Below the pieces are notes generated by a model. That model did not search any database. It was not told where the DNA came from and saw only the letters and a program-made list of their open reading frames with translations. A stretch of DNA of 64,000 bases from an uncultured Ruminococcus sp. (GTDB lineage: Bacteria > Bacillota > Clostridia > Oscillospirales > Ruminococcaceae). Made by a program: the position numbers and the translations under genes. The stretch lies in the NCBI GenBank assembly GCA_947624255.1, contig CANQJO010000001.1:1-64000 (forward strand), in the 5' to 3' direction. This document shows, one piece after another, positions 1 to 64,000 of the stretch (positions are counted from its first letter, which is position 1; each line of letters starts with the position of its first letter).

Positions 1-36
1 TATCTCTTTTTGTCTTTTGTTAATTTTCTGTTAATT

Positions 37-1938
37 CTACTCTTTTTCTATTGACTTTTCATAGCCGGTCTCCTGTTCATTATTTTTCCTTTTTTTGAGA
101 ACTGCAACGATCATACCTCCGATAGCCGCCGCTCCCACACAGCCTCCAATGACAAACGGAAGCGCCGATCTGCCTTTCTTTTCGGATTTTTTTGCAGATA
201 CCGCTGCAGTGGTCGTTACCGATGTTGTTGTATATGTCGTTGTGGTAGTTGTCGTTGACATAGTTGTAGTTATTATATTGGTTGATGTAGTAATTACAGT
301 GCTGACCGGCTCAATAATTTCGCCGTCATCGGTAATTGTGTACCCGTCCTCTACCATGCTGTTGAGCTGAGCAATGGTGTATTGCTCCGGTGAATTTAAA
401 TGCCTTGTATACGCTGTGAGAATATTATTGCTGCCGACATATATTGTTTTTACGGCAGGCTCGAGCTTATCATCGTAGCGGTTATACGCCTTAACTGTAT
501 ATATACCCTCGTCAGTAAAGATCTCTCCGTCAGCAGCAGCTCCGTTGAATCTTGTATCCTCTACAAGTCCGCTTTCGGTATTATTAAGTATTTCTTTTTT
601 GACCTGTAATTTAGGATAGCTTGATTTTGCCGTGTCAATGCGGAATCCGTTCTCCGTTACATCACCGTTGCTAAGCTCCGCACCTGATTTTGAATCAAAT
701 ATATAAACCATCGTGTTGGCATTTCTTATTTTGAATTTGAATGATGTCTGATAATATGTAGTAGAATTTATTCCGTCATAATCTGTAATTGCATAATTAA
801 GATGTACCTCGTAGTCGCCTTCTTCAAAAAGCTGTATAGAAGTATCTGCTCCCGGCGAGGCAAGTGCAGCAAGATAATCGGAATATTTTGCTTCTTCGGT
901 AACATTTTCCGAATCTGTATAATGAATTATCAGTTCGCCGTGTTTCATATTGTGGCTTGATACTTTGAAATTTTCATCAGAGCCGTCTTTGTCGACCGCA
1001 ATTTTTAGATCGCCGTTTCCGTTCAGTTTCTTTATGTTCTGATCAAGGTGGAACGTTAATTTAACTTTATTGCCGACCTTTTTCAGATAGACATCTTCGC
1101 TGTCACCCTTATCGGTATAGCCGCTTAAACAGAAATATCCGAGATCCCAGCCGTAATGGGGATCTTTTTTATCTATTCCTTCAGAGCCGGCATAGTTGTT
1201 CTTTTTTGTTTTTTTAGTGTACTCAGAGTTCTTCGCTCCGGCATAGAAATAGAATTTTTCCCCTGTCGGCGCAGTATCTATCGTTTTATAGCTTGCGTAA
1301 AATTCATATACCTGAGCTATTTTTTTCGTGGCATAATCATCAAACACCTTATTATCCTTTGTTCTTTTTTCAGCTTTGTAAGCAGCTATAACACGATAGT
1401 AGCAGCCGTTTGCAAGCTGAATATCGTTGATCTGATCTGCGCCAAACGATTTATCCCCCGTAAAGTTGGTAAAAGATCTGTTCTCTATCCAGCTTTGTCC
1501 GTCGAGTGATGTTTGAAGTATCAATGCGCCATAGTCAACATCCTTGTCGAGCTCGACACCGTTGACGGTATTTTTATTATCTTTTATCAGATGCCAACTA
1601 TCCTTGCCTGCATTCTTCAAAGAACTGATATATTTGAAATCGAGGCTGAATATTTTATCATCGGCGATCTCATATGCTGTAATGCCGTTTTTATCATAGG
1701 TTTTCTGAATATCTCCGCTTATGGAAAGAGTGCCTAAATTCAGCTCACTGTCCGCATTTCCGGACGGAGTTGACGAATCTATATTATATTCGCTTTTTTC
1801 TCCGAATTCATATACAAGTCCGTTAATATCGAGAGTCTGTTCATTTGCTTTTACAGTGAACGGAAATACAGAGGAAATCGTTGTGAGGATCATAGTAATT
1901 CCCAATATACAGGATAATTCTTTAAGTGTTGCTTTCAT
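37..1938 (-). CDS. Thr-rich, membrane-anchored surface protein of unknown function
   Basis: Predicted cell-surface protein of 633 residues; I do not recognise a family. The start at 1938 is chosen because AAGGAG lies just before it and the product then begins with a signal peptide (basic MKATLKEL, a hydrophobic core, likely cleavage after VKA near residue 31). The frame stays open 31 codons further upstream, but only through promoter DNA. Residues about 32-540 are rich in Tyr, Asn, Gly, Asp and Lys, as in extracellular beta-rich domains. About 545-590 is a Thr-rich linker, followed by a membrane helix (LPFVIGGCVGAAAIGG) and a Lys/Glu-rich tail. There is no LPXTG-like motif, so the helix itself is the likely anchor. 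The Thr linker resembles those of the large surface protein at 2785. Signal, linker and anchor are seen; function is unknown. Confidence 0.85.
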   Translation of the reverse strand: MKATLKELSCILGITMILTTISSVFPFTVKANEQTLDINGLVYEFGEKSEYNIDSSTPSGNADSELNLGTLSISGDIQKTYDKNGITAYEIADDKIFSLDFKYISSLKNAGKDSWHLIKDNKNTVNGVELDKDVDYGALILQTSLDGQSWIENRSFTNFTGDKSFGADQINDIQLANGCYYRVIAAYKAEKRTKDNKVFDDYATKKIAQVYEFYASYKTIDTAPTGEKFYFYAGAKNSEYTKKTKKNNYAGSEGIDKKDPHYGWDLGYFCLSGYTDKGDSEDVYLKKVGNKVKLTFHLDQNIKKLNGNGDLKIAVDKDGSDENFKVSSHNMKHGELIIHYTDSENVTEEAKYSDYLAALASPGADTSIQLFEEGDYEVHLNYAITDYDGINSTTYYQTSFKFKIRNANTMVYIFDSKSGAELSNGDVTENGFRIDTAKSSYPKLQVKKEILNNTESGLVEDTRFNGAAADGEIFTDEGIYTVKAYNRYDDKLEPAVKTIYVGSNNILTAYTRHLNSPEQYTIAQLNSMVEDGYTITDDGEIIEPVSTVITTSTNIITTTMSTTTTTTTYTTTSVTTTAAVSAKKSEKKGRSALPFVIGGCVGAAAIGGMIVAVLKKRKNNEQETGYEKSIEKE

Positions 1939-2002
1939 ATTTTTCTCCTTTATCAGTAGAATTGCCAAATCGTAACGCATTTGGTTACAATATTTCTCTT
2001 TT

Positions 2003-2031
2003 ATTATACTACATCCGGCGAATTTTGTCAA
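2003..2031 (-). promoter_or_regulatory. Sigma-A promoter of the surface-protein gene at 37-1938
   Basis: On the minus strand, TTGACA (2031-2026) and TATAAT (2008-2003) are separated by exactly 17 bases. Both hexamers match consensus. The expected transcript start leaves a leader of about 60 nt before the ATG at 1938. Confidence 0.85.
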
Positions 2032-2284
2032 TAATGCAAGAAATAAAAGTTAAATCAAAGTGAGTTTCACGTAATATTCAACAATATATCGGTATAAATA
2101 CAAGTATATCTCATTCATATATGCGGTTATAAAAATGGATTCTAAACGAAATCAGCTCCCAAAAATGATCCGGGAGCATTTCATAATTCTGCGGCTTATT
2201 TTTATACATCTGTATATTCGGTTTCAACAATTTCCGGTTTTCGTTATCCGTAATAACTATCTTTTCAAAAAAATTATTTCTTAA

Positions 2285-2325
2285 TAAAAAAATCACCCCG
2301 ATCTTGTATCAAGATCAAGGTGATC
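2285..2325 (-). terminator. Rho-independent terminator of tRNA-Leu
   Basis: Read on the minus strand, ATCACCTTGATCTTG and CAAGATCGGGGTGAT form a long stem with a 3-base loop, followed by a run of T. It begins a few bases past the CCA end of the tRNA. Confidence 0.85.
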
Positions 2326-2328
2326 ATG

Positions 2329-2415
2329 TGGTGCGGATAACAGGAGTTGAACCTGCACCGAGTTGCCCCGACTGGCACCTGAAGCCAGCGCGTCTGCCTA
2401 TTCCGCCATATCCGC
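2329..2415 (-). tRNA. tRNA-Leu (anticodon CAG)
   Basis: This is an 87-nt tRNA including an encoded CCA. The acceptor arms GCGGATA and TATCCGC pair fully. The anticodon loop is TTCAGGT on a CTGGC/GCCAG stem, giving anticodon CAG. The long variable arm (about TCGGGGCAACTCGG) is typical of a class II leucine tRNA, and the T loop contains GGTTCAACTCC. Confidence 0.95.
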
Positions 2416-2458
2416 ATTTATCGTGCAGGAAAGAGAGTATTCAAAACCTACACTTATC

Positions 2459-2487
2459 ATTTTACCACACGCCGACTTGATTGTCAA
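2459..2487 (-). promoter_or_regulatory. Sigma-A promoter of tRNA-Leu
   Basis: On the minus strand, TTGACA (2487-2482), a 17-base spacer and TAAAAT (2464-2459) lie about 45 bases before the tRNA 5' end. Confidence 0.8.
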
Positions 2488-2646
2488 TACCTCCGGAAAA
2501 ATATTTATTTTTTATCAAAAAAGATCCCTTAAGATAAGTACACTCTAACGAATGCAGCCTTGTCAATATATTAGTAATTTGTTAAATATGCACAAAGTTT
2601 TCCCCAATATTTCTACGGTAGATGTCACAAAAAACGCATTTTTCAG

Positions 2647-2675
2647 TTGACATTGAAAATCAATTGTGGTATACT
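2647..2675 (+). promoter_or_regulatory. Sigma-A promoter of the large surface-protein gene
   Basis: TTGACA (2647-2652), a 17-base spacer and TATACT (2670-2675) lie about 110 bases before the ATG at 2785. The leader contains a G-rich ribosome-binding site (a run of seven G then AA) 6-14 bases before the start. Confidence 0.85.
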
Positions 2676-2784
2676 GTGATATACAGGGTAAATACTCTGA
2701 CGGCTGCGCACAGGCAGTGTCGGTGCTATTTGCTAAAATGAGAAACTTTATAACCATGTTTTTTACAAATGGGGGGGAATTTTT

Positions 2785-5700
2785 ATGAAAAAATCCTTAG
2801 GCAAGCGACTATGGAGCGGAATAATTTCTGCCATACTCGCAATCAGCTATATTTTGCCGTCGGGACTGCTTGCTAATGCGGAAAATGCGCTCACAAGCTT
2901 GAACGGCGATAATCCGACTGACGATGTTACACTGCTTGTTGGTAAGGAAAGTCCATTACGGGGAGCTACTGTAGAAGAAACCCTTAAAAATGCGGAAAAA
3001 ACTTATGCACTTGGTATTGCATCGCAGTTTGCAGCTTTTGTAAAGGGTGATTTTTCTCCGACAGATTCTGATACAGAGGGTAGACTTGCAGTAGGCGGAA
3101 ACGTTACAGGTGTTTTGTGGACGTGGGATGGCGGAGCAAATTTTTACGAAGTCGGAAACGGTGTCTACAAAGATGAGGGAGGAATCAGCGGAGATGATGT
3201 ATTCGATGCTAAAACCAGTTTAGATACTATTCTTGGTACGACAGGATATGCTCATGTTTATGCTACCGGAGATAGTATTAAAAATATCAATGTAACCTCC
3301 AGTGATGAAAGACATTTTCCTAATGGTGATTGGATAAAAGTATACAAGAGAATAGCTATTGGCGAAAATACAGATTATTCATCATATGATTCTTCATATT
3401 TGAAAGATGAGTACAAAGAACATTTCTACAAGCAAAATTCTTTTGATGTTGCAGGATATTTTGATTATCTTGATAATATATCAGAAAGACTTGCTAAAAC
3501 TAAAGCGAGCGGAACAGCAGAATGGAAAGATGGAACGCTTAATCTGACATATACCGGATCAGGTGCTGAAACCGTTTATTTCACTGTTGATGAATGGGAT
3601 CCCGGTATAAAAGCTGTTAATATTGATGTTCCTAAAGGTACATATGTTGTTATAAACTGCGATGATGAAACTATTGACATTTCGGATAATAATGGCAATA
3701 ACCAAATTTATACCACTTATGCAGAAAAACCTATAGATAAGCTTTCTACTAAACATAATAATGAATCAGAGAGTGCATATATCATTTACAACTTCCCTAA
3801 TGCAAAAGCTGTTAATTATTCAGCTTGCTTTAACGGAACAATTTTTGCACCAAATGCTGTATTTGACGGTAAACCTGCCGCTAATGGTGGTAATCCGCAT
3901 CTTTCGGGTGCAGTGATAGTTTCTGAATTTAAGGGCTGTGCTGAAATAGGCTACAGATCATTCACCGGTCCTATTTCAATGATCGACAAAAAGAGCAACT
4001 ACACAATCGACCTTAGCAAGTATGTAGAAGGCACTAATGAGGTTCTTGCAGGCGCAGAGTTCGGGCTTTTCCCTGAGGGCTCTGACGAACCGGAGGTAAC
4101 AGGTGTTACCGATGCAAACGGAAAGCTCACTTTTGACATCGCTCCCGGCAAATATGTCCTTAGAGAGATCAAAGCTCCTGACGGCTACGTACTCGATAAA
4201 GATCAAGTATACTACATTGATATTACTGAGGACGAAGAACAAACGATAGACGGCATAAAAACGGGAAATATCATAGCAACTGAGCCGGAGGCTGTTGCTT
4301 ATATAGTCGGCGAAAACATTACACGTGACGAAGTTGAAAAAGATAATAATTATGTTACTGATGAGAAATCAAAGTATGTTTATACATATGCTTATGATTT
4401 AGGTGGATCTAAAAATATTTGGAATTTAGTATGGGCTTCTAAACCGGAATCAATTAATGTAGATCAGCTTATTATCTCTTATAGCGACGGAAGCACTGTA
4501 ACATTAGAGAATGTAACTTGGAAGACAGATAATCCTAATTGGTATGAATTTAATATTGGTTCAATCAGAAAAGATAGTCTTACCAATCTCAAAATGGTAG
4601 TATCCGGAGATGGGGCCGGAAACATTCCAAATCTTAATGTTCAGCTTGATGGTGGTTCCGTATTAACATATAATAGTATAGCAGGTACTGGCAGAGAAGA
4701 AATTAAACCCACAAAGTACTACAAGAAATATGTTGAGGGAGTTTCAAGGAGCGAAACTGTAGTTGACGGAGATACTACAACAATTTATACTTTCACGGAA
4801 AAGGCTGGAAATAACGTTGAAGCTATCAAAACTGAAAGACCGGAATATCTTGCTCCGTATGAGTATTCGGAAGTAACGATTTCTATTTATGATGATGACG
4901 AATTTACCAAACTTAAGAGTGTGGCTACATATTCACCGCTTGATGTTGAATATGCAGAATATGAGCTTGATGACAAAACATTAACGTTTAATATTGCAGA
5001 CGGTAAGATCACAAGTATCCAAAATGCAGACGGTTCGCCATATGATGGAAAAACCGAAGATTTCGGGGTATATGCGGTTGACGCCGGTAATTCACAGTAC
5101 ATTATCACCTATAACGGCGAAGCTCTTGATGCTAAGATAAATCTCACTAAGAAGCCGGATGCCGGACTTAAATTTTATAATTCAAAAACAACCACAGAAA
5201 CAGCAACATCAACAGATGTAACAACAGCATCAACGGATGTAACATCAACAGATGCAACAACAGCATCAACAGAAGAAGAAACAACAACTACAACAACTAC
5301 AACAGAAGAGACAGAAACAACAACAGATTCAACAACATCGTCAACGACAAAATCAACAACATCAGCAACGACAACAGAAGAAACAAAAACAACAACGGAA
5401 TCAACCACGCAGTCAACGACGTCAAAAACGACAACGGAATCAACCACACAGTCAACGTCAAAATCAACAACATCGGCAACGACAATAGAAGAAACAAAAA
5501 CAACAACGGGTTCAACAACACAATCAACGACAAAATCTACAACAGAATCAACGACAGAATCAACAACCACGCTTCCGACAATAAATATTGACAAGAAAGA
5601 CGTTTACGGCGATGAATTACCGGGAGCAACACTCTCACTAACCGGAAAAGACAGCAACGGAAACGCTATAGAATTTGGATCCGGCTCGATCGAGGTCGGC

Positions 5701-8547
5701 GAAGGGGCGGTTCTTCTCAACGGCTCGGGTGATACACTTGTGTGGCAGTCAGGAAACTCCTCCACCAAGGTAAAACTCAAAGACGGCACATACACACTTC
5801 ACGAGGTAACTCCTCCGGACGGATATGTGGTTGCTACAGACATCGTGTTTGAAGTAAAAGACGGCAAGCTCTACTCCGTTGACAGCGTTGTAACTAACGG
5901 AAATTCCGTTGAAATGATCGACAGTGCGGTAACAACCACCACTACTACCACAACTACCACCACCACAACGACAACAACGACTACAATAACTACTACCACA
6001 CTTCCGACAATAAACATCGACAAGAAAGATGTTTACGGCGATGAATTACCGGGAGCTACGCTTTCACTCAGCGGAAAAGACAGCAGCGGAAACACAATTG
6101 AATTTGAGTCCGGCTCAATCGAAGTCGGCGAAGGTGCGGTTCTTCTCAACGGCTCCGGGGATACACTTGCATGGCAGTCGGGAAATTCCTCCACCAAGGT
6201 AAAGCTCAAGGATGGTACATACACACTTCACGAGGTAACTCCTCCTGAAGGATACGAGGTTGCTACAGACATCGTATTTGAAGTCAGGGACGGCAAACTC
6301 TACTCCGTTGACAGCGTTGTAACTGACGGAAACAGCGTTGAAATGATCGACGATGTAACCACGACAACCACCACAACAACCACTACCACAGCGACTTCAA
6401 CTCCCACTACGACATCAAGTTCAACGACAACTTCAAGCACTACGACTACTACGACTACTACGACCACAACCACAACTACCTCAACTTCAACAACAACCAC
6501 AACTACGACCACCACAACGACATCAACTTCAACGACTACAACTACAACTACAACTACAACAACGACTACGACTACGACTTCAACGACAACAACCACAACG
6601 ACAACCACGACTACTACAACTTCAACTACAACAACCACGACCACAACGCTTCCGACAATAAATATCGACAAAAAAGATGTTTATGGCGATGAATTACCGG
6701 GAGCTACACTCTCACTCAGCGGAAAAGACAGCAACGGAAACGCTATAGAATTTGGATCCGGCTCGATCGAGGTCGGCGAAGGGGCGGTTCTTCTCAACGG
6801 CTCGGGCGATACGCTTGTATGGCAGTCAGGAAACTCCTCTACAAAGGTAAAACTCAAAGACGGCACATACACACTTCACGAGGTAACTCCTCCTGACGGA
6901 TACGAGGTTGCTACAGACATCGTATTTGAAGTAAAGGACGGCAAGCTCTACTCCGTTGACAGCGTTGTAACTGACGGAAATTCCGTTGAAATGATCGACA
7001 GTGCGGTAACAACCACCACCACAACAACGACTACAACAACCACAACCACTACCACGACTACCACACTTCCGACAATAAACATCGACAAGAAAGATGTTTA
7101 CGGCGATGAATTACCGGGAGCTACGCTCTCACTCAGCGGAAAAGACAGCAGCGGAAACGCCATAGAATTTGAGTCCGGCTCGATCGAAGTCGGCGAAGGT
7201 GCGGTTCTTCTCAACGGCTCCGGTGATACGCTTGTATGGCAGTCAGGAAACTCCTCTACCAAGGTAAAACTCAAAGACGGCACATACACACTTCACGAGG
7301 TAACTCCTCCTGACGGATACGAAGTTACTACTGATATCGTATTTGAAGTCAGGGACGGCAAACTCTACTCCGTTGACAGCGTTGTAACTGACGGAAATTC
7401 CGTTGAAATGATCGACAGTGCGATAACAACCACCACAACTACCACCACTACTACTACTACAACTACGACTACAACTTCAACGACAACTACCACACTTCCG
7501 ACAATAAATATCGACAAGAAAGATGTTTACGGCGATGAGTTGCCCGGTGCTACGCTCTCACTCAGCGGAAAGGACAGCAGCGGAAACGCTATAGAGTTTG
7601 AGTCCGGCTCGATTGAAGTCGGCGAAGGTGCGGTTCTCCTCAACGGCTACGGTGACACACTTGTATGGCAGTCAGGAAACTCCTCCACCAAGGTAAAACT
7701 CAAAGACGGTACGTATGTACTTCATGAGATAACTCCTCCTAATGGATACGAGGTTACTACGGATATCGAATTTGAGGTCAGGGACGGCAAACTCTACTCC
7801 GTTGACAGCGTTGTAACTGACGGAAATTCCGTTGAAATGATCGATGCGATGATAACCACGACAACAACCACAACTACTACCACCACTACTACTACTACAA
7901 CTTCCACTACGACCACAACTTCTACAACCACGACCACAACGACTTCAACCTCAACTTCAACTACGACAACGACCACAACAACGACTTCAACTACGACTAC
8001 AACTTCAACATCGACAACGACCACAACCACAACAACTACTTCAACGACCACAACAACGACTTCAACCACGACAACAACTTCAACATCGACAACGACTACA
8101 ACATCAACTTCAACTACGACCACAACAACAACTTCAACAACGACCACAACAACGACTTCAACATCGACAACGACTACGACTTCAACAACGACGACCTCCT
8201 CAACTACATCATCAACTACTACAACAAGGCGTCCCGGCGCAGTTGACGGTGACTATGACAGCGGATCAACCACGAATGTAGTTGTATCAGGTGCTGAAGA
8301 TATGCGGACGACCACAACTACCACAACTACCACATCTACAGGATCGGGTACTCAGAGTACCGATGTTTCGGGAGAAAACACAACTACTACAGCATCTTCA
8401 TCTGAAACAACTCCTGTATCATCTTCAACAACGACCGGAGGCGGTGCTCCGCAGACCGGAGTTGCTGGTGCCGGCAGTGTTGTGACAGTATTGATACTTG
8501 CATCAGCTCTTGCATACGCTTCATACACAAAACGCAAAGATGAATAA
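2785..8547 (+). CDS. Giant cell-wall surface protein: choice-of-anchor A domain, SpaA/Cna_B repeats, Thr linkers, sorting signal
   Basis: Surface adhesin-like protein of 1,920 residues. In order: signal peptide (about 1-33); choice-of-anchor A domain (about 70-395, with SDTEGRLAVGGNVTG); a SpaA-type prealbumin-like domain (about 412-492, ending GKYVLREIKAPDGY); two further beta-rich segments (about 500-800); a Thr-rich linker (802-929); then five near-identical 117-residue SpaA-like repeats (930-1046, 1073-1189, 1289-1405, 1428-1544, 1571-1687) separated by poly-Thr linkers; a long Thr/Ser stalk (about 1691-1815); and a sorting signal with APQTG at 1888-1892, a hydrophobic stretch and TKRKDE. 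Each repeat has the Lys near its start (IDKK) and Glu in YTLHEVTPP expected for intramolecular isopeptide bonds in this family; bond formation is inferred. The sorting motif is a variant of LPXTG. The poly-Thr segments are likely to be glycosylated or extended, and prone to length change. The protein probably acts in attachment at the cell surface; the ligand is unknown. Confidence 0.93.
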   Translation: MKKSLGKRLWSGIISAILAISYILPSGLLANAENALTSLNGDNPTDDVTLLVGKESPLRGATVEETLKNAEKTYALGIASQFAAFVKGDFSPTDSDTEGRLAVGGNVTGVLWTWDGGANFYEVGNGVYKDEGGISGDDVFDAKTSLDTILGTTGYAHVYATGDSIKNINVTSSDERHFPNGDWIKVYKRIAIGENTDYSSYDSSYLKDEYKEHFYKQNSFDVAGYFDYLDNISERLAKTKASGTAEWKDGTLNLTYTGSGAETVYFTVDEWDPGIKAVNIDVPKGTYVVINCDDETIDISDNNGNNQIYTTYAEKPIDKLSTKHNNESESAYIIYNFPNAKAVNYSACFNGTIFAPNAVFDGKPAANGGNPHLSGAVIVSEFKGCAEIGYRSFTGPISMIDKKSNYTIDLSKYVEGTNEVLAGAEFGLFPEGSDEPEVTGVTDANGKLTFDIAPGKYVLREIKAPDGYVLDKDQVYYIDITEDEEQTIDGIKTGNIIATEPEAVAYIVGENITRDEVEKDNNYVTDEKSKYVYTYAYDLGGSKNIWNLVWASKPESINVDQLIISYSDGSTVTLENVTWKTDNPNWYEFNIGSIRKDSLTNLKMVVSGDGAGNIPNLNVQLDGGSVLTYNSIAGTGREEIKPTKYYKKYVEGVSRSETVVDGDTTTIYTFTEKAGNNVEAIKTERPEYLAPYEYSEVTISIYDDDEFTKLKSVATYSPLDVEYAEYELDDKTLTFNIADGKITSIQNADGSPYDGKTEDFGVYAVDAGNSQYIITYNGEALDAKINLTKKPDAGLKFYNSKTTTETATSTDVTTASTDVTSTDATTASTEEETTTTTTTTEETETTTDSTTSSTTKSTTSATTTEETKTTTESTTQSTTSKTTTESTTQSTSKSTTSATTIEETKTTTGSTTQSTTKSTTESTTESTTTLPTINIDKKDVYGDELPGATLSLTGKDSNGNAIEFGSGSIEVGEGAVLLNGSGDTLVWQSGNSSTKVKLKDGTYTLHEVTPPDGYVVATDIVFEVKDGKLYSVDSVVTNGNSVEMIDSAVTTTTTTTTTTTTTTTTTTITTTTLPTINIDKKDVYGDELPGATLSLSGKDSSGNTIEFESGSIEVGEGAVLLNGSGDTLAWQSGNSSTKVKLKDGTYTLHEVTPPEGYEVATDIVFEVRDGKLYSVDSVVTDGNSVEMIDDVTTTTTTTTTTTATSTPTTTSSSTTTSSTTTTTTTTTTTTTTSTSTTTTTTTTTTTSTSTTTTTTTTTTTTTTTTSTTTTTTTTTTTTTSTTTTTTTTLPTINIDKKDVYGDELPGATLSLSGKDSNGNAIEFGSGSIEVGEGAVLLNGSGDTLVWQSGNSSTKVKLKDGTYTLHEVTPPDGYEVATDIVFEVKDGKLYSVDSVVTDGNSVEMIDSAVTTTTTTTTTTTTTTTTTTTLPTINIDKKDVYGDELPGATLSLSGKDSSGNAIEFESGSIEVGEGAVLLNGSGDTLVWQSGNSSTKVKLKDGTYTLHEVTPPDGYEVTTDIVFEVRDGKLYSVDSVVTDGNSVEMIDSAITTTTTTTTTTTTTTTTTSTTTTTLPTINIDKKDVYGDELPGATLSLSGKDSSGNAIEFESGSIEVGEGAVLLNGYGDTLVWQSGNSSTKVKLKDGTYVLHEITPPNGYEVTTDIEFEVRDGKLYSVDSVVTDGNSVEMIDAMITTTTTTTTTTTTTTTTSTTTTTSTTTTTTTSTSTSTTTTTTTTTSTTTTTSTSTTTTTTTTTSTTTTTTSTTTTTSTSTTTTTSTSTTTTTTTSTTTTTTTSTSTTTTTSTTTTSSTTSSTTTTRRPGAVDGDYDSGSTTNVVVSGAEDMRTTTTTTTTTSTGSGTQSTDVSGENTTTTASSSETTPVSSSTTTGGGAPQTGVAGAGSVVTVLILASALAYASYTKRKDE
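5572..7845 (+). repeat. Five 351-bp in-frame repeats encoding SpaA-like domains
   Basis: The units lie at 5572-5922, 6001-6351, 6649-6999, 7066-7416 and 7495-7845. Each is exactly 351 bp (117 codons) and starts CTTCCGACAATAAA. Units 1 and 3 share a run of about 55 bp of identical sequence around a BamHI-like ggatcc that units 2, 4 and 5 lack, which suggests recombination or gene conversion between units. The spacers between units vary from 66 to 297 bp and encode almost only Thr. Confidence 0.95.
7855..8230 (+). repeat. Low-complexity ACN array encoding a Thr/Ser stalk
   Basis: About 125 codons are almost all ACN (Thr) with scattered TCN (Ser), giving a degenerate trinucleotide array. Similar shorter arrays lie at 5188-5568, 5929-6000, 6355-6648, 7006-7065 and 7423-7494. 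The opposite strand reads as long poly-Val frames, which are artefacts. Confidence 0.95.
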
Positions 8548-8565
8548 CATACTTCCATAATGGGA

Positions 8566-8598
8566 GGCTGCTGTGCTTAATGTGCAGCAGCCTTTTGT
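8566..8598 (+). terminator. Rho-independent terminator of the large surface-protein gene
   Basis: GGCTGCTG and CAGCAGCC pair around an 11-base loop and are followed by TTTTGTT, starting 18 bases after the stop codon. Confidence 0.85.
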
Positions 8599-8643
8599 TA
8601 TATATTCACAATTCTGAAAGTGCTTTTTTGTGAATAATTTCTG

Positions 8644-8672
8644 TTGACATATACCCTATGGGGGTATATAAT
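8644..8672 (+). promoter_or_regulatory. Copper-responsive promoter with an overlapping CsoR-type operator
   Basis: TTGACA (8644-8649), a 17-base spacer and TATAAT (8667-8672) form a consensus sigma-A promoter. The spacer is filled by the palindrome TATACCCTATGGGGGTATA (8650-8668), matching the pseudo-palindromic C-tract/G-tract form of known CsoR operators. A bound repressor would cover both hexamers, so csoR-copA is likely repressed by apo-CsoR and induced by Cu(I). The operator is seen; regulation is inferred from the CsoR family. Confidence 0.85.
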
Positions 8673-8678
8673 ATATTT

Positions 8679-8751
8679 GATGCTAAATTTACTCTAAAAA
8701 CCCGACGATCTTTGCGAAGATCTTGCACGGTTTTTAGAATGAAATTGGTAT
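8679..8751. repeat. Dispersed palindromic repeat, copy A (csoR leader)
   Basis: A 73-bp palindrome. The outer arms (GATGCTAAATTTACTCTAAA and TTTAGAATGAAATTGGTAT) are imperfect inverted repeats, and the centre holds a second hairpin GATCTT-TGCG-AAGATC. It lies between the copper promoter and the csoR start, so it is transcribed in the 5' leader. Related copies are at 19049, 20353, 31993 and 63306. Confidence 0.85.
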
Positions 8752-8776
8752 GATAATATTTACGGAGGTGAATTTT

Positions 8777-9079
8777 TTGGGTGAAAAATGTCAATGCTGT
8801 CATAAGACAAAGGAACGCTCCGATGAGGAATTTACCCGTCTTATCCACAGGCTCAACCGCATCGAGGGGCAGATCCGAGGGATAAGATCTATGGTGGAGA
8901 GAAACGCCTATTGTACGGATATCCTTATTCAGGTTTCGGCTGTGAATTCCGCACTGAACTCGTTCAATAAGGAGCTTCTTGCCGAGCATATCCGCACCTG
9001 TGTCGTTAAGGATATCAGAAACGGCAAGGACGATGTTATAGATGAACTTGTGAATACTCTGCAGAAGCTGATGAAATAG
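8777..9079 (+). CDS. csoR: Copper-sensing repressor CsoR
   Basis: Small all-helical DNA-binding repressor of the CsoR/RcnR family, 100 residues. The TTG at 8777 is chosen because GGAGGTG lies 6 bases before it; the ATG at 8750 precedes this site and falls within the repeat in the leader. The Cu(I) ligands of CsoR are present with the right spacing: Cys46 (in AYC), His71 and Cys75 (EHIRTC), that is C-x24-H-x3-C as in the founding member. The N-terminus has an extra Cys cluster (CQCCH, residues 5-9). It lies 11 bases upstream of copA and shares its promoter, so it probably represses its own operon until Cu(I) binds. The Cu(I) specificity is inferred from the ligands and the neighbouring gene. 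Confidence 0.93.
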   Translation: MGEKCQCCHKTKERSDEEFTRLIHRLNRIEGQIRGIRSMVERNAYCTDILIQVSAVNSALNSFNKELLAEHIRTCVVKDIRNGKDDVIDELVNTLQKLMK

Positions 9080-9090
9080 GAGGGCTTAGA

Positions 9091-11565
9091 ATGCAAAAAT
9101 TCAATGTCACCGGCATGAGCTGTGCTGCCTGCTCTGCACGCATAGAAAAAACAGTGTCTGCTGTTCCGGGTGTCAGCAGTTGTTCGGTAAGCTTGCTCAC
9201 AAACTCTATGAGCGTTGAGGGAACGGCTGATCCATCGGCAGTGATCTCGGCAGTAAAGGCTTCCGGATATGGAGCATCACTCGCAGGCAAGGCTCGAAAG
9301 GCTGATGACGCTCTTGAAGACCGTGAAACTCCTCTCATGGTTCGCAGACTTGTTTTGTCGGTGATATTTCTGATCGTTCTCATGTATTTTTCTATGGGAC
9401 ATATGATGTTCAAGCTTCCGCTTCCGCCGTTTTTTGACGGAAATCACATTGCTGTCGGACTTGCCCAGCTTCTTCTGACAATAGCTATCATGATAATAAA
9501 CAACCGCTTTTTTGTGAACGGTTTCAAAGGGCTTATTCATCGTGCTCCGAATATGGATACCCTTGTATCACTCGGTGCGGGAGCTGCCTTCATATACAGC
9601 CTGTACAATCTTTTTGCAATGACAGGCGTTGAAGGTCATGCGGCGGCTGCCTATATGAATGAATTCTACTTTGAATCTGCCGGAACGATACTCACTCTGA
9701 TAACTGTCGGAAAAACTCTTGAGGCACGCTCCAAGGGAAAAACCACCAATGCGCTGAAAGGTCTTATGAGCCTTGCGCCGAAGACTGCCGTTCTGCTTCG
9801 TGACGGAGCAGAAGTCACTGTTCCGGTGGAGGAGGTCAAAAAAGGCGATATTTTTCTCGTCCGACCTGCCGGCAATATTCCTGTGGACGGTGTCGTGATC
9901 GAGGGAAACAGTGCGGTAAACGAGGCAGCTCTCACCGGCGAGAGCATTCCTGTTGATAAAGCTCCGGGAGATGCCGTTTCTGCCGGAACTATAAATCAAT
10001 CGGGATTTCTCAAATGCGAGGCTGTTAAGGTCGGGGAGGATACCACTCTTTCGCAGATAATCAGAATGGTGAGTGATGCTTCGGCAACAAAAGCACCTAT
10101 AGCACGTATCGCAGATGTGGTTTCGGGAGTGTTTGTTCCCACAGTGATCGCAATTGCCGTTATTGCCGCAGCAGTGTGGCTGATGGTCGGTCAGAGTTTT
10201 GGATTTGCTCTGGCACGCGGAATATCGGTTCTTGTCATAAGCTGCCCTTGTGCTCTTGGATTGGCAACTCCCGTAGCGATAATGGTCGGCAACGGAGTCG
10301 GCGCAAAAAACGGCATACTTTTCAAAACGGCTGCATCTCTCGAACAGACCGGAAAGGTAACTGCCGTAGTCATGGACAAAACAGGAACGATCACACGTGG
10401 CGAGCCGGAAGTCACGGATATTATTCCGATTGATATTTCAGAAGACGAGCTGCTCTCCGTTGCCGCTGCTGTTGAGAATCGCAGTGAGCACCCTTTGGCA
10501 AAGGCTGTTATGAAAAAAGCAGCAGACTGCGGCATTGAGGTAAAGCAGACAGAGAATTTCACTGCTCTTGCAGGAAGCGGCGTAACGGCAGCTCTTGACG
10601 AAAAAATCATCTTCGGCGGCAGTATGAAATTTATTTCGGAGAAAATAAATATTCCGGAGAAGATCGTGCAGCTTGGAGAAAATCTCGCTGAGGAGGGAAA
10701 AACTCCGCTGCTTTTTATGGCGAATGATAAGCTTGCAGGGATAATCGCCGTTGCTGATGTCATAAAGGAGGATAGTCCGCAGGCTGTCAGGGAGCTTCGC
10801 AATATGGGTATACGTGTGATAATGCTCACGGGCGATAATCAGCGCACTGCCGAGGCTGTGGGAAAACTCGCCGGTGTTGATGAGGTGATCGCAGAGGTCA
10901 TGCCCGACGGCAAGGAGAATGTTATCCGCAGGCTGAAATTGAGCGAGAGAGTTGCTATGGTGGGCGACGGTATAAATGATGCTCCTGCGCTTACAAGAGC
11001 GGATACGGGCATTGCTGTAGGCGCAGGGACGGATATTGCCATTGATGCCGCTGATGTGGTACTGATGAAAAGCCGCCTTACCGATGTTCCCGCAGCAATT
11101 AGACTCAGCAGGAAAACGCTTCGGAATATACATGAGAATCTCTTCTGGGCGTTTATCTATAATATTGCCGGGATTCCCCTTGCTGCCGGAGCTTTCATAC
11201 ATCTCACCGGTCTGGAAATGGATCCCATGTTCGGAGCACTGGCTATGAGCCTGTCGAGCTTCTGTGTTGTGTCAAATGCTCTGCGGCTGAATCTGTTCAA
11301 TATACACGACAGCCGCCGAGATAAAAAAATCAAATCTAAAAAGGAGAGAGTGACCATGACAAAAACAATTTCTATCGAAGGTATGATGTGCGCCCACTGT
11401 GAGGCTTCCGTGAAAAAGGCGCTGGAGGCTCTTGCAGGCGTTGAGACTGCGGAGGTCAGCCACGAAGAAGGCACTGCTGTTGTTTCGCTAAGCGGAGAGG
11501 TCGCCGATGATGTGCTGAAAAAAGCCGTTGAGGACAAGGATTATAAAGTCCTGTCCGTAGAATAA
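9091..11565 (+). CDS. copA: Cu(I)-exporting P1B-type ATPase with a C-terminal CopZ-like domain
   Basis: Membrane copper pump of 824 residues that expels Cu(I) at the expense of ATP. Visible parts: N-terminal heavy-metal-associated domain (GMSCAAC, Cys11/Cys14); actuator motif TGES (282-285); transmembrane metal site CPC (385-387); phosphorylation motif DKTGT starting at Asp429; nucleotide-domain SEHP; hinge GDGINDAP (625-632); and the closing helices. After the last membrane helix, a charged linker (SRRDKKIKSKKE) leads to a second metal-binding domain with MMCAHC (about 756-824), which looks like a whole CopZ chaperone. An AAGGAG site and ATG inside the linker could also start this domain separately. 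Co-transcribed with csoR. Cu rather than Ag or Cd specificity is inferred from CPC and the operator. Confidence 0.96.
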   Translation: MQKFNVTGMSCAACSARIEKTVSAVPGVSSCSVSLLTNSMSVEGTADPSAVISAVKASGYGASLAGKARKADDALEDRETPLMVRRLVLSVIFLIVLMYFSMGHMMFKLPLPPFFDGNHIAVGLAQLLLTIAIMIINNRFFVNGFKGLIHRAPNMDTLVSLGAGAAFIYSLYNLFAMTGVEGHAAAAYMNEFYFESAGTILTLITVGKTLEARSKGKTTNALKGLMSLAPKTAVLLRDGAEVTVPVEEVKKGDIFLVRPAGNIPVDGVVIEGNSAVNEAALTGESIPVDKAPGDAVSAGTINQSGFLKCEAVKVGEDTTLSQIIRMVSDASATKAPIARIADVVSGVFVPTVIAIAVIAAAVWLMVGQSFGFALARGISVLVISCPCALGLATPVAIMVGNGVGAKNGILFKTAASLEQTGKVTAVVMDKTGTITRGEPEVTDIIPIDISEDELLSVAAAVENRSEHPLAKAVMKKAADCGIEVKQTENFTALAGSGVTAALDEKIIFGGSMKFISEKINIPEKIVQLGENLAEEGKTPLLFMANDKLAGIIAVADVIKEDSPQAVRELRNMGIRVIMLTGDNQRTAEAVGKLAGVDEVIAEVMPDGKENVIRRLKLSERVAMVGDGINDAPALTRADTGIAVGAGTDIAIDAADVVLMKSRLTDVPAAIRLSRKTLRNIHENLFWAFIYNIAGIPLAAGAFIHLTGLEMDPMFGALAMSLSSFCVVSNALRLNLFNIHDSRRDKKIKSKKERVTMTKTISIEGMMCAHCEASVKKALEALAGVETAEVSHEEGTAVVSLSGEVADDVLKKAVEDKDYKVLSVE
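11356..11565 (+). CDS. copZ: Possible free CopZ copper chaperone from an internal start within copA
   Basis: In frame with copA, ATG at 11356 (codon 756) is preceded by AAGGAG at 11341-11346, 9 bases away, a better site than many true starts here. The resulting 69-residue product begins MTKTISIEGMMCAHCEAS and is exactly the size of CopZ, an Atx1-like ferredoxin-fold Cu(I) carrier. Two readings are possible: the domain is only the tail of CopA, or both the fusion and free CopZ are made. E. coli copA yields a short CopZ-like product by another route (frameshifting), so double use has a precedent in principle. The site is seen; its use is inference. Confidence 0.45.
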   Translation: MTKTISIEGMMCAHCEASVKKALEALAGVETAEVSHEEGTAVVSLSGEVADDVLKKAVEDKDYKVLSVE

Positions 11566-11619
11566 GCAGAACGCAGCTCATCGGATTTTTGTAAAAACAA
11601 TAAAATATATCCCTGAGTA

Positions 11620-11648
11620 TTGCAAAGTCATCATGAATATGATATAAT
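11620..11648 (+). promoter_or_regulatory. Sigma-A promoter of tRNA-Arg
   Basis: TTGCAA (11620-11625), 17 bases and TATAAT (11643-11648) end 9 bases before the tRNA, so the transcript starts almost at the mature 5' end. Confidence 0.8.
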
Positions 11649-11657
11649 TGATATGAT

Positions 11658-11734
11658 GTCCCAATAGCTCAGTAGGATAGAGCGACCGCCTCCTAAGCGG
11701 TAGGTCGGAGGTTCGACTCCTCTTTGGGACGCCA
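11658..11734 (+). tRNA. tRNA-Arg (anticodon CCT)
   Basis: This is a 77-nt tRNA with encoded CCA. The acceptor arms GTCCCAA and TTGGGAC pair. The anticodon arm ACCGC-CTCCTAA-GCGGT gives anticodon CCT, which reads AGG. The T arm contains GGTTCGACTCC. Confidence 0.95.
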
Positions 11735-11783
11735 TATCATCTCAGGGGAGATCCCCCGGCGGACTGAAAATAATGCAGTGAAA

Positions 11784-11809
11784 GCAGCAGCTGATGAGCT
11801 GCTGCTTTT
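11784..11809 (+). terminator. Terminator after tRNA-Arg
   Basis: GCAGCAGCT, a 4-base loop and AGCTGCTGC are followed by TTTT. It lies about 50 bases past the tRNA and just before the pnuC start, so pnuC expression may depend on read-through or on a promoter I cannot see. Confidence 0.75.
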
Positions 11810-11845
11810 CATATGTTCTTCAAAATTAAATCAGTTGGAGTTAAT

Positions 11846-12556
11846 ATGAAAGCAGTAAAAATATCCGGCTATTTTACACGAACAGAGCTTTTGCTTTGGA
11901 TATCATCAATTTTCATCATCATAGGCTCATATCTTTTATTCGACAGGTCCGGCGTTCTCAAGCTGATCTCCTCACTTGTGGGAGCGACATCACTGATATT
12001 CTGCGCCAAAGGAAATCCGCTGGGGCAGCTTCTCATAATAATATTCAGTGTGTTCTATGGAATAATTTCCTACAGCTTTGCATACTACGGTGAAATGATA
12101 ACGTACCTGGGATTGACAGCTCCGATGGCAGTGCTTTCGCTTATATCATGGCTGAGAAATCCCTACAACGGAAGCAGATCACAGGTGGCGGTAAACAGGC
12201 TGAATTCAAATGAGATCCCTGTGATGCTGATGCTCACTGCCGCTGTGACGGCGATATTCTGTTTAATTCTGAAACGCCTCGGGACGGCAAATATTATTCC
12301 GAGCACGATATCTATAGCTACGAGCTTTGCGGCGATATATCTTACATTTCGCAGGAGTCCGCTTTATGCCCTTGCATATGCGCTCAACGATGCTGTTCTC
12401 ATAGTTCTGTGGTCAATGGCGGCATCAGAGGATATCTCCTATATTTCAGTGACGGTGTGTTTTGTGATATTTCTCGTGAACGACATATACGGCTTTATAA
12501 ATTGGCAGAGAATGAAAAATATACAGTCTGTAGAATCACCGACTGAAAAAACATAA
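11846..12556 (+). CDS. pnuC: PnuC-type nicotinamide riboside (or related vitamin) transporter
   Basis: Polytopic membrane protein of 236 residues resembling PnuC facilitators, which take up nicotinamide riboside for NAD synthesis. The start at 11846 is preferred over the frame opening at 11813 because TTGGAG precedes it and the earlier codons lie in the terminator. Several hydrophobic helices are visible. The C-terminal half carries the family's characteristic order: a TFRRSPLYALAYALND segment, an ILWSMAASEDISYIS-like stretch and VNDIYGFINWQRMK at the end. PnuC paralogues can carry thiamine or riboflavin instead, and no nearby biosynthetic gene or riboswitch helps decide. It appears to be a single-gene unit. 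Confidence 0.85.
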   Translation: MKAVKISGYFTRTELLLWISSIFIIIGSYLLFDRSGVLKLISSLVGATSLIFCAKGNPLGQLLIIIFSVFYGIISYSFAYYGEMITYLGLTAPMAVLSLISWLRNPYNGSRSQVAVNRLNSNEIPVMLMLTAAVTAIFCLILKRLGTANIIPSTISIATSFAAIYLTFRRSPLYALAYALNDAVLIVLWSMAASEDISYISVTVCFVIFLVNDIYGFINWQRMKNIQSVESPTEKT

Positions 12557-12676
12557 TGTCCATTTGCCGCATCAGACTTTTTGAAGCGGAGTTTTCTGCT
12601 ATATAACGGCTATTTTCTCTTTATGTAATAAATTTGGATGAAATGTAAATTATATGTGAAAATTCTCCAATTTGTA

Positions 12677-12705
12677 TTGACTTTCCGAAAACGGTGATGT
12701 ATAAT
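12677..12705 (+). promoter_or_regulatory. Sigma-A promoter of the secreted Cys-repeat protein
   Basis: TTGACT (12677-12682), 17 bases and TATAAT (12700-12705) precede the ATG at 12772 by about 65 bases. A strong AAGGGGG site lies 10 bases before the start. Confidence 0.85.
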
Positions 12706-12771
12706 ACAATTAAGCTAAAACAACAGAAGCAGTTCAAAACTGATCTTGCTTTAAGTAAGGGGGTAATTTAT

Positions 12772-15150
12772 ATGAGGAAAAATTTCAGAAAAATTACGGC
12801 ATTGATCGTATCAGGAGGAATACTCGCAGGACTTTTCCCGTTCAGCGCATCAGGTATCAACGCAAACGAACCGGCAAATGATACGGCACTGACAGCGGCT
12901 GCGGCAAATGCTGAATACAACATGGATATTCAGTATAGCACGACAAGCTCCCACAAGCATTCCACAGGCAGTTTTGTTCGCATAGAAAGACAAGAGGCTA
13001 CGTGTGAGCTTCCCTCGATGGACGTTTACATTTTTACCTGTAGTGTGTGCGGCGAGGAGTTTCCGCTGATCTGGAGAGCTGCTCATGAAAATTTCCAACC
13101 GTCTTTCGGACATGATCTCGAAAATCCCGTAACGGGCGAAAATGAATGCGGCACGTACGCTGTCGGCCATTGTAAAAGATGCGGCAAGGATGATGCGGTA
13201 AACGGCTCTATGAAACATTCATGGCAGGGCTGGTGGATCGAAAAGCAGCCCACCTGTCAGAGTGCGGGAATTCTCAAAAATGAATGCACTAAATGCCATA
13301 TGACAAAGACAGAGGATATCGCTCAGCTTGATTTCCACAATATCAAAGAGTGGAAACTCGTTAGTCCGGCAGATTGCGAAAACGAGGGCGTTTACTCCGG
13401 TACCTGCGTTGACTGCGGAGCTGTTGAAACAAGAAACACTCCGGCTCTCGGTCACAGATATGATGTTGATCTCACTGTAAAGCCTGCTACCTGCACAGAG
13501 GAGGGGCTTACCTACAGAGAGTGCACACGCTGCGGCAAGAAAAATGAGAGCTCTGTTCAGACAACTCCCGCAAAAGGTCATTGCTATACAGATGACGGCG
13601 ACTGCACAACTCCGGTGATCTGTAAGACCTGCGGTGAAACTGTTATCGAGGCTAAGGAACATCAGCTCAGCAGTGAATGGTCAAGCGACGGCTCAGGTCA
13701 CTATCATGCCTGCCTTAACGAGGGCTGCACTGTTAAGAGTGATCTGACTCCTCATACGGGCTCAGTCATTGACGGCGACTGCACCAAAGGCATTATGTGT
13801 ACTGTCTGCGGCGGTATCGGAAGCGATAATGCTCACCACGATTTCAGCGGAAAAGGTACGTATTATGCCTATGGCAGACATTCTGTTACCTGCTCGGTTC
13901 CCGGCTGCAAAGTTAAGGAGACATTCTATCACGTTGAAAAAGAGCGCACGGATTGTACAGAAGATGTTGTCTGTGAAATATGCGACAGTGTAATCGGAAA
14001 TGGAACGAAAAATCATAATTTCAGCGGCGAAGCTGTTGCAGAAGGAGATCATCACGTTTATTACTGCCGGAACCTGAAAGGAAAATGTACCGGTACTAAG
14101 GTTGAGGAGCATAAACCTGCTAACGATGACGGCGACTGCCGCACAACGCTCCGTTGTGTAAGCTGTAAAGCAGTTATAGCTCAGGCACAGGAGGCGCATT
14201 CGTTCAGCACAGCGATATACACCGATGCTAACGGCTGTCAGTATCGTAAATGTGTAAACGCTACCTGCACCGCAAAGCAGTACATCGGACACGAGGAGTA
14301 TGATTCTGCCGCACATAACTATGTAAACGGCAAATGCACGATCTGCGGATCGGTCGGCGAAAAACTCGGCGGTCATAGTCTCACTCTTGACGGAAAAATT
14401 GAAGTAAACTTCTATATGCTGCTTGACAGCTCCGTTCTGAATGACAACGGTGCATATATGAAATTCACTACATCCGATGGCTTGGAGAAAGTCTTCGTAA
14501 GCACTGCAAAGAACAACTTCAAGGACGGATACTATGTATTCACCTGCTCAGTTGCTCCCAAGGACGTAAACTCGGAGATAAAGGCTCAGCTCGTACTCGG
14601 TGACGGTACAAAGGGCAACATTTATAAGTATTCCATAAGCGAGTATGCAAACTCTATCGGTTTCACAACAGCTACAAGCGAGACAAAGCAGCTTGTTGAT
14701 GCTATGATGAACTACGGACAAAGCGCCGAGTCATATTTCGCAAACGATACAGTTGCCGCTCCTGCCGAAGAAATTACCGCAGAGTCTCTTGAAAAATACA
14801 AGAGCCGGAAAAGCGGCGAGCTTCCGGAGGGTATCGAGTATGTAAATACCAGCCTTGTCCTTGATTCAGCCGTTTCTATACGCCACTACTTCAAGGTTGA
14901 AGAGGGTACGGATATCTCAGGATATAATTTCATTCTGAATGTATCAAACGGACTCTACTTTGTTGAGATCAAAAATATCACCGCTAAGGAGCTTGGAACG
15001 CTTGTTGATACCGTGATCGGTGACTTCACGCTGACCTACAGCCCCATGAGCTATGCTTATGCAGTGCTCAGCAAGGAGGGTATACCCGAAAATCTTGTGA
15101 ATCTTGTAAAGTCATTGTATATCTACAATCAGGCAAGTGAAAAGCTATAA
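12772..15150 (+). CDS. Secreted Cys-rich repeat protein (zinc-ribbon-like CxxC repeats)
   Basis: Exported protein of 792 residues with no recognised enzymatic role. The start at 12772 follows AAGGGGG and begins a signal peptide (MRKNFRKITALIVSGG, cleavage near residue 33); the frame upstream runs through the promoter. From about residue 55 to 535 there are many irregular repeats of the type PATCTEEGLTYRECTRCG, each with CxxC pairs and conserved His, spaced 35-60 residues. Such repeats are common in secreted proteins of Ruminococcus-like Clostridia and may bind metal or form disulfides. The last 250 residues (from LGGHSLTLDGKIEVNFYMLL) are Cys-free and beta-rich. There is no sorting motif, dockerin or C-terminal helix, so the protein is presumably released or held non-covalently. 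Confidence 0.85.
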   Translation: MRKNFRKITALIVSGGILAGLFPFSASGINANEPANDTALTAAAANAEYNMDIQYSTTSSHKHSTGSFVRIERQEATCELPSMDVYIFTCSVCGEEFPLIWRAAHENFQPSFGHDLENPVTGENECGTYAVGHCKRCGKDDAVNGSMKHSWQGWWIEKQPTCQSAGILKNECTKCHMTKTEDIAQLDFHNIKEWKLVSPADCENEGVYSGTCVDCGAVETRNTPALGHRYDVDLTVKPATCTEEGLTYRECTRCGKKNESSVQTTPAKGHCYTDDGDCTTPVICKTCGETVIEAKEHQLSSEWSSDGSGHYHACLNEGCTVKSDLTPHTGSVIDGDCTKGIMCTVCGGIGSDNAHHDFSGKGTYYAYGRHSVTCSVPGCKVKETFYHVEKERTDCTEDVVCEICDSVIGNGTKNHNFSGEAVAEGDHHVYYCRNLKGKCTGTKVEEHKPANDDGDCRTTLRCVSCKAVIAQAQEAHSFSTAIYTDANGCQYRKCVNATCTAKQYIGHEEYDSAAHNYVNGKCTICGSVGEKLGGHSLTLDGKIEVNFYMLLDSSVLNDNGAYMKFTTSDGLEKVFVSTAKNNFKDGYYVFTCSVAPKDVNSEIKAQLVLGDGTKGNIYKYSISEYANSIGFTTATSETKQLVDAMMNYGQSAESYFANDTVAAPAEEITAESLEKYKSRKSGELPEGIEYVNTSLVLDSAVSIRHYFKVEEGTDISGYNFILNVSNGLYFVEIKNITAKELGTLVDTVIGDFTLTYSPMSYAYAVLSKEGIPENLVNLVKSLYIYNQASEKL

Positions 15151-15156
15151 AAATGC

Positions 15157-15187
15157 CGGGACTGCTTTCGTGGCAGTCCCGATTTTT
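15157..15187 (+). terminator. Terminator of the Cys-repeat protein gene
   Basis: CGGGACTGC, a 7-base loop and GCAGTCCCG are followed by ATTTTTT, 6 bases after the stop codon. Confidence 0.9.
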
Positions 15188-15190
15188 TCA

Positions 15191-15219
15191 TTGACATTCT
15201 GAAAAAAATATGATATCAT
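15191..15219 (+). promoter_or_regulatory. Sigma-A promoter of the small-peptide / lipoprotein / M20 genes
   Basis: TTGACA (15191-15196), 17 bases and TATCAT (15214-15219). It directly follows the previous terminator and precedes the ATG at 15318 by about 100 bases. Confidence 0.75.
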
Positions 15220-15317
15220 ATTGTTATAACGTCATCTTTTTTCATTTGCATCAGCGGTATATTACGGTGAAAGCAAAAAAATTGACATTTTTTATATATT
15301 TTGAAAGGAGAATTTTT

Positions 15318-15434
15318 ATGAAAGATACTTATATCTCTCCCGATATGGACGTTGTACGTTTCAACACTGAGGACATTATCACTACAAGCCTTCAGTATGA
15401 CACTAATGCTAAACACGAATTACCCTTGCTATGA
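15318..15434 (+). CDS. 38-residue peptide with an ISPDMDVVRFNTEDIITTS-type leader
   Basis: Very small protein with a strong start: GAAAGGAG 8 bases before the ATG, and its own promoter. The sequence begins MKDTYISPDMDVVRF, then NTEDIITTS, and ends in a short variable tail (LQYDTNAKHELPLL). Short proteins opening with Lys/Tyr-x-Pro, a hydrophobic-acidic middle and an ITTS or IATS step are common in Clostridia. Their function is not known to me; a peptide precursor or small regulator are both possible. There is no signal peptide and no Cys. Its stop codon overlaps an ATG (15431) in frame with the next gene, so translation may be coupled. The reading frame is confident; any role is unknown. Confidence 0.75.
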   Translation: MKDTYISPDMDVVRFNTEDIITTSLQYDTNAKHELPLL

Positions 15435-15457
15435 GTAATTCAGAAGGATTGACTCTT

Positions 15458-15910
15458 ATGAAAAAAATTATTATTCTTGCGGCTATGCTCATGCTGTTCA
15501 CCGGCTGCAAGGAGCAGGACAATTCTTCACAGGTTTCTGAAACAACTACAGCTCCCACATCGACTGCATCAGAGGCATCTTCCGCCTCAGAAACAGACGT
15601 TTCCTCCGGTACGGCTGACTCAACGACTGCCGCATCAGATGATCCCGATGAACCTGACGTTCACGAAAATCAAACTACGGGAGCTTCTTCTGCTCAGGAA
15701 AATACAGCAGCTCCCGATAATACCGATGCTCCCATAACTCCCGAACTGCCGAATATTGAGCTGCCTGCGATAACGGAGATACCCATGCCGGAGCCGTCAC
15801 CGACAGAAAAAAGCACGGTAGGAGCAAATACAGAAACGACTGTACCGGCAACAGAAAAAAGCACAGAAGATAGCGGAAAGATCGAACTTCCGTTCATTCC
15901 GGCAGGATAG
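15458..15910 (+). CDS. Ser/Thr/Glu/Pro-rich lipoprotein
   Basis: Predicted lipoprotein of 150 residues. The start at 15458 gives a clear lipoprotein signal (MKKIIILAAMLMLFTGC, lipid-anchored Cys17); AGAAGGA lies about 10 bases upstream. An in-frame ATG at 15431 overlaps the stop of the peptide gene and might be used for coupling, but it would put nine extra residues before the signal. The mature part is almost wholly low complexity: Ser, Thr, Ala, Glu, Asp and Pro, like an extended surface spacer. No folded domain is visible. It is 8 bases upstream of the M20 hydrolase, suggesting one transcript. Confidence 0.85.
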   Translation: MKKIIILAAMLMLFTGCKEQDNSSQVSETTTAPTSTASEASSASETDVSSGTADSTTAASDDPDEPDVHENQTTGASSAQENTAAPDNTDAPITPELPNIELPAITEIPMPEPSPTEKSTVGANTETTVPATEKSTEDSGKIELPFIPAG

Positions 15911-15918
15911 GTGATATT

Positions 15919-17118
15919 ATGGATCTGACAAATGAAGCTAAAAAAATTCAGCCGGAGCTTGTGGATATACGGCGCAAAATTCATCGTGATCCCGAAACAG
16001 GATTTGATGTGCCGAAAACAAAGGCTCTCGTGAAACAAAAGCTTGCAGAAATGGGGTACACCCCCACTGATATGGGCAGAGCAGGCGTGATAGCTCTCGC
16101 CGGAGGAAAAACTCCCGGAAAAACTATCCTCCTGCGTGCAGATATGGACGCACTCCCCATTCAAGAGGAGGCTGATGTTGATTATCGCAGCACCGTTCCC
16201 GGCAAAATGCACGGCTGCGGACACGATATGCATACGGCAATGCTTTTGGGAGCGGCAAAGCTTCTGAAAGCTCATGAGGACGAGATATGCGGAACGGTAA
16301 AGCTCGAATTTCAGCCGGCAGAGGAAATTTTTCAAGGCTCTCCCGATATGATAAGCGCAGGACTTCTTGAAGGTGTCGATGCTGCGGCAATGATACACGT
16401 CACTGCCGGAATGCCTATCCCCTCCGGAACAATAATGGTCGCAGGCGGTGGGATCTCCTCAACGTCCTGCGAACAGTACCACATTAAAGTAAAGGGAAAG
16501 GGCGGTCACGGCTCTACACCTCATCAGGCGATAGATCCTATTACCGCCGCCGCACATATTCATATCGCACTTCAAGAGATCAACAGCCGTGAGCTTGAGG
16601 GCAATCAGTTCGGAATTTTTACCACAGGCCGCTTTGAAGCGGGAAATGCGTCAAATGTTATTCCCGATACTGCCGAAATGTGGGGAACGATACGTACCAC
16701 CGATCCCGAAAATGAAGTGGGCGAGCTTATCAAGACACGCATGAAACAAATAGCCGAGGGTATCGGTGCTGCCATGAGATGCAGTGTTGATGTGGAATTT
16801 TTCGATTTTTGCCCTTGTATGATGATAGATCCTGCGCTTGCCTCTGATGTGCTCGGATATATGCAGGCACTTCCCGAGATAACCGCAATTGACCTTGCAA
16901 AGGTCTCAGGCGGAAAAGCCGGCGGCGGCAGTGAAGATTTCGCTTTCGTCAGTCATCATGTTCCGACAGTGAGTATGTTTCTCACGGCAGGAAGCTCGCT
17001 TGACGGGTATAATTACAGTCAGCATCACCCTAAAGTCCGCTTTGATGATTCGGTCCTTTACTGCGGCAGTGCGGCATATGCGCAGACGGCTCTTTGCCTG
17101 CTGAAAGATCATAGTTAA
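15919..17118 (+). CDS. M20-family metal-dependent amidohydrolase (N-acyl-amino-acid deacylase type)
   Basis: Cytoplasmic di-metal amidohydrolase of 399 residues, subfamily M20D (hippurate / IAA-amino acid / N-acetyl-amino acid hydrolases). Metal-site motifs: HGCGHDMHTAM with Cys100, His102 and Asp103; QPAEE with Glu135 and Glu136 (general base and ligand); and the late GGGSEDFAF and SQHHPKV segments. The lid/dimerisation domain (about residues 185-300) contains the expected GGHGSTPHQAIDP. Length and order are normal for the family. The substrate cannot be read from sequence. It follows the lipoprotein by 8 bases with an AGGTGA site. There is no signal peptide, so it acts inside the cell. Confidence 0.93.
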   Translation: MDLTNEAKKIQPELVDIRRKIHRDPETGFDVPKTKALVKQKLAEMGYTPTDMGRAGVIALAGGKTPGKTILLRADMDALPIQEEADVDYRSTVPGKMHGCGHDMHTAMLLGAAKLLKAHEDEICGTVKLEFQPAEEIFQGSPDMISAGLLEGVDAAAMIHVTAGMPIPSGTIMVAGGGISSTSCEQYHIKVKGKGGHGSTPHQAIDPITAAAHIHIALQEINSRELEGNQFGIFTTGRFEAGNASNVIPDTAEMWGTIRTTDPENEVGELIKTRMKQIAEGIGAAMRCSVDVEFFDFCPCMMIDPALASDVLGYMQALPEITAIDLAKVSGGKAGGGSEDFAFVSHHVPTVSMFLTAGSSLDGYNYSQHHPKVRFDDSVLYCGSAAYAQTALCLLKDHS

Positions 17119-17208
17119 TATTTTACAACAGCAGATATTCCGGCACTGACGGTTTTATGTCTGAATTCCGGCTGCCGCTGCCGTAATGCGGCTCAATAAG
17201 GAGGGTAT

Positions 17209-18765
17209 ATGGCTAATCAACTTTGCATTGTTCTCGATTTCGGCGGACAGTACAATCAACTGATCGCCCGAAGAGTCCGGGAATGCGGCGTTTACTGCGA
17301 GATCAAAAAATTCGATACGCCTATTGATGAGATCAAGGCTCTTGAACCTATGGCTCTGATATTCACCGGAGGTCCGAACAGCGTCTATGATCCGAGATCT
17401 CCGCATATATCAAAGGAGATTTTTGAGCTTGGAATTCCCGTTTTGGGTATCTGCTACGGCTGTCAGCTTATCGCCTATACTCTCGGAGGAGTGGTTGAAA
17501 GCTGCACAAAAAGCGAGTACGGCAAGATAGAGATCTCTCATAACGGCAGCAGCGTGCTTTTCAAGGATATACCGGAAAAAAGCACTGTCTGGATGAGCCA
17601 TAACGATTTTGTGAGCCGGCCCCCTCAGGGATTTGAGATAACTGCTGTCTCGTCCGACTGTCCCGGTGCAGCCTTTGAAAATAAGGAGAAAAAGCTCTAT
17701 GCTGTTCAGTTTCATCCGGAGGTTACTCACAGTGAATTCGGCAGACAGCTGATGCATAATTTTCTCTACGAAGTATGCGGATTCTCCGGTGACTGGGTAA
17801 TGGACGACTTTATCGAAAACACCGTTGCCTCTCTTCGCAGGCAAATAGGAAACAAAAAAGTTATACTGGGACTTTCCGGCGGTGTTGATTCCTCAGTTGC
17901 TGCCGGTCTTCTGAGCCGTGCAGTCGGAAAACAGCTCACCTGCGTTTTTGTGGATCATGGTCTGATGCGCAAAGATGAGGGGGATTTTGTTGAGGAAACA
18001 TTCACAAAAATGTTCGATATGAATTTTATCCGTGTCAACGCTCAGGAGCACTTTCTCGGAAAGCTGCGTGGTGTAACCGATCCGGAGGAAAAACGAAAGA
18101 TCATCGGTGCGGAGTTTATAAATGTATTCTGGGACGAGGTGCGCAAGGATACTGCCGGCGGATTTTTCGCTCAGGGAACGATCTATCCGGATCGTATCGA
18201 ATCAGGAAAGGGAAATAAATCGGGCGAGGGAAGTGCGGCAGTTATCAAGACGCATCACAACACCGCCATTCCTGACGATATGAGGGATAATTTTGACGGC
18301 ATTATTGAGCCGCTTGCCGACCTCTTCAAAGATGAAGTGCGTGCTGTCGGTGAAAAACTTGGTATTCCGAATGAACTCGTGTGGAGACAGCCTTTCCCCG
18401 GTCCGGGACTTGGTGTGCGTATAATCGGAGAGATTACTGAGGAGAAAATACATATTCTTCAGGAGGCAGATGCTGTTTTTCGTGACGAGATCGCAAAAAG
18501 CGGCATTGAGGATCAGCTTAAGCAATTTTTTGCCGTTCTTCCCGATGTGAAGACTGTGGGAGTTATGGGAGATCATAGGACATACGATCATCTTATAGCT
18601 ATACGTGCGATCACTACCGATGATTTTATGACTGCTGATTGGGCACGCATTCCATACGATGTGCTTGCACGTGTCTCTAACCGCCTGTGCAATGAGGTGG
18701 AGCACGTCAACCGTGTGGTTTACGATATAACCTCAAAGCCGCCGGGAACTGTGGAGTGGGAATAA
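17209..18765 (+). CDS. guaA: GMP synthase (glutamine-hydrolysing)
   Basis: Makes GMP from XMP, ATP and glutamine, the last step of guanine nucleotide synthesis; 518 residues, full length. The N-terminal class I glutamine amidotransferase domain has its nucleophile Cys82 in GICYGCQ and the His-Glu pair in [12 protein letters not shown]. The ATP-pyrophosphatase P-loop LSGGVDSS follows at about residue 223, and the C-terminal dimerisation domain ends KPPGTVEWE as in other GuaA. AAGGAGGG precedes the start. The 90-base upstream gap shows no purine-riboswitch core, so regulation is not evident. Confidence 0.98.
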
Positions 18766-19048
18766 TAAAATGCTTGCTGAAACGGCGTAAATACGTCAAT
18801 TTTGCTGTTATCATGATAACAGTGGCAACGATTTGGCAACATTTTCCGATTATCGGCAACAGTATGAGAATATTTGTCTGAAAAGATAAGAGCTACCTGA
18901 TTTTGTTTTGAATCGGGTAGCTCTTTTTTCCTTAAAAATGAGATTTTAATTCTTCTATTTTTTTGATTTCTTTCAAGATGTTCCAATTCCTACACACGTC
19001 AATTTTCAAATGACTGTAAAATTGAAACATTTGTTTTTACAACAGTTT
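18766..19048. other. Intergenic region after guaA
   Basis: No gene is visible. The region holds a perfect palindrome CTGTTATCATGATAACAG (18804-18821), a terminator (18890-18929), and the approach to a half-copy of the dispersed repeat (19049-19085) at the end of the opposing gene. Confidence 0.6.
18890..18929 (+). terminator. Terminator downstream of guaA
   Basis: GAGCTACCTGATT and AATCGGGTAGCTC pair (one G-T) and are followed by TTTTTT. It lies about 125 bases past the guaA stop codon. Confidence 0.85.
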
Positions 19049-19085
19049 CGCAAAGATCGTCGGGTTTTCAGAATGAAATAAGTAT
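19049..19085. repeat. Dispersed palindromic repeat, copy B (half copy)
   Basis: The first 20 bases, CGCAAAGATCGTCGGGTTTT, match exactly the complement of one half of copy A; it then continues through one outer arm (CAGAATGAAATAAGTAT). The other half is missing. It overlaps the 3' end of the DUF3592-like gene and supplies its last codons and stop codon. Confidence 0.8.
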
Positions 19086-19553
19086 TGCATATATTGTTGC
19101 ACCTATCCATGCAGCTTCCACGACAGAGAACATTATAGTATAACCAATTGCTGAAACAAGGTCATATTTTTCGAGACAGGCATTTTCGGGACATTCAGGG
19201 TCATAAATAATCGGTATTTTATTATAGCCAATTTTCCATTTGCCTGTTTTCAGTCCGTTTTTACATTTATATTCTTTTCCGTCAGCCTGATAACTTATAC
19301 AATTGTATCCATTTCGTGAATAAATCACGTTTATTAACGTTCCATCAGTGCGGCAGCCGTTTTTGTGGAGATTTTTTATATAAATCAGATTTTTAATTTC
19401 TGACATCAAAAACCATGAAGAAAAAATACCAAAAAAGACAAGAACGGACAACACAAATCCCATTTCTCCGAATAAATAAAAACATAAAGCAAATGTCACC
19501 GCTGTCACGGCTATAACTGCAATACAGATTTTCAAAACTCTTACAATGTTCAT
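19068..19553 (-). CDS. DUF3592-like membrane protein
   Basis: Membrane protein of 161 residues, function unknown. Two N-terminal helices (about 8-28 and 31-51), a soluble central part with a small beta-barrel-like pattern (GTLINVIYSRNGYNCISYQADGK region, then PIIYDPECPENA), and a C-terminal helix (about 138-158): this is the plan of DUF3592 proteins. The PxxYDPxxP-like element is typical. AAGGTGAG precedes the start. The ATG overlaps the shifted-frame stop of the hsdM remnant upstream (TAATG), so the two were, or are, one operon. Its own last codons and stop come from repeat copy B. The family match is from memory and moderate. Confidence 0.7.
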   Translation of the reverse strand: MNIVRVLKICIAVIAVTAVTFALCFYLFGEMGFVLSVLVFFGIFSSWFLMSEIKNLIYIKNLHKNGCRTDGTLINVIYSRNGYNCISYQADGKEYKCKNGLKTGKWKIGYNKIPIIYDPECPENACLEKYDLVSAIGYTIMFSVVEAAWIGATIYAILISF

Positions 19554-19781
19554 TATCTCACCTTTTTCACCTTATGCTGACATTTTGCCCGGTTCATGTC
19601 CATATTGGCGAACAGGTCAACCACATCACCAAGAGCACGTTTATCCGGATCCGGACTTGCATATTTTTTTTTGCAGAACATCTTTCAATGTTTTGTTTTC
19701 GTCCTCAAAATCGTCACCATCTGCCACAAGTTCATTGTAACGCTTTTCAAAACCAATATTTGCATTACTTTTTTCAGTCAT
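19553..19781 (-). pseudogene. hsdM: Remnant of a type I restriction-modification methylase (hsdM): internal deletion plus frameshift
   Basis: From ATG 19781 (good AAGGAG site and promoter) the frame reads MTEKSNANIGFEKRYNELVADG... for 46 codons, then hits a stop. Dropping one A from a run of nine (19664-19672) continues it as YASPDPDKRALGDVVDLF... to a stop overlapping the next start. FEKRYNEL-ADG-DFEDE resembles the N-terminal region of HsdM, and TLKDVLQKKYASPDPDKRALGDVVDLF resembles a segment normally about 50 residues further on (VLPKxYARPDLDKRxLGELIDLI). The join therefore looks like an internal deletion. The catalytic domain is absent. HsdM subunits are about 500 residues; about 75 codons remain. 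No hsdR or hsdS is nearby. The HsdM assignment rests on recalled family sequence. Confidence 0.62.
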
Positions 19782-19831
19782 ACCCTTTTCTCCTTGTTCA
19801 ATCGTTATTTACTCACAAAAATACCCATTAT

Positions 19832-19860
19832 AGTATACCACACTTTTTACAAAAAGTCAA
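19832..19860 (-). promoter_or_regulatory. Sigma-A promoter of the hsdM remnant and DUF3592-like gene
   Basis: On the minus strand TTGACT (19860-19855), 17 bases and TATACT (19837-19832). It remains intact although the first gene is broken, so the DUF3592-like gene can still be expressed. Confidence 0.75.
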
Positions 19861-20011
19861 TCTCTTGACAAAAAATTCTATATTTCCCCCGTATCTTTCA
19901 AGGAAAAATTACAGGCAAAGAAAAAGGCGATTCCGCAGAACAGCCTTACTATTTTATTTTTCGTGTAAAGTCAATCGCTCCAAAATTACCAATTTTTCAT
20001 TTGTTAAAGTG
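19861..20011. other. Non-coding stretch between divergent promoters
   Basis: AT-rich region between the minus-strand promoter at 19832-19860 and the plus-strand promoter at 20012-20040. No gene or clear secondary structure is seen. Confidence 0.5.
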
Positions 20012-20040
20012 TTGCATTTTCCGTTTATTTATGATATAAT
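20012..20040 (+). promoter_or_regulatory. Sigma-A promoter of the ACT-domain / PFL-family / kinase operon
   Basis: TTGCAT (20012-20017), 17 bases and TATAAT (20035-20040), with TGA directly before the -10. It lies 45 bases before the ATG at 20085, which has a CGGAGGT site. Confidence 0.85.
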
Positions 20041-20084
20041 AAATTACACGTCCTCGGAAAAGAACAGCAAACGGAGGTTTTAAT

Positions 20085-20354
20085 ATGAGAGCAGTTGTGA
20101 CTGTAATAGGTAAGGATACTGTGGGAATTCTCCACAAGGTAAGCGGCATATGCGCCGGATTTAACGTGAATGTCATCGAAGTTACACAGAGCGTACTTCA
20201 GGATATGTTCGCAATGATAATGCTGGTCGATATCTCCGCAATAAAGGGCGATTTTTCTGAACTGGTAGACAGAATGACCGCACTCGGCACAGAGCTTGGA
20301 CTCTCCATACATACGATGCACGAGGATATCTTCAATTCCATGCATAATGTCTGA
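20085..20354 (+). CDS. ACT-domain protein (UPF0237 family)
   Basis: Single ACT domain of 89 residues (MRAVVTVIGKDTVGILHKVS opening, then a GFNVNVIEVTQSVLQDMFAMIMLVDIS core). ACT domains bind amino acids or other small ligands and usually regulate a partner enzyme. In many Firmicutes this gene sits directly before the PFL-family (UPF0210) gene, as here, implying a joint but unknown role. Its stop codon TGA is the first part of dispersed repeat copy C, which fills the 82-base gap to the next gene. Confidence 0.92.
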   Translation: MRAVVTVIGKDTVGILHKVSGICAGFNVNVIEVTQSVLQDMFAMIMLVDISAIKGDFSELVDRMTALGTELGLSIHTMHEDIFNSMHNV

Positions 20355-20420
20355 TACTGATTTCATTCTAAAAAACGTGCCGGATATTCGTTACGTTGGG
20401 TTTTAGAAGTAAATTAGTAT
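20353..20420. repeat. Dispersed palindromic repeat, copy C (between ACT and PFL genes)
   Basis: A 68-bp element with arms GATACTGATTTCATTCTAAA and TTTAGAAGTAAATTAGTAT. The centre differs from copy A (CGTGCCGGATATTCGTTACG) but can still fold. It starts within the stop codon of the upstream gene and ends right at the ribosome-binding site of the downstream one. Confidence 0.85.
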
Positions 20421-20436
20421 GAAAGGAAGAATTCAA

Positions 20437-21795
20437 ATGCTTAATGTCTACAATATACTTGAAACGATCAGGATGATACAGGACGAATGCCTTGATATCA
20501 GGACAATAACAATGGGTATCTCTCTTCTGGACTGCGTAGACACCGATATTGACAAAGCCTGCGAAAAGGTCTATGAGAAGATCGTCACAAAGGCACAGCG
20601 GCTTGTGCCGGTGGGAGAGCAGATCGAAAAGGAGTACGGTATTCCCATAATCAATAAGAGGATATCAGTAACGCCGATCTCAATACTTGCGGCAGCCTGT
20701 TCGGGAGAAACTCCCGTTAAATTCGCAAAAGCCCTACAGCGGGCGGCTGACACCTGCGGCGTCAATTTCATAGGGGGATATTCCGCACTTGTGCATAAGG
20801 GCTTTAGTGCCGGAGATATGGAGCTTATAAGATCTATTCCGGAGGCACTTGATGTTACACAGAATATATGCTCCTCGGTGAATATCGGATCTACGAGATC
20901 GGGCATAAATATGGATGCCGTAAAGCTTATGGGCGAAATTGTCCTTGAATCGGCAAAGCGTACAGCCGACCGTGACTGCATAGGACCTGCAAAGCTTGTG
21001 GTGTTCTGCAATGCGGTGGAGGATAATCCTTTCATGGCAGGAGCGTTCCACGGCATAGGCGAGCCTGACTGCGAAATACACGTGGGAGTTTCCGGTCCGG
21101 GCGTGGTGCGTTCTGCCCTGACGAAGTATCCCGATGCCTCTATTGACGAGATCGCCGATGTCATAAAAAAGACCGCCTTCAAGATAACCCGTATGGGACA
21201 GCTTGTGGGAGCAAGAGCCTCACAGCTTTTGGACGTTCCTTTCGGAATAGTTGATCTCTCACTTGCGCCGACTCCTGCGATCGGTGACAGCGTTGCCCAT
21301 ATTCTTGAAGAAATGGGATTGGAGCAGTGCGGCACTCACGGAACTACAGCCTGCCTTGCCATGCTGAACGATGCTGTAAAAAAAGGCGGAGTTATGGCAT
21401 CATCGGCGGTGGGCGGACTTTCGGGCGCATTCATTCCCGTTTCGGAAGATGCCGGCATGATAGATGCTGCCGTGAGCGGTGTACTTACTCTTGAAAAGTT
21501 GGAGGCCATGACAGCGGTATGCTCTGTGGGACTTGATATGATAGTCGTTCCGGGCGATATCTCTCCTGAGACGATATCAGCCATAATTGCCGATGAGGCT
21601 GCAATAGGCATGGTGAACTCCAAGACCACGGCAGTCCGTCTCATACCTGCTATCGGCAAAAAAGAGGGCGAGACTCTTGAATTCGGCGGACTTCTCGGCA
21701 GCGGTCCCGTTATGCCCGTACAAAAACCGTCTCCTGCACGGTTTATCAGCCGTGGAGGACGTATTCCCGCACCTATGCAGAGCCTTAAAAACTGA
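20437..21795 (+). CDS. PFL-family protein (UPF0210 / DUF711)
   Basis: Protein of 452 residues matching the conserved UPF0210 family, annotated from structure as related to pyruvate formate-lyase folds but of unknown activity. The start at 20437 is chosen because AAGGAAG precedes it and the product then begins [15 protein letters not shown], the normal family N-terminus; an ATG at 20419 lies inside the repeat arm. The Gly-rich segments [27 protein letters not shown] and [12 protein letters not shown] are typical of the family. It is co-transcribed with the ACT-domain gene, and its stop codon overlaps the next start (TGATG). Confidence 0.94.
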
Positions 21796-22703
21796 TGGAG
21801 CTATCCCATATAGCAAGGCAATTCGGCGTGGGAGAGGTCATCTCCGCAAAGCCTCTTGACAGAGGACACATCAATGTTACGTTTCATGTCGAATGTGAGA
21901 GCGGACAGTACATACTGCAATCTCTTAACACGGGCGTATTCACATCGCCGGAGATCATCTCACACAACATTTCCGTTATTACGGAGCGTTTCCGCTCTGA
22001 GAGCGATGTGACAGTGCCGGAGTTTCTCACTGCCAAAGGAGGATATTTCCTCCCGCATGGCGGTAAGCTGTGGCGTATGTACAGGTATATCCGACAGACC
22101 GGCACTCAGCGTGATGATCTCACAGGCTATGCATTCGGCAGGTTTATAAAAATCATGGAGGGTGCGCCCCTTAAAGCGGCACTTCCGGAATTTCACCGGA
22201 TGAAAAATTATACCGATATTTTGCCCGAAGATAACGCTTACTCGGATAAGCTCCGCCGGTCGGAATGTGAGCTTAGTGAGATTTTCAGGGACGTTCCTAT
22301 GAGAGCCGTTCACGGTGACGCACGCTTTGACAATGTGATAATCGGTGAGCGCTGCACCGTCATTGATCTTGACACCGCTATGATAGGCTATGCGGCTCTT
22401 GATTACGGAGATATGATACGTTCTGTCTGTACTGACAGGAATGCCCTGCACCGCAGCGAAGAACTGACGTCAGGATTTCTTCGTGGCGTGGGAGATGCGC
22501 TCTCCCAGCGTGAAAGGGAGTCACTGTATTACGGTGTGCTCCGGGTCACGGGAGAGCTTGCGGCACGCTATTTTGCGGACGCTTTAAGCGGCGGTCATTA
22601 TTTTGGAAAAACTCCCCGACAGTGTATGGCACGTGCAGAGAGTCTCATGTCTCAGCTTGAAATGTTCATCTCGGAGGAAAACGCTCTCAAAGCCCTGCTC
22701 TGA
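21795..22703 (+). CDS. APH/choline-kinase-fold phosphotransferase, N-acetylhexosamine 1-kinase-like
   Basis: Kinase-fold protein of 302 residues. Key elements: an ILQSLNTGVFTSPE segment near residue 38, like that of N-acetylhexosamine 1-kinase (NahK); the catalytic loop HGDARFDNVI (about residue 172); and the metal-binding IDLDTAMIG (about residue 191). Enzymes of this group phosphorylate sugars or small alcohols with ATP. NahK normally serves the lacto-N-biose/GNB pathway, but none of that pathway is nearby, so the substrate is open. The start overlaps the PFL-family stop by one base, indicating translational coupling and a possible shared pathway. Confidence 0.85.
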   Translation: MELSHIARQFGVGEVISAKPLDRGHINVTFHVECESGQYILQSLNTGVFTSPEIISHNISVITERFRSESDVTVPEFLTAKGGYFLPHGGKLWRMYRYIRQTGTQRDDLTGYAFGRFIKIMEGAPLKAALPEFHRMKNYTDILPEDNAYSDKLRRSECELSEIFRDVPMRAVHGDARFDNVIIGERCTVIDLDTAMIGYAALDYGDMIRSVCTDRNALHRSEELTSGFLRGVGDALSQRERESLYYGVLRVTGELAARYFADALSGGHYFGKTPRQCMARAESLMSQLEMFISEENALKALL

Positions 22704-22718
22704 AACTTCATAAAGGCA

Positions 22719-22765
22719 AAAAAAAATATCCCGGAGAAAATTTCTCTCCGGGATAAATATTTTTA

Positions 22766-22767
<2 letters not shown>
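22719..22767. terminator. Bidirectional terminator between the kinase gene and groEL
   Basis: TATCCCGGAGA and TCTCCGGGATA form an 11-bp stem (22727-22737 with 22745-22755). An A run lies on the left and AAATATTTTTAT on the right, so it can stop transcripts from both convergent genes. Confidence 0.85.
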
Positions 22768-24793
<2,026 letters not shown>

Positions 24794-24872
24794 GAGGAAT
24801 TGAAAAACTTTCTGAATTTTCGTACTTATGCACAAATAAAATTCAACAGGTCAATTAAATATATGCAGTAAT

Positions 24873-25691
24873 TTACTGCTTTTGCCGTCTCAGCTCCCAG
24901 AATGCCACAGCGCTTGCCGCCGCAACGTTAAGGGAGTCAACACCGTTAAGCATGGGGATCTTCACCACATGATCGCACTCACGAATGGTGAGATCTTTAA
25001 GTCCCTCGCCCTCTGTTCCGAGAACGACTGCGAGACGCTTTTCCTTTTTCAGCCTGAGATCATCAATGCTGAGAGTGTTCTCCCTCAGAGCCATTGCCGC
25101 CGTGGCAAATCCCATATTTTTCAGGAATGTTATATATTCGGGAGAATTTCCGCTGAGGAACGTCCACGGTATCCGGAAAACTGTTCCCATGCTCACACGT
25201 ATCGAGCGGCGGTAGAGCGGATCGCTGCACGAGGGAGTCAGCAATACCGCATCGAAGCCCAGTGCAGCCGCCGAGCGGAAAACAGCTCCGATATTTGTCT
25301 GGTTCATAACGTCCTCCAAAACGGCGATACGTTCCGCACCGGAGAGAATGCTTTCAGGCGCAGGGAGCTTACGGCGGCGCATGGCACAGAGCGCACCCTG
25401 TGTGAGCTTGAATCCGGTAATATCAGTAAGCACTTCTGTATCGGCAGTATATATGGGAATATTACCGCACCGGCTGATAATATCCTGTGCCTGACCGTTG
25501 ATATATTTCCGTTCCATCAGCAGTGACAGCGGCTGATATCCCGCATCGAGAGCACGCCGTATCACCTTCGGGCTTTCAGCGATAAACATTCCCGGCTGCG
25601 GCTCAAAAGCTCTCAGGAGCTGTACCTCGGAGGTCTGAGCGTAGGGTAAAAGCTCCGGAGCGGAAAGGTCGGTTATCTCTGTTATCGGCAT
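24873..25691 (-). CDS. TrmH/SpoU-family RNA 2'-O-ribose methyltransferase
   Basis: RNA methyltransferase of 272 residues with an N-terminal substrate-binding domain (about 1-105) and a C-terminal SPOUT knot domain. The three SPOUT motifs are clear: NIGAVFRSA (about residue 135), VLGTEGEGL (about 221) and MLNGVDSLNVAAAS (about 247). The N-terminal domain resembles RlmB/TsnR-type enzymes, which methylate rRNA or tRNA riboses using S-adenosylmethionine; the exact nucleotide cannot be inferred. CGGAGGTG precedes the ATG. It is a monocistronic unit between groES and the acyltransferase. Confidence 0.92.
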   Translation of the reverse strand: MPITEITDLSAPELLPYAQTSEVQLLRAFEPQPGMFIAESPKVIRRALDAGYQPLSLLMERKYINGQAQDIISRCGNIPIYTADTEVLTDITGFKLTQGALCAMRRRKLPAPESILSGAERIAVLEDVMNQTNIGAVFRSAAALGFDAVLLTPSCSDPLYRRSIRVSMGTVFRIPWTFLSGNSPEYITFLKNMGFATAAMALRENTLSIDDLRLKKEKRLAVVLGTEGEGLKDLTIRECDHVVKIPMLNGVDSLNVAAASAVAFWELRRQKQ

Positions 25692-25713
25692 AATTTCACC
25701 TCCGGATCATTAT

Positions 25714-25742
25714 GACAAAACAGCTGCACAAATGTGCAGCTG
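25714..25742 (-). terminator. Terminator of the acyltransferase gene
   Basis: On the minus strand CAGCTGCAC, a 4-base loop and GTGCAGCTG are followed by TTTTGTC, a few bases past the stop codon at 25749. Confidence 0.85.
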
Positions 25743-25748
25743 CCGGGA

Positions 25749-26957
25749 CTATTCTGCATCGGCGGCAGGCTTTTTGAGCTTGCTTATACACAGCTTGACG
25801 AGATATTCAAGCAGACGGTAGCCGTTGGAGATTATCAATGCCCAGAACAGTGCATGGAAGAATGTGTAAAACAGCGGTTCATAGACATGAGTCCATCTGT
25901 CGAAGTTGAATGTTCCGTCCGGAGCATTCGGATATTTCGTCACGAATTCGGTATAGATCTCTCTGTCGAAAACGTAGGAGATGAGGTACAGTGCGAATGA
26001 AGCCTCCGAAAGCTGACGGATAACGAATTTCACGCCCTTGTTTCTTGTGGTGATGTCGAAAAGCAGCAGGAATATGCTTATCGTAGCGATAAATACAGGA
26101 TAGCTGCTGTAGTCATTGAAGTGGTATGAGAGCATGATGCGGTTGTTTTCGATATTGTCGTACGACTGATTATATGTGCTTTCGGTGAGGAAACATATTG
26201 CACAAATAAGCACCATGAGTGCCCAGATCTTGTTGCGCAGGCATTTTTTCGGCGGATAATCACGGATATACGCTCCGGCGAAGTAGTAGGCAAAGGGCCA
26301 TACACCGCTGAGATAATCAGGGAAAATGCGTATCTGATTGCCGTTTTCAAAGCCGATGAAGAAGCTCCTTGCGAAGACGGTGAGGAGTGTCACGGTAATG
26401 ACGAGAGTGAGCTTTTGTCCCTTTGTCTGAAGTCCGTTGAAAGCAAGGTTGAGAAAAGGGATAACGAAGAAAAGGGCGATGTAGAAATTCACATACCACG
26501 CATAATTCGCATTGCTGTATTCAAAAAATCCTTTGATGACCGACCACGGAGTGAATTCGGTGTGAAAATATTTCTTGTTGCACATCATGCAAGGGATGCT
26601 TATGACGATGTAGATCACCACGACTCTGAGAACGCCGAGATAGTATTTTGCGCTGATCTTCTTATTTTTCATGAGATATCCCGTGACGGTCATAAAGATC
26701 GGTACACAGGTATACGAAAGCCAGCGGTATGCTATGGGAATGATGTATTTGCGGTCGTCGATAGATGCACTGTAGAATCCGCTGTAGAGGAAGGTGTGAA
26801 CGCTCACCACAAAGAAAACTGCCAGTATTTTCAGAATGTCGATACCTGCGAAATACGGCTTTGCGGCAGGTGCAGCCGCCTTTACCGCCGGAGCTTTCAC
26901 AGCAGCGGTATTCTTTTCGGTCTTTGCTTTTTTCTGTTCTGTTGAATTTTTACTCAT
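25749..26957 (-). CDS. Acyltransferase-3 (OafA-like) integral membrane protein
   Basis: Membrane O-acyltransferase of 402 residues. A hydrophilic Ala/Lys-rich tail of about 35 residues (KAPAVKAAAPAAK) precedes the family's start signature YFAGIDILKILAVFFVVSVH, where the His is the proposed catalytic residue. About ten hydrophobic helices follow. Such proteins acetylate or acylate surface polysaccharides, peptidoglycan or lipids; the acceptor is unknown. AAAGGAGGA lies 12 bases before the ATG. It is surrounded by unrelated genes, so it is a stand-alone unit. Confidence 0.9.
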   Translation of the reverse strand: MSKNSTEQKKAKTEKNTAAVKAPAVKAAAPAAKPYFAGIDILKILAVFFVVSVHTFLYSGFYSASIDDRKYIIPIAYRWLSYTCVPIFMTVTGYLMKNKKISAKYYLGVLRVVVIYIVISIPCMMCNKKYFHTEFTPWSVIKGFFEYSNANYAWYVNFYIALFFVIPFLNLAFNGLQTKGQKLTLVITVTLLTVFARSFFIGFENGNQIRIFPDYLSGVWPFAYYFAGAYIRDYPPKKCLRNKIWALMVLICAICFLTESTYNQSYDNIENNRIMLSYHFNDYSSYPVFIATISIFLLLFDITTRNKGVKFVIRQLSEASFALYLISYVFDREIYTEFVTKYPNAPDGTFNFDRWTHVYEPLFYTFFHALFWALIISNGYRLLEYLVKLCISKLKKPAADAE

Positions 26958-27054
26958 TTGACTAAAAGTCCTCCTTTACAAAATGTCCCCAATAATTTAG
27001 ACGAAAATATATATGGAATCTCTCAGGTATGATGATGCCCTTATGCAACAGGTA

Positions 27055-27083
27055 TTGCATTTTTCCGAAAGCTGTGATACAAT
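27055..27083 (+). promoter_or_regulatory. Sigma-A promoter of the Hpt gene
   Basis: TTGCAT (27055-27060), 17 bases and TACAAT (27078-27083), with TGA before the -10. The ATG at 27131 is 48 bases downstream with an AGGAGGA site. Confidence 0.8.
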
Positions 27084-27130
27084 ATAGTATACAGACTTTC
27101 GGATAAAGTCAGAAGGAGGAATCATATACC

Positions 27131-27499
27131 ATGACAGTACAGGAATTGTACAGCAACATCGGAGGAAATTATCAGGAGGCATCAAAGCGTCTTATGAATG
27201 ACAGTCTTATCAGCCGTTTTATTGTGAAATTTCTCACCGATACTTCATATGAAAAGCTCACAGAGGCAGTGGGCAATAATGATGAAAAAGGTATCTTCGA
27301 GGCTTCTCACGCATTAAAGGGAGTTACTGCCAATCTTGCAATAACCTCCATAGCCGAGATCGCCGGAGCAGTCACCGAGGCATACCGTCCCGGAAATGAG
27401 GCACAAAGAGCCACGTTTGATCTTGCGGGAAATATGTCACGCCTTGCAGAGGTCTACGACAGAGCCGTTGCGGAGATAAAGAGCTTTTCCGGCAAGTGA
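27131..27499 (+). CDS. Stand-alone histidine phosphotransfer (Hpt) protein
   Basis: Hpt-domain protein of 122 residues, a four-helix bundle that relays phosphate between response regulators. The phosphoacceptor is His60 in EASHALKGVTANL, the standard HxLKG motif. No kinase or receiver gene is adjacent, so its partners are encoded elsewhere. It has its own promoter and ends in a region shared with the convergent metH gene. Confidence 0.92.
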   Translation: MTVQELYSNIGGNYQEASKRLMNDSLISRFIVKFLTDTSYEKLTEAVGNNDEKGIFEASHALKGVTANLAITSIAEIAGAVTEAYRPGNEAQRATFDLAGNMSRLAEVYDRAVAEIKSFSGK

Positions 27500-27545
27500 T
27501 ACCGATCAGCGGATAAACATAACGAGCAGCAATTTTGTCTGTCAG

Positions 27546-27590
27546 GGCAGAGCGTACAAAGCCGTCAGGAGTGCTTTGTACGGTACTGCC
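27546..27590. repeat. Hairpin repeat family 2, copy 1 (convergent ends of hpt and metH)
   Basis: GGCAG, AGCGTACAAAGC, a 10-base loop, GCTTTGTACGGTA and CTGCC: a long stem that ends one base before the metH stop codon. The segment GCTTTGTACGGTACTGCCT recurs at 49232-49250 next to another convergent gene end. It may act as a two-way terminator, although T runs are short. Confidence 0.75.
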
Positions 27591-29957
27591 TTATTCGTAT
27601 ATCTTCAAGGCGATATCCACCGTTTGTTTTGCGTCCTTTGCGTAAAAATCGGCGTGTATCTGACGTGCATATGAATCAGTGAGCACTGCCCCTCCCACGA
27701 CGGTCTTACAGCCGGGATACTCTTTATTCAGCAGTGTGATAGTCTCAGCCATTGCGCCGAGAGTCGTGGTCATCAGTGCGGAAAGCCCCACAAGGCGGAC
27801 TTTCTCTCTGAGGGCAGCTTCGAGAACTGTTTGCGGCGGAACGTCCTTTCCCAGATCAATGACCGTGAAACCGTAGCTTTCAAGCAGCACCTTGACGATA
27901 TTTTTGCCGATATCGTGAATGTCGCCCTTTACGGTCGCCAGCACGACCTTACCTCTTGAAACGGTACTTCCGCTTGCGGAGAGTTTATTTTTTATAATTT
28001 CAAAGCACGCCTGCGCTGCTGATGCGGTGAGTATGAGCTGCGGAAGAAAAATTTTTCCCTTTTCAAACTTAACTCCTGCGGAGTCAAGTGCCGGAATGAG
28101 ATATCCGTTTATTATCTCCATTGGTCCTGTAGTCGGGAGAAGCTCCTCCGCTGCCTTTACGGCATCGTTTTTCAGACCGTTCTCCACGGCGTATATCAGG
28201 TCGGGAGTGCCTTTATCCGCCGGAGGTGATGCTGCTGCCGGAGCGTTGTTCTCTCCGGAATAGCAGGCTATAAATTCGGCAGAATCCCTGTCAATTCCGG
28301 CAAGCAGTCTGTACGCCCGCACAGCTCCGATTATAGAATCAATATTGGGATTTATTATCGGAAGATCAAGTCCGCTGTGGAGAGCCATGGTCAAAAATGT
28401 TCTTGTGATAAGCTCTCTGTTCGGCAGACCGAAAGATATATTCGATACTCCGAGGACAGTGTGAAGTCCGAGCTCCGTCTTGACACGGTGAAGGGCATTT
28501 ATTGTCTCCATGACACCGTCCTGCTCAGCGGAGGCAGTGAGCGTAAGGCAGTCGATGAAGATATCCTCCTTCGGGATACCGTACTCCATTGCTCTGCGGA
28601 AGATCTTCTCAGCGATGGCGAATCGTCCCTCGGCAGTTTTGGGAATACCGTTTTTGTCGAGAGTAAGTCCCACCACGGCAGCACCGTATTTTTTGACGAG
28701 CGGAAGTATCGTATCAAGTGACTCGTCCTCACCGTTGACGGAATTCACAATAGGCTTGCCGTTGTAAACTCTCAGACCTGCTTCAAGCACCTCCGGAATT
28801 GTCGAGTCAAGCTGAAGCGGAGCATCGCACACTCCTTGAATGGCTTTAACGGCGGTGATCATCATATTTTTTTCGTCAATGCCGGGGAGGCCGACATTCA
28901 CGTCAAGTATCTCGGCTCCGGCGTGTATCTGTTCAACAGCCTGACTGAGAATGTAGTCGATATCTCCCGAGAGGAGAGCCTCCTTGAATCGTTTTTTTCC
29001 TGTGGGATTTATTCTTTCGCCAATGATGCGAGGCTGATCTATCTCCACGCAGCAAACACCGGAGCAGACAACACTTCTGCGCACACCTGCCGCCGGAGCT
29101 CTTTCGGCACCGGAAAGCCGTTCGGTCATTGCTTTTATATGCTCCGGAGTTGTTCCGCAGCAGCCTCCGAAAACGGAGACACCGATCTCTGCGAGCTTTA
29201 CAGCACTCTCAGCGAATGAGTCGGGAGCAACGTTATATTTATTAGTTACCGGATCGGGAAGTCCGGCGTTCGGCTTTGCAATGACGGGCAGGACTGTCAG
29301 GGAGCATATTTTTTTCAGAACGGGGAAAAGCTCCTCCGGACCGAGAGAGCAGTTCACGCCGACGGCATCAGCACCCAGTCCCTCCAAAACGGCGACCATG
29401 CACTCGGGCGACACACCCGTGAAAGTACGCATATTCTCCTCGAATGTCATTGTCACGAGTACCGGTTTATCGGAATTTTCCTTAGCGGCAAGAAGTGCCG
29501 CTTTCACCTCATACAGATCGGTCATTGTTTCGATGACGATGATATCCGCATCTGCTCCGGCAAGAACGATCTCCTTATAGCAGTCATACGCCTCCTCAAA
29601 ACGCAGTGTTCCCGCCGGTTCAAGAAGCTGCCCTATAGGACCGATGTCAAGGGCTGTGAGAGCCTGACCGGCGGCGGCTTTTTTTGCGTTGGCTATTCCG
29701 GCAGCGATGACCTCTCCGGCAGTGTGACCGCTGCTGCGGAGCTTGAAACTGTTTGCGCCAAATGTATTCGCATATATTATATCCGAACCGCTTTCGATAT
29801 ACATACGGTGGATCTTCATGATGATATCCGGAGCGGTGAGGTTAAGAAGCTCCGGAGCGTGTTCTGTCTCAGCACCGAGAGCCTGTAACATAGTGCCCAT
29901 TCCGCCGTCAAGAAAGATAGGTCCCTTTCTGCTGAGAAGAGAGTAAAAGCTGTTCAT
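27591..29957 (-). CDS. metH: Cobalamin-dependent methionine synthase, short form without reactivation domain
   Basis: Transfers a methyl group from methyltetrahydrofolate to homocysteine through B12; 788 residues. Domains: homocysteine-binding barrel (about 1-290, zinc ligands in VNCS near 204 and GGCCGT near 270), pterin-binding barrel (about 305-565, GERINPTG opening), B12 cap helices (about 590-665) and B12-binding Rossmann domain (about 670-788, with DIHDIGKNIV supplying the lower His ligand). The AdoMet-binding reactivation domain of E. coli MetH (about 350 residues) is absent; the protein stops at the B12 domain, as in many Clostridia where a separate activase may serve. Lies 33 bases after pheA on the same strand. 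No S-box leader is visible. Confidence 0.95.
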   Translation of the reverse strand: MNSFYSLLSRKGPIFLDGGMGTMLQALGAETEHAPELLNLTAPDIIMKIHRMYIESGSDIIYANTFGANSFKLRSSGHTAGEVIAAGIANAKKAAAGQALTALDIGPIGQLLEPAGTLRFEEAYDCYKEIVLAGADADIIVIETMTDLYEVKAALLAAKENSDKPVLVTMTFEENMRTFTGVSPECMVAVLEGLGADAVGVNCSLGPEELFPVLKKICSLTVLPVIAKPNAGLPDPVTNKYNVAPDSFAESAVKLAEIGVSVFGGCCGTTPEHIKAMTERLSGAERAPAAGVRRSVVCSGVCCVEIDQPRIIGERINPTGKKRFKEALLSGDIDYILSQAVEQIHAGAEILDVNVGLPGIDEKNMMITAVKAIQGVCDAPLQLDSTIPEVLEAGLRVYNGKPIVNSVNGEDESLDTILPLVKKYGAAVVGLTLDKNGIPKTAEGRFAIAEKIFRRAMEYGIPKEDIFIDCLTLTASAEQDGVMETINALHRVKTELGLHTVLGVSNISFGLPNRELITRTFLTMALHSGLDLPIINPNIDSIIGAVRAYRLLAGIDRDSAEFIACYSGENNAPAAASPPADKGTPDLIYAVENGLKNDAVKAAEELLPTTGPMEIINGYLIPALDSAGVKFEKGKIFLPQLILTASAAQACFEIIKNKLSASGSTVSRGKVVLATVKGDIHDIGKNIVKVLLESYGFTVIDLGKDVPPQTVLEAALREKVRLVGLSALMTTTLGAMAETITLLNKEYPGCKTVVGGAVLTDSYARQIHADFYAKDAKQTVDIALKIYE

Positions 29958-29990
29958 AATTTATCACCTGTCAGAATTGGAAATATGCTC

Positions 29991-31115
29991 CTATTCGGAT
30001 CTGAATGTTCCAAGAAGCCGGAAATACTCGAGATTCTGTTCGAGATCAAGGAGCGTTGCCTTGACGTTGGGATCGCTTATACGACCACTGAAATCAAGGT
30101 AGAACATCACATCAAAGCTGCCGTCACGGATAGGTCGGCTTTCGATACGCAGGAGATTCATGCCGTTGACGTAAAATTTTGTCAGCAGGCGGTAAAGACT
30201 TCCCTGAGTATGGGGGATCTTCAGCATGACCGATACCGCATCGGAATCGGGGCAGACCTGCATATTCCGTGAGATGCACACAAATTCGGTACGGTTGACC
30301 GAACAGTCGGCAATATTTTTTGCGATGATGTGAAGTCCGAGCTTTTCGGCGCACTCCACGGAGCATATAGCCGCCGATCTTTCGGAGAGATCGCTCTCGG
30401 ATACCATTTCCGCTGCCGTGGCAGTGTTGCCGTACTCTCCTGTCTTCAATCCGTTGAGGGTGAGAAAATCGCTGCACTGGGCAAGTGCCTGCGGATGGGA
30501 GTACACTCTGCTCACCTCATCAATGGACAGGGGAGCTTTCGCAGCAAGGCAGTGATCTATCTCAACATAGATACCGCAGACTATGTAAACAGAATACTTC
30601 GCCATAAGGTCGTATGTTGTGTCCACCGCACCTGCCGTTGAGTTGTGAACGGGCAGAACGCCGTAGTCAAGCTCACCGGACTGCACACCACGGAAAACGT
30701 CCTCGAATGAGCGGCAGAACGTGAGCTTTTTATCTCCGAAGATCATGCGTGCAGCCGTTTCGGAGTTTGCGCCGGACGTTCCCTGACAGCCGATCCTTTC
30801 AGCGCCGGAAAAATCAGGAACGGTAAACTTGTAGTCGGGCGCATCGGCAAGGATAGTCCTGTTCTGGAGCAGCTTGCTGATATCCATGATAGCGGTGAAA
30901 AGTGCAGCAGTGCCGCCCTCAAGCCCGTGGTCGCCGGTGAGCTTTTTTATCCGTTCGATGACCTGACGCTCACGGTCTCCCTGAAACACGGGCATATTGT
31001 TTAATTTTTTGAATTCTGCAACGCTCCGGCAGAGTTCCATGCGTTTCATGAAAAGTGAAAGTATCTCTTCGTCCACGCTGTCGATACTGCTGCGGAGTTT
31101 CTGTAGATCTGTCAT
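29991..31115 (-). CDS. pheA: Bifunctional chorismate mutase / prephenate dehydratase
   Basis: Phenylalanine pathway enzyme of 374 residues: chorismate to prephenate to phenylpyruvate. The AroQ-type chorismate mutase spans about 1-90 (LQKLRSSIDSVDEEILSLF, MELCRSVAEFK), prephenate dehydratase about 110-290, and an ACT regulatory domain about 298-370 (with LLRIESRP, the usual ESRP phenylalanine-sensing motif). The dehydratase motif that reads NxTRF in most enzymes reads NRTEF here (30282-30296), replacing the Arg after the catalytic Thr. Feedback inhibition by phenylalanine is expected. Upstream of metH in what may be one transcript. Confidence 0.95.
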   Translation of the reverse strand: MTDLQKLRSSIDSVDEEILSLFMKRMELCRSVAEFKKLNNMPVFQGDRERQVIERIKKLTGDHGLEGGTAALFTAIMDISKLLQNRTILADAPDYKFTVPDFSGAERIGCQGTSGANSETAARMIFGDKKLTFCRSFEDVFRGVQSGELDYGVLPVHNSTAGAVDTTYDLMAKYSVYIVCGIYVEIDHCLAAKAPLSIDEVSRVYSHPQALAQCSDFLTLNGLKTGEYGNTATAAEMVSESDLSERSAAICSVECAEKLGLHIIAKNIADCSVNRTEFVCISRNMQVCPDSDAVSVMLKIPHTQGSLYRLLTKFYVNGMNLLRIESRPIRDGSFDVMFYLDFSGRISDPNVKATLLDLEQNLEYFRLLGTFRSE

Positions 31116-31204
31116 ATATATACCTCCGAAAATGGCGATCGTTTGTGATCTCCTCTGCCGGATAAAATTCCGCTGTCACAGGGAGCTGTTCGCCATATAA
31201 TAAC

Positions 31205-31233
31205 ATTATATCATATTATGTTCGGAATTGCAA
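31205..31233 (-). promoter_or_regulatory. Sigma-A promoter of pheA-metH
   Basis: On the minus strand TTGCAA (31233-31228), 17 bases and TATAAT (31210-31205), with TGA before the -10. No amino-acid attenuator or T-box is apparent in the 90-base leader. Confidence 0.85.
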
Positions 31234-31344
31234 GCGCCGAGCCGGCGCAAGCAGTTCACGCTGTACCATGTCTGATCCGGGTGCGGCGTCATGCTGCTTG
31301 TACCATATTTTTTTGTAAAAATCAATAAAAAAGGCATAAATATA

Positions 31345-31374
31345 TTGCAAAAGCCGTTCCGAATGTGTTATAAT
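31345..31374 (+). promoter_or_regulatory. Sigma-A promoter of the ruvC-ruvA-ruvB operon
   Basis: TTGCAA (31345-31350), 18 bases and TATAAT (31369-31374), followed by a leader of about 120 bases to the ruvC start. Confidence 0.75.
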
Positions 31375-31502
31375 AAGAGAGAATGGTCAGAATAGTTATG
31401 AAACAGAGAGTGTGTGAAAAAAATAACGACTTTTTCCGGTCACTCCGGGGAGCGGTAAAATTGCCTGCTCCGGATCTGTCGTTTACATACCGGGGAGGTC
31501 TA

Positions 31503-31994
31503 ATGAACAAAATAAGGATACTGGGGATAGATCCCGGCTATGCCATTGTCGGTTTCGGAATACTTGATTACAACGGCGTAAGGTTCACTCCGATAGAGTA
31601 TGGCGCAGTCCTCACCGAGGCAGGTACGCTGTTTCCGCAGCGGCTGAAAGCTATCTATGAAGATGTGGAATTCATATTCGAGAAATTCAAGCCGGACTGC
31701 ATGGCTGTGGAACGCCTTTACTTCACTACCAACCGGAAGACTGCCATAGATGTCGCTCAGGCAAGGGGCGTTACCATACTCTCGGCAGCAAAGAGAGGTA
31801 TCCCTGTTTCGGAGTACACTCCGTTGCAGGTAAAGCAATCGGTGGTGGGTTACGGTAAGGCTGAAAAGCATCAGGTAATGGAGATGACCCGACAGCTTTT
31901 AGGCCTTGCACAGATACCGAAGCCGGACGATGCCGCAGATGCTCTTGCGATCGCCATTTGTCACGGACATTCATCACGCTTTGATATATTTTGA
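31503..31994 (+). CDS. ruvC: Holliday junction resolvase RuvC
   Basis: Endonuclease that cuts Holliday junctions during recombination, 163 residues, the normal length. Catalytic acidic residues are seen as Asp10 (LGIDPG), Glu70 (AVERLYF) and the pair in PDDAADALAIA near the end. The start at 31503 follows GGGAGG and gives the standard N-terminus; the frame extends 40 codons further upstream but that part is untranslated leader. The TGA stop codon overlaps dispersed repeat copy D. Confidence 0.97.
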   Translation: MNKIRILGIDPGYAIVGFGILDYNGVRFTPIEYGAVLTEAGTLFPQRLKAIYEDVEFIFEKFKPDCMAVERLYFTTNRKTAIDVAQARGVTILSAAKRGIPVSEYTPLQVKQSVVGYGKAEKHQVMEMTRQLLGLAQIPKPDDAADALAIAICHGHSSRFDIF

Positions 31995-32070
31995 TACTGA
32001 TCTCACTCTGAAACCCGGGGAGCTTTGCGAAGATCCCGCACCTTTTACTGCGTCGCAATGAAATCAGTAT
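31993..32070. repeat. Dispersed palindromic repeat, copy D (between ruvC and ruvA)
   Basis: A 78-bp element. The left arm GATACTGATCTCACTCTGAA and right arm CGCAATGAAATCAGTAT are inverted, and the centre has GGGAGCTTTGCGAAGATCCC, a variant of the copy A core hairpin. It begins inside the ruvC stop codon and ends about 20 bases before the ruvA ribosome-binding site. Confidence 0.85.
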
Positions 32071-32091
32071 GAGTACCCGTGGAGGTAAAAA

Positions 32092-32706
32092 ATGATATAC
32101 AGTCTCAAAGGCAAACTGACTGTGAAGGAGCAGCCGGGATTTGCCGTCATTGAATGCGGAGGCGTCGGCTACGGCTGCCGAACCTCTTTTAACACTCTTG
32201 CTCAGCTCGGTGATATCGGCAGCGAGGCAATGCTCTACACTCACCTTTACATACGTGAGGACGCTGTGGAGCTTTTCGGCTTTGCCACCCAACAGGAGTT
32301 AAGCTGTTTCAGACTGCTCATCTCTGTTTCGGGAGTTGGTCCGAAAGCGGCGACTTCTATCCTGTCAGACGTGTCGCCGGAGCGTTTTGCCCTCCTTGTC
32401 GCATCGGGAGACAGCAAGAGTTTCACAAAAACAAAGGGCATCGGCGCAAAGACTGCCCAGAGGATAGTCCTCGAATTAAAGGACAAGATCTCCTCTGACA
32501 TTTCCGGCAGACAATTCGCCGCCGATACGGTATCAGTTCCCTCAACGGGAGCAGATACGGCACTTTCGGAGGCGCTTGAAGCTCTCATTGTGCTTGGATA
32601 CTCTCAGAGCGAGGCGGCCTCGGTTTTAGGCAAACTCGACAGCACGCTCTCAACACAGGAGCTTATAAAAGAGGCACTGAAAAGCTTCTCCGGAAATAAA
32701 AAGTGA
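32092..32706 (+). CDS. ruvA: Holliday junction-binding protein RuvA
   Basis: Binds four-way junctions and loads the RuvB motor; 204 residues. The OB-fold N-terminus (MIYSLKGKLTVKEQPGFAVIECGGVGYGC), helix-hairpin-helix elements (LISVSGVGPKAA near 80 and FTKTKGIGAKTAQRI near 110) and the flexible-linked C-terminal domain that contacts RuvB (EALEALIVLGYSQSEA) are all present. GGAGGTAAA precedes the ATG. Confidence 0.97.
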   Translation: MIYSLKGKLTVKEQPGFAVIECGGVGYGCRTSFNTLAQLGDIGSEAMLYTHLYIREDAVELFGFATQQELSCFRLLISVSGVGPKAATSILSDVSPERFALLVASGDSKSFTKTKGIGAKTAQRIVLELKDKISSDISGRQFAADTVSVPSTGADTALSEALEALIVLGYSQSEAASVLGKLDSTLSTQELIKEALKSFSGNKK

Positions 32707-32768
32707 AAATAATTCCGTACCCTCTGAATACGGTTAAAATATAAAACAACGAAAGGAAGAGATCGACC

Positions 32769-33500
32769 ATGAATCTCGATGAATTACTGAAAGCAGCCAT
32801 TAAAGATCCCTCCAAACGCTCACTCTTTCTGCAAACGCTGATAAAGAGCGATGTTTACGTCATATGCAAGAATCCCGTCCGTCAGGAGCGCAGCAGAGCC
32901 GAGGGCGGTATTCAGCTTGAGCTTATCACCACACAGAATCCGAGCGGCGATATATTTATCCCTTTTTTCACCAGCTATCGTGCGCTCCAGCAGTTTGCAA
33001 AGCGGTATGTTGACTGCTATAAGATAAACTGTCTGCGCCTTTTTGACCTTATACAGTCGGTGTCTGCTGTGCTGAACCCCAACTCCTACGGCAAGGAGTT
33101 CTCCTCACAGGAGATAAAGAGCATTCTGCTTATTGCAAGGAATCTGAAAATAAAGGCGATCTCCTATAATGAGGCTGATACGATCTCCTATCGTCCGGCG
33201 GAGCATTCCGTCGGGCACATAACGAAGGCTGCATCGAAGTTCCTCTCAAAGCAGCCCAACGTTGACAGAGCCTTTATCCTTGAAATGATAAAGGGCTGTG
33301 AAAGACCGCAGCTCCTCATGGTGCTTGATATGCTCGGCAGCACAAGAAAGCTGTTTGTTCCGCTGTCGAAATACCTCTCGAAGACGGTAAAGGCGAATGA
33401 GCATCTGTGCTTTATAAGCTATGAGCAGGACATGGGCAAAAAAGCGGCGGCGGCTGTCGAACCGTTCTATGTGCGCAAAAAACGCTATTTCGAGAAATAA
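32769..33500 (+). CDS. SseB-family protein
   Basis: Protein of 243 residues resembling SseB (enhanced serine sensitivity). The N-terminal SseB domain spans about 5-115 (an IFIPFFTSYRALQQFAKRY segment) and a C-terminal SseB-like domain about 155-240. No catalytic motif is known for the family. It sits between ruvA and ruvB with normal operon spacing (62 and 27 bases), an insertion into a usually adjacent pair. GAAAGGAAG precedes the ATG. Confidence 0.85.
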   Translation: MNLDELLKAAIKDPSKRSLFLQTLIKSDVYVICKNPVRQERSRAEGGIQLELITTQNPSGDIFIPFFTSYRALQQFAKRYVDCYKINCLRLFDLIQSVSAVLNPNSYGKEFSSQEIKSILLIARNLKIKAISYNEADTISYRPAEHSVGHITKAASKFLSKQPNVDRAFILEMIKGCERPQLLMVLDMLGSTRKLFVPLSKYLSKTVKANEHLCFISYEQDMGKKAAAAVEPFYVRKKRYFEK

Positions 33501-33527
33501 CCGATCTGACAGAAAGGATATCCTTAA

Positions 33528-34580
33528 TTGATACAAACTGATGATATGGAGTTCGCTCCCCGGATAATAACTCCCGAAAACACATCCGAGGACAGTGATA
33601 TTGAGGTCAGTCTGAGACCGCAGACGCTCCACGAATACATAGGTCAGGACAAGGTCAAAGAGAATCTTGCCGTCTATATCGAAGCTGCACGCCGGAGAGG
33701 TGAGCCTCTTGACCATGTGCTGCTTTACGGCCCTCCCGGACTGGGCAAAACTACGCTGTCGGCGATAATTGCACATGAGCTTGGCGTGAATTTTCGTGTC
33801 ACCACAGGCCCTGCTATCGAAAAGCCGGGAGATCTCGTTTCGCTTCTTACCAGCCTCTCGGACAACGATGTCCTCTTCATTGACGAGATACACCGTCTCT
33901 CACGTGCCGTTGAGGAGATACTCTATCCTGCGTTGGAGGACAGAGTCATTGACATAATCATCGGCAAAGGTCCGTCAGCACGCTCAATAAGAATGGATCT
34001 GAAACCGTTCACTCTCATCGGTGCGACAACAAGAGCAGGACAGCTCTCCGCACCACTGCGTGACCGTTTCGGCGTGATCCAGCGTCTGGAGCTTTACACA
34101 AAGGAGCAGCTTACGGATATCGTCCGCCGCAGTGCGATGATACTTGGTATTCCCTGCACTGCCGATGGTGCAGGAGAGATCGCCGGACGAGCAAGAGGTA
34201 CTCCCCGTATTGCAAACCGCTTGCTGAAAAGAGTACGTGATTTTGCCGATGTTATGGGCAATGGTGAGATCACCAAAGAAATTGCCTCCATTGCTCTGAG
34301 CCGTCTGGAGATAGACGAGCTGGGACTTGACAGTCTGGACAGGCGTATGCTTGAAATGATAATCCGCGGCTACGGCGGCGGTCCTGTGGGATTGGAAACG
34401 CTTGCAAGCGCTATCGGTGAGGAGTCTGTAACTCTTGAAGACGTGTGCGAGCCGTTCCTCATGCAGCTTGGATTTTTGGGAAGAACTCCACGGGGAAGAT
34501 GTGCCACACGCCTTGCATATCAGCACCTCGGATTTCCCTGCTCCGACAGCGATCCCGATGACGGGCAGCTCACTCTTTAA
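33528..34580 (+). CDS. ruvB: Holliday junction branch-migration motor RuvB
   Basis: AAA+ ATPase of 350 residues that drives branch migration with RuvA. Walker [10 protein letters not shown] (about residue 68), Walker B with DEIHR (about 118), sensor 1 GATTRAG (about 165), and the C-terminal winged helix with GRTPRGR are present. The start is TTG at 33528, with AAAGGA 10 bases before; the first ATG (codon 7) lacks a site. Confidence 0.97.
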
Positions 34581-34591
34581 GGGAGGAACAT

Positions 34592-34825
34592 ATGGCATTT
34601 ATCGGGATATTCGTGCTGTTTCTTATATTACTTGCCGCCATGCTTGCAACTTTTGTGATATTCGGTGTGCTGCCCATAGTCATCGGAACGCATCTTTACA
34701 AAAAGACGGAGCATAAAAAAGCAGGAGTAGTGCTGCGCATTATGGGATATTTCTTCATTTTTCCGTCACTGGTGATATCGGGAGTGCTCATTTGGGTAAT
34801 GCTGATAGCTCCCCGGTTAGGATAG
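34592..34825 (+). CDS. Small membrane protein of unknown function
   Basis: A 77-residue protein with two hydrophobic helices (about 2-34 and 47-74) separated by a short basic loop (LYKKTEHKKAG). GGGAGGA lies 7 bases before the ATG, 11 bases after ruvB, so it appears to continue the ruv transcript. I recognise no family. Confidence 0.75.
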   Translation: MAFIGIFVLFLILLAAMLATFVIFGVLPIVIGTHLYKKTEHKKAGVVLRIMGYFFIFPSLVISGVLIWVMLIAPRLG

Positions 34826-34843
34826 CGGTAAGGGCGGTATGAT

Positions 34844-35365
34844 ATGCTCAGAAAGAAAAATTATCGCCGCAACCGTTCTGCCGGGAAAATAAGCGGCTAT
34901 ATCAACGGACAGGCTCTCGGCACGGTCTCGCAGTGCCGCTACGGACTTTGCTCCATGAGCTTTAACGGCTGTGAGGTGATAGCCGTTTACAACGCCCTTA
35001 TTTACCTCGGGAAAAGCGTTCCCCTGCCGGATATTGCGCTTTATATGGAACGCTGCCGTGTTCTCATCGGCTTTTTCGGCTGCAATATTTTCCGTTCGGG
35101 AAAGATACTTGCCCACTTTGGAGCACACTCCCGGCGGTGCAAAGCTCCCGGAGAGGCAGACGCTTTCATCATGAGCTATTGGACCGGCAGGAGACTGCTC
35201 TCATCAATACATACCGTATTCTGTATCCGCACAGAAAACGGTATCGAGGTATTCAACAGCTACAATATCTGCCCTCATACCGAGATCTGTCCCACATGGG
35301 AGAGCATCTGCGGAAAGGGCAGACCGATCGTTATATATACTATTTCCGCAGAAAAACAGGAGTAA
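34844..35365 (+). CDS. C39-like cysteine-peptidase-fold protein
   Basis: Protein of 173 residues with features of papain-like/C39 peptidases: Cys43 in MSFNGCEVIAVYNALI at a helix start, and His123 in SIHTVFCIR followed by a strand and EVFNSYN, which could give the Cys-His-Asn/Asp triad. The N-terminus is strongly basic (MLRKKNYRRNRSAGK) with no signal peptide. Catalysis is inferred from residue order only. It might instead be a non-peptidase member. Gap of 18 bases to the previous gene and 4 to the next. Confidence 0.6.
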   Translation: MLRKKNYRRNRSAGKISGYINGQALGTVSQCRYGLCSMSFNGCEVIAVYNALIYLGKSVPLPDIALYMERCRVLIGFFGCNIFRSGKILAHFGAHSRRCKAPGEADAFIMSYWTGRRLLSSIHTVFCIRTENGIEVFNSYNICPHTEICPTWESICGKGRPIVIYTISAEKQE

Positions 35366-35369
35366 ACAA

Positions 35370-36731
35370 ATGTCGAGACTTTTCGGAACAGACAGCGCAA
35401 AGGGCGTTGCCGTGGCAGAGCTTTCCTGCGAGCTTGCCCTCCATGCAGGAAGAGCCGCTGCTGCCGTCTTTTCAAAAGGGACGGGGAAAAAATCGAAAAT
35501 AATCGTTGCTAAAGATAAAAAAATGCCCTCAGATGTTCTCGAGGCTGCTGTCTGTGCCGGAGTTTGTTCCTCCGGTGCAGATGTCGAAACTCTCGGAGCA
35601 ATACCGCTCTCAGCCGCAGCCTGCCTTGTAAGTGAACACAACGCTGATGCCGGGATAATGATCTCCGCAGCACACGGCGGTCAGGAGGCAAGCGGTATAC
35701 GGATCTTCACACCGGAGGGACTGCGCCCCGACAGGGAAACAGAGGAGGAGATAGAGCGTCTCACTCTCGGAGGGGCTGCCGCTTTCGGGGGCAGAGGTCA
35801 GGGTGAGATCGGACGTATGCTCCACTGTGACACGACCGTTGAGGAGTACGTCAGCCGCATGGAGGAGCTTTCACGGCTTCGCCTTGACGGTATAAGGATA
35901 GCTGTCAGCGGCGAGGAAAGCGCTGCCGGTATTCCGGGCGTGAAACTCTTTCGCAGACTGGGCGCACAGGTGCTTGAAGTCAGGGAGGAGGGCGAGCCGG
36001 ATACCACAGGCGTTGAACGGCTGATGGAGTTTGTCACGAAATTCGCCTGTGACTGCGGCATCGCTCTTGACGGCGACGGCGGAGGCTGTCTTGCCGTGGA
36101 CGAAAAGGGTGAGCTTATGGAGGGTGATGACCTCCTTGCCGTTTTTGCCCGTGACCTTAAAAGCAGGGGAAAACTCCGCCATGATTCTATCGTGATACCG
36201 GTCACGGGAGGGCTTTCACTGAGAAAATTTGCTGCGGAAAACGGCATCTCCACGGTATCTTCCGGCGCAGGAGACAGATATGTCCTTGACCGTATGCGTG
36301 AGGGCGGATACAATCTCGGAGGAGAAAAAAGCGGACGCATCATCTTTACCGACGATCTGCCCTGTGAGGACGGACTTCTCTGCGGCATGAGACTGCTGGA
36401 GATAATGAAAAGCTCCGGCGAGCCTATGAGCAGCCTTTCGGGAGTTATCGAAAAGCTGCCGCAGGTACTCATAAATGTGAGGATAGCACCCGGAAAAAAG
36501 GAAATATGGAAAAACGATGCCGAAGTGACCGGACTTATCCGTGAACATCAAGTGTCGCTCGGAAACGAGGGCAGGATAGTCGTCAGAGAAAGCGGCAGCC
36601 TTGAGCCGTTCATCTGTATAATCGCAGAGGGAAAGAGCTTCGGACAGGTGAACGCCATCGCCGTGGATATAGCCGGAAAAATAAAGGAACGGTGCGGCTT
36701 CGGAAGAAAAAGCAGAAAACAGCACGGCTGA
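35370..36731 (+). CDS. Phosphoglucomutase/phosphomannomutase-family protein, probably inactive
   Basis: Four-domain alpha-D-phosphohexomutase fold of 453 residues, GlmM-like in length. The family's active-site motif, normally (T/S)ASHNP with a phosphorylated Ser, reads SAAHGG here (residues 99-104): the catalytic Ser is Ala101. The metal loop, normally DGDADR, reads DGDGGG (234-239), losing the third Asp. The sugar-binding GGEKSGR and phosphate-binding RESGSLEP loops are retained. It therefore could bind a sugar phosphate without turning it over, or act with another chemistry. It follows the C39-like gene by 4 bases and is intact, so it is under selection as a protein. The pseudoenzyme status is inferred from these substitutions. 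Confidence 0.85.
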   Translation: MSRLFGTDSAKGVAVAELSCELALHAGRAAAAVFSKGTGKKSKIIVAKDKKMPSDVLEAAVCAGVCSSGADVETLGAIPLSAAACLVSEHNADAGIMISAAHGGQEASGIRIFTPEGLRPDRETEEEIERLTLGGAAAFGGRGQGEIGRMLHCDTTVEEYVSRMEELSRLRLDGIRIAVSGEESAAGIPGVKLFRRLGAQVLEVREEGEPDTTGVERLMEFVTKFACDCGIALDGDGGGCLAVDEKGELMEGDDLLAVFARDLKSRGKLRHDSIVIPVTGGLSLRKFAAENGISTVSSGAGDRYVLDRMREGGYNLGGEKSGRIIFTDDLPCEDGLLCGMRLLEIMKSSGEPMSSLSGVIEKLPQVLINVRIAPGKKEIWKNDAEVTGLIREHQVSLGNEGRIVVRESGSLEPFICIIAEGKSFGQVNAIAVDIAGKIKERCGFGRKSRKQHG

Positions 36732-36745
36732 GCAGGGAGGATATT

Positions 36746-37609
36746 TTGAGAACAGCAGACAATTGGAAAGAATACAGGCTGATAGACTGCTCTGACGGAG
36801 AAAAGCTCGAAAAATGGGGAGATATCTCCCTTGTCAGACCCGATCCGCAAGCAATATGGAAAACTCCCCGAAAGGATAGCCTGTGGGAGAACGCAGACGG
36901 TCATTATCACCGCTCGTCAACAGGCGGCGGAGGGTGGGAATTCCGCAGGAAAATACCGCAGATGTGGCAAGTCTCATACGGTGTGCTGACATTCAACATC
37001 AGACCTACGGGATTCAAGCATACGGGACTTTTCCCCGAGCAGGCTGTGAACTGGGATCTCATGTCCGATCTGATAAAAAATGCCGGACGTGAGGTGAATG
37101 TTTTGAATCTCTTTGCATATACGGGCGGAGCTACTCTCGCCTGCGCCGCAGCCGGAGCCTCCGTGTGTCATGTGGACGCTTCAAAGGGAATGGTGCAGTG
37201 GGCAAGAGATAATGCCGCCGCATCGGGGCTTTCTCAGAAGCCTGTGCGCTGGATAGTCGATGACTGTGAAAAATTCATCAGGCGTGAGATACGCAGGGGC
37301 AGACGGTACGATGCCGTTATAATGGATCCTCCGAGTTACGGCAGAGGTCCGGGCGGTGAGGTATGGAAACTCGAAAACTGCGTCTATGACCTTGTGGAAC
37401 TTGCATCACAGGTGCTGTCGGAACAGCCGCTTTTCTTTCTGATAAACAGCTATACTACGGGACTTTCTCCCTCGGTCACGGGGTATATCCTCGGAACGCT
37501 CATGAACGGCAGGAGGGGTATCATCACTGCCGATGAGATAGGACTTCCCGTGGAATCAACAGGAATGGCACTGCCATGCGGTGCATCTGCCATATGGCAG
37601 AATAAGTGA
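36746..37609 (+). CDS. Class I SAM-dependent RNA methyltransferase (RlmI/RlmK-like)
   Basis: Methyltransferase of 287 residues. The SAM-binding motif NLFAYTGGATLACAAAGA (about residue 118), an acidic VDASKG and the catalytic-site MDPPSYGRGPGGEVWKLE (about 210) resemble the rRNA methyltransferases grouped with RlmI. No PUA domain precedes it. The start is TTG at 36746, with GGGAGG 5 bases before; the frame upstream overlaps the mutase gene. The modified base is not predictable. Confidence 0.87.
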   Translation: MRTADNWKEYRLIDCSDGEKLEKWGDISLVRPDPQAIWKTPRKDSLWENADGHYHRSSTGGGGWEFRRKIPQMWQVSYGVLTFNIRPTGFKHTGLFPEQAVNWDLMSDLIKNAGREVNVLNLFAYTGGATLACAAAGASVCHVDASKGMVQWARDNAAASGLSQKPVRWIVDDCEKFIRREIRRGRRYDAVIMDPPSYGRGPGGEVWKLENCVYDLVELASQVLSEQPLFFLINSYTTGLSPSVTGYILGTLMNGRRGIITADEIGLPVESTGMALPCGASAIWQNK

Positions 37610-37627
37610 CCGGATAAAGGAATTTCT

Positions 37628-38485
37628 ATGGAATATATCATTGAAACAGAGGATCTTCATTTCAGGTACAGCGATGATGAACAATGGGTGCTGAAAGGTA
37701 TAGATCTAAAGATAGGAAAGGGAGAGTTTGTCGCTGTGCTGGGACATAACGGCTCGGGCAAGTCAACTCTTGCAAAGCATTTCAACGCCATACTTCTTCC
37801 GACAAAAGGGAAAGTCACTGTGAACGGCATTGATACTGCCGATGAGGAGAAACTCTTTGAATTGCGGCAGTCGGCAGGAATGGTGTTTCAGAATCCCGAC
37901 AACCAGATAGTTTCTTCCGTGGTGGAGGAAGACGTTGCCTTTGCACCGGAGAATCTGGGCGTTCCCTATGAGGAGATGCGCCGCAGAGTGGACGAGGCTC
38001 TGAAAAGCGTGGGTATGTATGAGTACAGACTTCACTCCCCGTCACAGCTCTCCGGCGGTCAGAAACAGCGTGTGGCTATCGCAGGAATAATCGCCATGCA
38101 CCCTGAGTGCATTATCCTTGACGAACCGACTGCCATGCTTGATCCGCAGGGGCGGCGTGAGGTCATGGAGACCGTCACCAAAATGAACCGTGAGTACGGC
38201 GTGACGATAATTCTCATAACCCATTATATGGACGAAGCTGCAAAGTGCGGACGTGTCGTTGTTATGGATAAGGGAAGAATAATTCTTGACGACAGACCGG
38301 AGAAAGTCTTTTCGCAGGTAGAGACGCTCAAAAAGATAGGTCTTGACGTTCCGCAGGTCACTGAGCTTGCATGGGAGCTGAGACGTGCCGGGTATGATAT
38401 CTCTCCGGAGATAATCACCGAGGAGGAGTGTGCGGCTGCTCTTGAAAAGCTCATAAAGCAGAGCGGTCACGGAAATTCATCGTAA
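37628..38485 (+). CDS. ecfA1: Energy-coupling factor ATPase 1
   Basis: One of two ATPases of an ECF vitamin/metal importer, 285 residues. Walker [10 protein letters not shown] (about residue 38), Q-loop FQNPDNQ, signature LSGGQKQR, Walker [13 protein letters not shown] and switch His in ILITHYM. First gene of ecfA1-ecfA2-ecfT; no substrate-binding S component is adjacent, so this is a shared (group II) module serving several S proteins elsewhere. Confidence 0.96.
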
Positions 38486-38500
38486 TAAGGAGAAATAGCA

Positions 38501-39364
38501 TTGGCTGTCGTTGAAACAGAGGAACTGACATATACCTATAGTATAGGAACTCCCTTTGAGAAAACTGCCGTCGATCACGTTACGCTTTCGCTGAGGGACG
38601 GCGGCATAACAGGCGTCATGGGGCATACCGGATCGGGAAAATCCACCCTGATACAGCACTTCAACGGTCTGATACGCCCCACATCGGGACGGGTGCTCCT
38701 TGACGGAAAGGATATATGGGAGGATAAAAAAAATATACGAGATGTGCGCTTCCGTGTGGGACTTGTCTTTCAGTACCCCGAATATCAGCTTTTTGAGGAG
38801 ACGGTCTATGACGACATCGCTTTCGGTCCGAAGAACATGGGACTTGACGAAAGCGAGATAAAACGCCGCATCATGGATACCGCAAACGATATCGGACTTC
38901 CGGAGGAGCTTATGAAACGCTCTCCCTTTGAGCTTTCGGGCGGTCAGAAAAGACGTGTGGCGATCGCAGGTGTCATGGCTATGGAGCCTGAGCTTCTTAT
39001 CCTTGACGAGCCTACCGCAGGACTTGATCCTGCCGGACGTGATATGATACTTGAGCATATCAAAAACTATCACCGCCGGACAAAAAATACAATACTCATC
39101 GTCTCGCACAGTATGGAGGATATCGCAGGATTTGCCGACAGTATCCTTGTCATGAACAAGGGCAGGCTTTTCTGCTATGATGATACTGTGAATGTATTCG
39201 CCCGCTTGGAGGAACTGACACGTATCGGTCTTGACGTTCCGCAGATAACGAAAGTTTTCGACAGCCTTAAACATCACGGCATTGACTTCGGAAAGCAGGT
39301 CTACACCGTTGAGTACGCAAAAAAGCTCATTCTGCAAAGGCTCGCTGAAAAGGAGGGCTTGTAA
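38501..39364 (+). CDS. ecfA2: Energy-coupling factor ATPase 2
   Basis: Second ECF ATPase, 287 residues, pairing with EcfA1. Walker A GHTGSGKST, Q-loop FQYPEYQLFEETV (typical of EcfA2), signature LSGGQKRR and Walker B LLILDEPTAGLDP. The start is TTG at 38501 after AAGGAGA, 15 bases past ecfA1. Confidence 0.95.
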   Translation: MAVVETEELTYTYSIGTPFEKTAVDHVTLSLRDGGITGVMGHTGSGKSTLIQHFNGLIRPTSGRVLLDGKDIWEDKKNIRDVRFRVGLVFQYPEYQLFEETVYDDIAFGPKNMGLDESEIKRRIMDTANDIGLPEELMKRSPFELSGGQKRRVAIAGVMAMEPELLILDEPTAGLDPAGRDMILEHIKNYHRRTKNTILIVSHSMEDIAGFADSILVMNKGRLFCYDDTVNVFARLEELTRIGLDVPQITKVFDSLKHHGIDFGKQVYTVEYAKKLILQRLAEKEGL

Positions 39365-40165
39365 TTGCTGAGAGATATTACCATAGGGCAGTATTTTCCC
39401 GGTGAGAGCATTATCCACAGGCTTGACCCTCGCTTCAAAATAGTGCTGACGATCCTGTTCATCGTTATGGTCTTCACCGGAGATAAATTCATATGCCTTT
39501 CGGTGGGAGCGGTCTTCACCGTATTGGTGATACTCCTTTCGGGAATAAAGATAAAAATGTTCCTGAAAACGCTGAAGTCCCTGTTGCCGCTGATGCTTCT
39601 GACAGTCCTGCTGAACCTGTTTTTCATTAAATCGGGAGATGTTCTGTGGCAGTGGAAATTTCTGAAAATAACAAGCGAGGGCGTGGATATCAGCATATTT
39701 ATGATAGTGAGGATATCGCTCCTGCTGATGGGAACATCTGTCCTGACATACACGACCTCTCCCATAACGCTCACCGATGCGGTGGAGAGACTGCTCTCAC
39801 CGCTGAAAAAGCTCAGATTTCCCGTACACGAGCTGGCAATGATGATGTCGATCGCACTGAGATTCATTCCGACTCTCATCGAGGAAACAGATAAGATAAT
39901 ATCTGCACAGAAAGCAAGAGGTGCTGAGATAGACTCCGGCAGCTTTATGGCGAGGGCGAAAAATCTCATCTCAATACTTGTTCCGCTGTTTGTCTCCTCT
40001 TTCAGAAGAGCGGACGAGCTTGCCACGGCTATGGAGTGCCGCTGCTACAACGGCGGAGCAGGCAGAACAAGACTCCGTCAGCTGAGATCTGCTCCGAGAG
40101 ACTATATCGCTCTTGCGGTAACGCTTATCTTTTTAGCAGCGGCGATCGTGCTGAATATAATGTAG
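39365..40165 (+). CDS. ecfT: Energy-coupling factor transmembrane protein EcfT
   Basis: Membrane scaffold of 266 residues joining the ATPases to S components. It opens MLRDITIGQYFPGES and has helices around 28-62, 65-80, 95-120 and 245-265. The two coupling-helix motifs are seen as QKARGAEI (about 180) and MECRCYNG (about 222). The TTG start directly abuts the ecfA2 stop, with GGAGG 8 bases before. Confidence 0.94.
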   Translation: MLRDITIGQYFPGESIIHRLDPRFKIVLTILFIVMVFTGDKFICLSVGAVFTVLVILLSGIKIKMFLKTLKSLLPLMLLTVLLNLFFIKSGDVLWQWKFLKITSEGVDISIFMIVRISLLLMGTSVLTYTTSPITLTDAVERLLSPLKKLRFPVHELAMMMSIALRFIPTLIEETDKIISAQKARGAEIDSGSFMARAKNLISILVPLFVSSFRRADELATAMECRCYNGGAGRTRLRQLRSAPRDYIALAVTLIFLAAAIVLNIM

Positions 40166-40207
40166 CGTCCGGTTCTGCACGGTCCTTAATTGAAATGTGA
40201 GGATAAT

Positions 40208-43200
40208 ATGGATAACAACAATAACGAAATTCTTGAGACGGAGATGATGTATGCTCCGTCTGATGATGAACACTCCACGGCTGCCGGAGCGGAGACATTT
40301 ACGGCAGAAGAAAAAAATAAAAAGAGGAGCTTCCGCCACGGACTGAGAAAATTCCGTGGAAGCACATTCAGCCGGATAATGTACGACAAGGGAGTGCTTG
40401 TATTCCTGCTGTCATTTTTCATTCCGGCAGGTATCATGACGTTTGCCATGGCGCAAAGCGGCATTCATCCGTTCGGCAATAATCAAATTCTGGTGGTTGA
40501 TCTCTGGCATCAGTATTATCCGTTTTTTCGGGTAGTCCGTGAAAAGCTGCTTACGGGAGGTTCGTTTCTGTATTCATGGGAGAACGGTCTCGGCTCGAAT
40601 TTCCTGTCGCTCATATCCTACTATGCCATGAGTCCGCTGAACTGGTTGTCGATATTCTTTGACGCCGATCATGTCCGTGATGCACTGACGTTCTTCCTGA
40701 TCGCAAAAATAGGCTTTGCAGGAGCGTTTTTCAGTTTGTTCCTGAGATATACCTACAAGCGCACGGATCTTTCTGTGTGCATATTTTCGGTGATGTATGC
40801 TCTCAGCAGCTTCACTTTAGGATATTACTGGAATGTCATGTGGTTCGACACAATAGCTCTTTTTCCGCTTGTAATGCTGGGAATAGTCGCTATCTGCCGT
40901 GAGGGAAAGTGGAAATGCTTCACATTTTCGCTGGCACTTTCGCTCATCTCCAATTATTACATAGCATTTTTCACCTGCATATTCTCCGTATTCATGTTTG
41001 CGGCAGCAGGAATAATAGAATTCCGGGGGATAAAAAGCTGGCTGCACAAATTCCGGATAATGCTCCGTTCATCGGTTATCGGGATCGCTCTTGCGGCATT
41101 CATGCTTCTGCCGGCGTATTACGGTCTTGAAACAACGTACAGCAGCGATGGAAAATCAATGATCGAAAAGCTGAAAGATATCTTCGCAAGAGATACGGTA
41201 TACTACGAAAAATGGACGGATATTCTGGCGAATACGGTATCCTACACTGAGCCGACAAAGGTCGAGGGACTGCCGAATATCGCCTGCGGAATGCTTGCAC
41301 TGGTGCTTTTCGGAGTGTTTCTCTTCTCGTTTCGCATCAAGATAAGAGAGAAGATATCCTCAATGGCGATGCTTACCGTTATCATAGTAAGCTGCAACAT
41401 AAACAAGCTGAATTACATCTGGCACGGCTTTCACTTCACCAATCAGATACCGTACCGCTTTGCATTCATATTCTCCTTTGTGCTGGCAGCATCGGCATAC
41501 CGAGCGTATGATATTCTGATGAAGCATGGGATCAAGGTTTATCAACTGATACTTATGCTCTTTGTTCCGGGAGGAGTTTTCTATCTGAATTATGTCGTCA
41601 AGGGAACGAAATTCACTATCTCCGGAGCATTGTGGAGCTCATTGGTCATCACGGGAGCTTTCTGGCTGATATTCCTTGCGGCGAAGGTGTTTCCGTTCAA
41701 AAAGAAAACCGTCCGCAACACAGCTATGAGTATTGCTCTTGCGGCGGCGGTATTCAGCGAGTTCGTAAGCAACGCAGAGATAGGTGTCAGAACGGTGGGA
41801 AACACCACGTACAACGATTATCCGGCAAAATACGAAGCCTCCGAAGCACTTATAAATTCTGCAAAAGCGGCTGAAAATTCGTCATTCATGCGCATGGAGA
41901 TGACAACGACATATACACTCAATGACAGCGCACTTTACGGATATTACGGCATCTCACAGTTTTCTTCAGCGGCGAATGTTTCGGTGACAAAGCTGATGAA
42001 ACGTTTCGGACTCTATGCCCATGAAGCAGGAAACAGATACTACTACCGCACCGCAACACCCGTGTTCAACTCAATGTTCGGGATAAAATACCTCATCAGC
42101 CGATACGGTACTCTCAACAGTACCGAGCCTGCGCTGGAGTTCTCGGGCGAGGCAGAGTCGGCATATATGTATAAGAATAAATATCCTCTTTCACCGGGGT
42201 ATATGGTCAATGAAAAGATACTTACGCTCCCTGACAGAGATGGTGCAAATCCCTTTGAATACCAAAATGATGTGCTGCGCCTTGCCGCAGATATTGACGA
42301 AAGCTGTTTCACCGCACAGCCTGTTGCTCTCGTGGAGTACAACAACATGACCGTTTCTAAAAACGGATTCGGCAATTATACATTCCGGAAGACCGACAGC
42401 AGCAAGGATTCAAGCGCAGTTTACAGCTACAGCGGAATTGACGGCTCATATCTGTTCGGATATGCAAGCTCGGTCGGCGGCTGCTGCAAGGATCTTGTCA
42501 TCAAGTGCGACTGTACGACCATTGACAGCGGAAGTCTTATCGAAAGCTATCCTATCGTCTTCCCGATGGGAAACGGTCAGGCAGGCAGCACCTCCACGGT
42601 ACAGATCAAGGCTGACGAGGAGAAAGACTCCGGTAACTACAAGCTGATGATCTATGCCATGAGCGAGGCTGTTTTCAAGGAGGCTTACGAAGAATTCGCA
42701 GACGAGCAGCTTGAAATCACGGAATTCGGCGACAGGAACATCACCGGAAAAATAAATGCCCGGAAAGACGGCATACTGCTTCTTTCAATGCCGTATGAGA
42801 AAGGCTGGAGCATATATATTGACGGCAGAGAGGCGGACACGCTATGTGTTATGAATGCTCTGCTCGGAGCAAAAGTCTCTGCCGGAGAGCATACGATAGA
42901 GCTTGTATATTTCCCCGAGGGATTGATCGCCGGCACGATCATCACCGCTGCATCAGCCGTTCTCACAGGTTTCATTATCTGGTGTGAGCAAAAACGCCGC
43001 CGCAGAAAAAGACTTCCTGCCGCAGCGCCGGAGTCCGGTGACGATCTGCCGCCGGAGGAGTTCAGCTTCACCGAGATAAACAGATCCGAGATATATAATC
43101 AGGATATTGAGGAGCGGCACGTGCCTGCGGGATTCTGCGAAGAGGAGACGGACACTGCCAATGATGAGGATACGCCGGAGGAGAAAAATGCGGAATCTGA

Positions 43201-43219
43201 AAATAATAACAGCATATAG
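40208..43219 (+). CDS. YfhO-like multispanning membrane protein
   Basis: Integral membrane protein of about 1,003 residues. After a charged, cytosolic N-terminal tail (about 60 residues) come about a dozen helices, a large extracytoplasmic beta-rich domain (about 530-890), one last helix and an acidic tail. GIHPFGNNQILVVDLWHQYYPFF is a hallmark of the YfhO family, GT-C-like proteins implicated in glycosylating lipoteichoic acid or other wall polymers in Bacillus and Listeria. The start at 40208 follows GAGGA; the ATG at 40190 has no site. The C-terminal 32 bases overlap truA. Confidence 0.9.
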   Translation: MDNNNNEILETEMMYAPSDDEHSTAAGAETFTAEEKNKKRSFRHGLRKFRGSTFSRIMYDKGVLVFLLSFFIPAGIMTFAMAQSGIHPFGNNQILVVDLWHQYYPFFRVVREKLLTGGSFLYSWENGLGSNFLSLISYYAMSPLNWLSIFFDADHVRDALTFFLIAKIGFAGAFFSLFLRYTYKRTDLSVCIFSVMYALSSFTLGYYWNVMWFDTIALFPLVMLGIVAICREGKWKCFTFSLALSLISNYYIAFFTCIFSVFMFAAAGIIEFRGIKSWLHKFRIMLRSSVIGIALAAFMLLPAYYGLETTYSSDGKSMIEKLKDIFARDTVYYEKWTDILANTVSYTEPTKVEGLPNIACGMLALVLFGVFLFSFRIKIREKISSMAMLTVIIVSCNINKLNYIWHGFHFTNQIPYRFAFIFSFVLAASAYRAYDILMKHGIKVYQLILMLFVPGGVFYLNYVVKGTKFTISGALWSSLVITGAFWLIFLAAKVFPFKKKTVRNTAMSIALAAAVFSEFVSNAEIGVRTVGNTTYNDYPAKYEASEALINSAKAAENSSFMRMEMTTTYTLNDSALYGYYGISQFSSAANVSVTKLMKRFGLYAHEAGNRYYYRTATPVFNSMFGIKYLISRYGTLNSTEPALEFSGEAESAYMYKNKYPLSPGYMVNEKILTLPDRDGANPFEYQNDVLRLAADIDESCFTAQPVALVEYNNMTVSKNGFGNYTFRKTDSSKDSSAVYSYSGIDGSYLFGYASSVGGCCKDLVIKCDCTTIDSGSLIESYPIVFPMGNGQAGSTSTVQIKADEEKDSGNYKLMIYAMSEAVFKEAYEEFADEQLEITEFGDRNITGKINARKDGILLLSMPYEKGWSIYIDGREADTLCVMNALLGAKVSAGEHTIELVYFPEGLIAGTIITAASAVLTGFIIWCEQKRRRRKRLPAAAPESGDDLPPEEFSFTEINRSEIYNQDIEERHVPAGFCEEETDTANDEDTPEEKNAESENNNSI

Positions 43220-43946
43220 AGGTACGGCTTACCACGGCTTTCAGCGGCAGGCAAATGCTCTGACCGTGCAGGAGGTGCTGGAGCGATGCTTCTCAAAGGT
43301 GCTGAACGAGCCGGTGACGGTGACAGGCTGCTCACGGACGGATACGGGCGTTCATGCGAATATGTTCTGCCTGAACGTCAAGACCGGCAGCAATATCTCC
43401 TGTTTGGGGTTCACAAGGGGCGTGAACGGCGAGCTTCCGGACGATATCTCCATTCTGAGCTGTGAGGATGCTCCCGTGGATTTTCACGCCCGGTTTGACT
43501 GCAAGGGCAAGGAGTATATCTACAAGATGCATTGCAGTGAATCGAAAGATCCGTTTGCTCCCGATCTCACGTTCCACTACAGGAGGAAATTTAATATTGA
43601 GTCTGCAAAAAAAGCCGCAGAATATCTCATAGGGCGGCATGATTTTAAGTCTTTTTGTACTGATAGTACAAATGTTTCAACAACCGTGAGAACAATTTAT
43701 TCCTTAAAAATAGAAAATAGTGGAGATTCGGTGATAACGCTTGTAAAAGGCGACGGTTTTTTGTATAATATGATTAGGATAATCGTAGGCACTCTCATAG
43801 ACGTGAGTGAGGGAAGGATCGCTCCTGATGATATGCCGCATATCCTTGAAGCAAGGGATCGTATGTGCGCCGGGCGAACTGCTATGGCTCACGGACTCTA
43901 TCTCAACAGAGTATTCTACAGCGAGGAAGAAATGTTCGCTGACTGA
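43188..43946 (+). CDS. truA: tRNA pseudouridine(38-40) synthase TruA
   Basis: Converts uridines 38-40 of the tRNA anticodon arm to pseudouridine; 252 residues. The catalytic Asp lies in CSRTDTGVHA (about residue 50). The start at 43188 follows GGAGGAG and gives the family's N-terminus (MRNLKIITAYRGTAYHGFQ), overlapping the YfhO-like gene by 32 bases. Confidence 0.96.
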   Translation: MRNLKIITAYRGTAYHGFQRQANALTVQEVLERCFSKVLNEPVTVTGCSRTDTGVHANMFCLNVKTGSNISCLGFTRGVNGELPDDISILSCEDAPVDFHARFDCKGKEYIYKMHCSESKDPFAPDLTFHYRRKFNIESAKKAAEYLIGRHDFKSFCTDSTNVSTTVRTIYSLKIENSGDSVITLVKGDGFLYNMIRIIVGTLIDVSEGRIAPDDMPHILEARDRMCAGRTAMAHGLYLNRVFYSEEEMFAD

Positions 43947-43966
43947 TTTTAAAGGCGGTGAGATTA

Positions 43967-45133
43967 TTGCCAACATACAGCGCCGACGATATAGTCGAGC
44001 AGAAAAATAAGGAAAAACGAAGAAAACGACTGATAAAGCTTTTCGCCATATTTATTGCGGCTGCCGCCGCCGTTGCTCTTTACTTCACGAGAGATATGTG
44101 GATCCCGAAACTCAGGGGCATCGGCAAGCAGTACAAGACCATTGTGAATTCCGGTAAGCTGGCGGGAGGAAATTTCCCTATCGAAACGGGAGGAAGCGAA
44201 TCATATCAGCTTAAATATACCGGAGAGAAAATAGTCCTCCTCAATGATAATACACTCTATTTCTACGATACCGACGGAAATCAGATCGGCAAGCGTCAGC
44301 ACGCCTATACGAATTCTGTCCTGAAAGTCGCAAACGGAAGAGCATTGGTCTATGAGAACGGCGGAGATGAATTTTCTCTTGAGGACGAAAACGGTGTCCT
44401 TTACAGCAAGACATATGACAGCAATATCCTGTTTGTGAGAGTCAGCTCAGACGGCTGCACCGCCGCCGTAACGACATCGGATAACTATAGCTGCGAGATG
44501 ACTGTCTACAACAAAAAGGGTACAAAGATCTATGAGAGAAAATGTACCGAAATGGTAAGCGATATAAGCTTTATCAACGACAGCTCAGGCTGTGTGCTGA
44601 GCTTTATCAAGGCGGAAAACGGAATGCTTGTGACGAGCGTTCAGGAAATAAACTTCACCGAAAGCAAGGAGAGATGGACATCTCCCGGACTCAACACCGT
44701 AGGTCTGGAGATATTCGGTTTCAGCGGCGGAGCGTTCATCTACGGCAGCGATGCCTGCGGTTATGTGGACGGTAATGGGCAGATAAGCTCCTTCTATCAG
44801 TATGACGGCGATCTTGCGGCAGGAGCAAGCTCCGGCGGAAAATCGGCTGTTCTTGTGAATAACGATGATACACGCCATTATACGGCAGCACTTTTCTCCA
44901 ACGGAAAAAACGAGCCTCTTATTATCGAGCTTGATGCTCCCGGAACAGATGTAACGATATCAGACGGTCTTACATATATTATGTGTCAGGATAAAATATT
45001 TGCCTATGATTTCAGCGGAAAGCTTCGTTCAACAGCGACTGTCACCGACTCATATACCGGATTTGTAAGAGGAGAGGAGCACATATTCCTCAAGGGTTAC
45101 AACAGGATAGACAGAATAGATTACGAAACGTAA
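43967..45133 (+). CDS. DUF5711-like membrane-anchored beta-propeller protein
   Basis: Protein of 388 residues. A basic N-terminus (EQKNKEKRRKRLIKL), one membrane helix (about 26-44) and a long extracytoplasmic part made of repeated short beta-strand segments with Asp/Gly turns (LNDNTLYFYDTDGNQ, FAYDFSGKL), as in PQQ-like propellers. This layout resembles DUF5711 proteins, which often neighbour CvpA-like genes in Clostridia. TTG at 43967 is chosen because GGCGGTGAG lies 5 bases before; a GTG at 43958 falls inside that site. Function unknown. Confidence 0.75.
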   Translation: MPTYSADDIVEQKNKEKRRKRLIKLFAIFIAAAAAVALYFTRDMWIPKLRGIGKQYKTIVNSGKLAGGNFPIETGGSESYQLKYTGEKIVLLNDNTLYFYDTDGNQIGKRQHAYTNSVLKVANGRALVYENGGDEFSLEDENGVLYSKTYDSNILFVRVSSDGCTAAVTTSDNYSCEMTVYNKKGTKIYERKCTEMVSDISFINDSSGCVLSFIKAENGMLVTSVQEINFTESKERWTSPGLNTVGLEIFGFSGGAFIYGSDACGYVDGNGQISSFYQYDGDLAAGASSGGKSAVLVNNDDTRHYTAALFSNGKNEPLIIELDAPGTDVTISDGLTYIMCQDKIFAYDFSGKLRSTATVTDSYTGFVRGEEHIFLKGYNRIDRIDYET

Positions 45134-45229
45134 AGCGGATACCTCACGGAGCTTATGCTTCGTCAGGAAACGTTCAAAAAAATATATCAAAAATCCGGCG
45201 GCTCCGGACGAAAGGAAAGGTGGATAACA

Positions 45230-46162
45230 ATGGGAGAACAATTCTGGTGGTTTTATGATGTGATAGCGGCAGCGGCAGTGGCGGTATGTGCGTTTCTGGC
45301 AGGCAGGAAAGGTCCTGTAAAATCCATGGTAACATTCGTGGGCTGCATCATTGCACTGTTTGTCGGAATATCAGCGGGAAGCGGTATCTCAAAGCCTCTG
45401 TACAGCAATATCATGCGTGACAGCAATGTCACAAAGCTGACGAAAACTATCGAGTCGGAAAAGCTTCCGGAAAAAGTGGCAGAGAAGATCAATTCGATGG
45501 GATATCTCGTCACGGTAGATCAGAAAAAGCTTCAGTCAATATATGAGACAGATCTCAGCAAAAAGCGTGGTTCGACATATGATTCGCTGATATACAGCTA
45601 TATGAACAGCATCAACAGCAAAAAGGTCGATGATGAAGACGCATTCATAGGAAAGCTCCATGAGGCATATGCTGAGATAATAAAAGATTTCGTCAGTGAG
45701 GAGCTGAGCCCCTATGCGGCAGAGATCGCCTACAGAGAGATCCTCAGAGGCTTTGAAAAGGATGACGGAAAATTCAACGAGCTGATACCGCTTCTTATGG
45801 ACATAGAAACAAAGAAACCGGCTGCCGAATACATAGTCGATGAATATACCGAATCGGCATATGTAGAGGTAATAAGGCTCATAACAATGGTAGGACTTAT
45901 GGCAGTCATAATCGTTGTATCACTCCTGCTTTCAAAGACTCTCAGCAGCGGTCAGGACGAATATGTCAGCCCCGGAGCTCACATGATCGGAGGCATTATC
46001 GGTCTGCTTACAGGTGCTGTCATAGTAGTGCTCATAGCCGCAATAGTAAGGCTGTATGCAGTAATGGGCAACAATGAAATGATGTTCTTCAACAACAAGG
46101 CGATCGACAGAACATACGTATTTAAATATGTTTATGATTTTATCACCAATAAGATAAACTGA
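45230..46162 (+). CDS. CvpA-like membrane protein
   Basis: Membrane protein of 310 residues. It opens MGEQFWWFYDVIAAAAVAV, with two N-terminal helices and a third near residue 50 (GCIIALFVGISAGSGI), a hydrophilic middle (about 65-215) with alternating Lys/Glu helices, then two or three further helices (about 222-290). The first two helices and spacing resemble CvpA/colicin V production family proteins. AAAGGTGGA precedes the start at 45230. Probably co-transcribed with the upstream DUF5711-like gene. The precise role is unknown. Confidence 0.7.
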   Translation: MGEQFWWFYDVIAAAAVAVCAFLAGRKGPVKSMVTFVGCIIALFVGISAGSGISKPLYSNIMRDSNVTKLTKTIESEKLPEKVAEKINSMGYLVTVDQKKLQSIYETDLSKKRGSTYDSLIYSYMNSINSKKVDDEDAFIGKLHEAYAEIIKDFVSEELSPYAAEIAYREILRGFEKDDGKFNELIPLLMDIETKKPAAEYIVDEYTESAYVEVIRLITMVGLMAVIIVVSLLLSKTLSSGQDEYVSPGAHMIGGIIGLLTGAVIVVLIAAIVRLYAVMGNNEMMFFNNKAIDRTYVFKYVYDFITNKIN

Positions 46163-46184
46163 CTTAATGGGAGGAAGCTGCCTG

Positions 46185-48551
46185 ATGATAATGTGCAGTA
46201 AATGTGGAAAACGTCCTGCCGTGGTGTTTATAACCTCGGTGAAGGGCAACGAAAAAAAGAATGAGGGACTTTGTCTTTCCTGTGCAAGAAAGAATGATAT
46301 CCCGCAGGTGACGGAGTATATGAACAGACTCGGCATCACTGATGAGGACGCCGACCAGCTCTCCGATCAGATGATGAGTATGCTTGACGGCGATAGCTTT
46401 GAAATGGGAGGTTCGGGCATAATGCCGGATTTTATCTCTCATATGTTCGGTATGGAGGACAAAAACAATGCCGATAAGGAGAATACTGCTCCTGACGGCG
46501 GCGGAGTTTCCGGCGGCGATAAAAAAGCAAAAAACAGCCGTGAGGAAAAGCCCTCAAAAAGCAGCGGAGATGAGCAGCAGAGCGGCGGTTTCTTCAACAA
46601 GAGGAAACGCAAGGATAAGCACAGCTTTCTTGAAAGCTACTGCACGAACATCACCGGAAAAGCCGAGGCAGGTGAGCTGGATAACATCATAGGAAGAGAT
46701 AAGGAGATCTCTCGTGTTATACAGATACTCTCACGCCGTACTAAGAACAATCCTTGTCTCATAGGTGAGCCGGGCGTTGGTAAAACGGCTATTGCAGAGG
46801 GTATCGCACAGCGGATATGTCAGGGAAAAGTTCCCTTCAATATCGCAAATAAAAGGATCTACCTGCTTGATCTGACCTCTCTTGTTGCAGGCACTCAGTT
46901 CAGGGGACAGTTCGAGAGCCGTATAAAGGGACTCGTTGACGAGGTAAAAGAAGAGGGTAATGTCATCCTCTTTATTGACGAGGTGCATAACCTTGTGGGT
47001 ACGGGCGAGGCTGAGGGTTCAATGAATGCGGCAAATATACTCAAACCTGCGCTTTCAAGGGGAGAGGTACAGGTCATCGGAGCGACCACATTCGGAGAAT
47101 ACAGAAAATATATCGAAAAGGACGCTGCTCTTGAAAGGCGATTCCAGCCCGTGACCGTTTCTGAACCGAACATCGAGGATACCGTTCAGGTTCTGCTCGG
47201 AATAAAGCAGCACTATGAGGAATTCCACAAGGTGCATATATCCGATTATCTTGTAAGAGCCTGCGCTGTTCTTTCAGAGAGGTACATCACCGACAGATTT
47301 CTTCCGGATAAGGCGATAGATCTGCTTGACGAGGGCTGCGGCAGAGCAAGCATACGCTCTCCCGAAATATCGCAGCATATGAAGATAAAGGAGCAGATCG
47401 CTGTTCTGAAAGAAATGGAAAAAAATATGACCGAAGCTGCCGAGCCGGACTATGAGGCTATTGCCGAGATCAGGAGCAAGCTCATTCATGCCGGAGAACA
47501 GGAGGAGGCACTCCGCAAAAAGGCAGAGAACGTTCAGGTCACCGAGGACGACATTGTAAATGTTGTCGAGCTGTGGACGGGTATCCCCGCAAGCAAGATC
47601 GCAGAGACAGAATTTCTGAAAATAGCACGCCTTGAGGGATCGCTCAAAAAGAGAGTGCTCGGACAGGATAAAGCAGTAGAGGTGCTTGCAAAGGCTATCA
47701 AGCGCACGAGAGTGCAGCTCACCAAACGCCGCAGACCTGCATCATTCATCTTTGTAGGACCTACGGGTGTCGGAAAGACTGAGCTTGTAAAAGCTCTTGC
47801 GGACGAGATGTTCAGCTCTCCCGAACCTCTTATCAGACTTGATATGACCGAGTACATGGAGAAACATTCCGTTGCAAGAATGATCGGTTCGCCTCCGGGA
47901 TATGTAGGCTATGAGGAGGCAGGTCAGCTTACGGAAAAGGTGCGCCGCAGACCGTACTCTGTGATACTTTTTGACGAGATAGAAAAGGCTCACCCGGACG
48001 TTATGAATATCCTGATGCAGATACTCGATGAAGGCAAGGTCGATGATGCTCAGGGACGTACCGTAAACTTTGAGAATACAATAATCTGCATGACTTCAAA
48101 TGCCGGCTCGATGGATAGATCCACCGGCGTTGGATTCAACCGCACCGAGGACGAGATCTCAAAAGATAAGGCTATGAAAGGCTTGAAAGAATTTCTGCGG
48201 CCGGAATTTATCAGCCGTATTGATGAGATAGTCGTATTCAATAAGCTGACAAAGGAGAATTTCGCTGATATTGCGGCACTCATGCTTGATGAGATGAAAG
48301 AGCCGCTGTCAGAAAAGGAGCTTTCGCTCACATACACACGTGAGGCTTTGGAGCTTATCGCTGATAAGTCCTACGGAAAGCCTTACGGCGCAAGAGATAT
48401 CCGGCGTGTGATACGTCAGGAAATAGAGGACAGCATTGCCGACATAATTATCGAGAAGCTCTCAGAGACGGACGTTATCGAGATAACCGTCAAAGACGGA
48501 GAGCTGTGCGTAGAGGGAAAAAAAAGGAGTGTTTCCGAAGATGATGCTTAA
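46185..48551 (+). CDS. clpE: ClpE-type Hsp100 ATPase with N-terminal zinc finger
   Basis: Unfoldase of 788 residues that feeds ClpP. The N-terminus has four Cys as CX2CX22CX2C (Cys4, 7, 30, 33), the zinc finger that distinguishes ClpE from ClpC; the Clp_N repeats are missing. A hydrophilic linker (about 85-145) leads to AAA+ domain 1 (Walker [10 protein letters not shown], Walker B LFIDEVHN), a coiled middle region (about 400-450) and AAA+ domain 2 ([21 protein letters not shown]). The start at 46185 follows GGGAGGAAG; an ATG at 46167 lies in that site. ClpE is normally CtsR-controlled in Bacillus, but no CtsR heptad repeat is evident just upstream. The 3' end overlaps the next gene by 11 bases. 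Confidence 0.93.
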
Positions 48552-49206
48552 AACCACCGCTCTTGCGGCAGCGGCAGTCATGCTGCTGACTGCTGTGGGC
48601 TGCGGTTCAAAGGGAGGGGGAAGCTCCTCCGAACCGACAACAAAGGGATATATCACTGCGAAGACGTATGATATTGATGATAACTACGGCAGTGTGCCCG
48701 ATCCTGCTGACGGTCCGCTGCTCACCATAAGCAATACCACCGCAAAGCCGGGAGGTATTGCACAGGTAACGATCTCGGTATCGAATGCGGAAAGAAAATG
48801 GACAATGTGCGGACTTCACGTTTCATTTCCGAATGTGCTTGACTGCGTGCTTGCAGACGAGGCGAGCCGTTCGCTTCAGTTTGATCCCGGCGATGCACTG
48901 ACTGCCGCAACGGGAATGGTCGGCAAGGAGTGGCAGGAAGCTCTGCCGAAAGATCTCGTGGACAATAAACGAGGGGCACTTTTCTTCACGGCGATGTTCA
49001 GCGGCAACAACGGACTTGACGGCGATATTGCTACGTTTTATTTTGTTGTGCCGAAAGATGCCGTACCGGGAACAGTGTACGATCTCAACTATTTCTATTT
49101 CAGCTCTGATGCCGTAAGCGATACATTCTCAAATGCGGAGCAGGATAGATCATTCGAGAAGTATGCGTTCACTCACTGGCAGGGGGGAACTATCACGGTA
49201 GAATGA
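48541..49206 (+). CDS. Lipoprotein with a cohesin-like beta-sandwich domain
   Basis: Predicted lipoprotein of 221 residues: signal [21 protein letters not shown] with lipidated Cys21, a Ser/Gly spacer, then one domain (about 60-215). Its pattern, LLTISNTTAKPGGIAQVTISVS then GLHVSFPNVLDCV, a Phe-rich FFTAMFSGNNGLDGDIATFYF and VPKDAVPGTVYDL, follows the strand order of cohesin domains (opening PGG/PGD, amphipathic valine strands, a late 'f.v...a..G' strand pair). A cohesin here would hold dockerin-bearing enzymes at the membrane. This is inferred from shape, not from diagnostic residues; other immunoglobulin-like folds are possible. The ATG at 48541 follows AAAAAGGAG and overlaps the clpE end. 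Confidence 0.65.
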   Translation: MMLKTTALAAAAVMLLTAVGCGSKGGGSSSEPTTKGYITAKTYDIDDNYGSVPDPADGPLLTISNTTAKPGGIAQVTISVSNAERKWTMCGLHVSFPNVLDCVLADEASRSLQFDPGDALTAATGMVGKEWQEALPKDLVDNKRGALFFTAMFSGNNGLDGDIATFYFVVPKDAVPGTVYDLNYFYFSSDAVSDTFSNAEQDRSFEKYAFTHWQGGTITVE

Positions 49207-49208
49207 CC

Positions 49209-49249
49209 GGCAGCACCGCACACGCCTGACAGCTTTGTACGGTACTGCC
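49209..49249. repeat. Hairpin repeat family 2, copy 2 (convergent gene ends)
   Basis: GGCAGCACCG and CGGTACTGCC pair around a loop containing CTGACAGCTTTGTA. It shares GCTTTGTACGGTACTGCC with copy 1 at 27546-27590 and, like it, lies between two convergent genes (lipoprotein and glutaredoxin-like). Confidence 0.7.
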
Positions 49250-49259
49250 TCAGAAGCGG

Positions 49260-49493
49260 TCAATACATCTGACTGTGGAGCGCTCTGTCAACGGCTGCGG
49301 TATCGTAGCCTACGACAGTTTCGCTGCCGATCACTGTAACGGGGAAGGTACGCTTGCCTGTAAGCTCAAAGGCTTTCCGGGCGTTTTCCTTATTGGTGAT
49401 GTCAAGCGAGCGGAAACCTATATCCCGTGAATTCAGATACTGCTTCATGCGTCTGCACCAGATGCAGTTATCTGATGAATAAATTTCTATCAT
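49260..49493 (-). CDS. Glutaredoxin-like thiol redox protein
   Basis: Thioredoxin-fold protein of 77 residues. The active site is CIWC (about residues 10-13) after a strand (MIEIYSSDN), followed by TFPVTVIGSETVVGYD, with the cis-Pro of the fold. This is the size and layout of NrdH/YruB-type glutaredoxins. The start at 49493 follows AAAGGT; the frame upstream is that site. Possible electron carrier for reductases; partner unknown. Confidence 0.9.
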   Translation of the reverse strand: MIEIYSSDNCIWCRRMKQYLNSRDIGFRSLDITNKENARKAFELTGKRTFPVTVIGSETVVGYDTAAVDRALHSQMY

Positions 49494-49651
49494 AATAATT
49501 TTACCTTTCAAATATCTGATCGTTCCACAGCAGGCATTATGTCTGCTGTATAAATATTATCTGTTCCGGAGAGAATTTGATTCCCGGAATAAATTGACGT
49601 ATAAGGACGCCTCCGTCTATGGAGCCGTCTATGACCGAGGAGTGATCATAA

Positions 49652-51382
49652 TTGTACAAAACTATTTTTTCTCATGTGGGAAAGTATAAAAAGCAGGCAT
49701 TCATGTCACCTGTTGCGATCATCGGCGAGGTGGCAATGGAGGTCGCTATACCGACCGTTACCGCCGGTATAATTGATACCGGAATAAGAAACGGAGATAT
49801 CGGATATGTGGCAAAAATGGGCGTTTTGATGGTCGCAATGGCTCTGTTTGCCCTGTTTTGCGGAGCTGCCGCAGCAAGATTCAGTGCTGTTGCCGCAATG
49901 GGATTTGCCAAAAATCTCAGGAGTGCGCTTTTCCGCAGAGTGCAGGATTTCTCATTCTCCAACGTTGATAAATTTTCAACGGCATCACTTACCACACGTC
50001 TTACCACAGATGTGACGAATATCCAGAATGCGTTTATGATGCTCATACGAGGAGCGATACGTTCGCCGATAATGCTGACCATGGCAACTATTATGGCAGT
50101 CAGAATGAATGCAAGGCTGTCTCTTGTATTTGTGGCAGTGATACCGGTACTCGGAATTGCCCTGTTTTCCATTATATCAAAGGCACACCCCCGATTTGAG
50201 AATATGCTTCACCGGTATGACGATATGAACGCACGAGTTCAGGAGAATCTCATAGGCATCAGAGTTGTCAAGGCTTTTGCAAGAGAGGACTATGAGAAAA
50301 AACGCTTTACCGAGAATACCGATAATGTCAGAAAAGCTCAGTTTTTTGCCGAAAAGCTCATAATTCTCAATATGCCTGTAATGCAGTTCTGTATGTACGG
50401 CAGTATCATAGCGATACTCTGGTTCGGCGGTCATATGGCTGTCAACGGAAGCCTCATGGTAGGAGTTATTTCGAGTTTCATCATCTACGTTGCTCAGATA
50501 CTCATGTCGCTGATGATGCTGTCGATGCTCTTCATCATGTTCGTTGTGTCAAGAGCATCACTGCACAGAGTGTATGAGGTGCTCTCGGAAGAGCCTTCAA
50601 TAAAAGATGCGGAAGACAGCGGCAGCATCTCAGCGGCGGACGGCTCTGTGAGCTTTCGTGACGTGAGCTTCAGCTATTTCGGAGATATGAAAAATCTTGC
50701 CCTTGATCACATCTCGCTTGATATAAGATCGGGTGAGACTATAGGCATCATCGGCAGTACGGGTTCTTCAAAAAGTACGCTTGTGCAGCTTATTCCTCGC
50801 CTTTACGATGTCACTGAGGGAGCGGTCATAGTGGGAGGGCATGACGTAAGGGAATACCCTCTTGAAACGCTTCGCAGTCAGGTTGCAATGGTTCTGCAAA
50901 AGAACGTCCTGTTTTCGGGCACTATCAAGGATAATCTCAGGTGGGGAAACGAAAATGCTACAGATGAGGAGATACGTGAAGCGTGTGAGGCTGCCTGCGC
51001 TCACGAATTTGTAAGCTCGTTCCCCGATGGATACGATACATATTTAGGTCAGGGAGGAGTCAATGTCTCAGGCGGACAGAAACAGCGTCTTTGCATTGCA
51101 AGAGCACTTCTGAAAAAGCCGAGGATAATCATTCTTGATGACTCCACCAGTGCCGTTGATACGGCGACTGACAGCAGCATACGCCGTGCATTCAGGGAGA
51201 AACTCTCGGAAACGACAACGATCATCATAGCGCAGAGGATATCTTCCGTTCAGGACGCAGACAGGATAATCGTTATGGACGACGGAAAAATAGTTGATAT
51301 CGGCACTCATGATGAGCTTCTCAGGACAAGCGGGATCTACCGTGAGGTATATGAATCCCAGCAGAAAGGAGCTGATGAATAA
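49652..51382 (+). CDS. ABC exporter half-transporter with a degenerate ATP site
   Basis: Type IV (MsbA-like) exporter subunit of 576 residues, six helices in about 1-310 then an ATPase domain. Its Walker A reads GSTGSSKST (Ser in place of the last Gly), the signature is VSGGQ, and Walker B is IIILDDSTSA with Asp where catalytic Glu normally sits. These changes are those of the non-catalytic half of heterodimeric exporters (TM287/288, BmrC/D type). TTG start at 49652 with GAGGAG before it. It overlaps the next gene by one base (TAATG), its expected partner. Substrate unknown (drugs, peptides or lipids). Confidence 0.93.
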   Translation: MYKTIFSHVGKYKKQAFMSPVAIIGEVAMEVAIPTVTAGIIDTGIRNGDIGYVAKMGVLMVAMALFALFCGAAAARFSAVAAMGFAKNLRSALFRRVQDFSFSNVDKFSTASLTTRLTTDVTNIQNAFMMLIRGAIRSPIMLTMATIMAVRMNARLSLVFVAVIPVLGIALFSIISKAHPRFENMLHRYDDMNARVQENLIGIRVVKAFAREDYEKKRFTENTDNVRKAQFFAEKLIILNMPVMQFCMYGSIIAILWFGGHMAVNGSLMVGVISSFIIYVAQILMSLMMLSMLFIMFVVSRASLHRVYEVLSEEPSIKDAEDSGSISAADGSVSFRDVSFSYFGDMKNLALDHISLDIRSGETIGIIGSTGSSKSTLVQLIPRLYDVTEGAVIVGGHDVREYPLETLRSQVAMVLQKNVLFSGTIKDNLRWGNENATDEEIREACEAACAHEFVSSFPDGYDTYLGQGGVNVSGGQKQRLCIARALLKKPRIIILDDSTSAVDTATDSSIRRAFREKLSETTTIIIAQRISSVQDADRIIVMDDGKIVDIGTHDELLRTSGIYREVYESQQKGADE

Positions 51383-53271
51383 TGCCACCGAGAAATCAAC
51401 GTCCGTCCGCAAAGCCGGAAAACGTATTTGCCACGCTTCGCAGAATTTTCAGCTATATGTACGGATTCCGCCCTCAGATGATACTTGCGGTCGTATGTAT
51501 AATCCTCAGTGCGGCAGCAGCTCCGGTGGGAGATATGCTGCTTGCGCCGCTTATAAACAATCTTGAAGATGCCGTTAAGAACGATCATTGGGTATTTTCA
51601 AGATTTATAACGATCCTTGCCACTATGGGCGGAGTTTATATCATGGGAGTGTGTGCATCGCTTATATATCAGCGAATGATGCTGAAGATCTCCACTACCA
51701 CGCTGATGCGCATCAGGAATGATCTTTTCAGCAAAATGGAAATGCTCCCCATAAAGTATTTTGACAAGCATACTCACGGCGAGCTGATGAGCCTTTATAC
51801 AAACGATACCGATGCAGTCCGTGAAATGCTCAGCAACAGCGTTGCACAGTTCATCTCATCGGCAATTACGATAGTCTCGGTATTTTCGTTCATGCTGTAC
51901 TATAGTTGGCAGCTCACAATATTGGTCGTGGTGCTGCTGTTCCTCATGATAAAAATAATAGGATTTATCGGCTCACGCAGCGGACGGGGCTTTATCGCAC
52001 AGCAAAAAGCTCTTGGAACGGTGAACGGCTACATCGAGGAGATGATCGAGGGACAGAAAGTCGTCAAGGTCTTCTGCCACGAGGAAAAGGCTGATGAGGA
52101 GTTCGACCGCCTCAATGAGGAGCTTTGCACTGCCGCTACAAAAGCGAACACATTTGCAAACATACTTATGCCTGTAATGGGAAACCTCTCCTATGCGCAC
52201 TATGCTGCCACGGCAATAGCCGGCGGAATAATGGTCGTCAAAGGGATAGGCAGTATGAACGTCGGCAAGGTCGTTTCGTATCTGAAATTCACACGCTCAT
52301 TCTCACAGCCGATAACGCAGGTATCACAGCAGCTTAATTCAGTGCTGACGGCACTTGCGGGTGCGGAGAGGATATTCCGTGTGATAGACGAGCCGCAGGA
52401 AGAAGACGACGGATATGTGACACTGGTGAACGCAAACATTGACGAAAACGGAAATATCACCGAATCGGAAAATCGTACCGGCAGATGGGCATGGAGACAT
52501 CCTCATAAGGCTGACGGGACTGTCACCTACACCGAAGTCAGGGGCAGCGTTGAGCTTGACGATGTTTATTTCGGGTACGAGCCGGAGAAAACCGTTCTCA
52601 ACGGCATAAGCCTTTATGCAAAAGCAGGACAGAAGATCGCCTTTGTAGGCTCTACCGGAGCGGGAAAAACCACTATCACCAATCTTATCAACCGTTTCTA
52701 CGATGTTCCGGACGGCAAGATACGATATGACGGCATCAATATCAACAAGATCAGAAAAGCAGATCTGCGGCGCTCACAGTCGATAGTGCTGCAGGATACG
52801 CACCTCTTCACAGGTACAGTCATGGAGAATATCCGATACGGCAAACTTGATGCCACCGATGAGGAGGTCATTGCGGCGGCAAAACTTGCTAACGCTCACG
52901 GATTCATTACTCATCTGGAGAACGGATATCAGACAATGCTCACCGCTGACGGAGCTAATTTAAGTCAGGGACAGCGTCAGCTCCTTGCCATTGCGAGAGC
53001 TGCGGTAGCTGATCCGCCGGTGCTCATACTTGACGAGGCTACCAGCTCAATTGACACCCGTACAGAGGCTCTCATAGAAAAGGGCATGGACAGACTGATG
53101 GAGGGCAGAACAGTATTTGTCATTGCTCACAGGCTTTCAACAGTGCGAAACTCTCATGCCATAATGGTGCTTGAAAAGGGAAAGATAATTGAGCGTGGCA
53201 GTCATAAAGAGCTTATTGCTCAACGTGGTAAATACTTCCGGCTTTATACCGGAATGTTTGAACTGAGCTGA
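51382..53271 (+). CDS. ABC exporter half-transporter, catalytic partner
   Basis: Second exporter subunit, 629 residues: six helices, then an ATPase domain with canonical Walker A GSTGAGKTT, signature LSQGQ (Gln in place of the first Gly, common in the catalytic partner) and Walker B LILDEATSSID with the catalytic Glu. An insert of about 55 residues before the ATPase domain is rich in charged residues (ENGNITESENRTGRWAWRHP), seen in this branch. Together with the upstream gene it forms a heterodimer with one working and one degenerate site. Confidence 0.94.
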   Translation: MPPRNQRPSAKPENVFATLRRIFSYMYGFRPQMILAVVCIILSAAAAPVGDMLLAPLINNLEDAVKNDHWVFSRFITILATMGGVYIMGVCASLIYQRMMLKISTTTLMRIRNDLFSKMEMLPIKYFDKHTHGELMSLYTNDTDAVREMLSNSVAQFISSAITIVSVFSFMLYYSWQLTILVVVLLFLMIKIIGFIGSRSGRGFIAQQKALGTVNGYIEEMIEGQKVVKVFCHEEKADEEFDRLNEELCTAATKANTFANILMPVMGNLSYAHYAATAIAGGIMVVKGIGSMNVGKVVSYLKFTRSFSQPITQVSQQLNSVLTALAGAERIFRVIDEPQEEDDGYVTLVNANIDENGNITESENRTGRWAWRHPHKADGTVTYTEVRGSVELDDVYFGYEPEKTVLNGISLYAKAGQKIAFVGSTGAGKTTITNLINRFYDVPDGKIRYDGININKIRKADLRRSQSIVLQDTHLFTGTVMENIRYGKLDATDEEVIAAAKLANAHGFITHLENGYQTMLTADGANLSQGQRQLLAIARAAVADPPVLILDEATSSIDTRTEALIEKGMDRLMEGRTVFVIAHRLSTVRNSHAIMVLEKGKIIERGSHKELIAQRGKYFRLYTGMFELS

Positions 53272-53317
53272 GTGCCGATCACATTATTAGATTTTTTTGA
53301 AGCTGAGAGGGATTCTT

Positions 53318-54064
53318 ATGGAAAAAAGAAAAATAGCAGCCGCATTTATAACAGCCGCTGCAATATTATGCTCGGGAGCTGCCTCCTGTGAGCATAAGCA
53401 TAAAATAATAGATAAAGCTCCGGACGCAAGTCAGACTACAAAAGTCCCGCATACCGCACCTGTTCACGATCCGTCTCTCGGTATTGAGGAGTCAGTTGCT
53501 GCCGCTTCGGGAGATGCTTATCTTGCAATAAATGACGGTAAGTATTGGATACAGTATTTCGGAGACAATACCGATCCCGAGCATACTATGCTGAGTTATA
53601 ATGCCGGAGTTGTTCCGATCACGGGAGACGGCGAATATACCGTCAGTGTCACCGCCGATACGAGAGGTTTCCGCTACGATACCACGAGCGATCCCGATGA
53701 TGCGGGAGTAACACCGTCAGGAATACAGTTTCTTGCGGTCATGATAAAGGACGGTGAGACGCTTTTCCCGGGAGCTGTCATAGATGTCAGCTCTGTAAAG
53801 GTGGACGGCAAAAGCGTTACGCTTATTTCAAAGCCGTACACCACCTCTGACGATGGCAAGGAGATGCGTGCGAATATTTTCAATCAGTGGGTAGGCGATA
53901 AGCCCTCAAAGAACGCAAGGTCGGTAGATGGTGCGCTGTTTGACGAGAATGGTGAGCCTACAGAGGCGTGTGCGAAATACTCTCCCATAACGGTGAATAC
54001 CGATGACTTCAAGACGTGGAAAAACGTGGAGATAACGTTCACTGTCACAGGCACCGGGAAATAA
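53318..54064 (+). CDS. Secreted lipoprotein with a carbohydrate-binding-like beta domain
   Basis: Exported protein of 248 residues. Signal MEKRKIAAAFITAAAILCSGAASC; Cys24 could be lipidated but the lipobox (AASC) is weak. The mature part (about 65-248) has AYLAINDGKYWIQYFGDN, PITGDGEYTVSVTADTRGF and IQFLAVMIKDGETLFPGAVI, a plan I associate with secreted, probably carbohydrate-binding beta-sandwich proteins of Ruminococcus. The start at 53318 follows GAGAGGGA. It is 46 bases after the ABC genes and could be transcribed with them. The binding role is inferred. Confidence 0.75.
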   Translation: MEKRKIAAAFITAAAILCSGAASCEHKHKIIDKAPDASQTTKVPHTAPVHDPSLGIEESVAAASGDAYLAINDGKYWIQYFGDNTDPEHTMLSYNAGVVPITGDGEYTVSVTADTRGFRYDTTSDPDDAGVTPSGIQFLAVMIKDGETLFPGAVIDVSSVKVDGKSVTLISKPYTTSDDGKEMRANIFNQWVGDKPSKNARSVDGALFDENGEPTEACAKYSPITVNTDDFKTWKNVEITFTVTGTGK

Positions 54065-54067
54065 GCA

Positions 54068-54094
54068 AAGGACGGCGAAAAGCCGTCCTTTTTG
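54068..54094. terminator. Terminator between the lipoprotein gene and carB
   Basis: AAGGACGGC, a 5-base loop and GCCGTCCTT followed by TTTTG on the plus strand, 4 bases after the lipoprotein stop. The A run on the left is short, so termination of carB from the other side is weaker but possible. Confidence 0.9.
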
Positions 54095-54096
54095 TA

Positions 54097-57000
54097 TCAT
54101 ATCTTTGTTATATCCACAAGCTCAACATCGTTGATAGTCCTGCCTGATTCAAGCACCTTTGCAAGAGCCTTTGCCGTATCAATTGCGGTAAGGCTGCAAA
54201 TAGACCGCTCAATGGATTTTCTTCTCATTTTCACGCTGTCACGCTCGGGAAGTCTTCCCTTGGCCGAGGTCGAAATGACATAGTGTATCTTTCCGCTTTC
54301 AAGAAGTGTCACCGCATTCGGTTCGCCCTCCGAGATCTTTCTCACTAAATTTGCAGCGATCATATTCCTGTTCAGAACGCTCTGCGTGCCGGAGGTAGCA
54401 TATATCTCAAAGCCCATTCGCTCGAATTTGTCTGCGATCGGGAGTATCTCACGCTTGTCCGTATCACGCACCGATATGAGAACTCCTCCCTCACGCTTGA
54501 GATCGAATCCGGCAGCGATAAGACCTTTAAGGAGTGCATCTTCAAGATTTCGTCCGATACCGAGACACTCTCCGGTAGATTTCATTTCGGGGCCGAGCAT
54601 TGTGTCCACATCGGTGAGTTTCTCAAAGCTGAAAACAGGAATTTTCACAGCAACGTATTCGCCGGAGGGATACAGACCGCTCTGATATCCCATATCACGC
54701 AGCTTTTCGCCGAACATGATCCTTGTGGCGATATCCACCATCGGAATACCCGTTACCTTGCTGATATACGGAACAGTCCTTGATGAACGTGGATTTACCT
54801 CGATAACATAGACTTCATGATTATACACAACATACTGGATATTCACCAGTCCGATGACGTTCAGCTCCTTTGAAAGCAGGCGTGTATACTCAACGATTAT
54901 GCGCTTTATTCTGTCTGAGAGGTGCTGTGCCGGATAAATTGATATGGAATCTCCGGAGTGTACACCGGCACGCTCGATGTGCTCCATTATGCCGGGAATG
55001 AGGAAATCCTCGCCGTCGCAGATAGCATCGACCTCCACCTCCGTACCCATCATATACTTGTCAATAAGCACAGGATTTTCGATCATATGAGCGGTGATGA
55101 TGCCCATATACTCGACAACATCATCTTTTGAGTGAGCGATTATCATATTCTGACCGCCCAATACGTAGGACGGTCTGAGCAGTACGGGATAACCCAGATC
55201 CTCGGCAGCAGCAACAGCCTCCTCGGTGGTCATTACCGTATGTCCGGCAGGACGTGGGATACCGCACTTTTCAAGTATCTCGTCAAAGCGTTCTCTGTCT
55301 TCGGCAGCGTCGATCATATCGGCGGATGTACCGAGGATATTCACGCCCATATCCGAGAGATGTCGTGTCAGCTTGATAGCCGTCTGACCGCCGAACTGCA
55401 CAACAACGCCGTATGGTTTTTCCGTTTCGATAATGGATTCAACGTCCTCACGGGTGAGGGGATCGAAGTAAAGGCGGTCGCCCGTATCAAAGTCGGTGGA
55501 GACGGTTTCCGGATTGTTGTTGCATATGACTGCCTCATAGCCAAGCTCTTTCAGAGTCCATACGCAGTGTACGGAGCAGTAGTCAAATTCGATGCCCTGA
55601 CCGATGCGGATAGGACCTGAGCCGAAAACGATGACCTTTTTCTTGCCTGTGTTTTTACGCCTGATAAACTCCTCAGCCTCGTTTTCTTCGTCAAAGGTAG
55701 AGTAGAAGTATGGTGTCTCAGCCTTGAACTCTCCGGCGCAGGTATCGACCATTTTGAAGACTGCACGCCTGCGCTTGGGACATTTCTGACCGGAGATGCG
55801 TTCAATAGTGCTGTCGAGATATCCGTACTGCTTTGCCAGATCGTATTTTTCGGCAGTAAGCTCTCCGTCTGCAAGGTATTTTTCTATATCGGCAAGATTT
55901 TTCAGCTTATACAAGAACCAATTGTCGATCATCGTGATATCGTGTATCTCCTCGGGAGTGATACCTCGTTTAAGAGCCTCAAATACCTTGAAGGAGCGTT
56001 CATCATCAACATCATGGAGCATAGTGCGGATCTCTTCATCGCTGTATTTTGCAAGCTTTGGCAGATCCATAGAATCAAGTCCCAGCTCAATGGAGCGGAC
56101 TGCCTTCATCATAGCCTGTTCAAATGAAGTGCCGATAGCCATGACCTCTCCGGTAGCTTTCATCTGTGTACCGAGAGTTCTTTTGGCGTAGACAAATTTA
56201 TCGAATGCCCATTTCGGAAACTTTATCACAACATAGTCAAGAGTCGGTTCAAAGCAGGCATATGTTTTTCCCGTGACCTGATTTACGATCTCGTCAAGAG
56301 TATATCCGATGGCGATCTTTGCAGCCGTTTTTGCAATGGGATATCCCGTTGCCTTTGACGCAAGAGCAGACGAACGTGATACTCTCGGATTTACCTCTAT
56401 CACGGCATATTCAAAGCTGTCGGGGCGCAGCGCAAACTGGCAGTTGCAGCCGCCCTCTACACGCAGCTCCTTTATAATATTTATCGCAGCAGTACGCAGC
56501 ATCTGATACTCACGGTCAGAGAGCGTCACCGCCGGAGCAATAACGATGCTGTCGCCTGTGTGAACGCCTACCGGATCGAAATTTTCCATAGAGCAGACCG
56601 TGATAACGTTTCCCTTTGCATCACGGATGACCTCAAACTCGATCTCTTTCCAGCCGCTGATACATTTTTCGATCAGCACCTGTGTAATGGGAGAGAGACG
56701 CAGTCCGTTGGTGGAGATATCTCTCAGCTCCTCCTCATTTGAAGCAATACCGCCTCCTGTGCCGCCAAGCGTGAATGCGGGGCGCACGATAACGGGATAG
56801 CCGATCGTCTGTGCAAAATCAACGGCATCGTCAACCGTTTCCACGACCTTTGAGGGGATACACGGTTCACCGATCTTTTCCATTGTATCCTTGAAAGCCT
56901 GTCTGTCCTCAGCTTTGTGAATCGTTTCGGGATCTGCTCCGAGAAGCTTGACGTTGTGAGCTTCGAGGAATCCCTCCTCTGCAAGCTGCATTGACAGCGT

Positions 57001-57288
57001 GAGACCTGTCTGACCGCCGAGAGTGGAAAGCAGGCTGTCCGGCTTTTCGATCTCTATGATACGCTTTACCACGTCAAGAGTCAGCGGCTCGATATATACT
57101 TTGTCAGCCATAGCCTTGTCGGTCATGATAGTGGCAGGGTTGGAGTTCACCAGCACTACCTCAAGTCCCTCCTGTCTGAGAGCACGGCACGCCTGCGTTC
57201 CGGCATAGTCAAATTCAGCGGCTTGTCCTATCACGATAGGACCTGAACCGATCACAAGCACTTTTTTGATATCATTTCTCAGAGGCAT
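54097..57288 (-). CDS. carB: Carbamoyl-phosphate synthase large subunit
   Basis: Makes carbamoyl phosphate from bicarbonate, ammonia and two ATP; 1,063 residues, normal length. Two homologous ATP-grasp halves (each opening with a KVLVIGSGPIVIGQAAEFDY or KVIVFGSGPIRIGQGIEFDY segment), with an allosteric MGS-like domain at the C-terminus (about 935-1063). The start codon overlaps the carA stop (TGATG) and its GGAGGAG site lies inside carA, giving coupled synthesis of the two subunits. Last gene of the pyr operon here. Confidence 0.98.
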   Translation of the reverse strand: MPLRNDIKKVLVIGSGPIVIGQAAEFDYAGTQACRALRQEGLEVVLVNSNPATIMTDKAMADKVYIEPLTLDVVKRIIEIEKPDSLLSTLGGQTGLTLSMQLAEEGFLEAHNVKLLGADPETIHKAEDRQAFKDTMEKIGEPCIPSKVVETVDDAVDFAQTIGYPVIVRPAFTLGGTGGGIASNEEELRDISTNGLRLSPITQVLIEKCISGWKEIEFEVIRDAKGNVITVCSMENFDPVGVHTGDSIVIAPAVTLSDREYQMLRTAAINIIKELRVEGGCNCQFALRPDSFEYAVIEVNPRVSRSSALASKATGYPIAKTAAKIAIGYTLDEIVNQVTGKTYACFEPTLDYVVIKFPKWAFDKFVYAKRTLGTQMKATGEVMAIGTSFEQAMMKAVRSIELGLDSMDLPKLAKYSDEEIRTMLHDVDDERSFKVFEALKRGITPEEIHDITMIDNWFLYKLKNLADIEKYLADGELTAEKYDLAKQYGYLDSTIERISGQKCPKRRRAVFKMVDTCAGEFKAETPYFYSTFDEENEAEEFIRRKNTGKKKVIVFGSGPIRIGQGIEFDYCSVHCVWTLKELGYEAVICNNNPETVSTDFDTGDRLYFDPLTREDVESIIETEKPYGVVVQFGGQTAIKLTRHLSDMGVNILGTSADMIDAAEDRERFDEILEKCGIPRPAGHTVMTTEEAVAAAEDLGYPVLLRPSYVLGGQNMIIAHSKDDVVEYMGIITAHMIENPVLIDKYMMGTEVEVDAICDGEDFLIPGIMEHIERAGVHSGDSISIYPAQHLSDRIKRIIVEYTRLLSKELNVIGLVNIQYVVYNHEVYVIEVNPRSSRTVPYISKVTGIPMVDIATRIMFGEKLRDMGYQSGLYPSGEYVAVKIPVFSFEKLTDVDTMLGPEMKSTGECLGIGRNLEDALLKGLIAAGFDLKREGGVLISVRDTDKREILPIADKFERMGFEIYATSGTQSVLNRNMIAANLVRKISEGEPNAVTLLESGKIHYVISTSAKGRLPERDSVKMRRKSIERSICSLTAIDTAKALAKVLESGRTINDVELVDITKI

Positions 57289-58394
57289 CAGCGGCTCCTC
57301 CTTTCTGCCATTTTATTGATGAAGCTGTCGAAGAGATAAGCGGTATCGAGCGGACCGCCTCTTGCCTCCGGGTGAAACTGCACGGTAAATGCGTTCACGG
57401 AGGTATATCTTATCCCCTCGCAGGTCTTGTCGTTGGCATTTATGTGTGAAACGTGCCCGATCTCAGGCGGAATACTTTCTCCCACGACAGCATAGCCGTG
57501 ATTCTGACTGGTGACATATGTCAGACCGCTTTCCAGATCAATAACGGGCTGATTTGCACCTCTGTGACCGTATTTGAGTTTTTCCGTCCTGCCGCCGTTT
57601 GCAAGAGCCATAAGCTGATGTCCCAGACATATCCCGAATATAGGGATACCAAGCTGCTGTATTTCACGGAGATTCGCAATGACAGCGGTATTCTCAGAGG
57701 GGTCTCCGGGACCGTTCGAGAGCATTATGCCGTCGGGAGCAAGCTCTCTGATCCGGGCAGCTGTTGTATCTGCCGGAACGACCGTGACCTGACAGCCTCT
57801 GTTTACCAGCTCCTGACGGATATTCCGCTTGTAGCCGAAATCAAACAGCACCACCTTATACAAGGGAGAGTTATCACCGTAGGTACGCACCTCATTTCCC
57901 GTGACAGATGCAACGGCTTTTGTGATAGTATATTCACGTACTTTTTTCAGGACTGCCTCCTTGTCGGTGATCGGCTCAGTGGTGATGATGCCGTTCATGA
58001 CGCCTGCTTCACGTATCGTTCTTGTAAGACGGCGTGTATCAATATTGCATATGCCGATTATGTTATGCTTTATCAAAAAGTCGTTGATATTTCCCTCACA
58101 GCGGAAATTTGAGGGAGCATTGCACCATTCCCGGACGATATATCCGCTCACGTATGAGGCTGCTGATTCATTATCCTCGCTGTTTACGCCGTAATTTCCA
58201 ATAAGAGGGAATGTCTGTATCACTATTTGTCCGTAGTAGCTCGGATCGGTAAGAGTCTCCTGATAGCCGGTAACACCCGTAGTGAACACGACCTCACCGA
58301 TGACTGTTCCCTTAGTGCCGAAACTCAGACCTTCAAAGATCTGACCGTCCGCCAGCATTAGCCATGCCTTTTCACCCTGATTGAATAATGACAT
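57288..58394 (-). CDS. carA: Carbamoyl-phosphate synthase small (glutaminase) subunit
   Basis: Releases ammonia from glutamine for CarB; 368 residues. The N-terminal half is the CarA-specific domain (GEKAWLMLADGQIFEG opening); the C-terminal class I amidotransferase has its Cys in GICLGHQLMAL and the His-Glu pair in QFHPEARGGP. AAGGAGGA lies 9 bases before the ATG. Confidence 0.98.
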   Translation of the reverse strand: MSLFNQGEKAWLMLADGQIFEGLSFGTKGTVIGEVVFTTGVTGYQETLTDPSYYGQIVIQTFPLIGNYGVNSEDNESAASYVSGYIVREWCNAPSNFRCEGNINDFLIKHNIIGICNIDTRRLTRTIREAGVMNGIITTEPITDKEAVLKKVREYTITKAVASVTGNEVRTYGDNSPLYKVVLFDFGYKRNIRQELVNRGCQVTVVPADTTAARIRELAPDGIMLSNGPGDPSENTAVIANLREIQQLGIPIFGICLGHQLMALANGGRTEKLKYGHRGANQPVIDLESGLTYVTSQNHGYAVVGESIPPEIGHVSHINANDKTCEGIRYTSVNAFTVQFHPEARGGPLDTAYLFDSFINKMAERRSR

Positions 58395-58478
58395 TTTAAC
58401 TGTCCTCCTTCACGGATTTTTCAAATATATCTGAGGGGATCTCTGCCGCACCTGTCTGTTTTTTTACGAGACAGGTGT

Positions 58479-59399
58479 TCAGCGAAGCCGTTGAGTGATA
58501 TCATCTCTCATGCGGAGAACCTCCCGTCGGGCAGCGCCGGCAAAATCACGTTCATCGCAGCCCTCTTTTTTATAGGCACACATCACCGCACGTGAGGAGT
58601 TCACAATCGCTCCCAGTCCGTTTTTATCGAAGCCTCCCACAAGTCCCTCAGCGCCGCCTCCCTGCGCACCGTATCCGGGAACGAGGAACATGGTGTGGGG
58701 AAGTCTCTCTCTCAGTTCTGAAAGCTGACGGGGATATGTAGCTCCCACAACAGCGCCCACGGCGGAGTAGCCGTACTCTCCGATAGTATCAGCTCCCCAT
58801 TTTTCGCACATATCTCCCATTGCGGCATATATGGGCGTACCATCGTCAAGAAGCCTGTCCTGAAGCTCACCGCTTGAAGGATTGGAGGTCTTCACGAGTA
58901 CAAAAATTCCCTTGTCACGCTCACGGCATATATCGACGAGAGGCTTGATACCGTCAGTTCCGAGATATCCGTTCACCGTGAGAGCGTCCGCACCGAACGG
59001 CTCGAGCTGACTGTCACCGATAGTTACCGCACCTAAGTGAGCATTTGCGTAAGCCTCCATGGTAGCACCGATGTCATTGCGTTTGCCGTCAGTGATGACG
59101 AACATTCCGTTGAGCCGGGCATATCTGATAGTTTTTTCAAGAGTACGCATTCCGTAGTGACCGTACATCTCGTAGTATGCGGCCTGCGGCTTTATCGCCG
59201 GTACTACATCGTGTATCTGATCTATTATTGCCTGATTGAAGTCGAAGATAGCTTTTGCGGCAGCCTTTAGTGTCCAGCCGTCATTATCGAGGTAACGCCT
59301 CCGGATAAATTCGGGAACGTAGTCAAGCTTTGGGTCGAGTCCCACCACGGTGGGGTTTTTCAGTTCGATTATTCTTTTAATAAGTCGGTCAAATGACAT
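58479..59399 (-). CDS. pyrF: Orotidine-5'-phosphate decarboxylase (long, type 2)
   Basis: Last step of UMP synthesis, 306 residues. The catalytic Lys-Asp set appears in ITDGKRNDIGATMEAYA (about residue 90), the DxKRxDI pattern of the longer class 2 enzymes; a shorter class 1 protein would be about 235 residues. Six bases after pyrC, with AAAGGTAGG before the ATG. Confidence 0.96.
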   Translation of the reverse strand: MSFDRLIKRIIELKNPTVVGLDPKLDYVPEFIRRRYLDNDGWTLKAAAKAIFDFNQAIIDQIHDVVPAIKPQAAYYEMYGHYGMRTLEKTIRYARLNGMFVITDGKRNDIGATMEAYANAHLGAVTIGDSQLEPFGADALTVNGYLGTDGIKPLVDICRERDKGIFVLVKTSNPSSGELQDRLLDDGTPIYAAMGDMCEKWGADTIGEYGYSAVGAVVGATYPRQLSELRERLPHTMFLVPGYGAQGGGAEGLVGGFDKNGLGAIVNSSRAVMCAYKKEGCDERDFAGAARREVLRMRDDITQRLR

Positions 59400-59405
59400 A
59401 GTATC

Positions 59406-60677
59406 CTACCTTTCGTCGAATCGTATTTCTCCATTTGAAATTGTCACCAGCGGCTTACCGCACAGCGTCATACCCTTGAATACGCTGTTATGTGATCTTG
59501 AATGGAGCTTTTCCGGCTCTACCGTCCACTTTTTATTTATATCAGCGATAACGAGATCGGCTTTTTTCCCCGGTTCTATCGCCGGTACTTCAAGACCGAG
59601 CAGTCTTCTCGGATTTGCACACATCAATGACACTATCCTGTTGAGCGAGAGCACTCCTGTGTGATAGAGTGCGGTGAGTGCGGCGGCGAGTGAAGTCTCC
59701 AATCCCACCACGCCGTTGGGAGCTTTCAGAAAATCTCTCTTTTCCTCTGCGGTATGGGGAGCGTGATCGGTAATTATGCAGTCGATCGTACCGTCCCTCA
59801 GAGCTTCAATGATCGCAGCTGTATCCTCAGATGTTCTCAGCGGAGGATTCATTCTGTAGTCTGCATCACGCTTTTCAAGGAGCTCATCGGTGAGCATGAA
59901 ATAATGCGGAGCGGTCTCACAGGTCACTTTTATTCCCTTTGATTTTGCAAAGCGTATTATTTCGGCACTGCCTTTTGTAGAGACGTGGCAGATGTGTATA
60001 CGGGCATTTGCTGATGCTGCAAGAATGATCTCTCTTGCGGTTATGCTGTCTTCGGAGGCTCTGTCCATGCCGGGAACGCCCATTCGCTCTGAGACATCGC
60101 CTTTATTCATTATGCCGCCGCTGATGATGCTGAGATCTTCGCAGTGTGACGCAACAAGAATTCCTTTTTTCTCGGCTTCTTTCAGAGCCTTTAGCATAAG
60201 CCCCGCATTTTCAACAGGTCTGCCGTCATCGGAGAGGCATATACATCCTGCGTTTTTCAGTTCATCAAAGCTGCAAAGCTCACTGCCGTTCATGCCCTTT
60301 GTGATACAGCCTGCCGGATACACATCAACACCTGTGCACTTTGCCTTGTCTATGATATAGCGTATGGTTTCGGAATTGTCGCAGGGAGGCTTTGTATTGG
60401 GCATGGCAAGCACTCCCGTCACACCGCCTGCAAGAGCCGCTGAACAGCCGGTGAGGATATCCTCCTTGTGGGTAAGACCGGGATCACGGAAATGAACGTG
60501 CATATCAAACAATGAGGGCATAAGCACAAGACCGTCTCCGCTGATGATATGGTCAGCCTCATACGGGAGGGAGTCTCCGACATCGGAGATAATGCCGTTC
60601 TTGATAAAAACATCGCATATTTTGTCTGAGTTTTCATCAACGGCACGTATATTTCTGATCAAAATAGTATCTGACAT
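59406..60677 (-). CDS. pyrC: Dihydroorotase
   Basis: Ring-closing third step of pyrimidine synthesis, 423 residues, class I (PyrC of Bacillus type). Zinc ligands are seen in DMHVHFRDPG (His-x-His) and the later IHICHVSTKGSAE and ITDHAPHT segments; the substrate loop is MNPPLRTSED. Second in the operon; AAGGAG precedes the ATG. Confidence 0.97.
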   Translation of the reverse strand: MSDTILIRNIRAVDENSDKICDVFIKNGIISDVGDSLPYEADHIISGDGLVLMPSLFDMHVHFRDPGLTHKEDILTGCSAALAGGVTGVLAMPNTKPPCDNSETIRYIIDKAKCTGVDVYPAGCITKGMNGSELCSFDELKNAGCICLSDDGRPVENAGLMLKALKEAEKKGILVASHCEDLSIISGGIMNKGDVSERMGVPGMDRASEDSITAREIILAASANARIHICHVSTKGSAEIIRFAKSKGIKVTCETAPHYFMLTDELLEKRDADYRMNPPLRTSEDTAAIIEALRDGTIDCIITDHAPHTAEEKRDFLKAPNGVVGLETSLAAALTALYHTGVLSLNRIVSLMCANPRRLLGLEVPAIEPGKKADLVIADINKKWTVEPEKLHSRSHNSVFKGMTLCGKPLVTISNGEIRFDER

Positions 60678-60729
60678 ATTTACTCCTTATAACTTTTATC
60701 ACAAGAGCAGTGCGCAGCTTATGAAGATA

Positions 60730-61230
60730 TTATAACAGAATGACCTGATCGCAGCCGTCAGTCTCCATGACAGAGACTCTGACATTCTCACTGCGTGAGG
60801 TGGGGAGATTTTTTCCCACATAATCGGGGCGAATGGGCAGCTCACGATGACCTCTGTCCACAAGAACAGCAAGCTGTACAGAGCGTGGTCTGCCTCTTTT
60901 TATGATAGCCTCCAGTGCAGCACGTGAGCTTCTTCCGGTGAAGATAACGTCATCAACGATAACGACATTTTTATCTTTTACATCAAAGGGAATATTCGTC
61001 CGCTCTGACTGACCGGCAGAGGTGAGATCGTCTCTGTAGGGGGTGATGTCGATCTCACCGAACGGAACGCCGATCTTTTCAAGCTCTGACAGCTTTTCAG
61101 CGATACGTTTTCCGATAGGCACGCCACGAGAGAAGATGCCCACGATGCAGAGATCATCTGCGCCCTTGTTTCGTTCAAGAATTTCATATGATATCCGTGC
61201 AATAGCACGCTGCACGGCTTTTTCGTCCAT
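60730..61230 (-). CDS. pyrR: PyrR: pyr operon attenuation regulator / uracil phosphoribosyltransferase
   Basis: RNA-binding regulator with weak uracil phosphoribosyltransferase activity, 166 residues from ATG 61230. The PRPP-binding motif is VVIVDDVIFTGRSSRAAL, with FSRGVPIG and PRSVQLAVLVDRGHRELPI also typical. The ATG has no ribosome-binding site, whereas AAAGGAG at 61267-61261 lies 9 bases before an in-frame CTG at 61251. Starting there would add LETGHTI, bringing the N-terminus into line with other PyrR (about 173 residues), so a non-ATG start is likely. UMP-bound PyrR should bind the leader upstream and cause termination. Confidence 0.95.
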   Translation of the reverse strand: MDEKAVQRAIARISYEILERNKGADDLCIVGIFSRGVPIGKRIAEKLSELEKIGVPFGEIDITPYRDDLTSAGQSERTNIPFDVKDKNVVIVDDVIFTGRSSRAALEAIIKRGRPRSVQLAVLVDRGHRELPIRPDYVGKNLPTSRSENVRVSVMETDGCDQVILL

Positions 61231-61329
61231 AATAGTGTGCCCGGTTTCCAGAGTTATCAGCTCCTTTCAATGAGTGCAAATGCCGTCAGATAGCAGCTGT
61301 TTGCATTAGAGGGCGGTATAAATGAACCT

Positions 61330-61359
61330 AAAAAAGCTCGCCTGAGATGACAGACGAGC
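61330..61359 (-). terminator. pyr operon attenuator terminator
   Basis: On the minus strand GCTCGTCTG, loop TCATCT, CAGGCGAGC then TTTTTT, about 75 bases before the pyrR start. With the PyrR-binding loop upstream, this is the expected regulated terminator. Confidence 0.88.
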
Positions 61360-61557
61360 ATAGCCGCAGCTACGGGAGGGCGTACCCTTCCGCAGCATCT
61401 GATAGTAGTTACGTCATAATATGCAGGAGTGGAAATTGCTCTCATGCGGACATGAGCGGTCTTATTGCTTTTCCGACCGGCTCCTCGACATTTAATCGGC
61501 AGAGCAATGTTGTTAAGGGTCAATGCATCTGACGTATACCATAAATAGCTTTACACG

Positions 61558-61588
61558 CCTTTCCGACCTCACGGGATCAGCTTAAAGG
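61558..61588 (-). promoter_or_regulatory. PyrR-binding loop in the pyr leader
   Basis: The minus-strand RNA contains CCTTT...GATCCCGTGAGGTC...AAAGG. GATCCCGTGAGGTC fits the PyrR recognition consensus ARUCCNGNGAGGYU, and it sits in the required stem (CCTTT/AAAGG), internal bulge and hairpin arrangement. It lies about 30 bases after the promoter. Uridine nucleotides should promote PyrR binding here and termination downstream. Confidence 0.82.
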
Positions 61589-61616
61589 ACATCGGCAGAA
61601 ATTTTCCGCCTAAACC

Positions 61617-61645
61617 ATTATATCATAGAATATCAGAAAATGCAA
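61617..61645 (-). promoter_or_regulatory. Sigma-A promoter of the pyrR-pyrC-pyrF-carA-carB operon
   Basis: On the minus strand TTGCAT (61645-61640), 17 bases and TATAAT (61622-61617), with TGA before the -10. Confidence 0.88.
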
Positions 61646-61862
61646 TACACATAAGAGAATTTTTTCTGATACTTTTAAATTTGTACAATGCGCAGATATT
61701 TTTTGCCGTACAAAACAAGTTACATTGCGAAAATGCTTCCGGCGGTGCGCCGTCTCTGCGCCGCTGTTTTTTGCATAAAGTTCTCCGTTTACTATCATGC
61801 GTGCGACGACCTGTTCCCCTTTCTGAAATGATGCAGCGTGAATGCCGGCGGGGGCTCCCCGC

Positions 61863-62447
61863 TTAGTGGATCATCGGGCGCAGCTGTATCCCATTCATGG
61901 CAGCATCAACGGCATCGGGCAGCATGGAAAACTCAGCCACAAGGGAGGCAGGCTTGTTTTCACAGTCATCCTGAAGCATCGGTACAAAATAGTAATTCTT
62001 CCTGTTGAAAAGCTCTCCGATATTTTTTGCCGAGCCGAGCAGCGAATCGTTGGAGGCTATCGCAAGAAGCACAGGCTTGCTTCGGCGCAGATGAGACTTC
62101 ACCGCCATTGTGACCGCACCGTCACAGATGCTTGCCGCTAATTTTGCCGCAGTGTTTGACGTACAGGGAGCGATCACCATGATGTCCGTCATATCCTCCG
62201 GACCGATATGCTCTGCCCCGGCAATGGTGGTTATTACGCTTTTTCCGGCGATTTTTTCAAGCCTTGCAACGTTTTCCTCAGCTTTTCCAAAGCGAGTGGA
62301 GAGCGTTGCTGCGTGCTCAGACATGACAGGTATAAGCTCAGCTCCCAGCTCTTTCAGATAATTTGCCTGTTCAAAGCTGCGGCTGAACGTGCAGAATGAG
62401 CCTGTCATTGCGTAGCCGATACGAAGTCCTTTAAGGCGTTCCGTCAT
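61863..62447 (-). CDS. dpaB: Dipicolinate synthase subunit B
   Basis: Flavoprotein-like subunit of dipicolinate synthase, 194 residues; with DpaA it makes dipicolinic acid in the mother cell during sporulation. The N-terminus (GLRIGYAMTGSFCTFSRSF) and VIAPCTSNTAAKLAASICDGAVTMAVKSHLR are typical of SpoVFB/DpaB and the flavodoxin-like decarboxylase fold it derives from. It overlaps dpaA by 17 bases. Confidence 0.96.
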   Translation of the reverse strand: MTERLKGLRIGYAMTGSFCTFSRSFEQANYLKELGAELIPVMSEHAATLSTRFGKAEENVARLEKIAGKSVITTIAGAEHIGPEDMTDIMVIAPCTSNTAAKLAASICDGAVTMAVKSHLRRSKPVLLAIASNDSLLGSAKNIGELFNRKNYYFVPMLQDDCENKPASLVAEFSMLPDAVDAAMNGIQLRPMIH

Positions 62448-63279
62448 ATACAGTGCCTCCTTTCAGAATACTCATTACTGTTTCAGCGATAATTTCTCCG
62501 GCGGTCACGGGAGCTGTTTTTCCGGGAAGTCCGGGCGCACATATGACCTTTATTCCCAGATCACTCGCTGCATCATGATCAATGCCTCCGGGCTTTGATG
62601 CAAGATCAATAAAGAGCGTTTCTCTGCTGAATTTTTTCAGGATCTCACGGGTGAATATCATTTTGGGGACGGTATTGAAAACAAGTCCGAAATCTGTGGA
62701 GATATCCTCTGTAAAGGAAGATCTGATCCCGATAATACGAGCTTTTGCAGCTCCCCTTTCATTGTGGACGGCTGCGGTGATATCTGCGCCGAAGCCTTTG
62801 AGTATCTCTGCGAGAGCAGTACCGATACGTCCCGGACCGACTATCAGGACTTTCAGTCCGTTGAGAGTTACAGGAAGTTCTTCAAGAGCGAGCTGTACTG
62901 CGCCTTCTGCTGTCGGGACAGCGTTTTTCAGACTCAGCTCCTCACTTTCAAGATAGTCGATCACCTCCGTTCCCATATTTTTTTTCAGTTCATCATCAAC
63001 ACGACCTGCAAGCACGATCCCTCCGGACTTAAGCATCTCCTTTACAGCGGAGGGAGCGATCTTTTTCTGAGAGAACGGAGTATACACCATTCCGTTCTCC
63101 AATGGCGGAACAGGCAGTACGGCACAGTCGAACAGCTCACCCGGAATGGGAGTACGCACCGGAGTATTATACTCATCGAAGCCTGTTATAGCGGTAATAT
63201 TGTCACGGGAGAGCCTTTCTGCGCAGTAAAGCTGGCGCAGATCTCCTCCGGCGATAAGTATTTTAAGTGGTTCATTCAT
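62431..63279 (-). CDS. dpaA: Dipicolinate synthase subunit A
   Basis: NADPH-binding subunit of dipicolinate synthase, 282 residues. The Rossmann motif LIVGPGRIGTALAEILKGFGA (about residue 150) and SKPGGIDHDAASDLGIKVICAPGLPGKTAP are characteristic of DpaA. The start at 63279 follows TTGGAGA; an in-frame TTG at 63294 is part of that site. Presence of dpaA-dpaB implies an endospore-forming ancestry. A sigma-K-like promoter lies upstream. Confidence 0.96.
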   Translation of the reverse strand: MNEPLKILIAGGDLRQLYCAERLSRDNITAITGFDEYNTPVRTPIPGELFDCAVLPVPPLENGMVYTPFSQKKIAPSAVKEMLKSGGIVLAGRVDDELKKNMGTEVIDYLESEELSLKNAVPTAEGAVQLALEELPVTLNGLKVLIVGPGRIGTALAEILKGFGADITAAVHNERGAAKARIIGIRSSFTEDISTDFGLVFNTVPKMIFTREILKKFSRETLFIDLASKPGGIDHDAASDLGIKVICAPGLPGKTAPVTAGEIIAETVMSILKGGTVYDGTP

Positions 63280-63305
63280 GGTAAAAATCTCCAATCTGCC
63301 GCATT

Positions 63306-63356
63306 ATACTGATTTTATTCTAAAAAAGATCCTCGGGTTTTGGGATGAAATTAGTA
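63306..63356. repeat. Dispersed palindromic repeat, copy E (dpaA leader)
   Basis: A short 51-bp version: arms ATACTGATTTTATTCTAAAA and TTTTGGGATGAAATTAGTA, with the central hairpin reduced to about AAGATCCTCGGG. It lies in the expected 5' leader of dpaA-dpaB. Confidence 0.8.
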
Positions 63357-63379
63357 CTAACGGCAAGGAATCTCACTGA

Positions 63380-63407
63380 TATTATATGAGCCTGCAAGGA
63401 AAATGTG
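63380..63407 (-). promoter_or_regulatory. Sigma-K-like promoter of dpaA-dpaB
   Basis: On the minus strand CAC (63407-63405), 16 bases, then CATATAATA (63388-63380). This fits the mother-cell sigma-K form AC-N16/17-CATANNNTA, and dpaAB of Bacillus is sigma-K dependent. The -10 also resembles TATAAT, but no sigma-A -35 is at the right distance. Confidence 0.6.
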
Positions 63408-63502
63408 ATATGCGGCGAGCCGCCGCAGCCGGTATTGCGCTGAAAAAATATTTACTCAAAATTCTTTCCGCACCTGTTGAAATTTCGAGCATAATGTGAT
63501 GT

Positions 63503-63530
63503 GAAAAGCTCCCCCGGATGGAGGAGCTTT
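63503..63530 (-). terminator. Terminator of the edge membrane-protein gene
   Basis: On the minus strand AAGCTCC and GGAGCTT pair, extended by GC pairs, and are followed by TTTTC, immediately after the stop codon at 63535. Confidence 0.8.
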
Positions 63531-63534
63531 CCTG

Positions 63535-64000
63535 TTATTTCTTTTTCTTTTTGGAGTTGTTTTTCTTGCCGGAATTGTTATTTTTATTGGTGTTATTCTT
63601 GCCCGAATTATTGCTCTTGCCGGAATCATTACTCTTGCTCGAATTACCGCCCTTTGCGCTGCCTTTCTGTTCGGCGGTGCTCTCCGTGGGAGTTTCCTCC
63701 TCGGGAGCGTTATCGCCGTCCATATTGGCTTTCCCACGGCGTATAAGCTCATCCGTCTTTTCTTTGAGTTTTTCCTCCTGAGCCTTTTCTTCGTCACGTT
63801 TTTTCTTTGCGGCAGAGAGCGAGGTATCGACCTTGTCGGATTTGATTATCTGAACGGCTTTTTTCTCCTGCGTTTCTGTGATGCCCTGTTTGCGGAGTTC
63901 TCTCTCCTTGCGCCTTGCGATAAGCACAGGATTATTTCTGCGGTCATAGATATAGAACATCACAATGATAGCGATACCGAGAACCATAGTAAACACGCCG
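63535..64000 (-). CDS. Membrane protein with charged, Asn/Lys/Ser-rich tail (5' end outside window)
   Basis: Partial gene; the frame is still open at the window edge. The visible part (about 155 residues) begins with a hydrophobic helix (MVLGIAIIVMFYIYD), then a basic and acidic helical region (RRKERELRKQG, EEKAQEEKLKEKTDELIRR) likely to form a coiled coil, and a low-complexity end of Ser, Asn, Gly and Lys ending KKNNSKKKKK. No family recognised. A GTG and an ATG near 63996 and 63987 could also be starts. Confidence 0.75.
   Translation of the reverse strand, partial: GVFTMVLGIAIIVMFYIYDRRNNPVLIARRKERELRKQGITETQEKKAVQIIKSDKVDTSLSAAKKKRDEEKAQEEKLKEKTDELIRRGKANMDGDNAPEEETPTESTAEQKGSAKGGNSSKSNDSGKSNNSGKNNTNKNNNSGKKNNSKKKKK

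Follow-up and report, generated by a model that had tools for sequence, protein, structure and literature searches.

A probable MITE family with TNA flanks in the genome of an uncultured Ruminococcus

A short palindromic repeat that is dispersed through the genome of an uncultured Ruminococcus sp. is very likely a MITE that duplicates a 3-bp TNA target. It would be mobilised in trans by a transposase, putatively of the IS5 family (IS1031-like), and would have spread as several deletion classes and be tolerated at the ends of genes. We studied it from the window, by which we mean the whole stretch of 64,000 nucleotides of contig CANQJO010000001.1 that was analysed. An earlier note on this DNA had suggested that the repeat was a MITE or REP-like. 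The first half of that suggestion is now strongly supported, as the repeat occurs at 63 places in the genome, has terminal inverted repeats and agreeing TNA flanks, and sits in gaps that are shorter in relatives. The second half is not favoured: repeats of 3 bp at the flanks and terminal repeats of about 18 nt would point to a DDE-type transposase.

Copies in the window

All five of the copies that had been described in the window are present. The borders given for them were off by a base or two and took in part of the flanking TNA. The copies, and the two stop codons that are repeated beside them, are:

Copy A: 8681..8750, + strand, 70 nt long, within the 5' leader of csoR, with TGA on each side (8678-8680 and 8751-8753)
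Copy B: about 19049..19084, - strand, a half element, consisting of one arm with some of the core, at the 3' end of a DUF3592-like ORF
TGA stop of the ACT-domain gene: 20352..20354, + strand, repeated as TGA at 20420-20422, past copy C
Copy C: 20355..20419, - strand, 65 nt long, with the ACT-domain gene and a DUF711 (PFL-like) gene as its neighbours
TGA stop of ruvC: 31992..31994, + strand, repeated as TGA at 32070-32072, past copy D
Copy D: 31995..32069, + strand, a 75-nt element in the gap between ruvC and ruvA, which resembles an internally deleted long form
Copy E: 63307..63356, - strand, a 50-nt element in the 5' leader of dpaA, with most of the core missing and with flanks TTA and CTA

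Copies A, C, and D thus have TGA on either flank. With up to 3 mismatches allowed, the arm pattern matches the window six times, while 100 shuffles gave 0.02 matches on average and at most 1.

Copy B is indeed a half, and copy E does lack most of the core. Three copies were said to share or vary a core hairpin; the shared core is real in A and D, and copy C has a variant (TAACG) that it has in common with four other short copies. Copy D had been grouped with A and C as near full length, but it is more than a simple complete copy of the short class: on the left it carries long-class sequence (CACCTTTTACTGCGTC), and the best fit of copy D to the long consensus with a single deletion agrees at 67 of 75 positions.

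The gene contexts are borne out by Pfam, which finds csoR (PF02583), ACT (PF13740), DUF711, RuvC, and DpaA_N at the copies; the DUF3592-like match of the ORF at copy B is below the curated cut-off. Judged by gene order, the five places would be transcribed. This ORF (19068-19553, minus strand) runs into the repeat, and its final five codons (ILISF) and stop (19068-19085) are the arm sequence of copy B. An automatic pairing at copy B (18961-19084) was taken as false.

By eye, the csoR promoter (TTGACA and TATAAT, window 8640-8690) has a palindrome, ATACCCTATGGGGGTAT, in its spacer. Copy A starts a few bases past the TATAAT, and most of the leader may be element. Elsewhere in the window, positions 2785-8547 (+) encode a large surface protein with six SpaA stretches, an ice-binding-like adhesive domain, and threonine-rich repeats.

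Copies and size classes across the genome

The genome that holds the window comprises 2.24 Mb in 48 contigs. The arm pattern matches it 82 times (39 forward and 43 reverse), against 2 matches for the reversed control (0 and 2). A covariance model (R1), which was built from 25 short copies, has at least 89 matches on both strands at E ≤ 0.01, with 150 of 1,796 candidates scored. Once the arm matches and model matches are merged, the genome has 63 places with the repeat. A genome-wide search with such a model had been suggested as a check in the earlier note, and it found far more than the five copies of the window.

At 50 of the 63 places, the arms could be paired into an element with terminal inverted repeats of about 18 nt each. 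(The other 13 places were unpaired and were dropped.) The paired elements span 50-172 nt and form two main size classes: 27 of the 50 are 64-70 nt long, including 17 of 69 nt, and 12 are 154-160 nt long, including six of 159 nt. Two others are 111 nt. The core of the long form is directional. If 90 nt are removed from the 159-nt consensus, then what is left agrees with the 69-nt consensus at 64 of 69 positions, and the best break is at a GCAC repeat. The longest ATG-to-stop ORF within any of the 50 elements is just 46 amino acids.

Bacterial MITEs in general are also short and non-coding, with inverted ends, target duplications, many copies, and deletion classes; named families include Correia, Nezha, and Chunjie.

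At C4:154259-154323, a 65-nt copy separates the two halves of a perfect inverted repeat of 15 nt (ccgcacaaagcagtt / aactgctttgtgcgg), much like an insertion in the loop of a terminator.

Matching TNA flanks

The element starts with TACTGATTT, ends with AAATCAGTA, and is flanked by TNA, so that its layout is TNA-TACTGATTTCATTCTAAA ... TTTAGAATGAAATCAGTA-TNA. In 29 of the 50 pairs, the two 3-nt flanks are identical. TNA is found on both sides of 35 pairs, and N is the same in 29 of these 35; across 10,000 shuffles, the mean was 9.5 and the maximum was 19. An earlier cut of the same test gave 24 of 41 identical, against a mean of 8.0 and a maximum of 16 in 2,000 shuffles. The remaining 21 of 50 pairs do not have identical flanks; in six of them, both flanks are TNA but N differs. 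The agreement in N is the trace that is expected of a 3-bp TNA target duplication, and the repeat, as read from the flanks of filled sites, appears to be a MITE with such a duplication.

Shorter gaps in relatives

The gap between ruvC and ruvA is 97 bp in this genome, or 19 bp without the element and one TGA. Among 29 loci from relatives, this gap is 13-33 bp in 23, and is 51, 61, 67, 126, 128, and 423 bp in the other six. So, in most of the relatives that we examined, the gap is shorter by about the length of the element. In other species with gaps of 126, 423, and 128 bp (L177, L181, and L202), we noticed other inserted or repeat-like sequence at the junction.

The gap between trpF and trpB is 99 bp here, or 27 bp without the element. 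Among 29 loci, it is 4-33 bp in 13, 66 bp in one, -1 bp in two, and 267-1523 bp in 13; eight of the 13 loci with long gaps lack a good match to trpF nearby.

The site between the ACT-domain gene and the DUF711 gene was read by eye; many of the 29 computed gaps were negative there, as the stop search had overrun. In some relatives, the BLAST pieces adjoin at the position of the element (in G071, query 1-271 and 335-810). Four of these relatives (L251, L255, L256, and L257) already have TGATGA at the site. Their sequence is thus what remains here once just the element is taken out, and a duplication cannot be claimed at this site.

Placement relative to genes

Genes were called with a codon-score gene caller, and none of the 50 elements is wholly within a called gene. 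The neighbouring genes are co-directional for 28 elements, convergent for 9, and divergent for 8, and five elements are without a called neighbour. Two elements, the half copy B and C8:35485, overlap the end of a called gene by 17 nt.

Eleven of the 50 elements are exactly on the stop codon of a neighbouring gene, and the TNA at either flank is identical to this stop. In the window, these are copies C and D. We found a Pfam family for 10 of the 11 genes: RuvC, ACT, PRAI, DUF4956, TPM, dockerin with ricin-type lectin, TsaD, zinc-transporter dimerisation, acetolactate synthase small subunit, and phosphorylase superfamily. With an even spread of insertions over all TNA sites in the gap where each one lies, 6.2 elements would be expected on stop codons, as compared to 11 of 41 (P = 0.016), which is a modest excess. 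(From the 50, this test omits five elements without two called neighbours, the doubtful C2:124098 and C5:70061, the false pairing at copy B, and C8:35485.) A first version of the test considered only elements with identical flanks and two called neighbours, and gave 11 of 26 versus 4.8 expected (P = 0.0006). We prefer the wider test because a stop codon is protected from mutation, so that selecting identical flanks favours an excess.

As TNA is always TAA or TGA on one of the strands, an insertion at a stop codon keeps the gene whole. The placement could reflect a preference for stop codons or better survival there, which would give the same picture in our data. A more elaborate reading is that, because of this target, the element prefers, or best survives at, real stops, duplicates them, and puts a strong hairpin at the end of the coding sequence, which would adjust coupling or decay in the mRNAs of the operons ruvC-ruvA, trpF-trpB, and ACT-DUF711. 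We consider this reading to be improbable.

Copies in other genomes

A search of relatives with the covariance model matched just one of 60 genomes, the element's own. In a sample of the family, with strict filters, one of 396 genomes was matched, but with 12 candidates scored per listed genome this is weak evidence of absence. Across 125 genomes of the genus, the arm pattern gave 61 arms in the own genome, 18 arms in one other (G153), and one arm each in eight others. In a collection of named genome contigs, the arm pattern was found in 38 stretches, and the model matched 10 of them. These are nine copies from uncultured Ruminococcus Lapin-026__bin77, which are at the same contig positions as the copies in G153, and one copy from uncultured Clostridia Lapin-012__bin41. 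The 28 stretches with arms but no model match were set aside as chance; two of them (L126 and L114) were viewed by eye. Using a 161-nt copy as the query, we found no match in the plasmid and phage collections, and the viral contigs gave one arm match and no model match.

Eight of the nine copies from Lapin-026 and the copy from Lapin-012 are 82-91% identical to the nearest copy in our genome. By comparison, the trpB and DUF711 stretches of G153 are 78% and 75% identical to those of the own genome. The copies are more alike across species than these two housekeeping stretches are, which suggests that the element has moved between species, and movement between species would be the simplest reading.

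The flanks of the nine Lapin loci do not match the flanks of the copies in our genome, except at L136 and L132. L136 contains a csoR-like operon that resembles the one in the window, with 64% DNA identity. The match between L132 and L045 is at the protein level, over 53 residues. At L136 (1424-1587), G153 has a long copy that also precedes a csoR-like gene, within its 5' leader; this copy is oriented like copy A, and its left flank is TGA. The two CsoR-like proteins look only distantly alike and the promoters differ; the insertion could be a parallel one or an old shared one.

Search for the transposase

According to PMC12016507, the IS1031 subgroup of IS5 prefers TNA and exclusively makes a 3-bp repeat. 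ISLrh, a member described there, is like our repeat in its TNA target, its 3-bp direct repeat, and its inverted ends of about 17-18 bp, but it is 857 bp long, its ends are GAACCTGTCTAGTATCT instead of TACTGATTTCATTCTAAA, and, in contrast to ISLrh, the copies of our repeat carry no transposase.

We searched for PF01609 and PF13359 in the own genome and in the two other holders of the repeat, and we did not identify a transposase with these ends; draft assemblies often break at insertion sequences. At none of the 13 loci examined (L140-L145 and L221-L227, some of which overlap) do the element's ends occur with fewer than 6 mismatches over 18 nt. Because no transposase with these ends was found, we infer the IS5 family (IS1031-like) from the TNA target by itself.

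The own genome does contain an IS5-like insertion sequence of ~0.9 kb, which is near contig ends (L140, L141, and L143, on contigs C2, C14, and C12) and has the ends TAGACCTGTTCTAAAACC. Its transposase is frame-shifted and in two parts, as in IS5 relatives (PF01609 and PF13359). The inner TTCTAAAACC of its ends is also found in the repeat, but the outer ends differ (TAGACCTG versus TACTGATTTCA), and L143 is flanked by AAT, not TNA.

Alternative explanations

It is possible, although less likely, that the MITE was moved by a transposase of another family whose insertions likewise duplicate a 3-bp TNA: nothing but the target points to a family, no transposase with these ends turned up, and the genome's own IS5-like element has only the inner part of its ends in common with the repeat. 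TNA with a 3-bp repeat is, however, reported as the habit of the IS1031 group (PMC12016507). Insertion without any duplication, into a TNATNA that was already there, would account for the TGATGA between the ACT-domain gene and the DUF711 gene in four relatives. But this would require that two TNA with one and the same middle base already stood side by side at 29 places, 11 of which are real stop codons, so we consider it very unlikely. We give even less credence to REP-like palindromes that are spread by a RAYT (Y1) transposase. REP elements are also short intergenic palindromes, and several copies of our repeat are at the 3' ends of genes, but to our knowledge REP elements do not duplicate their target, while our repeat has matching 3-bp flanks and terminal repeats of about 18 nt.

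The earlier note also proposed that the hairpin had been co-opted as an RNA element for mRNA processing or stability, in 5' leaders, between the genes of operons, and at 3' ends. This is unlikely, and the sequences do not support it. For copies A, C, and E, the fold is much more stable than for shuffled sequences (z of about -4.5 to -5.5), but good folding would be expected anyway from the terminal repeats, and copy D folds weakly (z = -1.98) and copy B not at all (z = 0.44). The covariation term from RNAalifold is +0.02 kcal/mol for the 25 short copies, with changes on both sides in three of 13 pairs, and -0.16 kcal/mol for the long class. We also tested arm pairing, strands, and columns in the 47 of 50 pairs that have no more than 5 mismatches in either arm; these include the false pairing at copy B. 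The arms within a copy pair with each other slightly more than shuffled arms do, at 723 of 846 positions versus 715.5 (172 of 5,000 shuffles reach 723), or at 673 positions versus 655.5 if only Watson-Crick pairs are counted (43 of 5,000 reach 673). Against this, the four paired columns that are testable rank 7, 22, 31, and 45 of 55 column pairs by association, and the top associations are between unpaired columns within one arm, so the associations probably reflect subfamilies, not compensation. The same strand folds better in 38 of the 47 copies, and it is the sense strand in 18 of 27 tandem contexts. This asymmetry is suggestive at most of an RNA role. G-U pairs number 93 versus 50, and a single column supplies 29 versus 1 of these. 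After these tests, we rejected RNA function as the main reading. That the repeat is an intrinsic terminator, a known structured RNA, or derived from a tRNA is scarcely credible. There are hairpins at some 3' ends, but five consecutive T occur in the 12 nt beyond an end in just one of the 50 copies. In the window, Rfam finds only two tRNAs, neither of which is at a copy, and at five further loci none of the copies is matched either (E up to 0.5).

Proposed mechanism and significance

We propose that a transposase acting in trans, putatively of the IS5 family (IS1031-like), binds the roughly 18-bp ends of the MITE. The enzyme's cut in a target TNA would be staggered by 3 bases, and insertion of the element there would duplicate the TNA. 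The fullest form is about 159 nt, and the shorter classes, which occur many times, fit internal deletions of it; the 69-nt class would have lost 90 nt near the GCAC repeats. An insertion exactly on a real stop codon would leave the gene whole, with a stop on either side of the element. Selection against other insertions would explain why the copies that remain are intergenic or at the 3' ends of genes.

This adds a family of non-autonomous elements to a Ruminococcus-like lineage. Among the open-access titles listed in our literature searches, none describes such a family in Ruminococcus. We consider it to be a probably new MITE family with TNA flanks. The placement at stop codons is the most interesting part of the finding, as it suggests a rule: duplication of TNA always brings an element onto a trinucleotide that reads as a stop on one strand or the other, and the ends of genes are thus places where a compact genome can accept it, with the stop codon kept.
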